The notes under the pieces were generated by a model, which had not been told where the DNA came from, ran no database searches, and saw nothing but the letters and a program-made list of their open reading frames with translations. Below are positions 1 to 30,885 of a stretch of DNA of 30,885 nt, piece after piece. Location of the stretch: the IMG/VR virus record IMGVR_UViG_3300012936_005457, positions 1 through 30,885 of that record, one strand, 5' to 3'. Within the stretch, counting starts at the first letter, position 1, and each line of letters opens with the position of its first letter. The translations under genes were made by a program, and so were the position numbers. The DNA is from a virus.

Positions 1-197
1 AAGCCTTTGAATCCACCAGACAAGATGTAGGACAATGTATCGAAATCACCTTTGCCATAATCTTCATAGATGTTCTTCATCTCAACTTGTAGGCATCTCT
101 CCGCCATCACATAAGGAGTCAATCTCATCGCTCTCTCATCCTCATACAAGTGGTCTTCGTGCCTGTCAAACACGATGTCTTTTAATCTAGTCCCCAT
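1..197 (-). CDS. Small phage protein, C-terminus cut by window edge
   Basis: Sixty-five codons and part of another are visible, from an ATG at 197 to the window edge, so the C-terminus is missing. The start codon overlaps the stop of the upstream gene in a TAATG arrangement, which implies translational coupling and fixes the start. The visible part is acidic and charged (DRHEDHLYEDERAM near residues 11-24) and ends in a Gly-Gly-Phe-Lys-Gly-Phe run. I see no signal peptide, membrane segment or catalytic motif. It is the last visible gene of the early operon that begins at 1124. I do not recognise the family, although short proteins ending this way occur in marine T4-like phages. Confidence 0.7.
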   Translation of the reverse strand, partial: MGTRLKDIVFDRHEDHLYEDERAMRLTPYVMAERCLQVEMKNIYEDYGKGDFDTLSYILSGGFKG

Positions 198-841
198 TAT
201 ACTTCCTCCCCTATGTTGATTGGATTACCTTTCACATACTCGTGAACATCTTCCTTTTCTGCTTCTTGTTGTGCTTCATACTCCGCCATCCCTTCTGTGA
301 TGTTGAACATCTCATCCAACATCTCACCTTCTTCTGTTTCCCAGAATTCGTCCTTGCTACCGTCCGAAGCCGTTTCTGATATCGTATAACACCTGTCATC
401 TCCGTTATCCCAAACACCCATGAAGTCACAGCCACCTTCGTAGTAATATGCCTTCAACGAACACTCCTCGTTCTTTGCCAGGAAGTATTCATAGGCTCCT
501 GTTGGTGGTGCCCAGGCCGAACTGAACGCGAATGATATACTTGATTCTCCCTCACTCTGTTCTGTTAAATATTGTCTGTCCACTCCGTAGAACTCTGATA
601 TGTCCCACTTGGTGCCCCAATTATCACAGGCCCAACCGTACCAGTCTGAGTAGCCGTACTTCTCAATCATCTTCTTGTCTTCACTACCATCCGCCGTTGT
701 TTCTCTCAACTCTTTAGGCATAGGGTGGAAAAAATTTAGAAGTCCGCCAGCATCTTTCTCTTCGTTTACAATTTTCTCTATCTTGTCTATCACGGAGTTC
801 GGCCCCGTGATAGTGACTTGATTATCGCACCAATTAGGCAT
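197..841 (-). CDS. YubB/Api92-like ferredoxin-fold protein
   Basis: A 214-residue acidic protein beginning MPNWCDNQVTITG. This N-terminus is characteristic of the Api92/YubB family (DUF1281 and the YubB ferredoxin-like domain) found on phages and plasmids. Those proteins have no established biochemical role. The central part is rich in Trp, Tyr and Gly (residues about 64-85), and a second family-like block, FSSAWAPPTGAYEYF, lies near 106-120. The C-terminal 50 residues are mostly Glu and Asp. It overlaps the upstream gene by 8 bases and the downstream gene by 1, so it is the middle gene of a three-gene early operon. The family call is fairly secure; function is unknown. Confidence 0.75.
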   Translation of the reverse strand: MPNWCDNQVTITGPNSVIDKIEKIVNEEKDAGGLLNFFHPMPKELRETTADGSEDKKMIEKYGYSDWYGWACDNWGTKWDISEFYGVDRQYLTEQSEGESSISFAFSSAWAPPTGAYEYFLAKNEECSLKAYYYEGGCDFMGVWDNGDDRCYTISETASDGSKDEFWETEEGEMLDEMFNITEGMAEYEAQQEAEKEDVHEYVKGNPINIGEEV

Positions 842-1124
842 TCGCTTTCTCCTTGATTGGTGTTAGGTGTGATCCTGGAACATTCCATCTCTGACCTCTG
901 TCAGTTCTCACCAAAACATATTTGATCTTAACTTTTTCAACAGTACCAGTCTCCGTGATACCGTGTCTGCCTTGGAACGAAACTCTGTCACCAAATTTTA
1001 GTGAATGAGCATCTTGGAAGTGTAATTGATTTCTTCTCAACTTCACTGCCTCTACAACTTGATTCAATTCATCGTTGTTTAATACACCGATGTCTTCAAT
1101 CATCTTTTTCATTTTCATATACAT
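834..1124 (-). CDS. Small SH3/KOW-like phage protein
   Basis: A 96-residue basic protein that opens the early operon. AAGGAG lies 7 bases upstream of the first ATG (1124), which favours that start over the in-frame ATGs just after it. Residues about 1-35 look helical (MIEDIGVLNNDELNQVVEAV). Residues 43-90 alternate beta-type stretches (KFGDRVSFQGR, TGTVEKVKIKYVLVR) as in small SH3 or KOW barrels that bind nucleic acid or protein. No catalytic motif is visible. A role as a small early host-takeover factor is possible, but the fold call is only pattern-based. Confidence 0.65.
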   Translation of the reverse strand: MYMKMKKMIEDIGVLNNDELNQVVEAVKLRRNQLHFQDAHSLKFGDRVSFQGRHGITETGTVEKVKIKYVLVRTDRGQRWNVPGSHLTPIKEKANA

Positions 1125-1148
1125 AAGTTCAACTCCTTTGTTTCTATC

Positions 1149-1176
1149 AGTATAGCATGGATGGTAATACGGTCAA
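1149..1176 (-). promoter_or_regulatory. Early sigma70-type promoter P1
   Basis: On the minus strand TTGACC (1176-1171) is followed after 16 bases by TATACT (1154-1149), a good bacterial sigma70 promoter. It lies about 25 bases upstream of the start at 1124 and should drive the operon 1124 to 1. The spacer is almost identical to that of the promoter at 3168-3195. Confidence 0.8.
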
Positions 1177-1213
1177 CCTGTTAAAAAGTCGCTAAAAATG
1201 GAAGTTTTTTTGC

Positions 1214-2137
1214 CTACCCTCGTAGGAATTTGTGGAGATATTTTGAATCATACGGAAAATCGTCATCAGGTAATACCAATTGTTTTCTGTGATTCTTCAT
1301 TATCCAGTACATGATCATAGACTCTTGAAAGATATCCATTTGTGCCGTTGGCCATTCTATCTCCCTGTTCTCAACTATGGCCTTGGCTATGCCAGGAATC
1401 GTTTTGGTGTGTAATGTTTTTATCTTATCAAATGTTTTTTGCCATTGCGAGGCGATCTCACACCATTTCTTCCACCTATCATCGACTATTGTCAGTCCCA
1501 ACTTGTCCATAATCATTTTAACGGTATCATGGGTGTGGTATTGAATTTGGCGGTCTGTGATAATTATATCAACAACTCCTTCAAGATCTTGTGCAAGACT
1601 GGAATACATTTTCACCGCATCATTTTTCTGTTTGAAAAGATTAAGAGACAAAAATTTTCTTATTTTTCTGTCGCTTGGCAAATTATCACTTGCCATACTG
1701 ATTTTCACATCGTCGTAGATATTCACCGTCTTTGCTCTTTCATGACCAAACGGATACCATTCTGTCTGGGTTATCCAAATAACCTTAGTACCTAATTTTT
1801 TTAGCAAGTGGGCGGAATCCTCGAGGTCCGACCGCCATTCAATTCCTAAAAAAGGGTCTGGAAATGGATAAAGAATGATAGGAAATTCGTTTTCCTGTTG
1901 CCTCGCTAGATCAATATATTCTTTGTATTCTTCACGCCATTGACGAGTAAAGCCAGGATGACCCTTCTTATGCCCATGGGCGGTAATTGAATTCAATGGA
2001 GAATCTGATAAAGTACGCCATTTATGATAACCTTCTCCGTCTTCTCTCCAATACCTTGTGGCACCGTTGAGATACAAGATGCTCCAATCTAAAAATGTCT
2101 GTCCTTGTCCTTGAATTCCTGTGATGGCAATTATCAT
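1214..2137 (-). CDS. P-loop protein, sulfotransferase-like
   Basis: A 307-residue protein starting with a beta strand and a glycine-rich loop, MIIAITGIQGQGQTF. This has the GxxGxGxT spacing of a phosphate-binding loop (G7, G10, G12, T14), but Gln replaces the Walker A lysine. That resembles the loop with which sulfotransferases hold PAPS more than an NTPase. A second strand-like segment, KVIWITQTEW, near residue 120 could be equivalent to the sulfotransferase core. The C-terminus (LPDDDFPYDSKYLHKFL) has the look of phage proteins of this type. It starts 6 bases after the 2144-2374 gene and probably ends the second early operon. Sulfotransferase, nucleotide kinase or a non-catalytic relative all remain possible. 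Confidence 0.55.
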   Translation of the reverse strand: MIIAITGIQGQGQTFLDWSILYLNGATRYWREDGEGYHKWRTLSDSPLNSITAHGHKKGHPGFTRQWREEYKEYIDLARQQENEFPIILYPFPDPFLGIEWRSDLEDSAHLLKKLGTKVIWITQTEWYPFGHERAKTVNIYDDVKISMASDNLPSDRKIRKFLSLNLFKQKNDAVKMYSSLAQDLEGVVDIIITDRQIQYHTHDTVKMIMDKLGLTIVDDRWKKWCEIASQWQKTFDKIKTLHTKTIPGIAKAIVENREIEWPTAQMDIFQESMIMYWIMKNHRKQLVLPDDDFPYDSKYLHKFLRG

Positions 2138-2143
2138 AAAAAA

Positions 2144-2374
2144 TTACTTTTCTAGATATATACCATCTCCTTCTAATGCTTCTTCTATTACTGATCTTGG
2201 TGATCTAGTATGAACAGTGAACACGGCCTGGCTGTACTCTTCGCCGTCTACCACTGCCTCTATGCCTGCACTCTTTAGGATATTTTCTATAGACGGAACA
2301 ATACTTCTGTCCTCGTCCAGATCAAAATCTCCTATGTCTGCCACCGCGAAAGTATGCCTGTGATTTTCAATCAT
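2144..2374 (-). CDS. Small acidic hypothetical protein
   Basis: A 76-residue acidic protein with no recognised family. The order strand-helix-strand (HTFAVADIGDF, then SIENILKSAGIEAVV, then AVFTVHTRS) suggests a small alpha/beta fold. Its ATG overlaps the stop of the upstream gene by one base (TAATG), which fixes the start and indicates coupled translation. It is the fourth of five tightly packed early genes transcribed leftwards from the promoter at 3168-3195. No membrane segment or signal peptide is seen. Confidence 0.65.
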   Translation of the reverse strand: MIENHRHTFAVADIGDFDLDEDRSIVPSIENILKSAGIEAVVDGEEYSQAVFTVHTRSPRSVIEEALEGDGIYLEK

Positions 2375-2586
2375 TACTTTATATCTCCTATCTTATAGAT
2401 GAAATCCTTTGTCATCAAATGTAATTCTTCATGGATGCTGTCATCCACTTCTTTGTTTTTTTCTTTTTGGATAATTTTATTGCCTGTGATGATTCCTTTG
2501 TATATCATAGAAGCAGGATCTCCTGACTGGGCATCTCCACCGCCCGCCAAAGATAATGCGATTCCAAATATAGTTTCAATTATCAT
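2374..2586 (-). CDS. Small hypothetical protein, hydrophobic N-terminus
   Basis: A 70-residue protein. Residues 1-16 (MIIETIFGIALSLAGG) are hydrophobic and could form a short membrane anchor, followed by a charged helical region (KIIQKEKNKEVDDSIHEEL). The hydrophobic part is short and contains a Glu, so membrane insertion is uncertain. It overlaps the upstream gene by 4 bases and the downstream gene by 1, which supports it as a genuine coupled cistron. The family is not recognised. Confidence 0.55.
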   Translation of the reverse strand: MIIETIFGIALSLAGGGDAQSGDPASMIYKGIITGNKIIQKEKNKEVDDSIHEELHLMTKDFIYKIGDIK

Positions 2587-2840
2587 CTAAATTTACTTTC
2601 CAAATGTAAAAGATGCTCTCGGCACCAATCCTCTATTTCCATCTTTGCAGGTATGATCTCTGCCTCCCTGTATCCATACCCTAAACACACATCGTGAAAT
2701 CTTTTGGCGAAACTTGTTGGTGACATAAGGGCATCATCACCCCATTGTGTCACACCTTCAAGGTAATCACCTCTGGTATATGTATCCGTCATTTCTTCAA
2801 AAATGTCTTCAATTGATTTTGTCTGTAATCCACCCATCAT
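2583..2840 (-). CDS. Small acidic hypothetical protein
   Basis: An 85-residue, mainly acidic and apparently all-helical protein (helices near 8-20, 40-52 and 62-83). It overlaps its upstream neighbour by 1 base and its downstream neighbour by 4. A second in-frame ATG follows immediately (MMGG), but the TAATG overlap favours the first. Two cysteines (about 52 and 73) do not form a recognisable metal site. No family is recognised; operon position suggests an early-expressed accessory function. Confidence 0.62.
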   Translation of the reverse strand: MMGGLQTKSIEDIFEEMTDTYTRGDYLEGVTQWGDDALMSPTSFAKRFHDVCLGYGYREAEIIPAKMEIEDWCREHLLHLESKFR

Positions 2841-3061
2841 TATGCCATCTCCTCGATAACACCAAGGTCTAATACTCTATCAATTATCCATTCATCTGGC
2901 ATACCTGTTCTTGCCTTCATCACACCGTATGGCATCTCGCCTGTGTTCGCATAATAATCGTATAGGTCATCATAGCACTCATCACCATATGCGATATCAT
3001 CCACATCTGTAATACCGTGGAATTCCAATATTTGTTTCACTTCATCATGTTCTGATCTCAT
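2840..3061 (-). CDS. First gene of second early operon, acidic hypothetical protein
   Basis: A 73-residue acidic protein. AAGGAG lies 5 bases before the ATG, the clearest ribosome binding site of this operon. It begins with a helix (DEVKQILEFHGI), then has a Tyr/Asp-rich segment (YGDECYDDLYDYYANTG) and an IDRVLDLGVIEEM helix. No motif identifies a function. The sigma70-type promoter at 3168-3195 lies about 110 bases upstream and should drive this gene and the four downstream ones. Confidence 0.68.
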   Translation of the reverse strand: MRSEHDEVKQILEFHGITDVDDIAYGDECYDDLYDYYANTGEMPYGVMKARTGMPDEWIIDRVLDLGVIEEMA

Positions 3062-3167
3062 TTCATCTCCTTTGTTAATTTTGAGGATACCGCAGACTCC
3101 TCGTACTGACCACGAATGTGGCTTTTATAAGTAGTCTTAGGAACCTGCAACCTTGTATCCATAACTC

Positions 3168-3195
3168 ATAATAACATGGATCCTAATACGGTCAA
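3168..3195 (-). promoter_or_regulatory. Early sigma70-type promoter P2
   Basis: On the minus strand TTGACC (3195-3190) is separated by 16 bases from TATTAT (3173-3168). The stretch 3175-3199 matches 1156-1180 at 23 of 25 positions. It is the likely start of the early operon 3061 to 1214, with an mRNA leader of roughly 100 bases. Confidence 0.75.
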
Positions 3196-3228
3196 CCTGG
3201 TGTATATAATATATAATGTAGACTTGAT

Positions 3229-3263
3229 CTAGTATCTTGTGTGAGATCTACTACAAGATATAG
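3229..3263. other. Stem-loop between late gene and early promoter
   Basis: TATCTTGT (3233-3240) pairs with ACAAGATA (3253-3260) around a 12-base loop. CTA/TAG extends the stem past a single bulged G. It lies just downstream of the late gene ending at 3290 on the minus strand. There is no following T-run, so it is not a standard terminator. It could be an RNA 3' end stabiliser or a protein site. Confidence 0.45.
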
Positions 3264-3289
3264 TCTTTGTGATACCTGAAATACCAAAA

Positions 3290-3820
3290 TTATCTTTTCT
3301 TGGGTTTGATTGTCTTGGATTTAAGTAATGCTCTGGCACCGCTTCTAGTGGACTTGCCGTGTCTTGGCTGTGAACCTTTTGTTTTTTTTATCTGAACACC
3401 TTGTAGCCTTCTCGAACCGGCACCGGACCTTTTAGTCTGGGCCAATTTCTTACCTGCTATGCCGGCCTTGGCCTTTCTCTTCTTTCTGATCTTCGCAGAT
3501 CTTTGCGGGTCAGTCTTCTGGAAACAGGTGCTTGGTTTGGCAACGATACGACCTTTCCTAGGCCCACTGGTACATCTAAATCCTTTGGTAGGTGCTCCGC
3601 CCTTTTGCCTTCTGAAAATTTGGCTTACACCTTCTGTGATTGCGGAATGGTCATCATGCTCTTCTATGCTGTCAACCTCTAGTGCCAATTTATTTCCTGG
3701 CACTATATCTTGTGGCACTATATCTTGTGTCTGGTCTCCTTTGATGGCACTAGATGTAGTATCGCTAGATGTAGTATCTTTTGATTCTTTTGGCGCAATT
3801 ATGAATTCATTGATTTTCAT
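3290..3820 (-). CDS. Basic protein with possible prohead-protease site
   Basis: A 176-residue protein in two parts. Residues 1-63 are acidic and low-complexity, with two tandem five-residue repeats (TTSSD twice, QDIVP twice). Residues 64-176 are extremely Lys/Arg-rich, as in DNA-associated proteins packaged in phage heads. Ile-Thr-Glu followed by Gly (61-64) fits the (I/L)xE cleavage consensus of the T4 prohead protease gp21, so the acidic part could be a removable delivery peptide. A segment with two cysteines (FRCTSGPRKGRIVAKPSTC, 81-99) resembles short basic proteins of marine T4-like phages. The start is set by a late box five bases upstream. The internal-head-protein role is inference. 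Confidence 0.6.
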   Translation of the reverse strand: MKINEFIIAPKESKDTTSSDTTSSAIKGDQTQDIVPQDIVPGNKLALEVDSIEEHDDHSAITEGVSQIFRRQKGGAPTKGFRCTSGPRKGRIVAKPSTCFQKTDPQRSAKIRKKRKAKAGIAGKKLAQTKRSGAGSRRLQGVQIKKTKGSQPRHGKSTRSGARALLKSKTIKPKKR

Positions 3821-3825
3821 ATGAG

Positions 3826-3832
3826 TATTTAT
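3826..3832 (-). promoter_or_regulatory. T4-like late promoter box
   Basis: Minus-strand ATAAATA ends five bases before the ATG at 3820, so a T4-type late transcript would start at or next to the start codon. Confidence 0.6.
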
Positions 3833-3846
3833 TCAGCCATGCTGAC

Positions 3847-3916
3847 AGATCTTATACTAAACTGACAGTGCTAATGCTAAACATCTAATCTTATGCTAAA
3901 CTAATCTTAACTTAAC
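3847..3916. repeat. Degenerate TTATRCTAAAC repeats
   Basis: This intergenic stretch contains related copies: TTATACTAAACT, CTAATGCTAAAC and TTATGCTAAACTAATC. They sit between two divergent late genes. They could be slippage products or a binding-site array; no function can be assigned. Confidence 0.35.
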
Positions 3917-3976
3917 ACCTAACACTTTGTTACCAACTGCTACATTTTAACAAGATCAACTTCATGGATAGATGTG

Positions 3977-3983
3977 TTAAATA
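3977..3983 (+). promoter_or_regulatory. T4-like late promoter box
   Basis: TTAAATA lies eight bases before the ATG at 3992, slightly further than the five-base spacing seen at most starts here. Confidence 0.5.
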
Positions 3984-3991
3984 CATGCACA

Positions 3992-4228
3992 ATGAAGATC
4001 TACGAGATTTACAACACCTCAGAGAACATAGGACCAGCACCAAAGGGTGCGTGTTCCAAACCTATGAGTAGCCTGCCTGCTTCATGGGTCAGTAGTTGTA
4101 AATCACAGGGCAAGATGAAACGTACCGGCAACCGTAGTGAGAAAGTTGGTGGAAAGACCATGAAGGTGAGTGGTAAGCGTATCAAAGGCAAGAAGTACGG
4201 TGGACCTCTGCCAGATTATTCAAAATAA
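3992..4228 (+). CDS. Small basic phage protein
   Basis: A 78-residue protein beginning MKIYEIYN. An upstream in-frame ATG (3974) is possible, but it lies before the TTAAATA box, so 3992 is preferred. Residues 12-45 hold two cysteines in a Ser/Pro-rich section (GACSKPMSSLPASWVSSCKS). The remainder is a Lys/Arg/Gly-rich tail (RSEKVGGKTMKVSGKRIKGKK). The short MKIxE start resembles that of the divergent basic gene at 3820, so both may belong to a class of small basic phage proteins. No family name is recognised; DNA or capsid association is inferred from charge only. Confidence 0.6.
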   Translation: MKIYEIYNTSENIGPAPKGACSKPMSSLPASWVSSCKSQGKMKRTGNRSEKVGGKTMKVSGKRIKGKKYGGPLPDYSK

Positions 4229-4247
4229 TTTCCAAAACCAAAGACCT

Positions 4248-4269
4248 AATAGCGAGCCAATAGCGAGCC
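4248..4269 (+). repeat. 11-base tandem duplication
   Basis: AATAGCGAGCC occurs twice in direct succession in the 84-base gap before the aminotransferase gene. It is probably a slippage duplication; a regulatory role is not evident. Confidence 0.6.
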
Positions 4270-4312
4270 ATAACTACTCGTAATTGCTTTCAAAATAGTT
4301 TATAATACTGAA

Positions 4313-5425
4313 ATGGATAAAATAAAATTACACGACCTTAAAAGAATTTCATCTCACATACAGAAAGATTTAGACAAGGCCTACAGAGATGTCATGGACG
4401 AAGGCAACTATCTCCGTGGTGCATCTGTTGGAAAATTAGAACAGGCCTGGACAGAATACACAGGAGCGGAAGACACATGTTCTATGACTAGTTGTTCTGA
4501 TGCTTTACACACTGCCGCAATGATTACCGGAGTTGGTCCAGGTGATGAGGTAGTTTGTTGCTCTCATAGTTACATAGCCACTGTGGAAGGATTCCTACAC
4601 CAAGGTGCAGATGTCAAATGGGTGGACAGCAAGATATCTGATTATTGCATAGACGAAGACAAGATAGAAGCACAGATAACAGATAAAACAAAAGTGTTGG
4701 TATGGACAGACATCAACGGACAGAGTCCCGACATAGATAAAATTGTAGCCATTGCAAAGAAACACAATCTAATGACAGTAAAAGACGCGGCACCGAGTGC
4801 TGGCAGTATGTTTAAAGGAAAACGCATAGGACACAAAGATCACGGCATAGACATAACCTGTTTCAGTTTTGGTCCTGTGAAAAACTTTGGAGCAATAGGG
4901 GGTGCAGGAGCAATCACTGGTTCGAAAGACATATGTGACGAGGCCAGACAGATAAAAAATCATGGCAGAGACAAGAACCATACCAGATATGATCACACCA
5001 TGCCCGGTTGGAACCGAAACATTCATACTCTACAGGCCGCTTTTCTTTTGGCCAAGTTGCCATACCTAGATGAACTCAATGAACGTAGGAGAGATCATGC
5101 AAAAGTTTTCAACACAAGATTATCAAATGTGGTTAACCACGTGCCTCTAGAACAGAAAGATCAGCATCACACTTTCCATTTATATTCTGTGTTGGTTGAT
5201 GATAGACCAAGAATGTCTAAGTGGTTGCAAGAGCAAAACATCGAGGCTTTATCTCACTGGCCAAAAGGTCTACAGGATTACAGCCACACACCTGACAGCG
5301 ATATAGCATTGCCAAACACTGATATCATTACATCACAAACAATGTCTTTGCCTTGCAGTCCTTTCATGACAGAACAAGAGAGAACTTATGTGATAGACAA
5401 GGTACACGAATACTATGCAACTTAA
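4313..5425 (+). CDS. DegT/DnrJ/EryC1/StrS-family aminotransferase
   Basis: A 370-residue PLP-dependent sugar aminotransferase of fold type I. Family landmarks are visible: a GNYLRG segment near 31, a phosphate-binding region TSCSDALHTA (59-68), the cofactor Asp in VKDAAPSAG (D158) and the Schiff-base lysine in CFSFGPVKNFGAIGG (K190). RQIKNHGRD follows near 212. Enzymes of this family move an amino group from Glu or Gln to keto-sugars or ketocyclitols for surface glycans or antibiotics. Length is normal (about 360-400). A TATAATA box ends five bases before the ATG. It heads an operon with the overlapping GT-like and radical SAM genes. The exact sugar substrate cannot be told. Confidence 0.9.
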   Translation: MDKIKLHDLKRISSHIQKDLDKAYRDVMDEGNYLRGASVGKLEQAWTEYTGAEDTCSMTSCSDALHTAAMITGVGPGDEVVCCSHSYIATVEGFLHQGADVKWVDSKISDYCIDEDKIEAQITDKTKVLVWTDINGQSPDIDKIVAIAKKHNLMTVKDAAPSAGSMFKGKRIGHKDHGIDITCFSFGPVKNFGAIGGAGAITGSKDICDEARQIKNHGRDKNHTRYDHTMPGWNRNIHTLQAAFLLAKLPYLDELNERRRDHAKVFNTRLSNVVNHVPLEQKDQHHTFHLYSVLVDDRPRMSKWLQEQNIEALSHWPKGLQDYSHTPDSDIALPNTDIITSQTMSLPCSPFMTEQERTYVIDKVHEYYAT

Positions 5426-6350
5426 AATATTTGCCTACGCCACCCAATACTTCATGGAAACCTATTCAAAGGGCCTGTCTGATGACTGTGCCAAATACGG
5501 ATATGATCTTCACCTGGAGGTTGTGCCATATGGCAGTTTCTCACATCTAAACCATTACATCCACATCAAAATGATAGAGGTAGTGCGGAATGCAGGTCCG
5601 GAGGACAGAATATTGTTCCTCGATCCTGAATGCAGGATACACAAACCAATCCCACAAGAATGGATAGATGACCCACGTCCTATTGTCTTTTACAAAATTA
5701 ATCACGGTAAACATCAAAGAGAACAGTATCAATATGGACATACATTACACGGACCAATACAGATGCAACCAGTGTTCCTGACAGCAAAGGACATAACATG
5801 GTGGCAATGGTGGTTCGATGCCTCCCTTGCTGGAAGTGATCCAGAAAGAAATGTGTATGTGCCTCACGAACTGTTCCTTGAACTGGCATTGAATTTCAAC
5901 AAGATTGACCGTAGAGAAGAACACTGCATATACAACAGGGCATATGACAAACACAAACATCTAGTGGTCAAAGGTTCATGGGTGACCGAAGACACGATCA
6001 TAACACATCCAGCGATACACGGATACTTTGATATGAATGTGAAACATGCAAACGACGAAAGAGATAACCTCATACTCGAAAAAAGAGAACTTCATAACCA
6101 TTTCCAGGATTTTGATCTTATACAACAAATAGACATCTTGATGTTGAAAGAAAAGGATACAGGATGGCCGCAACAATGCACAAAGAAAGGTGATTGGTTC
6201 TCCGTTGACAAATGGCAATTCAATCCCAAACAAGGATTATTGAAAAGAAACGAATACGATCTAGAAAAGTATCACTATCACTTACAAACAAAGTTAGACA
6301 AGGGTTTGCTGACCCCTGTTGTAAAGGCTTACAATGAAAGAGGTATCTAA
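5415..6350 (+). CDS. Putative GT-A-like glycosyltransferase
   Basis: A 311-residue protein overlapping the aminotransferase by 11 bases. A hydrophobic strand followed by acidic residues, RILFLDPECRIHKPIP (65-80), occupies the place where GT-A transferases carry the metal-binding DxD. Here it reads Asp-Pro-Glu (D70-P-E72). Aromatic and His-rich segments (WWQWWFDAS near 136; ITHPAIHGYFD near 204) could form an acceptor site. No signal peptide or membrane segment is visible, so it is probably cytoplasmic. Context between a sugar aminotransferase and a radical SAM enzyme supports sugar transfer. The family is not firmly recognised and catalysis is unproven. Confidence 0.55.
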   Translation: MQLKIFAYATQYFMETYSKGLSDDCAKYGYDLHLEVVPYGSFSHLNHYIHIKMIEVVRNAGPEDRILFLDPECRIHKPIPQEWIDDPRPIVFYKINHGKHQREQYQYGHTLHGPIQMQPVFLTAKDITWWQWWFDASLAGSDPERNVYVPHELFLELALNFNKIDRREEHCIYNRAYDKHKHLVVKGSWVTEDTIITHPAIHGYFDMNVKHANDERDNLILEKRELHNHFQDFDLIQQIDILMLKEKDTGWPQQCTKKGDWFSVDKWQFNPKQGLLKRNEYDLEKYHYHLQTKLDKGLLTPVVKAYNERGI

Positions 6351-7572
6351 AACATATTGCAGGGTGCCTTTTGATTCTGTAACAATTTCTCCAACAGGTA
6401 GATTCCAGATGTGCTGTGAGGCGCAATGGACAGAAACAATTAATACTGAAAAAAACACACTCAAAGATGTTGACAGTTTGGAGCAATGGTTTGACAGCAA
6501 GTATTTGCAAAACGTAAGAAAGTCCATGTTACAAGGCAATGCTTTACCCGAATGCGAAACTTGTTACAAAAACGAAAAGTTATACAACCAAAGTTCACGT
6601 TTAGAATACAACAAAAACTTTCAAGGCGATGAACACGAGCAAAGCATAAAAAAAATAGATATTAAGTTTGGAAATAAATGCAATCTTAAATGTAAGATGT
6701 GTTTTCCTTACGCTTCCAGTGAACTCTGGAAAGAATGGAAGGAACTAGGATGGAACTCTAAAGAAAAGGACCCAAACAATGATACATCATGGAAGTATTT
6801 CGATGGCTACTTCGAAGAAGATTATACCTGGCCAAAGAATGCTTCAAACATAGACAAAATTAAACAAGCCGCAATCAAAACCAAATTGTTACATGTGACC
6901 GGAGGTGAACCAACTATCAATCCCGAATTCTTCCAATTACTGAAACACTGCATAGATAAAGATGTTGCCAAAGACATTGTTTTAGAAGTAACAACAAATG
7001 CGACCAAGATACATCCAAAATTCTTTGACATGGTAAGTCAATTCAAGCAGGTCATACTCACTATAAGCATGGACGGAGTTGGCAAGACCTACGAATACGT
7101 ACGATTCCCTGCAAACTATGATGTGGTGCACAAGAACATAGTGCAATACAACAAATTTATTAAAAGGCTTGGCAATGGATCAATACTTAGATTCAATTTT
7201 GTCATGCAATTTTGGAATGTTCATAACGCCATTGATGTAATTAAAACTTTGGCGCCTCTGTCGTTCAATCACAGTGACGCACCTGTAAATATAGAGATTT
7301 TGAATGATCCTAAATTTATGCATTGGAAAATGTTGCCTGAAGATATCATACAAAAAACAATTAAAGACTTGGCAAAAGAAATGCTTAAACATCCACCAAA
7401 ACACATCAAGTGGTGCCTGATTGCGTTGGCTGAAAAGTTGAAACGGTATAGATCAATCAAATCTAATGAGTTGATGCAAGACCTTGTTGAATTTACAACT
7501 GTCCAGGACAAACATCGTAAAATTAATTTGAAAGATTATATTCCAGAACTAGTAAGTTCTTTCTCTGTATAG
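6334..7572 (+). CDS. Radical SAM protein with N-terminal SPASM/twitch-like cluster
   Basis: A 412-residue radical SAM enzyme. The CxxxCxxC iron-sulfur motif is GNKCNLKCKMC (C116, C120, C123), followed by the SAM-binding HVTGGEP near residue 190 and TTNATK near 224. Before the core, five further cysteines (C9, C27, C28, C74, C77) in a CRVPFDSV...FQMCCEA...LPECETC arrangement look like an auxiliary SPASM/twitch cluster site placed at the N-terminus. Such enzymes modify peptides or dehydrogenate aminocyclitols (BtrN has a twitch domain). It overlaps the GT-like gene by 17 bases, so it is the last gene of that operon. Its 3' end overlaps the convergent amidinotransferase-like gene by 24 bases. 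The substrate is unknown. Confidence 0.85.
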   Translation: MKEVSKTYCRVPFDSVTISPTGRFQMCCEAQWTETINTEKNTLKDVDSLEQWFDSKYLQNVRKSMLQGNALPECETCYKNEKLYNQSSRLEYNKNFQGDEHEQSIKKIDIKFGNKCNLKCKMCFPYASSELWKEWKELGWNSKEKDPNNDTSWKYFDGYFEEDYTWPKNASNIDKIKQAAIKTKLLHVTGGEPTINPEFFQLLKHCIDKDVAKDIVLEVTTNATKIHPKFFDMVSQFKQVILTISMDGVGKTYEYVRFPANYDVVHKNIVQYNKFIKRLGNGSILRFNFVMQFWNVHNAIDVIKTLAPLSFNHSDAPVNIEILNDPKFMHWKMLPEDIIQKTIKDLAKEMLKHPPKHIKWCLIALAEKLKRYRSIKSNELMQDLVEFTTVQDKHRKINLKDYIPELVSSFSV

Positions 7573-8517
7573 ATCCTGCGTCACACAATGCACTCCGCCA
7601 TCCCAAAACCATCTGTGTCTGAATGGTGCAATGACAGGTGCTATATTATGTTTTTCTAAGAAATCAAATACTTGTTTGTTGTAATTGTTGACCAATATTG
7701 TGTTTTGATCTATCGATAACATGTTAACCTCAAAAACAGTTTCTTCAACGTAGCCAACCCAATCCTTGAGATAGGTTTCAACATATTCACTAAAGTCATC
7801 GCTGTCTTCCTCACCAGGTACCCACCACTTACCGCCGTTTTTTTGTTTTACCTTTCGGAATGGACTCATTTGATCCCAATACTTGTCCTCCAGATAGCAG
7901 ATGTCCCAACCTGGAAATTTTTCTTTGTAATTTTGTATGTCAAACAAAGTAACTATACAGCCTTCCTTTGGCACACACCAAGTACAATCGCCATGTCCTT
8001 CGTGTTCCATTATATCAACATCAAATCCTTCGCTGTGCCATTGTTCTTGGTACTTACGGACCAACATACTGTCTCTCCATTGAGGACGATGAGTACCCCA
8101 ATGCAATCCACTGCCAAGCCTGTGTATAAAACTAGTGCTCATAAGTTTGCTTTGTTCACATTCTTCAATGATAACTTTGTTGTGTATCCTGTCGAGTATG
8201 GATTTGTATTCAGGTCTGTTGTTATTAACGTAAAGTGTCTCGCCCACAACCGCCATGTCGTCTCTAGGTTGGTTCGCGGGTCTGTGACTGGTATTGGTTT
8301 CTATCACGTCCGGACGTAACACTTCAACGCCAGCGATATCTAAAACCTTACAGAGATTTTGATAGTCTTCCTCTGTTTCGTCCAGTATCTTGAACAGTAT
8401 GTCTTTAACCTTTTTATTTTTTATATCTTGAAATTGATCTTTGCTGTAAGTCCTACCAACGATGCAGGTTTTAAGCCTGTCATATGTAGCGTATCCTTTA
8501 ACTTTCAATTCTTTCAT
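7549..8517 (-). CDS. Divergent amidinotransferase-fold protein
   Basis: A 322-residue protein of the amidinotransferase / arginine deiminase superfamily. The family start (GYATYDRLKTCIVGR, 8-22) and the C-terminal nucleophile block DGGVHCVTQDLYR (C311) are clear, and a LSIDQNTILVNN strand precedes it. Other catalytic positions are less regular: GHGDCTWC (about 174-181) replaces the usual acidic block, and no standard HxD block is obvious. It may transfer an amidino group from arginine, hydrolyse a guanidine, or be altered in specificity. The ATG at 8517 is preferred to 8550 because the predecessor ends at 8498, giving a 20-base overlap. It forms an operon with the SGNH-like gene. Confidence 0.75.
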   Translation of the reverse strand: MKELKVKGYATYDRLKTCIVGRTYSKDQFQDIKNKKVKDILFKILDETEEDYQNLCKVLDIAGVEVLRPDVIETNTSHRPANQPRDDMAVVGETLYVNNNRPEYKSILDRIHNKVIIEECEQSKLMSTSFIHRLGSGLHWGTHRPQWRDSMLVRKYQEQWHSEGFDVDIMEHEGHGDCTWCVPKEGCIVTLFDIQNYKEKFPGWDICYLEDKYWDQMSPFRKVKQKNGGKWWVPGEEDSDDFSEYVETYLKDWVGYVEETVFEVNMLSIDQNTILVNNYNKQVFDFLEKHNIAPVIAPFRHRWFWDGGVHCVTQDLYRERTY

Positions 8518-9109
8518 ATACTCTTTCTGCCCATTCTTTATTTTGTTCAACTGTCATGTGATTGATTGTTCCAACGCCCCATCCGTCTTTCTCTCCTGCA
8601 GACTTGCTGAACGCAAACATACTTTCATCAATAAAGATACCTGATGTGAGTTTGATCCCGGCATCTTTACCTGCCGTCTCGAATGGTCTGAAACTCCACA
8701 TCTGCACAATCTCACTTTGAACTTTGGATAGCACGTTTTGATCATAATGTTTTAGTGCGTACTCATACGCCATCTCATCCTTGTCATAGTTGTGGAGATA
8801 TTTCCAGTAGTTGTTTAATGTCTCGTAAACATTTGGGTCAACACCTTCCAATGGTTCTGTGTTGGCACTCAGGATCAGTTCAGGATGATACAACCTGTAT
8901 GGTTCAGTCCAACAGAATACAGATATGTCTGGCACTTGGTTCTGTTCTATCAACTTATTGTATTGGAAGAACACACTCCATATGCTCCTGCCAGGACTAC
9001 CAAACCATCTGATCCTGTTGGCACCTAATTTCTCTTGCAGGATGTTGCACCAACTCTCAGGTTGATTACTAGCACAAAAACTATCTCCAAAGAATCCTAT
9101 TGACTTCAT
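8498..9109 (-). CDS. SGNH/GDSL-like hydrolase
   Basis: A 203-residue protein. It starts MKSIGFFGDSFCAS, the GDS block with nucleophile S10, then GSPGRS (about 37-42) as the possible oxyanion-glycine block. NHMTVEQNKEWA near 183-194 could supply the catalytic His (H184). The usual GxND block reads CWTEPYR, and no Asp precedes H184 at the common DxxH spacing, so the active site is atypical. Family members remove or add acetyl or other acyl groups on glycans. No secretion signal is present. The start at 9109 is chosen over the upstream in-frame ATG because of the short divergent gap. It is the first gene of a two-gene unit. Confidence 0.6.
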   Translation of the reverse strand: MKSIGFFGDSFCASNQPESWCNILQEKLGANRIRWFGSPGRSIWSVFFQYNKLIEQNQVPDISVFCWTEPYRLYHPELILSANTEPLEGVDPNVYETLNNYWKYLHNYDKDEMAYEYALKHYDQNVLSKVQSEIVQMWSFRPFETAGKDAGIKLTSGIFIDESMFAFSKSAGEKDGWGVGTINHMTVEQNKEWAERVYERIES

Positions 9110-9114
9110 ATAGT

Positions 9115-9124
9115 GATAATTATC
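9115..9124. promoter_or_regulatory. Palindromic GATAAT site in divergent promoter gap
   Basis: GATAATTATC is a perfect 10-base palindrome in the 25-base gap between divergent genes starting at 9109 and 9135. Each strand reads GATAAT, a possible -10 element. The usual TAAATA box is absent here, so these two genes may be controlled differently. Confidence 0.4.
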
Positions 9125-9134
9125 TACATATATT

Positions 9135-9680
9135 ATGAAATACACGTTCTCTGATTGGAATCACAAACATGGCACTTTGCCTGTGCATTGGAAAGCCAGT
9201 GACTATGAAGATCTACCATGGTACGAAAATCCCGACAAAAACCAAGGCTTCACAACTGCCAAAGAAAATTATGGCATCTACAAAGAACGTGTTGGATGCC
9301 TTATACCAAAGTTCGAAGAAGTGGGCAAGGGTGTGTTCATTCCTGACGATGTTCATAAAGTATTTGGTTACGTATTAGATTTCTTTGAATTAAATGATCC
9401 TGTTTATGCTTTTGCAAAATACACCCCCGGATTGATATTGCCATGGCACAAGGACAACTATCCAACATACGCAAGAAACAAAAAAGCAGACGTTGACAGA
9501 ATAGTTCGTATCATGGTATTCCTGCATGATCCAGCACCCGGACATCAACTCTGGATAGAAGATAAATTTTGCACAGGACCCATAGGGTCTTGGTTTAGTT
9601 GGCATGGCGCTACAAAACACATGGCCGCCAACCTAGGCGAAATTGACAGATACGTTATTCAGATAACAGGTTGGGTGTAA
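9135..9680 (+). CDS. 2OG-Fe(II) oxygenase-like protein
   Basis: A 181-residue protein with the jelly-roll metal triad pattern: H105-x-D107 in ILPWHKDNYP and a distal His in WFSWHGATKH (H157). R172 in DRYVIQITG is the likely 2-oxoglutarate anchor. Strand RIVRIMVFLHDP (122-133) lies between them as expected. Members hydroxylate or otherwise oxidise proteins, nucleotides or small molecules using iron, oxygen and 2OG. Short stand-alone versions are frequent in marine T4-like phages. It diverges from the SGNH-like gene and overlaps the convergent GT10-like gene by 26 bases at its 3' end. The substrate is unknown. Confidence 0.75.
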   Translation: MKYTFSDWNHKHGTLPVHWKASDYEDLPWYENPDKNQGFTTAKENYGIYKERVGCLIPKFEEVGKGVFIPDDVHKVFGYVLDFFELNDPVYAFAKYTPGLILPWHKDNYPTYARNKKADVDRIVRIMVFLHDPAPGHQLWIEDKFCTGPIGSWFSWHGATKHMAANLGEIDRYVIQITGWV

Positions 9681-10749
9681 GCCAAGCCTTTTGTAATTCT
9701 TCATTCCATTTGTGATTATAGAAATGATCAATGTTATGTTCTAGGACAGGTTTCAATTTCTCATACACCTCCTGTGGGTCTTGCTCACATAATTTTAACA
9801 TTGAGTCAAGTATCATAGTTCTCCTCTTTGCCTCGTTTGGTTCATTGTCATAACTTTCGTCAATCACAGGTGCAAAAGTTTTGAAGCCTAATTTTCTAAA
9901 AGATTTAAGATGATGCATACTTCCCACTATTATAAAAGGTCTTTTTGTTATGATTGGTTTTGCTTCTTTTTCGCTAAACATCGCAGACGAATTGTCTGCG
10001 GGTATATTTGTTTCTACAACACAACTGTAAAAACTTTCATTGTAAATCGAGGGGTCGATCAAGTCACTTACACGTAGATTTGATTCATCAAAAGTTTCAG
10101 CACCTGATGTTCCTTTTACAGGAGCCACTACATCAGGACCCCAATGACTGATGCCCAACTTATGGCATGTGGCAAACGTATGTTTCATTACCTCATGTTG
10201 TTGTAATTCATTGTATAGGTCCACATTGTTGCTACACATCAGTTCCCATTTGTACTTTTTTATCTTTGAATCATTTATCTTCTGCAATAGGTTAATACAT
10301 AATGGATTTTCCTTATAGATGTACCGACTTTCAAAAAACATGTCATTTAGATAATATAATGGCCTATTGGTTGGCACTTGTGGTACAATATTTCCAAAAA
10401 AAGTCACGTTATCGGCTGTCTGAAATTTATTGACAAAGTCTGTGGTACCAAAGTAAGGTCCTTCCCAAAAATTATCTTCTTCGTTCCATCCATAACTTTT
10501 GTCTTTATATTGTAAAGACGGCTCACCCAAGTCCACATACACATGATCAGATATTGTCATGTGCAGTCTTATTTTTTTTTCCAACGCCATTACCTCATCC
10601 TCGTCTACGCCATGCCAACAAGTAAGATAAGAATATTTTCTATCGGCTTTTGTTTGTGTAAAGGCATTCACATCAGTATACAAAGGCTTCATTTCATGAA
10701 ATTGTATGCAGTAGTGATGCCAGTTGTCAACAAATCTAACTATCTTCAT
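9655..10749 (-). CDS. GT10/exostosin-like glycosyltransferase, paralogue A
   Basis: A 364-residue protein. The C-terminal third has VVETN, then FSEKEAKPIITKRPFIIVG, GFKTF and DESYD, echoing the donor-binding block of alpha-1,3-fucosyltransferases (GT10), where an acidic patch and a TEK-type motif bind the sugar nucleotide. The same block occurs in the genes starting at 11693 and 26562, so three paralogues are present. The N-terminal half is His/Trp-rich and variable, as expected for the acceptor side. The start at 10749 gives an ATGA overlap with the preceding paralogue; ATG 10755 is the alternative. It is probably cytoplasmic. Sugar and acceptor are unknown. Confidence 0.68.
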   Translation of the reverse strand: MKIVRFVDNWHHYCIQFHEMKPLYTDVNAFTQTKADRKYSYLTCWHGVDEDEVMALEKKIRLHMTISDHVYVDLGEPSLQYKDKSYGWNEEDNFWEGPYFGTTDFVNKFQTADNVTFFGNIVPQVPTNRPLYYLNDMFFESRYIYKENPLCINLLQKINDSKIKKYKWELMCSNNVDLYNELQQHEVMKHTFATCHKLGISHWGPDVVAPVKGTSGAETFDESNLRVSDLIDPSIYNESFYSCVVETNIPADNSSAMFSEKEAKPIITKRPFIIVGSMHHLKSFRKLGFKTFAPVIDESYDNEPNEAKRRTMILDSMLKLCEQDPQEVYEKLKPVLEHNIDHFYNHKWNEELQKAWLTPNLLSE

Positions 10750-11693
10750 TGACATCCAAATTCCTCTATAAAACTTTGTTTGCTTATTTTTTTATAAACT
10801 TCTTGATTGTGTAACAAAATGTTTTGAGCATGTTGCAAATTTATATCTACTGTGTTGATCATTTGTTTCATTATTTCTAATCTTTTCAAACCTTCATAGG
10901 CGTCATAACTTTCGTCAATCAACCCATCAAAAGTCTTAAAACCTAATCTACGTAAATTTTTCAAATAATTTTTTGGTCCAAATACAATAAATGGCGTCCC
11001 GGTAAGTATCGGCCTTGCTGTTTTTTCCGTTGGCATGAAGGTCTGGCCCTGCCACCATGTTTCGAAAACCAAATCTATCTTTATCTTGTTGTACTGATCA
11101 CAGATGCCATATGCATCATCAAAATTGATAAAATCATCGCTAGGTCTGTCAATGAGAATAGGAATGTGATTGCTGAACTTTTCCACTTCAGACAAAATTA
11201 GATCATCCTTACCAATTACCTGCTCCAATGCATCGATATTCAGATGTTTGTGATTATACGACATCAAACATTCTTTGTAATGGTTACAATACATGTGACT
11301 CGCAAAATAAAGTCTTGGCCATCTATAACCTCCTATAAACATACCAAATTTATGTGTTGGTTGTTTATTGATTGTGAATTGTGTATTCTGGCCATATAAA
11401 AATGGCTGTTCATTGTAGTAAGGTATGTAATTTTGCCAAACCGTTTTGTCTTGTACAAGATTATCTGATTCTATTTTTATTTTTTCTGGAGGCAAATTTT
11501 GCTTCTGTAACCATTTTATGAAACTTTCTCCTTTGTATTTGATTTGTTCGAGTGGAGGTCCTTCGTCTATCTTGAAATATATTTCTGGTATGATACCGTG
11601 CTTCAATTTCCTAACAGTTTCATTTACAAAATCCTCATTTACTATTAGGTCTTCCCACACCTTTATTCTATGATGATGATAGTCGTATTCCAT
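10746..11693 (-). CDS. GT10/exostosin-like glycosyltransferase, paralogue B
   Basis: A 315-residue relative of the gene just downstream, with which it overlaps by four bases. Shared landmarks are VFETWW, PTEKTARPILTGTPFIVFG, GFKTF and DESYD, in the same order and spacing. The N-terminal part (MEYDYHHHRIKVWEDL) differs, so acceptor specificity probably differs too. The ATG at 11693 is preferred to 11699 because a GTAAATA box then ends exactly five bases upstream. The tandem pair may act on successive positions of one glycan. No membrane segment is seen. The transferase role is a family-level inference. Confidence 0.68.
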   Translation of the reverse strand: MEYDYHHHRIKVWEDLIVNEDFVNETVRKLKHGIIPEIYFKIDEGPPLEQIKYKGESFIKWLQKQNLPPEKIKIESDNLVQDKTVWQNYIPYYNEQPFLYGQNTQFTINKQPTHKFGMFIGGYRWPRLYFASHMYCNHYKECLMSYNHKHLNIDALEQVIGKDDLILSEVEKFSNHIPILIDRPSDDFINFDDAYGICDQYNKIKIDLVFETWWQGQTFMPTEKTARPILTGTPFIVFGPKNYLKNLRRLGFKTFDGLIDESYDAYEGLKRLEIMKQMINTVDINLQHAQNILLHNQEVYKKISKQSFIEEFGCQ

Positions 11694-11698
11694 AATCA

Positions 11699-11705
11699 TA
11701 TTTAC
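11699..11705 (-). promoter_or_regulatory. T4-like late promoter box
   Basis: Minus-strand GTAAATA ends five bases before the ATG at 11693 and diverges from a plus-strand box 15 bases away. Confidence 0.6.
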
Positions 11706-11720
11706 TAATAATATACGCAG

Positions 11721-11727
11721 TTAAATA
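11721..11727 (+). promoter_or_regulatory. T4-like late promoter box
   Basis: TTAAATA ends five bases before the GTG start at 11733. There is no Shine-Dalgarno sequence in the gap. Confidence 0.6.
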
Positions 11728-11732
11728 CGCAT

Positions 11733-12755
11733 GTGAAAGTTTCAACAAAAAACGAATACGGACAACTGAAATCTATAATCCTTGGTAATCCAATCAACGG
11801 ACATTGGCCAAAGGGAGATACTTTCTTTGATCGGATGCAAGGACTTTCTACCTATAAGGGTAAAATCACAAGAGGCGCCATACCTGACGAAGTGATTCAA
11901 ACAGCAAACGACAATTTGCTGGCCATGAAAGATCTTTTGGAGGACGAGGATGTCAAAGTATTCAGACCGGAAATACAAAATTATGGACAATCAATCACGC
12001 ACTACGGAAACCTGATGACCGGAATGCATACCTATTGTCCAAGGGACATATTGTTGAGTGTTGGCAACATGGTTATCGAATGCCCAACACCTTATCAGTC
12101 AAGGTACAGAGAGTTCGACGCCTATGACGTGATCAAACAGCAGGCAATTAAAGACGGATGCAGATGGATAGCGGCACCCAGGGCACGGATGGAACCAAAA
12201 GAAGCAGTGCATGTCAGCCAGGGCACAGAATCAAAACTGCTTTTAACTGAAAGGTATCCTATATTCGATGCCGCCAATGTGTTAAAGTTTGACGACAAAT
12301 TGGTGTATCTTAAAACCAGCACTGCCAATCAGGCGGGTGCAGATTGGTTGCAGAATGTTGTGGGTACAGAATTTGAAGTTGTTGTATGGGATGATGTTTA
12401 TGCACACGCACACATCGATTCAACGTTGACGTCTTTGAAAAAAGATTTGATCATGATAAATGCTTCTAGGGTACAGAATACGGACAAGTTGCCAAAGTTC
12501 TTACGAAGTTTTAGAAAATTATGGATACATGATATGGCAGAAGGCACATTCCACGATTATCCTTATGCATCCAAATGGATAGGCATGAATATATTAAGTA
12601 TTAACGAAGAAACTGTAATGGTCGATCCTATTCAAAAAGATCTTATCAAAATGCTCACCAGCGAAGGATTCAAAGTCATACCGGTTTCGTTGGAACACGC
12701 AAGAACACTGGGCGGTGGACACCATTGTGTCACTTGCGATTTGGAGAGACAATAA
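11733..12755 (+). CDS. Glycine/inosamine amidinotransferase-like enzyme
   Basis: A 340-residue enzyme closely matching the arginine:glycine amidinotransferase pattern, which also covers StrB1 of streptomycin synthesis. Visible active-site blocks are PIFDAANV (D179), AHAHIDSTL (H227) and LGGGHHCVTCDLER with nucleophile C332. ASKWIGMNILSINEETVMVD (280-298) is another family block. It should move an amidino group from arginine to an amine, giving a guanidino product plus ornithine. The start is GTG; an ATG two bases earlier is out of frame. A late box ends five bases upstream. The stop overlaps the start of the dehydrogenase gene by one base, linking guanidino chemistry with nucleotide-sugar metabolism. 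The acceptor is unknown. Confidence 0.88.
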   Translation: MKVSTKNEYGQLKSIILGNPINGHWPKGDTFFDRMQGLSTYKGKITRGAIPDEVIQTANDNLLAMKDLLEDEDVKVFRPEIQNYGQSITHYGNLMTGMHTYCPRDILLSVGNMVIECPTPYQSRYREFDAYDVIKQQAIKDGCRWIAAPRARMEPKEAVHVSQGTESKLLLTERYPIFDAANVLKFDDKLVYLKTSTANQAGADWLQNVVGTEFEVVVWDDVYAHAHIDSTLTSLKKDLIMINASRVQNTDKLPKFLRSFRKLWIHDMAEGTFHDYPYASKWIGMNILSINEETVMVDPIQKDLIKMLTSEGFKVIPVSLEHARTLGGGHHCVTCDLERQ

Positions 12756-13924
12756 TGTTTTTCAATAACAATCAAATTATATACGGAGAGAAGATAGGTT
12801 TCATAGGTCTTGGCAAACTAGGCATGCCTTGTGCAGAAGCCATAAGGAAAAAAGGTTTCCACGTGGCAGGTTATGACATTGAAAGAAAAAGAAGCGATTT
12901 GATAGAAATAAGAGATTCCATTGAAGATCTTGTAAGAGATAGAGACATTGTTTTTGTTGCAACACCCACACCACACGAAGAAGGATACGACGGCAGAGAA
13001 CCTACCAGCGACAAGGAAGTCAAAGACTTCAACTATGATTCAGTGAAAAAAGTTTTGACAAAATGCAATAAGCACATGGGAGTTACACAAAGTCTTGTTT
13101 TGATATCTACTGTACTGCCAGGCACGATCAGGAGAGAACTAGCACCATTGGTAACCAATGTGAAGTTGTTGTACAATCCATATCTAATCGCCATGGGCAC
13201 GGTGGCCGACGACATGATCAATCCTGAGATGATAATGATAGGCACAAAAAAAGGTGTGTACGAAACTGCCCTCAAGGCACAACAATTAGAAAGTTTTTAC
13301 AATGTTGTCTGTGACAACTATCCTAGGATAGAATTTGGTACTTGGGAAGAAATAGAGTCCATGAAAATATTCTACAACACATTCATCAGCAACAAGATTG
13401 CTCTTGTTAACATGATACAGGACGTTGCTCACAAATTGGGCAACATGGATGTAGACAAAGTAACACAGGCATTGGGCAAATGCACCAAGCGAATAGTCAG
13501 CACAGCATACATGAAACCAGGAATGGGCGACGGCGGAGCCTGCCATCCCAGAGACAACATCGCCCTGCGTTGGTTGGCCAAAGACCTTGGATTGGGATAT
13601 GATTTGTTCGAGGGCATAATGACCGCACGTGAGCGACAGGCAGAACACATGGCCAAAGCAATACTGCAACACGGAGAAAATGTACATTTTACCTCAGACA
13701 CTTACAAACCCGGAACTGACCTAGTGGACGGTTCCTATAGCCTTTTGGTCCAACACTATGTGAAGAAACACGGAGGGCAACTTGCAAACGGATTTGACAC
13801 TCCTGTACAGGTGATTGTAAGGGTACACGAGTCAGATGAAATAACAGCAGATAATAGCACCATTATATTTGACCCATGGAGAACATATCCCAAAGCGGAT
13901 AATGTGGTATATTATGGTAAATAA
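12755..13924 (+). CDS. UDP-glucose/GDP-mannose 6-dehydrogenase family enzyme
   Basis: A 389-residue nucleotide-sugar dehydrogenase that oxidises a sugar C6 alcohol to a uronic acid with two NAD+. The N-terminal Rossmann motif is IGFIGLGKLGMP (14-25), with D41 ending the second strand. STVLPGT (119-124) is the usual segment after the fourth strand. The central helix ESMKIFYNTF has conserved K204. The catalytic cysteine lies in GMGDGGACHPRDN (C263). The family is about 390-450 residues, so the C-terminal nucleotide domain is on the short side. The TAATG overlap with the amidinotransferase fixes the start at 12755. A late box for the next gene overlaps its stop. UDP-glucose is the likeliest substrate but is not proven. 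Confidence 0.87.
   Translation: MFFNNNQIIYGEKIGFIGLGKLGMPCAEAIRKKGFHVAGYDIERKRSDLIEIRDSIEDLVRDRDIVFVATPTPHEEGYDGREPTSDKEVKDFNYDSVKKVLTKCNKHMGVTQSLVLISTVLPGTIRRELAPLVTNVKLLYNPYLIAMGTVADDMINPEMIMIGTKKGVYETALKAQQLESFYNVVCDNYPRIEFGTWEEIESMKIFYNTFISNKIALVNMIQDVAHKLGNMDVDKVTQALGKCTKRIVSTAYMKPGMGDGGACHPRDNIALRWLAKDLGLGYDLFEGIMTARERQAEHMAKAILQHGENVHFTSDTYKPGTDLVDGSYSLLVQHYVKKHGGQLANGFDTPVQVIVRVHESDEITADNSTIIFDPWRTYPKADNVVYYGK
13917..13923 (+). promoter_or_regulatory. T4-like late promoter box overlapping a stop codon
   Basis: GTAAATA overlaps the stop codon of the dehydrogenase gene. It would give a leader of about 24 bases with AGGAG before the ATG at 13953, so this late gene is of the leadered type. 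Confidence 0.55.
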
Positions 13925-13952
13925 AAGCATATTGCAATAGGAGATAAAACAA

Positions 13953-14549
13953 ATGGCTGACGCTTACAAACATCAAAGACATTTTCAAGTTCTTGACGGC
14001 GATGAAAATAAAATTACTTTCTCATCAACAGATGATGCAAATACTAAAATAGGTTTCAAGAGTGTATGGGACACAGGTAGTCCTACTAAATCATACCAAT
14101 TGCAAGACAGCAACCAGACATTGGTTGTTACATATGAATTCGCATCAGAGTCAGACCAAACAAGTTTCAAAACTGCTGTTGACAACATGTGGAGTACAGA
14201 ACTTCCATGGAAGTGGGAGGATAGAGATTTCATAGACCACGGCATGGACCTTAAAATCAAGGATGGCAAGACAGGTGCCGGAACTGCACTTAATATTTCG
14301 ACTGCAGGCGGAAGTGAAAGTTACACAACAGTGGACGGAAGCACAGTAGTAACTGGAAGATCAGCAAGGATACAGGCGGCCAGAGAACAGGCAACTGGGG
14401 TCAAGGGATCCACAAGACAAGATGCCGCAGAAGCATATTGGAAATTAGAACCAATACACATCAAGACAGTATGGTTTAAAGGAGATGGCACAACAGTCGA
14501 CTCCGAAGCAGATATTGACTCACCAAGATTGAATTTCAAAACAGAATAA
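13953..14549 (+). CDS. Soluble, probably virion-associated protein
   Basis: A 198-residue soluble protein rich in Thr, Ser, Gly and Asp, with many short beta-type stretches (HFQVLDGDENKITF, TLVVTYEFA, PIHIKTVWFKGDGT). This composition is typical of phage structural proteins. AGGAG lies 8 bases before the ATG and a late box lies about 30 bases upstream, so high late expression is likely. Its stop is directly adjacent to the stop of the convergent radical SAM gene. I considered tail tube, baseplate and decoration proteins but recognise no defining motif. The virion role is inferred from composition and expression signals. Confidence 0.6.
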   Translation: MADAYKHQRHFQVLDGDENKITFSSTDDANTKIGFKSVWDTGSPTKSYQLQDSNQTLVVTYEFASESDQTSFKTAVDNMWSTELPWKWEDRDFIDHGMDLKIKDGKTGAGTALNISTAGGSESYTTVDGSTVVTGRSARIQAAREQATGVKGSTRQDAAEAYWKLEPIHIKTVWFKGDGTTVDSEADIDSPRLNFKTE

Positions 14550-15506
14550 TTAATCTAAACTGAGGTGTCCCACAGCCTCGCAGTTAGATCCACAAACTAA
14601 ATCTACATTATCGGTGTTCCAGGTCTTTTGTAACTTTGGAAAGTCATCCAGAGGCACACTCTTCCTGTCGGGTAAATCAAATCCCTGGAAACAACATGGA
14701 TGGACACCGCCTTTGGCACTGATGTATGCACTGCCTGAAAGATGCATACAGTTCACTTTGCAACTGTACCTGTGAGGATTCAAGTTGATAGGATTACGAA
14801 TCATTTCTATATAAGCATCTACATCAAAGTCATTATCGGGTTGAGCACTACCGTCCGCTGGTAGTATCCAATGGCTAATTTTTTTGTCTTTGGTCAGAGC
14901 AGGAAAATGATTCCTGCCATGGTCGTCTACTTCAAAGTTCCTAAAACCCATTTGTTTTGACAGCGATCTTGCGTCATCAACTTGATGTGAATTATGTTTG
15001 AATAAAATAAATTTCCATACAGCATCTCCGCCTGCATCTATGAAGGCCTTTGCCCTTTCCATGACCTTGATCCATTGGACATCTTGCCTATACAAGTGAT
15101 TTGTATCTTTCAATCCGTCTATGCTAAAATACATGCTTACTTTTCTCTGTGCCAATTTTTCATAATCTTTTAATCTTCCTATTGATCCGTTTGTGTTTAT
15201 TGTACACTGGGCCTTGGTAAGTTCTGTGAGATCTACAATATGTGGATTCATCATCGGATCTCCTAGGTTACCATTGAAAAGTATTGTAACAACATTTGGA
15301 AACTGATATAATATTTCTTTAAATCTTTCTACTGAAAGATTGTTCTGAGTGAATAATTCAGGAATATTGTAGCCTGATGCATTACGCGGACATCCAGGAC
15401 ATCTGGCATTACAAAATGACGAAGGCTCTATGTGGAGATCTCTAATATGTAAATGTTGGTTTGGATCTGGATTTTCAATCCTGCTGATTAAATCTGCATC
15501 GCTCAT
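14550..15506 (-). CDS. Radical SAM/SPASM protein
   Basis: A 318-residue radical SAM enzyme. The iron-sulfur triad is SFCNARCPGCPRN (C32, C36, C39). The usual GGEP is replaced by NGNLGDP near residue 85, as in several SPASM proteins. The C-terminal part carries more cysteines (YSCKVNCMHL, HPCCFQGF, LVCGSNCEA), consistent with an auxiliary-cluster SPASM domain. Such enzymes typically modify peptide side chains or small metabolites. It differs from the radical SAM protein at 6334, whose extra cysteines are N-terminal. The start follows a TTAAATA box by five bases, so a leaderless late mRNA is likely. No precursor peptide gene is evident next to it. Confidence 0.85.
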   Translation of the reverse strand: MSDADLISRIENPDPNQHLHIRDLHIEPSSFCNARCPGCPRNASGYNIPELFTQNNLSVERFKEILYQFPNVVTILFNGNLGDPMMNPHIVDLTELTKAQCTINTNGSIGRLKDYEKLAQRKVSMYFSIDGLKDTNHLYRQDVQWIKVMERAKAFIDAGGDAVWKFILFKHNSHQVDDARSLSKQMGFRNFEVDDHGRNHFPALTKDKKISHWILPADGSAQPDNDFDVDAYIEMIRNPINLNPHRYSCKVNCMHLSGSAYISAKGGVHPCCFQGFDLPDRKSVPLDDFPKLQKTWNTDNVDLVCGSNCEAVGHLSLD

Positions 15507-15511
15507 GCATC

Positions 15512-15518
15512 TATTTAA
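15512..15518 (-). promoter_or_regulatory. T4-like late promoter box
   Basis: Minus-strand TTAAATA ends five bases before the ATG at 15506. It lies immediately after the terminator of the upstream early gene, so the two units are insulated. Confidence 0.6.
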
Positions 15519-15522
15519 TCAC

Positions 15523-15554
15523 AAAAAAAAGGGCGATAGTCGCCTACCGCCCTT
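15523..15554 (-). terminator. Rho-independent terminator
   Basis: On the minus strand AAGGGCG pairs with CGCCCTT and is followed by a run of eight T. It ends the transcript of the small basic gene at 15570-15938. Its stem is shared with the terminator at 21961. Confidence 0.85.
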
Positions 15555-15569
15555 AGATCGAATTATTAA

Positions 15570-15938
15570 TTACGCAGAGTAATTAATTACTTTTCTGCCT
15601 GATTTCTTTAATAAAGAAATGATGTTTGACTTCATAGTCAAAGCAGACGCCTTAGGTGCAACACCTAATACTTCTACTGTAAAGTCCAAACCTTTAGATA
15701 ACAACTTGTTAGTCGCTGTTTTTCTTGCAGTGTTTTTTACTGCTAGGTTTTTGAACTTGATTTTACCACCGTGTACTTCACCATTCACTTTGTATGAAGA
15801 AGCCGGTTCCGCAAATACACCAATTTGCTTCGCTCTTGATTTGAAGTTTCTAGTGTATACAACGTATTGTGTTGAGTTTGCCATGGTTTTTTCCTTTTTA
15901 GTAGAAGGAAAAAGTGTATTAAACATACTTGTCAGCAT
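15570..15938 (-). CDS. Small basic early protein
   Basis: A 122-residue Lys-rich protein. Two starts are possible: ATG 15938 (AAGGAAA upstream) and ATG 15884 (AAAAGGA upstream), the latter giving a 104-residue protein beginning MANSTQYVVYTRN. Beta-type stretches (QYVVYTRNF, GGKIKFKNLAV, DFTVEVLGVA) are followed by a basic C-terminal helix (KSNIISLLKKSGRKV). It has its own consensus sigma70-type promoter and its own terminator, so it is an independent, strongly expressed early gene. That arrangement suits an abundant nucleic-acid-binding or host-takeover protein. The family is not recognised. Confidence 0.72.
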   Translation of the reverse strand: MLTSMFNTLFPSTKKEKTMANSTQYVVYTRNFKSRAKQIGVFAEPASSYKVNGEVHGGKIKFKNLAVKNTARKTATNKLLSKGLDFTVEVLGVAPKASALTMKSNIISLLKKSGRKVINYSA

Positions 15939-16016
15939 ATTGTTTCCTTTTCCTTGTTTGTTAATAAATGAATCGCCGGAGTTTCAATCTCTGTTATCCT
16001 ACGTTCCATGTTTACA

Positions 16017-16045
16017 ATTATATACTAAAAAGTGTATAAAGTCAA
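16017..16045 (-). promoter_or_regulatory. Early sigma70-type promoter P3
   Basis: On the minus strand TTGACT (16045-16040), a 17-base spacer and TATAAT (16022-16017) form a near-perfect sigma70 promoter. The leader to the first ATG of the small basic gene would be about 70 bases. It shares the CAGGTTGAC upstream edge with P1 and P2. Confidence 0.85.
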
Positions 16046-16050
16046 CCTGG

Positions 16051-16635
16051 CTAATTTATCCAGCAATATAAGGAAAATCTCCGCTGGCTGGCATTTAGTT
16101 TACCATCCATTCCATGCAGTTGGGTACGATTATTGATCATTAGGTAACCGTTGTTTTTTTCAAAGGCGAATTGATGTCTTACATTCCGCGGAGGTACGTG
16201 GCCTTTATAATGCCATTTCTGCGAATCGTCCTTATCCTCAACTTCCTCAGGCCCAATTTGGTAAAATGTGGTGCCTGTATTTGGGCAATCGTTTAGATAT
16301 ATCTGCATTGCCGACTCTATACCAGGATTATCAATGTGGGCAGGAAAGGTAAAATGTTGAGAGTCCAACCAAAATGTGGAGTCTATGCTGTGCACCTTTA
16401 TTCCTATTGAGTCTGACAATACTCCGTGCAAGGTTTTTATGTGGTTTTGTAATTCTGCCATGGCACTTCCATCTGGTGGTTGCAATGCCTTACGTGACGG
16501 GAAGTCTAACCAGCCTGTTTCATCGTATGGTACTTGGTCCAAATCAATTTTGTTTACGGCTTCTAAAATGTCTGTGGGTATCAGATCCCTAACTTGGAAC
16601 AGGTCTAACTTGTTATCTACTGGTTGTATATTCAA
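16051..16635 (-). CDS. 2OG-Fe(II) oxygenase-like protein
   Basis: A 194-residue oxygenase with H100-x-D102 in FTFPAHIDNPG, a distal His in NNRTQLHGM (H174) and Arg at 185/186 in RRFSLYCWIN as the probable 2OG ligand. A Tyr/Asn-rich strand AMQIYLNDCP (109-118) fits the jelly-roll core. The start appears to be TTG at 16635, directly after the stop of the DUF1178-like gene. No other start codon precedes residue 59 in frame, so coupled translation from a rare start is likely. Proline- or aspartate-hydroxylase-type chemistry is possible, but the substrate is unknown. Confidence 0.75.
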   Translation of the reverse strand: MNIQPVDNKLDLFQVRDLIPTDILEAVNKIDLDQVPYDETGWLDFPSRKALQPPDGSAMAELQNHIKTLHGVLSDSIGIKVHSIDSTFWLDSQHFTFPAHIDNPGIESAMQIYLNDCPNTGTTFYQIGPEEVEDKDDSQKWHYKGHVPPRNVRHQFAFEKNNGYLMINNRTQLHGMDGKLNASQRRFSLYCWIN

Positions 16636-17076
16636 TTAGTTGTCCTTGTAGTCCGGCACCGCGAACAGGTCTATGCCCTCATCTACTAGTTCTTTGACTT
16701 CCTTCTGTGTTGGCTTTCCATAGAACTCCATGTTCCTGTCACCTTTGTGTGCCTTCCTGGCCTCTCGGGCGAACTTTTTACCAACGTTCTCAAAGTTGTT
16801 CTCCACGTGGTTCTGTATCTGTTTTAATAGAGTACGTGCTTGTCCACCCATAACCATTTGGTCTCCGGTCAGTTCCTCCATCTTGGCTTTACCACGGCTT
16901 CTCGCTGTGGATTTTTTACCAATCGCAGGCGCCATGATGTCCTTGCTGACTTTTGTGCTGTCACACATTGGACATAGTAATTGTCCTTTTGCCAATTGAT
17001 TTTCATAGTCTTCGTTGCTTGGGAACCAGCCTTCGAACTTGGCAGAACATTCACATTTGAGGGCGAACTTGATCAT
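16636..17076 (-). CDS. DUF1178-family zinc protein
   Basis: A 146-residue protein matching the DUF1178 pattern known from alphaproteobacteria. It starts MIKFALKCECSAKFEGWFPS, then LLCPMCDSTKVSKDIMAPAI. Four cysteines (C8, C10, C35, C38) probably bind zinc. The C-terminal half is helical and Lys/Glu-rich (about 70-140) and ends in an acidic stretch. The cellular role of this family is not established. A TTAAATA box ends five bases before the ATG. It is followed without a gap by the oxygenase gene, so the two are coupled and may act together. A bacterial origin is likely, which fits an alphaproteobacterial host. Confidence 0.82.
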   Translation of the reverse strand: MIKFALKCECSAKFEGWFPSNEDYENQLAKGQLLCPMCDSTKVSKDIMAPAIGKKSTARSRGKAKMEELTGDQMVMGGQARTLLKQIQNHVENNFENVGKKFAREARKAHKGDRNMEFYGKPTQKEVKELVDEGIDLFAVPDYKDN

Positions 17077-17081
17077 AATAT

Positions 17082-17088
17082 TATTTAA
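17082..17088 (-). promoter_or_regulatory. T4-like late promoter box
   Basis: Minus-strand TTAAATA ends five bases before the ATG at 17076 and should drive the DUF1178-like gene and the coupled oxygenase gene. Confidence 0.6.
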
Positions 17089-17132
17089 TATTATATACTT
17101 GACTTTTTAATTTGTCTAGTATACTATTTAGA

Positions 17133-17276
17133 ATGGCATTACACAACACATCAGGATATTCTAAAGGTAAACCTAAAAAGACTTCCCAAGGCAAGAACAA
17201 AAGTAGGATCAAGAAGAGTTCTATGAACAAACACAAAAAGAGAAGTTATAAGGCTTACAATGGACAAGGAAGATAA
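17133..17276 (+). CDS. 47-residue highly basic miniprotein
   Basis: A 47-residue protein with about 17 Lys or Arg residues and no acidic residue, ending KHKKRSYKAYNGQGR. Short proteins with a similar KHK-R-YNGQGR tail are a recurring feature of T4-like marine phages, to my recollection. TTGACT (17099) and TATACT (17120) lie upstream with a short 15-base spacer, so a weak sigma70 promoter is possible. The 3' end overlaps the next miniprotein gene by 17 bases. Charge suggests nucleic-acid binding; nothing more can be said. Confidence 0.6.
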   Translation: MALHNTSGYSKGKPKKTSQGKNKSRIKKSSMNKHKKRSYKAYNGQGR

Positions 17277-17436
17277 AACTACTAGGATACGACAACTGGA
17301 GGCGCAGGTCGGAAATCTGAAAGTGCAGAACGCCGAGTACTCACAAATAGTGCTAGAATTATCTGACAAACTTAAAATGTACACTCAAAAATATGGTAGT
17401 GTTTTTGTCAAAAATACCTCAAAAAAAGAAAAATAA
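17260..17436 (+). CDS. 58-residue coiled-coil miniprotein
   Basis: A 58-residue protein starting at the ATG inside the tail of the previous gene. Residues 8-43 (RIRQLEAQVGNL, then EYSQIVLELSDKLKMY) show heptad spacing of Leu, Val and Ile typical of a coiled coil, followed by a basic end. It would probably form dimers. The stop lies three bases before the -35 element of the transporter promoter, and the compact packing supports it as real. No family is recognised. Confidence 0.55.
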   Translation: MDKEDKTTRIRQLEAQVGNLKVQNAEYSQIVLELSDKLKMYTQKYGSVFVKNTSKKEK

Positions 17437-17438
17437 TG

Positions 17439-17467
17439 TTGACACCAAGGTCCAGATTTTATATACT
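17439..17467 (+). promoter_or_regulatory. Strong sigma70-type promoter for transporter genes
   Basis: TTGACA (17439-17444), a 17-base spacer and TATACT (17462-17467) give an almost consensus promoter. The leader to 17536 is about 60 bases and ends with AGGAG. This places the TctC/TctA-like pair in the early, host-polymerase class. Confidence 0.88.
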
Positions 17468-17535
17468 GGCTTTGTAAGGATCGTAAGTAAATCAAACAAA
17501 CGAGCGATATTACATTTAATATAATAGGAGAAACA

Positions 17536-18594
17536 ATGAAAAAAACATTAATCGCAACTATAATGTTCTTATTCACTTGTACCTATGCTATTGCTGATTA
17601 CACAATCTATCTTCCTACAAAACCAGGATCTGGATTGGACCAATGGGCACAGGTGGTGATTAAAGAACTTAAAAAGCACGTTGACGGAGAGGTCAAATCA
17701 GTGCATATCCCAGGTGCAAGGCACAGACTTGGAATGAACAAGTGGGAAAAAGAAAACAGATTCAAAGAAGGTGCAGTCACAGTCACAGGTGGTACTACCA
17801 CTGTAAACACTTTGGTTGTATCAGGTGTAGAATATGACTACACAAACTGGGATGCCATAGGCGTTCAATTACTTGACATCTTTGTGGGTAAAAGAAAAGA
17901 CTGGAATCCAAGAGATGGTGGAATGGTTTTCGGAAACGACCACGCGGCAGGTGACACAACAGGAATGATACTGATGTATTGTGGTAACCTTGACGGCAAG
18001 ATCGAGTCTTACAAGAAATGTGTAGAAAACGACATGAAATACGTTAAGGGCGTCAATGACAAACAAGGTACACTTATGTTTGCAAACGGCGAGTTCAACG
18101 TGTTCAGAGGTAACCCTACTGCATGGACAAAGAAAATCAAAAAATTCGAACACGGTGAACTATGGTTTACGCAAGGAGTTTTTGACAGAAAGAAAAAGAA
18201 AATTGTCACAAATCCTAACGCACCAGGAAAAGACTTTGACACGGTGTTCAAACAAACTTGGGGTGAAGAACCAAGCGGTGAATTGTATGATGCATATAGA
18301 CTTGTACAATTCCAAAACGACTCTTTGCAAAAAGGTCTTTGGGTAAACAAAGGTGCCAAACACAGAAAAGAACTTGTTAAGGCATTGAAGAAAATGTTGA
18401 AAGATCCAGAGTCGAGAGCAATTATCGCCAAAGCATCGGGTGGTGATTATCAATGGGCAATAGGTGAAGAAGCAGATAAGATCGTCAAATATCAACGTTC
18501 CCTTTATACTGAGAAAAAATTGAAGGATCTTGTTTGGTGGTTCAACAATATATTTGGCTGGAAGGCTGAATTCAAACCACATCTATTGAATTAG
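17536..18594 (+). CDS. TctC-like periplasmic binding protein of a TTT transporter
   Basis: A 352-residue exported binding protein. Residues 1-20 form a signal peptide (two Lys, a hydrophobic core, then AIA before D21), so the mature protein would sit in the periplasm. YTIYLPTKPGSGLDQWAQ (22-39) corresponds to the TctC ligand-binding segment where families read PFPAGGGTD, and HIPGARHRLG follows near 58. TctC-type proteins capture carboxylates such as citrate or other organic acids and deliver them to TctA/TctB. The length is a little above the usual 320-330. AGGAG lies 6 bases before the ATG. It is followed two bases later by the TctA-like gene. The substrate is unknown. Confidence 0.8.
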   Translation: MKKTLIATIMFLFTCTYAIADYTIYLPTKPGSGLDQWAQVVIKELKKHVDGEVKSVHIPGARHRLGMNKWEKENRFKEGAVTVTGGTTTVNTLVVSGVEYDYTNWDAIGVQLLDIFVGKRKDWNPRDGGMVFGNDHAAGDTTGMILMYCGNLDGKIESYKKCVENDMKYVKGVNDKQGTLMFANGEFNVFRGNPTAWTKKIKKFEHGELWFTQGVFDRKKKKIVTNPNAPGKDFDTVFKQTWGEEPSGELYDAYRLVQFQNDSLQKGLWVNKGAKHRKELVKALKKMLKDPESRAIIAKASGGDYQWAIGEEADKIVKYQRSLYTEKKLKDLVWWFNNIFGWKAEFKPHLLN

Positions 18595-18596
18595 CA

Positions 18597-20033
18597 ATGG
18601 ACTACGCGGTCTGGTGCCTGCTAGGAACAGTCTACGGAATACTACTAGGCGTGATTCCAATGGCAGGTGCCGGAACGGCGATGCTTCTTGTATTCTCATT
18701 CGCAGGATACTTTGATCCCAATCCCTACTACGGTTTAATATTTTTAATAAGTGTCATCGCGGCATCAAGCACCGCTGACTCTTACACCTCCTTGCTTACG
18801 GGTATACCGGGTGCTTCAACAACGGCGGCATCCATCATCGATGGATACAAGATGAGCAAGAACGGAGAGGCCGCACGAGCAATAGGAATAGCAATGGCCG
18901 ACAGCACATTTAATGGAGTGTTCTTTGGCATCCTTGCTTTTGCTCTATTGCCTTTCTATGCACCAATAATTTATAAATTTGGTGTTCCCGAACTGTTTAT
19001 GTTCATGACTCTATCAATTGCCTGTGTGGCATTTATAGTTTCCAAAAACTTTTGGTTAAGTTGCTGTGCGATAGCCATAGGAGCATTTATAGGATTAATA
19101 GGTATAGATCCACAGACACAAGGACCTAGGTTGGCTTTTGGCACATTATATCTACAAGATGGAGTGCCCATAGTAATGATGATAGCAGGACTATTTGGTA
19201 TTCCAGAATTAGTATCAGGATTTCATTTTGGAAAAAACAGACCTGCTCCGATAAAAAATTATTTTGGCCAATTGTTTGATGGATTCAGAACTACACTGAA
19301 ACTTTGGCGTGACTCTATACGCGGAGGCTTTATTGGTTTCATAGCAGGATTGTTACCTGGTGTTGGACCTGTGGGAGATATGTTGGCCTATGGTGCCACA
19401 GTCAAAGCACATCCTAACGACAAGTTTGGTGTGGGAAATCCAAAAGGACTTGCTGGTTGTGAAGGAGCCAACAACGCACAGAAGGCCGGCAGTTTAATAC
19501 CAACCGTGCTGTTTGGAATACCGGCATCACCGTTCGCCGCAATCTTCATGGCCATGTGTATCACGTTCGGACTTGATGTAGGAAATCCTTTCATGCTCGA
19601 AGATAAAAAATTCTTATCTCTACTGGGATATGGTTTTGTTGGTGCCACATTACTGACATTTATTATTTGTATCTTCACATCTAAACTTCTTGTGAAAATA
19701 CTTGAGATCCCTTATTGGATCTACGCAGGTATCATATTTGCAATCATTATCTACACCTGCCAATCCTACACAGGTCTTTACATGGACTATTTGACACTGG
19801 CCGCTTGTAGTGTGTTAGGACTTTTCTGTTACAAATTTAAGATAAGCAGACCCGCTATACTGCTTACATATATTATCATAGACAAGTGGCAAAATCTTGG
19901 ACAGCAACTTAACACTATGTACACCATTCCGGAAATGATGGTGAGACCTTTGTTTGTTGTGTTGCTCTCTTTGGTACTTTTACTGGTTTACAGAAGCATC
20001 ACTCAGAAGAACAGAGGAATAGACTACGCCTAA
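18597..20033 (+). CDS. TctA-like permease of a TTT transporter
   Basis: A 478-residue inner-membrane protein with about ten to twelve hydrophobic segments. TctA hallmarks are present: TADSYTSLLTGIPGASTTAA near 60-80, and FIAGLLPGVGPVGDM near 249 with EGANNAQKAGSLIP and LFGIPASP after it. These are the two internally related substrate and gate motifs. The length is near the usual 500. It should import the carboxylate caught by the TctC-like protein using the ion gradient. No gene for the small TctB subunit lies next to it; the phage proteins may use the host TctB or work without one. It is transcribed with the TctC-like gene from the early promoter. Confidence 0.88.
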   Translation: MDYAVWCLLGTVYGILLGVIPMAGAGTAMLLVFSFAGYFDPNPYYGLIFLISVIAASSTADSYTSLLTGIPGASTTAASIIDGYKMSKNGEAARAIGIAMADSTFNGVFFGILAFALLPFYAPIIYKFGVPELFMFMTLSIACVAFIVSKNFWLSCCAIAIGAFIGLIGIDPQTQGPRLAFGTLYLQDGVPIVMMIAGLFGIPELVSGFHFGKNRPAPIKNYFGQLFDGFRTTLKLWRDSIRGGFIGFIAGLLPGVGPVGDMLAYGATVKAHPNDKFGVGNPKGLAGCEGANNAQKAGSLIPTVLFGIPASPFAAIFMAMCITFGLDVGNPFMLEDKKFLSLLGYGFVGATLLTFIICIFTSKLLVKILEIPYWIYAGIIFAIIIYTCQSYTGLYMDYLTLAACSVLGLFCYKFKISRPAILLTYIIIDKWQNLGQQLNTMYTIPEMMVRPLFVVLLSLVLLLVYRSITQKNRGIDYA

Positions 20034-20040
20034 TTAAGTA
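20034..20040 (+). promoter_or_regulatory. Variant late promoter box
   Basis: TTAAGTA begins right after the TctA-like stop and ends five bases before the ATG at 20046. It differs from TTAAATA by one base, so confidence is lower. Confidence 0.45.
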
Positions 20041-20045
20041 TTTGG

Positions 20046-20618
20046 ATGATTGATCAAAAAGCACAAGACCACTTTTATAGAAATGTTTGGCAATCAAATA
20101 TACATCTTTTCAAACACTCTGGTGAGAATCTTGTCAAAGAAATTAACAAACACAAACCAAAATTTGTGATAGACGCCGGGTGTGCCTTAAACTTTTTTAA
20201 AGGTAAAATACCAAATCTTGTTGGATATGACCCTGTGTTCAAAGAGGCTGACATTATTTGTGGACATTTTGATGCTCCGTTCAAAACTGAATGTGCTGAT
20301 GTGATACTGGCGCTGGGTTCTATCAACTGGGGTGATCATGATGACATCGCACAAATGTTAATAAAAGTTAAGTCATGGTTGAAGCCGGGTGGTAGACTCT
20401 ATATGCGAGGTGCACCAGGCGGATACAAAAGTGATAGAGGACTTCAATGGTTCCAGTGGGGACTAAAACAAGTGCATGAATTTGCTAGACTAATGGACTT
20501 TGATGTTGAGTGGTGTGAACTAGAATACAATACGACAGGTCCCGATGGCGGCACTCTACCAGAAAGATTGTGGCCTCACAGATACGTTTGGCTTTATCGT
20601 AGGAAACTAATCAAGTAA
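20046..20618 (+). CDS. SAM-dependent methyltransferase-like protein, paralogue 1
   Basis: A 190-residue class I methyltransferase-type protein. Motif I reads VIDAGCALNFF (D43), lacking the normal GxGxG. It is followed by YDPVFKEAD near 60, ADVILALGSINWGD near 83 and LKPGGRLYMRGAPGG near 112, which match motifs II to V. The gene at 23459 has the same order and spacing (DPAFEQAD, YLCLGSLNFG), so the two are paralogues. The weak motif I could mean altered cofactor binding. The 3' end overlaps the convergent amidotransferase gene by 12 bases. The methyl acceptor is unknown. Confidence 0.72.
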   Translation: MIDQKAQDHFYRNVWQSNIHLFKHSGENLVKEINKHKPKFVIDAGCALNFFKGKIPNLVGYDPVFKEADIICGHFDAPFKTECADVILALGSINWGDHDDIAQMLIKVKSWLKPGGRLYMRGAPGGYKSDRGLQWFQWGLKQVHEFARLMDFDVEWCELEYNTTGPDGGTLPERLWPHRYVWLYRRKLIK

Positions 20619-21146
20619 TTTTTTAACATCCTCAGGCAACACAGGCACCTCCATTCTCTCTGGATGCCATACAATTCCATAGATGGGTAATTTGTTGTGC
20701 TTGAATGCTTCTATGTTCCCTTGCTTATCGTGTGCAATGGCAACAAAATCTTTGGCCAGTGTTTCGATCGACTGAGAATGAAAACATCTAACCACATGTT
20801 CTTGGCCTTCCATTGTGATTGTGACATCAGCATCAACGTGGCCGTCCACCCTGCCGTGTGTGCCACCATTGAGATCATTAATGACAAATGCTCCATGGCA
20901 AATGCCAATTATAGGTTTTTTGTTTTCGAATGCGTGTTTGTAAAGTAGATCCTCTGTTTGGTGCCTTGCTATGCTGTCGGGTCCTCCTGTAAGCAAAAGG
21001 CAGTCATATTCATTATCAGGTACTTTAATGATATTTGGGCAAGGAATTATGTCGTGCTTAGATAGGAATTTGTAGTAGTTTCGTTCCAGAGCATCAAACG
21101 GTCTAGTGAACTTGATATGCTCTTCCTGACTCAACAATAATTTCAT
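20607..21146 (-). CDS. Class I glutamine amidotransferase-like protein
   Basis: A 179-residue stand-alone GATase1-fold protein. LLLTGGPDS (50-58) supplies the oxyanion region, GICHGAF holds nucleophile C83, and WHPERM carries H161 and E163, giving a full Cys-His-Glu triad. The family releases ammonia from glutamine for a partner synthetase or hydrolyses gamma-glutamyl compounds (peptidase C26). No synthetase partner is fused or adjacent, so either activity is possible. Ammonia supply for amino-sugar or nucleotide modification is an inference from the neighbourhood. A TTAAATA box ends five bases before the ATG. Confidence 0.8.
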   Translation of the reverse strand: MKLLLSQEEHIKFTRPFDALERNYYKFLSKHDIIPCPNIIKVPDNEYDCLLLTGGPDSIARHQTEDLLYKHAFENKKPIIGICHGAFVINDLNGGTHGRVDGHVDADVTITMEGQEHVVRCFHSQSIETLAKDFVAIAHDKQGNIEAFKHNKLPIYGIVWHPERMEVPVLPEDVKKLLD

Positions 21147-21151
21147 GCTTT

Positions 21152-21158
21152 TATTTAA
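21152..21158 (-). promoter_or_regulatory. T4-like late promoter box
   Basis: Minus-strand TTAAATA ends five bases before the ATG at 21146. Confidence 0.6.
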
Positions 21159-21176
21159 GGTTCCACAATTACCAGC

Positions 21177-21183
21177 ATAAATA
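21177..21183 (+). promoter_or_regulatory. T4-like late promoter box with leader
   Basis: ATAAATA lies about 60 bases before the ATG at 21244. It would give a leader of roughly 55 bases that ends with TAAGGAG, so this is the leadered, high-expression late class. Confidence 0.6.
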
Positions 21184-21243
21184 TTGTTAGTTTAAGGTTA
21201 TCCTAGGAGACAATACCTTGAATGAACTTATAAGGAGTAAAAA

Positions 21244-21939
21244 ATGTTAACAGGAAAAGAGTTCGTAGCAAAACTTGAAGCAGACAACGAGGCTTTGTAC
21301 AGAGCATCAGAGTTACAGATCAAGCACTACTACGATGTAAACAAAGACACCTCCGAGTTAATCGATAACTTCACTGGTCGTATGGTAAACGAAAGAATGA
21401 ACATGGAAGAAATTTCAAGAGAGATCGCGGCTATGCCGGAAGGCACTAGTCCAGAGAAACTTGTTCTACTTTCTAAACAAGCACACGACGAAGCAAAACA
21501 CTTTCAATTTGTGAAAGAAGTTGTGGAATACTTGAAAGGTGAAAAGATAGACATGCAAGAAGCAGTAAACAGCCACAAAGATAGACAACACCAAAAAGGT
21601 GCGGCTCTTATCAAGAAGTACAACTGCAACAGCAATCCATTAATGTTGGCTTTATACCAATTGGTTGCTGAAGGCAGAGCGGCTAGAAACTGGGCAATGA
21701 TGGCTAACTGTATCGAAGATGAATTTATTTCTTCTAGATACGCAAAAATTGCCAAGGATGAGACTTTCCATGCTACAATTGGTAGAATGGAACTTGAGCA
21801 ACTTTGTGAGACACAAGACGCACAAGATGAAATCAACAGTGTCATCAACGATTTTAGAAAAGACTTATTCAAAGTGACTTGTGCTAAGACAGGCGTTTTA
21901 GCAGAAAGCAAGAAACTTATGGACGAGGCTTACGCATAA
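21244..21939 (+). CDS. Ferritin-like diiron protein
   Basis: A 231-residue all-helical protein with two ExxH motifs, HDEAKHF (E83, H86) and KDETFHA (E173, H176). Acidic residues on the neighbouring helices (E55/E56 and E143) complete a four-helix-bundle diiron site pattern. Members include rubrerythrins, MiaE-type hydroxylases and other oxygen-using diiron enzymes; which one cannot be decided here. It is monocistronic, with a late box, a strong TAAGGAG ribosome site and a terminator, which suggests high late expression. Iron storage, oxidative protection or an iron-bearing virion component are all possible. Family-level confidence is good; function is open. Confidence 0.75.
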   Translation: MLTGKEFVAKLEADNEALYRASELQIKHYYDVNKDTSELIDNFTGRMVNERMNMEEISREIAAMPEGTSPEKLVLLSKQAHDEAKHFQFVKEVVEYLKGEKIDMQEAVNSHKDRQHQKGAALIKKYNCNSNPLMLALYQLVAEGRAARNWAMMANCIEDEFISSRYAKIAKDETFHATIGRMELEQLCETQDAQDEINSVINDFRKDLFKVTCAKTGVLAESKKLMDEAYA

Positions 21940-21941
21940 TC

Positions 21942-21959
21942 ATTTAAATCGATTTAAAT
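21942..21959. repeat. 18-base perfect palindrome before terminator
   Basis: ATTTAAAT, CG, ATTTAAAT form a perfect inverted repeat between the stop of the ferritin-like gene and its terminator. It may stabilise the 3' end or bind a protein. Confidence 0.6.
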
Positions 21960-21960
21960 C

Positions 21961-21991
21961 AAGGGCGGTATTTTTTTATCGCCCTTTTTTT
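21961..21991 (+). terminator. Rho-independent terminator
   Basis: AAGGGCGGTA pairs with TATCGCCCTT, with one G-U pair, around a short T-rich loop and runs into a T tract. It ends the ferritin-like transcript. Confidence 0.88.
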
Positions 21992-21996
21992 ACGAC

Positions 21997-22003
21997 TTAA
22001 ATA
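21997..22003 (+). promoter_or_regulatory. T4-like late promoter box
   Basis: TTAAATA ends five bases before the ATG at 22009, just after the preceding terminator. Confidence 0.62.
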
Positions 22004-22008
22004 TAATT

Positions 22009-22872
22009 ATGGAACACAGCAAAGATTATTCAAAACACATATTGAAAAAGATAGACGAGGATCTACAAGATTCAGATCAAGCAATTAAAAATTTAAAGGC
22101 ACACACAGAAGTCAACGCAGTCAAGACTGGTAAGAAATTAGAATACGGAAAAAGCCGTTGGGACTACGAGAAAAAAAGGGCACTAGAAAGAGGTGCATAT
22201 CATTTCGACTGGAGCAGGAAAGACAACATAGAAGATGTTCTTATGTTCCATGGAAACGTAGACATGGACTGCGATTACTTTATCAAAACATACGGTGACG
22301 CCGCACTTGATAATGCAGTGCATTGGGCAACACGAAACAAAAGTGTTGGCGGAAACTACGCAATAGATCAAGAGGTGTACGACATAGTTAGATCAGGAGG
22401 AGATCCTGAGGGAAAGATATATGGCAGGGCAAACATGTTCACTGATCCAAAAGCGATTGCACTCGCAGAAGGATTATTTGGATTATTTGATTATGAACTT
22501 AAACTGCACTCACAGGTTTGCGGACAATTACTACATATGCACATGGACAATTTTGCCGCAAGACTAGATAGACAAAATAGTTTTGACGAGTTAGACTATG
22601 ACGTGGAGCCAAAAAAAGTACACAGGTTTGTGGTCTTCCTAAATGATTGGAGCATGGGACAGATATGGCATCAAGGCACGGCAACACATACACATTGGAA
22701 AGCAGGAGATATCATAAGTTGGCACTGGCAGGATTTTCCGCATGGCACGGCAAACATGGGTTGGGACACAAGATATATTTTACAATACACAGGCAGGACC
22801 ACAGATAAGACATGGGATTTTATTAATAACACAAACAAAGATTCAAAGCACAAACTAGATATACACCATTAA
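22009..22872 (+). CDS. 2OG-Fe(II) oxygenase-like protein with N-terminal extension
   Basis: A 287-residue protein. The C-terminal half is an oxygenase-type jelly roll: H178-x-D180 in LLHMHMDNF, a strand HRFVVFLNDW, a distal His in DFPHGTANM (H245) and R255 in DTRYILQYTG. Residues 1-160 form a separate part with a charged, helical start and no recognisable motif, which could bind the substrate. It opens a three-gene late operon and its stop overlaps the next start by one base. The triad is clearer here than in the other two oxygenase-like proteins. The substrate is unknown. Confidence 0.75.
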   Translation: MEHSKDYSKHILKKIDEDLQDSDQAIKNLKAHTEVNAVKTGKKLEYGKSRWDYEKKRALERGAYHFDWSRKDNIEDVLMFHGNVDMDCDYFIKTYGDAALDNAVHWATRNKSVGGNYAIDQEVYDIVRSGGDPEGKIYGRANMFTDPKAIALAEGLFGLFDYELKLHSQVCGQLLHMHMDNFAARLDRQNSFDELDYDVEPKKVHRFVVFLNDWSMGQIWHQGTATHTHWKAGDIISWHWQDFPHGTANMGWDTRYILQYTGRTTDKTWDFINNTNKDSKHKLDIHH

Positions 22873-23462
22873 TGAGTTACATACTAATGACAGGTGCTCC
22901 AGGTTCTAAATGGAGCAGTGTATTCAAACATATACACAAATCGCCCGACATAGATAGCACTGATTACACAGATGAAAGGACATATTGGCATGATGCTGAC
23001 ACGCCAGGCAAAAAACAATTGATGCACACAGGTGCATATTTTGATCCTGGGATGGAGTTTGACTGTAAACTGTCAGAGTGGGATAAACCTTTTTCCGGCA
23101 TGGGCAAACGTATCATCAAGTCACACACCTTTGCACACAAACTTTTCAGTCTAAAAAAACTAGGGTATCCGATAGTATTGATTTACAGAGATAACAGAAA
23201 ATGTTATGACTGGTGGCAACTGTGTGGCGAATTTAATATAACATATCCAAACTATCAATATTTTGAAAACCTACAGAAGATGTGGTATCATATAGAACAA
23301 GAAAATAGGGACATATTAGATTTTGTAAGTGAACACGAATGCGATTGTTTAAGTCCAAAAAATAATGTCGAACTTTGTGACATGTTAAATATCTCGCATC
23401 CGGTAGATACGCCTTTGCATGATTATGGAAACAAAGATATAAAAGTTTGGTTATACGAATGA
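22872..23462 (+). CDS. Sulfotransferase-like P-loop protein
   Basis: A 196-residue protein. It starts YILMTGAPGSKWSSV, a phosphate-loop-like segment (G8, G11) resembling the PAPS loop of sulfotransferases. YPIVLIYRDNRKCYDWW near 97-113 resembles the second PAPS-contact block (Arg-Asp/Asn then Ser/Trp). It is shorter than typical sulfotransferases (250 or more). The TAATG overlap with the oxygenase gene and the ATGA overlap with the methyltransferase-like gene put three modification enzymes in one operon. Sulfation of a glycan or protein is plausible but not certain. Confidence 0.55.
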   Translation: MSYILMTGAPGSKWSSVFKHIHKSPDIDSTDYTDERTYWHDADTPGKKQLMHTGAYFDPGMEFDCKLSEWDKPFSGMGKRIIKSHTFAHKLFSLKKLGYPIVLIYRDNRKCYDWWQLCGEFNITYPNYQYFENLQKMWYHIEQENRDILDFVSEHECDCLSPKNNVELCDMLNISHPVDTPLHDYGNKDIKVWLYE

Positions 23463-23980
23463 ATGATTTAGAAACACAATATTTTAAAAACCATTGGCAA
23501 CCAAATTGGGATAATAAAAAATACTCGGGTTGGGCACTGTTGGACAAGTTTACTGACACTGATAGTATCCTAGATATAGGTTGCGGTACAAATCCTTTAA
23601 AAGAAAAATTAGGAGACCAAGTTTATGGAATTGATCCTGCATTTGAACAAGCGGATCAAGTGATCACGTGGGAAGATTATCAACCTCACAAAAAATTCAA
23701 TGTCTATCTCTGCCTTGGTAGTTTGAACTTTGGTACAGCGGCCGAAGTAGAAGCACAATTACAGAAACTGTCCAATGTCACTGTGGCCGGAGATAGGATC
23801 TATTGGCGACAAAACTGTTACGGCAATGATCATCCATGGCATGAGGATTCAGCAAAGGTGAGATTTTTTCCATGGAGTAGGCAACTTAACAAGCACTATT
23901 GCGACAAGTATAATTTCCATCTAAAAGACATACAAGATGACGCAACTAATAGATTATACGCAGAGTGGGTCAAAAAATAA
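23459..23980 (+). CDS. SAM-dependent methyltransferase-like protein, paralogue 2
   Basis: A 173-residue class I methyltransferase-type protein. Motif I is SILDIGCGTNPLKEK (D39), more regular than in the paralogue at 20046. YGIDPAFEQAD and VYLCLGSLNFG follow. The C-terminal part has Trp/His-rich segments (NDHPWHED, FFPWSRQLNKHY). The start is the ATG in an ATGA overlap with the sulfotransferase-like gene; an upstream TTG in the same frame is rejected. The methyl acceptor is unknown; the operon suggests it acts on the same target as the oxygenase and sulfotransferase-like proteins. Confidence 0.72.
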   Translation: MNDLETQYFKNHWQPNWDNKKYSGWALLDKFTDTDSILDIGCGTNPLKEKLGDQVYGIDPAFEQADQVITWEDYQPHKKFNVYLCLGSLNFGTAAEVEAQLQKLSNVTVAGDRIYWRQNCYGNDHPWHEDSAKVRFFPWSRQLNKHYCDKYNFHLKDIQDDATNRLYAEWVKK

Positions 23981-24033
23981 ACAAAACTGACTAATAGCAG
24001 TAGACTTTTACGTTAATTGTGTTACAATAATGT

Positions 24034-24040
24034 GTAAATA
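24034..24040 (+). promoter_or_regulatory. T4-like late promoter box
   Basis: GTAAATA ends six bases before the ATG at 24047. Confidence 0.55.
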
Positions 24041-24046
24041 CCGTAT

Positions 24047-24346
24047 ATGCAAAAATCAACAAGAAGTATATTAGAAGAATTAGGTAACATATCTTTCCGT
24101 AAGGACAAGGAAGAAGTGGTCGAAAGTAGAGCATCGCACATATTGGAGTCGGCTATAAGGTTGCTTACATACATCAGAGAAAACTTTGATCAAGAAACTG
24201 CATATAAATTAGAAAAGAAATTTCATTCGTCGTTAAAAAATATGGATGCCAGCAAGTTCTCTAAAGGCGTGGCAAGGATCAAAGAAAATAAAGAAGTCAA
24301 AACAAACATTCTTAAAACTGTAGACGGCGAATACAAAGAGGATTAA
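24047..24346 (+). CDS. Conserved helical phage protein
   Basis: A 99-residue, charged, all-helical protein beginning MQKSTRSILEELGNI, then ESRASHILESAIRLLTYIREN. I recall similar proteins (SxLEEL, then ESRxxHxxxxAINLL) beside virion genes in T4-like cyanophages, but no function is assigned to them. It is followed two bases later by the 404-residue gene with the KWDG motif, so the two form an operon. No metal site or membrane segment is seen. Confidence 0.68.
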   Translation: MQKSTRSILEELGNISFRKDKEEVVESRASHILESAIRLLTYIRENFDQETAYKLEKKFHSSLKNMDASKFSKGVARIKENKEVKTNILKTVDGEYKED

Positions 24347-24348
24347 TC

Positions 24349-25563
24349 ATGTTGATAGAAGATGTCCTAACAGAGTTCAAGAGGACACACCTTGAACACA
24401 TTGAGGACATAGTAATAACTGACGGCTACGAAGGTGGTAAAGCGGTTGTGGAATATTTCAGAGGATTACTATTAACACTAAAAGGAACAAGTTCAGAGGC
24501 AATGAGTGTTTCTGTGAAGTGGGACGGAGCACCTGCTGTGGTATGTGGCACCAACCCTGCAAACGGAAAATTTTTCGTTGGCACAAAGTCAGTGTTTGCT
24601 CAAAATGCCAAAATTAATTACACAAAAAAAGATATAGCAAAGAATCACGGGACAGAAGATCTTGGCCAGAAGTTATTGAAGTGCTTGGTTCATCTCAAAA
24701 AACTAAACATCCAAGGAGTCGTGCAGGGTGATTTACTTTTCACAGATGAAGACATCACAAGGAAAAACATAGATGGCAAACCGCATATTACATTTACTCC
24801 TAACACAATCACCTATGCTGTGCCAGAACAAGGAGACCTAGGAGCACAGATAGACAGAGCCAAGGTTGGAATCATATTCCATACAAATTATGTTGGCGAT
24901 TCTTTGGCTGATATGAATGCTCAAGCAGGAGCGGATGTTGATGGATTTACAAAAAGTCCTGACGTATTCTTTGACAATGCAACCTATAAGGATGTATCTG
25001 GCAGTGCCAAGTTCACAGACGATGAGACAAAAAAGTTCTTCAATGGTATAGAAAAATTAGAATCATTGTTAAATGTAGTGCCAAGAAACTTATCTAGCGT
25101 ATTGGGACAGAATCAAGACTTTGTTCCTATGTTCCAGATGTATATCAACGCAATGGTCAAACAAGGACAGTTACCTAGCAACGTCAATCAGTTCTTACAA
25201 GGTTTCAAAAAGTTCTATGCAGATAGGATGCAACAACAGATTGCCGGACTCAAAGCACAGAAGGCCTTGCAGTTAAGACAAGATAAAATGAAACAGATGC
25301 CTGTGTTTCTTAATAGGGCAAAAAAACCTTTACAGGCTATGTTGACATTTTACAAAGCAGTACAGACCATGAAGGCATTCGTGCTAAAGAAAATGAACCA
25401 GGCGCAATCAATTGGATCATTCCAACAAACTGACAACGGCCTGCAAGTTACGGAACCAGAAGGTTTTGTTGCAGTAGACAAGTCAGGTAATGCTGTGAAA
25501 CTAGTGGATAGATTAGGATTCTCGAGACGTAATCTAACTGCCGTCAACAAATTCAAGAAATAG
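24349..25563 (+). CDS. DUF6267-like protein with ligase-type KxDG motif
   Basis: A 404-residue protein that I believe matches a cyanophage family of unknown function (DUF6267). HLEHIEDIVITDGYEGG (15-30) is followed by VSVKWDGAPAVVCG, where K57-x-D59-G60 fits motif I (KxDG) of nucleotidyltransferase-type DNA/RNA ligases. QGVVQGDLLFT (122-132) could be motif III and KVGIIFH (172-178) motif IV. FFVGTKSVF (75-83) lies between. The C-terminal 150 residues are helical, Gln/Lys-rich and unlike ligases. Polynucleotide ligation or nucleotidyl transfer is therefore a hypothesis, not an assignment. The 3' end overlaps the convergent GT10-like gene by 30 bases. Confidence 0.75.
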   Translation: MLIEDVLTEFKRTHLEHIEDIVITDGYEGGKAVVEYFRGLLLTLKGTSSEAMSVSVKWDGAPAVVCGTNPANGKFFVGTKSVFAQNAKINYTKKDIAKNHGTEDLGQKLLKCLVHLKKLNIQGVVQGDLLFTDEDITRKNIDGKPHITFTPNTITYAVPEQGDLGAQIDRAKVGIIFHTNYVGDSLADMNAQAGADVDGFTKSPDVFFDNATYKDVSGSAKFTDDETKKFFNGIEKLESLLNVVPRNLSSVLGQNQDFVPMFQMYINAMVKQGQLPSNVNQFLQGFKKFYADRMQQQIAGLKAQKALQLRQDKMKQMPVFLNRAKKPLQAMLTFYKAVQTMKAFVLKKMNQAQSIGSFQQTDNGLQVTEPEGFVAVDKSGNAVKLVDRLGFSRRNLTAVNKFKK

Positions 25564-26562
25564 TTCTAAGGTTTTGTTTATCTCGGCAGAGAGTTTTTCT
25601 TTGTTAAAAAATAGTTCTGTGTTGTGTTTCCTGATACCTTTGCTCAACATGTACATATCTTCCCAATAACAGTTTTTCAATTCTAAACAAAGTTTTGTAA
25701 TTTTCTCAACACGTGTTAAGGAATTATCTGTAAGGTCGTAACTCTCATCAAAATAATTGTTGAATGTTTTGAACCCTATCTCCCTTAATTTTTGTAGGTA
25801 TAAAGGATTACCATGCACGACAAACATGTGCCCTGCAATAATAGGCTTCCATATCTTTTCGGTCATGAAGATGTCATTGCTGTTATCGTTTGTTTCCGAT
25901 ACGATGCTGAACTTGGTATCGTTGTAAGGCTTTTCAAATATATCTTGATCTAATCCTCTATAAGGATATTTTGTTACTCCAGGCAACTCATATTCCAAAG
26001 GTAACGATGTGCCATCATGGCCATGAAAAGAAGTCAGACTGTTTGACAATACATTATGGCTTTGCAACATGTCGTACAATTTGATCCTATGTGTCCTTGG
26101 AGTCTTGTTTAGATATAGAAAATCATATTTTTTATTTGTATGATCAAATGTATACTTTCTTCCCAGATGTTTCCTGTACATGTAGAACCAAAACCAACTT
26201 ATACCTCCAACCCATTTGACGTGGGGTATGTCTATAATTGGATAATGCTCATTTGCTTCCATGTTAGGTAGGCTTTCCCATGGATTTGCTTTAATAAAAT
26301 GAAACCCTTGGCTGTGCAATAGGTCGCACCTTTTCTTTAATTCGTCGTTGAATTGGTCGCTATGTAATCTTTTGTTGACTGTTCTCGTGTCAATCACTGC
26401 TAGACGCCTGTCATATGAATCTAGGTCGTATGAGTGTAAGGTATAATATTCACCTGTGCATTCAAATGTTTGTTTTTCGATCGTGTGTAGGTCAATAAAT
26501 GCCTCGAGGTCCGTGTGATAACCTGTCTTCATTACATCGGTTAATATAAAATTGCGTTGCAT
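25534..26562 (-). CDS. GT10/exostosin-like glycosyltransferase, paralogue C
   Basis: A 342-residue member of the same family as the tandem pair at 9655-11693. It shares IVSETN, FMTEKIWKPIIAGHMFVVHG, GFKTF and DESYD. Here the TEKIWKP block is closest to the classical GT10 TEK-W pattern. The middle contains KYDFLYLNKTPRTHR (144-158), a segment seen in phage fucosyltransferase-like proteins. It is inserted on the opposite strand among virion-neighbourhood genes and starts 18 bases from the divergent gene at 26581. The donor sugar and acceptor are unknown. Confidence 0.72.
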   Translation of the reverse strand: MQRNFILTDVMKTGYHTDLEAFIDLHTIEKQTFECTGEYYTLHSYDLDSYDRRLAVIDTRTVNKRLHSDQFNDELKKRCDLLHSQGFHFIKANPWESLPNMEANEHYPIIDIPHVKWVGGISWFWFYMYRKHLGRKYTFDHTNKKYDFLYLNKTPRTHRIKLYDMLQSHNVLSNSLTSFHGHDGTSLPLEYELPGVTKYPYRGLDQDIFEKPYNDTKFSIVSETNDNSNDIFMTEKIWKPIIAGHMFVVHGNPLYLQKLREIGFKTFNNYFDESYDLTDNSLTRVEKITKLCLELKNCYWEDMYMLSKGIRKHNTELFFNKEKLSAEINKTLELFLEFVDGS

Positions 26563-26567
26563 AAGCC

Positions 26568-26575
26568 TATAAATA
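26568..26575. promoter_or_regulatory. T4 late promoter octamer between divergent genes
   Basis: TATAAATA, the exact T4 late octamer, lies five bases from the ATG at 26581 (+) and five bases from the ATG at 26562 (-). It is near-palindromic (six of eight positions), so it might serve both strands. Confidence 0.7.
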
Positions 26576-26580
26576 CGAGT

Positions 26581-27426
26581 ATGATAACTCCATTTTTAAA
26601 GTATGTATCTGAAGGAAGAGTGGTAAGGCGTCAAAGCGACCTGCAAAGGTACACATGGGCAGAGATCACAGAAAGAATTTACCTCAGTTTCTTGGCATTG
26701 ACCTTGCTCAACAACTTCAAACAGACCCAAGGATTTGTAAAACAGTATGTAAGTGCCACACTAGGATATGGCACTTTTGATAAAGTACGAATGGGGCAGA
26801 ACGATCTTTACAACATGTTGGCTGTGGTATCAGGTGATCCAGAGATTACAAAAAAACTGGCCAATAGCAAACAGGCAGAAGCGATGCGGCAACGATCTAC
26901 AATTCCTGTTTTGGCTCTAAGAAGATATCTGAGAGATTTCAAAAACAGTTATTCTGTGCTTTCCAAATTAGAAGCATCACTTGGCATAGGAAACACTGCA
27001 TACAAAAATTTAAGGATAGCAATATCAGATTACACAAATTTATCAAGAGCAAATAAAAAAGTTACTACAACTAGATTGTTGCAGGCCCTGAAAGCAAATC
27101 TATCAGGCACAGACATACAACGTAAGACACAGGAGTTTGCGGACAAACAAAAACTCGAATTAGACGATGTAGTAGATGCAGAGAGATCGATATCACCATC
27201 TGATATGACAGGAGATGAACTTAACGCATACAGGTTGTTGGTTGGTCCCAACAATGTTAGACGTGCAAAGGTTGTGGCAGATATGGTAAAACAAGGCAAA
27301 GGTGTGCCTGGGCCATACATGAGTGCCTATGCGCCTGTTGTCAAAATGATAGACGACATAGCCAAAGGTGGTTACGCCTATGTGAAACTTCTGCAGAACA
27401 TCCATGACAGAGCAAGGAAAAAATAG
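26581..27426 (+). CDS. Helical phage protein, probably virion-associated
   Basis: A 281-residue, mostly helical, basic protein beginning MITPFLKYVSEGRVVRR. An upstream TTG in frame (26557) lies ahead of the promoter octamer and is rejected. Long amphipathic stretches (YLSFLALTLLNNF near 34; KLEASLGIGNTAYKNL near 137) and a charged centre (DKQKLELDDVVDAERS) show no catalytic motif. Position among virion-neighbourhood genes and the late promoter suggest a structural or assembly role. A one-base gap separates it from the cysteine-rich miniprotein. The family is not recognised. Confidence 0.65.
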   Translation: MITPFLKYVSEGRVVRRQSDLQRYTWAEITERIYLSFLALTLLNNFKQTQGFVKQYVSATLGYGTFDKVRMGQNDLYNMLAVVSGDPEITKKLANSKQAEAMRQRSTIPVLALRRYLRDFKNSYSVLSKLEASLGIGNTAYKNLRIAISDYTNLSRANKKVTTTRLLQALKANLSGTDIQRKTQEFADKQKLELDDVVDAERSISPSDMTGDELNAYRLLVGPNNVRRAKVVADMVKQGKGVPGPYMSAYAPVVKMIDDIAKGGYAYVKLLQNIHDRARKK

Positions 27427-27427
27427 T

Positions 27428-27544
27428 ATGATCAAATGTGTATGCGAATGCGGATGTGAACACCATTGCAAACAATCATGTGCAGAATGCAGAGATTGTC
27501 CTGATTGTTTGTGCAAATGCTGTAAAAAAGAGCAAAAAAACTAA
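27428..27544 (+). CDS. Cysteine-rich metallothionein-like miniprotein
   Basis: A 38-residue protein with 12 cysteines, at positions 4, 6, 8, 10, 14, 18, 21, 24, 27, 29, 31 and 32. They occur as CxC, CxxC and CC pairs plus two His (12, 13), as in metallothioneins and other metal-cluster peptides. The start lies one base after the stop of the previous gene, so it is probably translated by coupling from the late transcript. The last residues are Lys-rich. It is too short to be a normal zinc finger. Metal binding (zinc, copper or cadmium) is an inference from cysteine density; a redox or structural role is possible. Confidence 0.6.
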   Translation: MIKCVCECGCEHHCKQSCAECRDCPDCLCKCCKKEQKN

Positions 27545-27572
27545 TAATAGCGGTTAATTTACCAAAATCAGA

Positions 27573-27580
27573 TATAAATA
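27573..27580 (+). promoter_or_regulatory. T4 late promoter octamer with leader
   Basis: TATAAATA matches the T4 late octamer exactly. The predicted transcript start, about six bases on, lies at the base of the stem-loop at 27582-27619. Confidence 0.8.
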
Positions 27581-27581
27581 C

Positions 27582-27619
27582 TTACAACTTGATTCCGGAG
27601 CGGAATCAAAGTGTTGTAA
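27582..27619 (+). promoter_or_regulatory. 5'-terminal stem-loop in mRNA leader
   Basis: TTACAAC TTGATTCC pairs with GGAATCAA and GTTGTAA across a GGAGC loop, with a three-base AGT bulge, giving 15 base pairs. It would sit near the 5' end of the late transcript and ends about 12 bases before AGGAGG. A role in mRNA stability or translation control is likely. Confidence 0.7.
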
Positions 27620-27643
27620 ATCAGAAAATAGGAGGATATTACA

Positions 27644-28042
27644 ATGCCAATAGCAAAAAACAACTTCTCTAGAAACGAAAACTACGAAGTAGGTTCAGTT
27701 GATATGACTTTCTTCACAGTTGACTTCATCAACTCAATGGCTTCTGAGACTGCTGACTTTTCAGCGTCTAATGCCGTTGCTGGTTTAGAGATGACTAGAG
27801 CAACAATCGAAAACAACGGTGTGCCAGTATTAATGGAAGGTCCATTAGCAGACTCAAACACACAAAAAACTTACGGTACAAGAACAGACTGTTTAGATTC
27901 TTTATCGTCTACTACAACAATCGCGGCTTTACAAACAGCCATCAGAGCGTTGAACGGTAACGGTAGAGTTACAGCAACAATCAGTTCAGCAACAGTAACA
28001 GAAACTAAACTTGGTATCTTAACTGCGGCGGCTATAAGTTAA
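27644..28042 (+). CDS. Probable abundant virion protein
   Basis: A 132-residue Thr/Ala/Ser-rich protein. It has the strongest expression signals in the window: exact T4 late octamer, 5' stem-loop, AGGAGG 7 bases before the ATG, and a terminator. Helical (FSASNAVAGLEMTRATIEN) and beta-type (GRVTATISSATVTETKLG) segments are seen, but no catalytic motif. Codons favour a narrow set, as expected for high expression. A small capsid decoration or tail protein would fit. The family is not recognised and the role is inferred from expression signals. Confidence 0.65.
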   Translation: MPIAKNNFSRNENYEVGSVDMTFFTVDFINSMASETADFSASNAVAGLEMTRATIENNGVPVLMEGPLADSNTQKTYGTRTDCLDSLSSTTTIAALQTAIRALNGNGRVTATISSATVTETKLGILTAAAIS

Positions 28043-28064
28043 TAGTTTTCACTATTACCATAAG

Positions 28065-28095
28065 GGTGGGTCTTTTTTAAGGCCCACCTTTTTTT
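28065..28095 (+). terminator. Rho-independent terminator
   Basis: GGTGGGTC (28065-28072) pairs with GGCCCACC (28081-28088), with one T-G pair, and is followed by seven T. It ends the transcript of the 132-residue protein. Confidence 0.88.
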
Positions 28096-28113
28096 ACGGC
28101 TAAATTATAACAT

Positions 28114-28746
28114 ATGAGCATTGAAACAATCCTTGAAATAATGAGACGACCCGACAATGGAATGCGACTCAAAAATTCTGTTATCATAGACATAAATGAG
28201 AAGGCAGGATGGCTTTGGCTGACAGGTGGTGCGGTGCACAGCATGATGGCATGGCTTAATGAATTCCACCTTAATGAATTTAAAGAAGTTACGAAAGACG
28301 ATTTACCAAATTATGACAAAGACGTGTTTGCTATTCTTGCCGAGCCAGAGAAAAGATACTGGAACGGTATCACGGAATGGAGCAGTTGTTGGGGAGATTA
28401 TGAATGGTGGCAACACGACGACATCATGGAATGGTTCCCGCACTTTGACAGATATACATGGCGATACTCAGACCAGATAGAGGGTGTCAAAGAAGTTAAA
28501 CATCTTTTAAAATTAGACAACAATCTCAGTGACAAAATCGAAGGACTTGCAACACAGTACGACTTCAAATGCCCATATGGCATCGAAAAAGTTCGTCCAC
28601 GCTACAAAAAAGAAAAAGCAATAATCAAACTACACGAAACCATTACACCAAAATTTAAACAATTAGTTAAAGACAGTCCTGAACTCTCCCAAAAACTAGA
28701 AGACTACCTTGCACCAGACGTCTGGTATTATGCCAAGGCAAAATAA
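28114..28746 (+). CDS. Trp-rich phage protein, possibly sulfotransferase-like
   Basis: A 210-residue protein. VFAILAEPEKRYWNGITEW (71-89) recalls the RxPxxRxxSG core of sulfotransferases, in which a strand is followed by Arg/Glu, Pro and then Arg. A Trp/Asp cluster (WGDYEWWQHDDIMEWFPHFD) follows. There is no phosphate-loop motif near the start (IDINEKAGWLWLTGG), so this reading is weak. It opens the next operon; the following gene starts in a TAATG overlap. Its promoter is not obvious, because the TAAATTATA stretch before the ATG is only a poor late-box match. Function is unknown. Confidence 0.55.
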   Translation: MSIETILEIMRRPDNGMRLKNSVIIDINEKAGWLWLTGGAVHSMMAWLNEFHLNEFKEVTKDDLPNYDKDVFAILAEPEKRYWNGITEWSSCWGDYEWWQHDDIMEWFPHFDRYTWRYSDQIEGVKEVKHLLKLDNNLSDKIEGLATQYDFKCPYGIEKVRPRYKKEKAIIKLHETITPKFKQLVKDSPELSQKLEDYLAPDVWYYAKAK

Positions 28747-29216
28747 TGCACGAATATAGGGTTCACACATTAATTGATATCACAGATAATGGCAGTCTTC
28801 AAAGACCGTTTCCATTCAAAACTCCGAGTGGAGAAGTTATACACGATAAACAATCTTTGGCGATTGCAAGGAATCAAAATAATAACTTTAGCACATTGAT
28901 ACAACTTTTGCAGATGAGAGGTAACGTCACTTGGGAACTACCACCACAAAGAATATACGATACCATAGGAAACAGCAGTTTTGGCAATGCGTACGAAGGC
29001 AAACAAAACACATGGCACTTCACCTTCTTCACTGAGCAAACAGGACTTTATGGTACTGATCAAAACCCCACAGAACAACTCATAGATGATTTTGATTTAG
29101 TACCTATCATAAATTTTTGCAAAGAGACTGCTACATTTCCGACCAACACATTTATCACGGCAAACCCGGCTACAATAAACACCTACTTTTCGTATGCTGG
29201 AATTTCCGATAAATAA
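28746..29216 (+). CDS. Conserved marine T4-like phage protein
   Basis: A 156-residue protein that I recognise as a recurrent hypothetical of marine T4-like phages. It begins EYRVHTLIDITDNG, and AIARNQNNNFSTLIQLLQMRGN (39-60) and AYEGKQNTWHFTFF (near 82-95) are typical segments. Its function is not established; neighbours in related phages are virion or assembly genes. It is coupled to the previous gene by a one-base overlap. It is a useful marker that this is a T4-like marine phage. Confidence 0.72.
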   Translation: MHEYRVHTLIDITDNGSLQRPFPFKTPSGEVIHDKQSLAIARNQNNNFSTLIQLLQMRGNVTWELPPQRIYDTIGNSSFGNAYEGKQNTWHFTFFTEQTGLYGTDQNPTEQLIDDFDLVPIINFCKETATFPTNTFITANPATINTYFSYAGISDK

Positions 29217-29265
29217 TATTTGATTAAGGCACATAAAAAACAACTTATTAAGGCTTACAAAGGCA

Positions 29266-29580
29266 ATGTTTCAGGCACAATTCCAGGCTATAGGAGCGGA
29301 GATCAGAGAGATCAAACAGGAGTTGAGAGAATATATAAGACTTATGAGTACAACAGAATTAGAAAAACAAAACCTAGAAGCACACGTGGACCTGTGTTCG
29401 GAGAGATACAAAGGCCTACACGACAGATTAAGTGCTATTGAACTTCGTCTAGGTAAAATGAATGAAGAGATGACAGCAGGTCATAAAAGTCAAACTAAAA
29501 CAATCATAGCGACAGCGGGCACAGTGGTCGCGGGACTGCTATCCACAGTGGTAGTGATCCTGATGAAGATGCCCGGTTAA
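29266..29580 (+). CDS. XhlA-like coiled-coil membrane protein
   Basis: A 104-residue protein. Residues about 27-65 (STTELEKQNLEAHVDLC, then RYKGLHDRLSAIELRLG) form a coiled coil. Residues 79-100 (TIIATAGTVVAGLLSTVVVILM) are one membrane segment near the C-terminus. This layout matches small XhlA/holin-associated proteins. A second possible start is the ATG at 29344, which gives a 78-residue protein beginning MSTTELEKQ; I recall relatives starting there. A role in lysis or membrane attachment is plausible but not shown. Confidence 0.62.
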   Translation: MFQAQFQAIGAEIREIKQELREYIRLMSTTELEKQNLEAHVDLCSERYKGLHDRLSAIELRLGKMNEEMTAGHKSQTKTIIATAGTVVAGLLSTVVVILMKMPG

Positions 29581-29604
29581 TAGTAAAAATTTACCAAAAA
29601 ATAT

Positions 29605-29841
29605 ATGTTCATACAAATAGCACCTAAGGTAAGGGTTTATGTATCCGACCATCAAATGATGTTTGTCAAAAAATATGCACACAAGGCTTATTTCACTGAC
29701 AAGGATCTTGATGCTGACGAGGTGCATGTGGCTAAGATCCTTGCGGACAAATCCGTCTATGTCAGGAAAAAACTTGACAACGGTGTGCAGTATGCTTTAA
29801 ATAGACGTATAAGATTTTTAGGTAATGCCGTTAAGAAGTAA
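29605..29841 (+). CDS. Small basic phage protein
   Basis: A 78-residue basic protein with beta-type segments (KVRVYVSDHQMMFV, VYVRKKLDNGVQYAL) and no recognised family. Its stop overlaps the start of the next gene by 17 bases, which supports it as a coupled cistron. No clear promoter or ribosome site precedes it, so it is probably read from the upstream operon. Confidence 0.6.
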   Translation: MFIQIAPKVRVYVSDHQMMFVKKYAHKAYFTDKDLDADEVHVAKILADKSVYVRKKLDNGVQYALNRRIRFLGNAVKK

Positions 29842-30328
29842 ATCAGAACTGGTTAAACAGATTGAGGCCTATGGCCTACGCAATAAACTTGCGGATCTGG
29901 CACGGAAAGAAAAAGAAAGACGTCCATTTAGGCATTTACCAAAACAATTTTCCAAAGGTATCCTCATAGGTAATATAGCAATCGTACCCAAGAAGCACAC
30001 AGGCACTAGATATGTGTATGTGGTTGCCGACATGTTGGAAGCAAAAATACTACATGAAGATATAAATTTAAAACAATCCGCGATACTTGTCGCACATTAT
30101 CTAGCGGATGGCAAAACAGTGCCAAAAAATATTATAGAATATGATACACATTTCGCATCAAAGGTCTTTGAAATACAGGCCGCAAAAAGTAGGGTCAAAC
30201 AAGCAAAAAAAGAACGAAACGAAGTCATGGAAGAGATTTATCTACAACGTCTGGATGATGCGAATTACTATGCAGACCAATATAAAGGCTATATCCAGGA
30301 CATCTTCCATTCGACCTTTGGAGTATAA
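29825..30328 (+). CDS. Basic phage protein of unknown function
   Basis: A 167-residue, Lys-rich protein. A central beta-type region (GILIGNIAIVPKKHTGTRYVYVVADM, about 45-70) is followed by two charged helices (EIQAAKSRVKQAKKERNEVM; IYLQRLDDANYYADQYKGY). I recall marine T4-like phage proteins with a similar helical C-terminus, but no function. It overlaps its upstream partner and precedes the truncated structural gene. DNA or virion association is a guess from charge. Confidence 0.62.
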   Translation: MPLRSKSELVKQIEAYGLRNKLADLARKEKERRPFRHLPKQFSKGILIGNIAIVPKKHTGTRYVYVVADMLEAKILHEDINLKQSAILVAHYLADGKTVPKNIIEYDTHFASKVFEIQAAKSRVKQAKKERNEVMEEIYLQRLDDANYYADQYKGYIQDIFHSTFGV

Positions 30329-30332
30329 GTAC

Positions 30333-30338
30333 TAAATA
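30333..30338 (+). promoter_or_regulatory. T4-like late promoter box
   Basis: TAAATA ends five bases before the ATG at 30344. Confidence 0.55.
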
Positions 30339-30343
30339 ACGTT

Positions 30344-30885
30344 ATGCAAAGCACAGAACTAACAAAACCTATCACAACAGAAAGTTTACTTTCTGAATTT
30401 GAGTCTAGATTTAACCAAACAATGGACTTGAGCAGATATACAAAAGAAGAATTGGAAGATACTGCTAACCATATTAGAACAAAAATTCACAACATCACCC
30501 AAAACACACATTTTGGTGAAGAACTTCAAAATAACGATTATCAAAAAAATCAGATGATGCTTGATATCGTAAACCAAAAACTTAAAGAAATTGCACCGGC
30601 GATTGCCGCATTAGGTGGAACAGCCGCTAGAGCGGCAGGTACCGCCTTTGGAACCACAGCGGCAACCAAACTTGTTGATCCAATTAAAAGAAAATTAGAA
30701 AAAGGCATGAATTTAGATCCAGATGAAAAGACCGTGGCGGCAAAACTTATGCAGGACAAAAATAACGTCAAAGAAGGTGTAGAGGAACAATCAGAATTAA
30801 TATTAGCGGCCAAGGACATGATGGACAAAGTAACAGGTTACTTGGAAGATCTAGCATCAATGAAGACAGAAGGTATGTTAGAACT
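30344..30885 (+). CDS. Virion structural protein, C-terminus cut by window edge
   Basis: At least 180 residues are visible; the 3' end lies beyond the window. The first 80 residues are charged and helical (LLSEFESRFNQTMDLSRYT). A Gly/Ala-rich segment (IAALGGTAARAAGTAFGTTAA, about 85-105) follows. The end (LILAAKDMMDKVTGYLEDLASM) matches a block I recall from large virion proteins of T4-like cyanophages, where relatives read AAKDMVDxVTGWMEDTA. This is the best virion-structure marker in the window. The role in those phages is not precisely known. Confidence 0.7.
   Translation, partial: MQSTELTKPITTESLLSEFESRFNQTMDLSRYTKEELEDTANHIRTKIHNITQNTHFGEELQNNDYQKNQMMLDIVNQKLKEIAPAIAALGGTAARAAGTAFGTTAATKLVDPIKRKLEKGMNLDPDEKTVAAKLMQDKNNVKEGVEEQSELILAAKDMMDKVTGYLEDLASMKTEGMLE

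Follow-up and report, generated by a model that had tools for sequence, protein, structure and literature searches.

A late-promoter-type box five bases before start codons points to leaderless late mRNAs in pelagimyophage-like viruses

Late promoters of the T4 type and leaderless translation are each already known, while their combination appears to be new: no report of it was found, and no paper in the openly readable literature was found to describe leaderless late mRNAs for T4-like phages. To our knowledge, the described phage cases of leaderless mRNAs are single genes. SAR11 myophages are among the most abundant viruses of the ocean. A survey of pelagimyophages reported that late promoter prediction failed (PMC7029224), for which the geometry described below may be a reason. 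The T4 late octamer extends from −13 to −6 (PMC2988020), which leaves five bases between the box and +1.

The stretch analysed here, referred to as the window, is a 30,885-nt fragment of an uncultured virus (IMG/VR record IMGVR_UViG_3300012936_005457, which consists of this whole 30.9-kb stretch). Megablast of the window against isolate phages gave no match. The window protein at 24349-25563 matches PHROG 455 and among isolate phages is closest to that of Pelagibacter phage HTVC008M (42%), followed by cyanophages (41%) and Methylophilales phage Melnitz (39%); close relatives of the window, with 88-96% identity in this protein, are common in IMG/VR. In these relatives nrdA is mostly 72-73% identical to that of HTVC008M, and in one of them the curli genes are 64-73% identical, which places the lineage, as pelagimyophage-like, within Kyanoviridae. 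Judged by its sequence, the window is a fragment of a T4-like marine myophage related to HTVC008M. The late transcription genes gp55, gp33, and gp45 are present in HTVC008M and in the 146-kb relative G015; a search of the window-lineage contigs, which are incomplete, did not find them. The window also carries a phage-borne uptake gene for TctA, the large membrane subunit of a tripartite tricarboxylate transporter (18597-20033, plus strand, Pfam E 9e-88; 17536-18594 lies upstream), of which isolate phages have no close copy. SAR11 copies of TctA are only ~27-32% identical, and the gene gives no assignment of SAR11 as host of the lineage. Another gene (16636-17076, minus strand) encodes a DUF1178 protein, usually cellular and conserved among the window relatives.

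The earlier note had placed a TAAATA-type box five bases before about a dozen starts of the window on both strands (Table 1). Nine of the 12 have an exact TAAATA, eight of them before ATG and one before GTG, and the remaining three weaker boxes were not upheld. The TATAATA before 4313+ may be an ordinary −10. As for 20046+, its closest orthologues have no box, base −1 is G, and the gene is separated by 12 nt from the stop codon that precedes it in its operon. The box claimed for 26562-, TATTTATA, is the reverse strand of the one at 26581+, whose ATG is only 18 bp away in the divergent direction, and spacing 6 is seen in the orthologues shown. That note had not listed two starts that also have a conserved box at short spacing, namely 24047+, a probable near-leaderless start by its position, and 3992+, whose mRNA would probably have a 3-nt leader. 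At 24000-24047 and in the orthologues, an extended −10-like element (TGTTACAAT/TGCTACAAT) is seen ~20 nt before the ATG, just 5' of the late box, and tandem early and late promoters are possible at this locus. The comparison with shuffled sequence that had been proposed gives nine matches to TAAATANNNNNRTG in the window versus 1.16 on average and at most 4 in 100 dinucleotide shuffles. Counted without a gene caller, 8 of the 20 TAAATA in the window stand exactly five bases upstream of the initial ATG of an ORF of at least 50 aa (background 0.11 per distance, P 4e-13).

Table 1. Boxes with their start codons, and intrinsic terminators, in the window
Feature	Positions	Strand	Remarks
TAAATA (3831-3826), 5-nt spacer, ATG 3820	3818..3831	-	176-aa gene of no assigned function; spacing 5 in 9/9 distinct orthologues
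TAAATA, spacing 8, ATG 3992	3978..3994	+	spacing 8 in 10/10 orthologues; Y/R at offsets 4/5 after box
Claimed weak box TATAATA, ATG 4313	4301..4315	+	unsupported: −1 is A, no orthologues found
TAAATA, 5-nt spacer, ATG 11693	11691..11704	-	divergent from 11733+; no close orthologues with aligned start
TAAATA, 5-nt spacer, GTG 11733	11722..11735	+	orthologues: ATG at same spacing in 4/8 hits, all the closer ones
Leadered: TAAATA 29 nt before ATG 13953, AGGAG	13918..13955	+	box 24-26 nt upstream in 4 orthologues
TAAATA, 5-nt spacer, ATG 15506, radical SAM protein	15504..15517	-	exact box
Intrinsic terminator, hairpin −18.2 kcal/mol	15521..15552	-	U-run end 14 nt before ATG 15506
TAAATA, 5-nt spacer, ATG 17076, DUF1178 protein	17074..17087	-	spacing 5 in 23/23 distinct orthologues
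Claimed weak box TTAAGTA, ATG 20046	20034..20048	+	unsupported
TAAATA, 5-nt spacer, ATG 21146, glutamine amidotransferase-like	21144..21157	-	spacing 8-9 in three relatives
Leadered: TAAATA 60 nt before ATG 21244, AAGGAG	21178..21246	+	box 27-30 nt upstream in 3/4 orthologues
Intrinsic terminator, hairpin −15.5 kcal/mol	21963..21992	+	U-run end 16 nt before ATG 22009
TAAATA, 5-nt spacer, ATG 22009, 287-aa gene	21998..22011	+	spacing 5 in 3/3 orthologues
TAAATA, spacing 6, ATG 24047, virion structural protein family phrog_11854	24035..24049	+	spacing 6 in 40/48 orthologues
Claimed weak box TATTTATA, ATG 26562	26560..26575	-	reverse strand of conserved 26581 box
TATAAATA, 5-nt spacer, ATG 26581	26568..26583	+	spacing 5 in 53/53 distinct orthologues, variable spacer
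Leadered: TAAATA 63 nt before ATG 27644, AGGAGG	27575..27646	+	AGGAG-type site in orthologues shown
TAAATA, 5-nt spacer, ATG 30344	30333..30346	+	spacing 5 to 8 in relatives

The genome-wide distribution of spacings, by which the earlier note had proposed to judge its reading, has a peak at five in HTVC008M and in other pelagimyophages. According to the depositors' own gene starts, HTVC008M has 12 starts with TAAATA at spacing 5 versus at most 3 at every other distance. Without a gene caller, the spacing-5 counts are 8 for the window, 12 for HTVC008M, 10 for G015, and 4-9 for each window relative. After removal of near-duplicates, spacing 5 is represented by 60 cases in the window relatives, versus 2.5 per other distance, and the loci surrounding the HTVC008M-type capsid gene yield 63 versus 5.4. 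When every hexamer was scanned de novo at every position, TAAATA at spacing 5, the core of the TATAAATA-type box of T4-type late promoters, ranks first in both groups (P 1e-29 and 2e-27) and outranks Shine-Dalgarno as a position-specific hexamer before starts. The spacing-5 set comprises 287 distinct proteins in 57 families, and its start codons in the window relatives (60 ATG, 6 GTG, and 1 TTG) indicate a strong AUG preference. TAAATA is preceded by A in 50% of cases, and the octamer shows a weak first T. In the genome G012 the spacing-5 signal is weak overall, yet gp3 and gp2 are found at this spacing. The idea that the TAA of the box is merely the stop codon of the upstream gene was rejected, since it holds in only 6 of 69 dereplicated sites. 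Starts at spacings 6 and 8 also occur, and some starts would therefore have leaders of 1-3 nt. A 400-kb SAR11 sample gave no leaderless signal of its own. Within this sample, the idea that the SAR11 host shares the geometry found no support, which counts against the leaderless reading. A second positional hexamer in the window relatives is TAATTA at spacing 5, with 15 starts (G011:30836+, G010:48858+, G003:43247-, and others), which may be a box variant or part of TATAATTA.

It had been claimed that T4-type geometry puts +1 on or next to the start codon, and this is supported, at the level of sequence, by the bases at −1 and +1, the missing Shine-Dalgarno, terminators, divergent starts, and orthologue conservation. 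RNA polymerase favours a pyrimidine at −1 and a purine at +1. Base −1 is a pyrimidine in 156 of 162 spacing-5 starts, versus 78 of 157 control starts and 35 of 58 starts that have neither box nor Shine-Dalgarno (P 1.5e-10 for the latter comparison). Of the 12 offsets after leadered boxes in the same phages, offset 5 has the highest share of purine (80%). The pyrimidine-purine step does not shift relative to the box at spacing-8 starts, and a 3-nt leader would give this pattern. The absence of Shine-Dalgarno sites at spacing-5 starts, also proposed earlier, is confirmed by the frequency of Shine-Dalgarno-like tetramers, 19/162 (12%) versus 135/242 (56%) at leadered starts. Box and distance are invariant in the distinct orthologues of 26581, 17076, and 3820 (Table 1), and the spacers are variable except for T at −1 and, in 17076, also A at −3.

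We consider it very likely from these features that spacing-5 late mRNAs begin at the AUG and are leaderless, being made from a gp55-type late promoter, and that a second class has a leader with the same box. In this reading, host RNA polymerase with the phage sigma factor gp55 would recognise TAAATA as the core of a late promoter of the T4 type, and the position of the box would set +1 six bases after its last A. The start codon, being placed at +1, would make AUG the 5' end of the mRNA, whose leaderless translation would most likely proceed by direct binding of 70S ribosomes. The second class would combine the box with a leader of 10-30 nt and Shine-Dalgarno.

The existence of two late gene classes, as suggested in the earlier note, is borne out by starts with a box 14-34 nt upstream and Shine-Dalgarno, and the leader and ribosome site described for 13953, 21244, and 27644 were found as well, with the boxes at 29, 60, and 63 nt, respectively. 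Virion genes with boxes in pelagimyophages, as for T4-type late promoters, are gp2, gp3, gp4, gp8, gp13, gp20, gp21, and gp25. For gp3, each of the six genomes here that carry the gene has the box at spacing 5. The same spacing applies in HTVC008M, and in most cases in its relatives, to gp2, gp4, gp25, a gp53-like gene, the tape measure, CsgF, and a cyclase-like gene. For gp8, gp20 (portal), and gp21, boxes are located 15-30 nt upstream, nearly always with Shine-Dalgarno; gp18 (sheath), gp19 (tube), and gp23 (capsid) have Shine-Dalgarno, and a box is mostly absent within 50 nt. In T4 virions, the gp2, gp3, gp4, and gp25 set are low-copy parts, and the leadered set includes the most abundant ones. 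Gene identity thus suggests that low-copy virion parts use the leaderless mode and abundant ones leaders, and that the leaderless mode may set a low yield. As for gp13 (neck), close relatives show spacing 5, spacing 8, or 18-19 with Shine-Dalgarno (G015 and G018 versus G013, G017, and G012); the mode of expression therefore seems to switch in evolution, and leaderless and leadered expression of one protein become directly comparable.

Several other explanations have to be weighed. The boxes might be real promoters while translation takes place mainly from longer read-through mRNAs, coupled to the upstream gene, with leaderless initiation being unimportant. Late phage transcription frequently reads through terminators, and several spacing-5 genes of HTVC008M start 8-24 nt behind the previous gene on the same strand and could also be read from the upstream mRNA. 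We nevertheless regard this explanation as unlikely: intrinsic terminators are located within 60 nt upstream of 60 of 169 spacing-5 starts versus 13 of 250 leadered ones (P 1.6e-15), and the U-run mostly ends 12-17 nt before the AUG, which leaves little space for a leader. Moreover, 23 of the 169 starts have a divergent start within 80 bp (the closest at 18-40 bp), where no coupling is expected, and the spacing is conserved to a single base.

AT-rich stretches upstream of starts can aid ribosome binding in genes without Shine-Dalgarno, and TAAATA could accordingly act in translation, as an AT-rich standby or S1-type site, and not as a promoter. This is very improbable given that the same box occurs 14-34 nt before Shine-Dalgarno starts with a purine peak at offset 5, that pyrimidine at −1 with purine at +1 is a signature of transcription starts, that boxes lie directly 3' of terminators, and that in the window and its relatives no other permutation of the hexamer peaks at 5 to a comparable degree. 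The least probable explanation is that the AUG after the box is a false start and the true one is a later codon with its own Shine-Dalgarno. Such an arrangement fits one family with sigma-70-like promoters (MNKGVE...), where both a Shine-Dalgarno-like stretch and a second ATG lie downstream of the first, whereas an in-frame start with Shine-Dalgarno in codons 2-15 is found at only 5 of 169 spacing-5 starts. In the orthologues of 26581 and 17076, codon-position variation begins directly after the AUG, where third positions are most variable, and the Pfam DUF1178 match to the 17076- protein begins at residue 1.

Short spacings are also found at sigma-70-like promoters, which in the window relatives end 5-7 nt before ATG in 33 cases versus 2.5 per other distance (G011:30836+, G003:27180-, G005:21042+, G007:3236-, and others), and in HTVC008M-type phages peak at 6 nt (7 versus 1.6). 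This peak is absent in cyanophages, T4, and RB49. Leaderless early genes at these promoters are likely too, and the predicted leaderless geometry would then extend beyond late promoters. Two families did not hold as leaderless starts: MNKGVE... looks false, with Shine-Dalgarno just after the first ATG, and in MTMxDIQTLT AAGG adjoins the −10; both are better read as short Shine-Dalgarno leaders. A broader reading, in which leaderless initiation is a general pelagimyophage mode used gene by gene at sigma-70-type early and gp55 late promoters, with low yield for low-copy parts and perhaps aided by ribosomal protein bS21, is put forward tentatively, as it seems rather doubtful. According to the pelagimyophage survey, bS21 is encoded by all pelagimyophages and is their chief difference from cyanomyophages with respect to translation (PMC7029224); that it acts in leaderless initiation is speculative. 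A window-lineage contig encodes a weak bS21 homologue, as HTVC008M does (G020:27217-27336, minus strand, 37% over 40 aa).

If leaderless late mRNAs are confirmed, a whole class of leaderless phage genes would be wired through a phage sigma factor and lost or gained between sister lineages. The spacing-5 rule is usable for annotating starts and operons, and HTVC008M with Pelagibacter HTCC1062 provides a cultured pair for the question.

In comparison with T4 late promoters (gp55/gp33/gp45), pelagimyophages share the TAAATA core of TATAAATA and a box end five bases before a predicted purine +1, and HTVC008M and G015 encode gp55, gp33, and gp45. The first two octamer bases are, however, weak in pelagimyophages, and the T4 box is located ~20-30 nt before the start codon (peak at 26-29), with a leader and Shine-Dalgarno, whereas here the predicted +1 is the AUG. 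Cyanophage late promoters (S-PM2 NATAAATA; Syn9) share the phage family and the core box, but in Syn9, S-PM2, and P-HM2 the distance peaks at ~19-26 nt. The spacing-5 peak is absent in these three and in T4, and RB49 and Melnitz have no clear peak at 5, Melnitz having 3 spacing-5 starts only, including gp2 and the cyclase-like gene. With leaderless mRNAs (lambda cI; Mycobacterium, Deinococcus, and Caulobacter), the spacing-5 genes share an AUG at or near the predicted 5' end, a strong AUG preference, and the lack of Shine-Dalgarno; in contrast to these, they are predicted to form a recurrent class of dozens of families under a phage late promoter.
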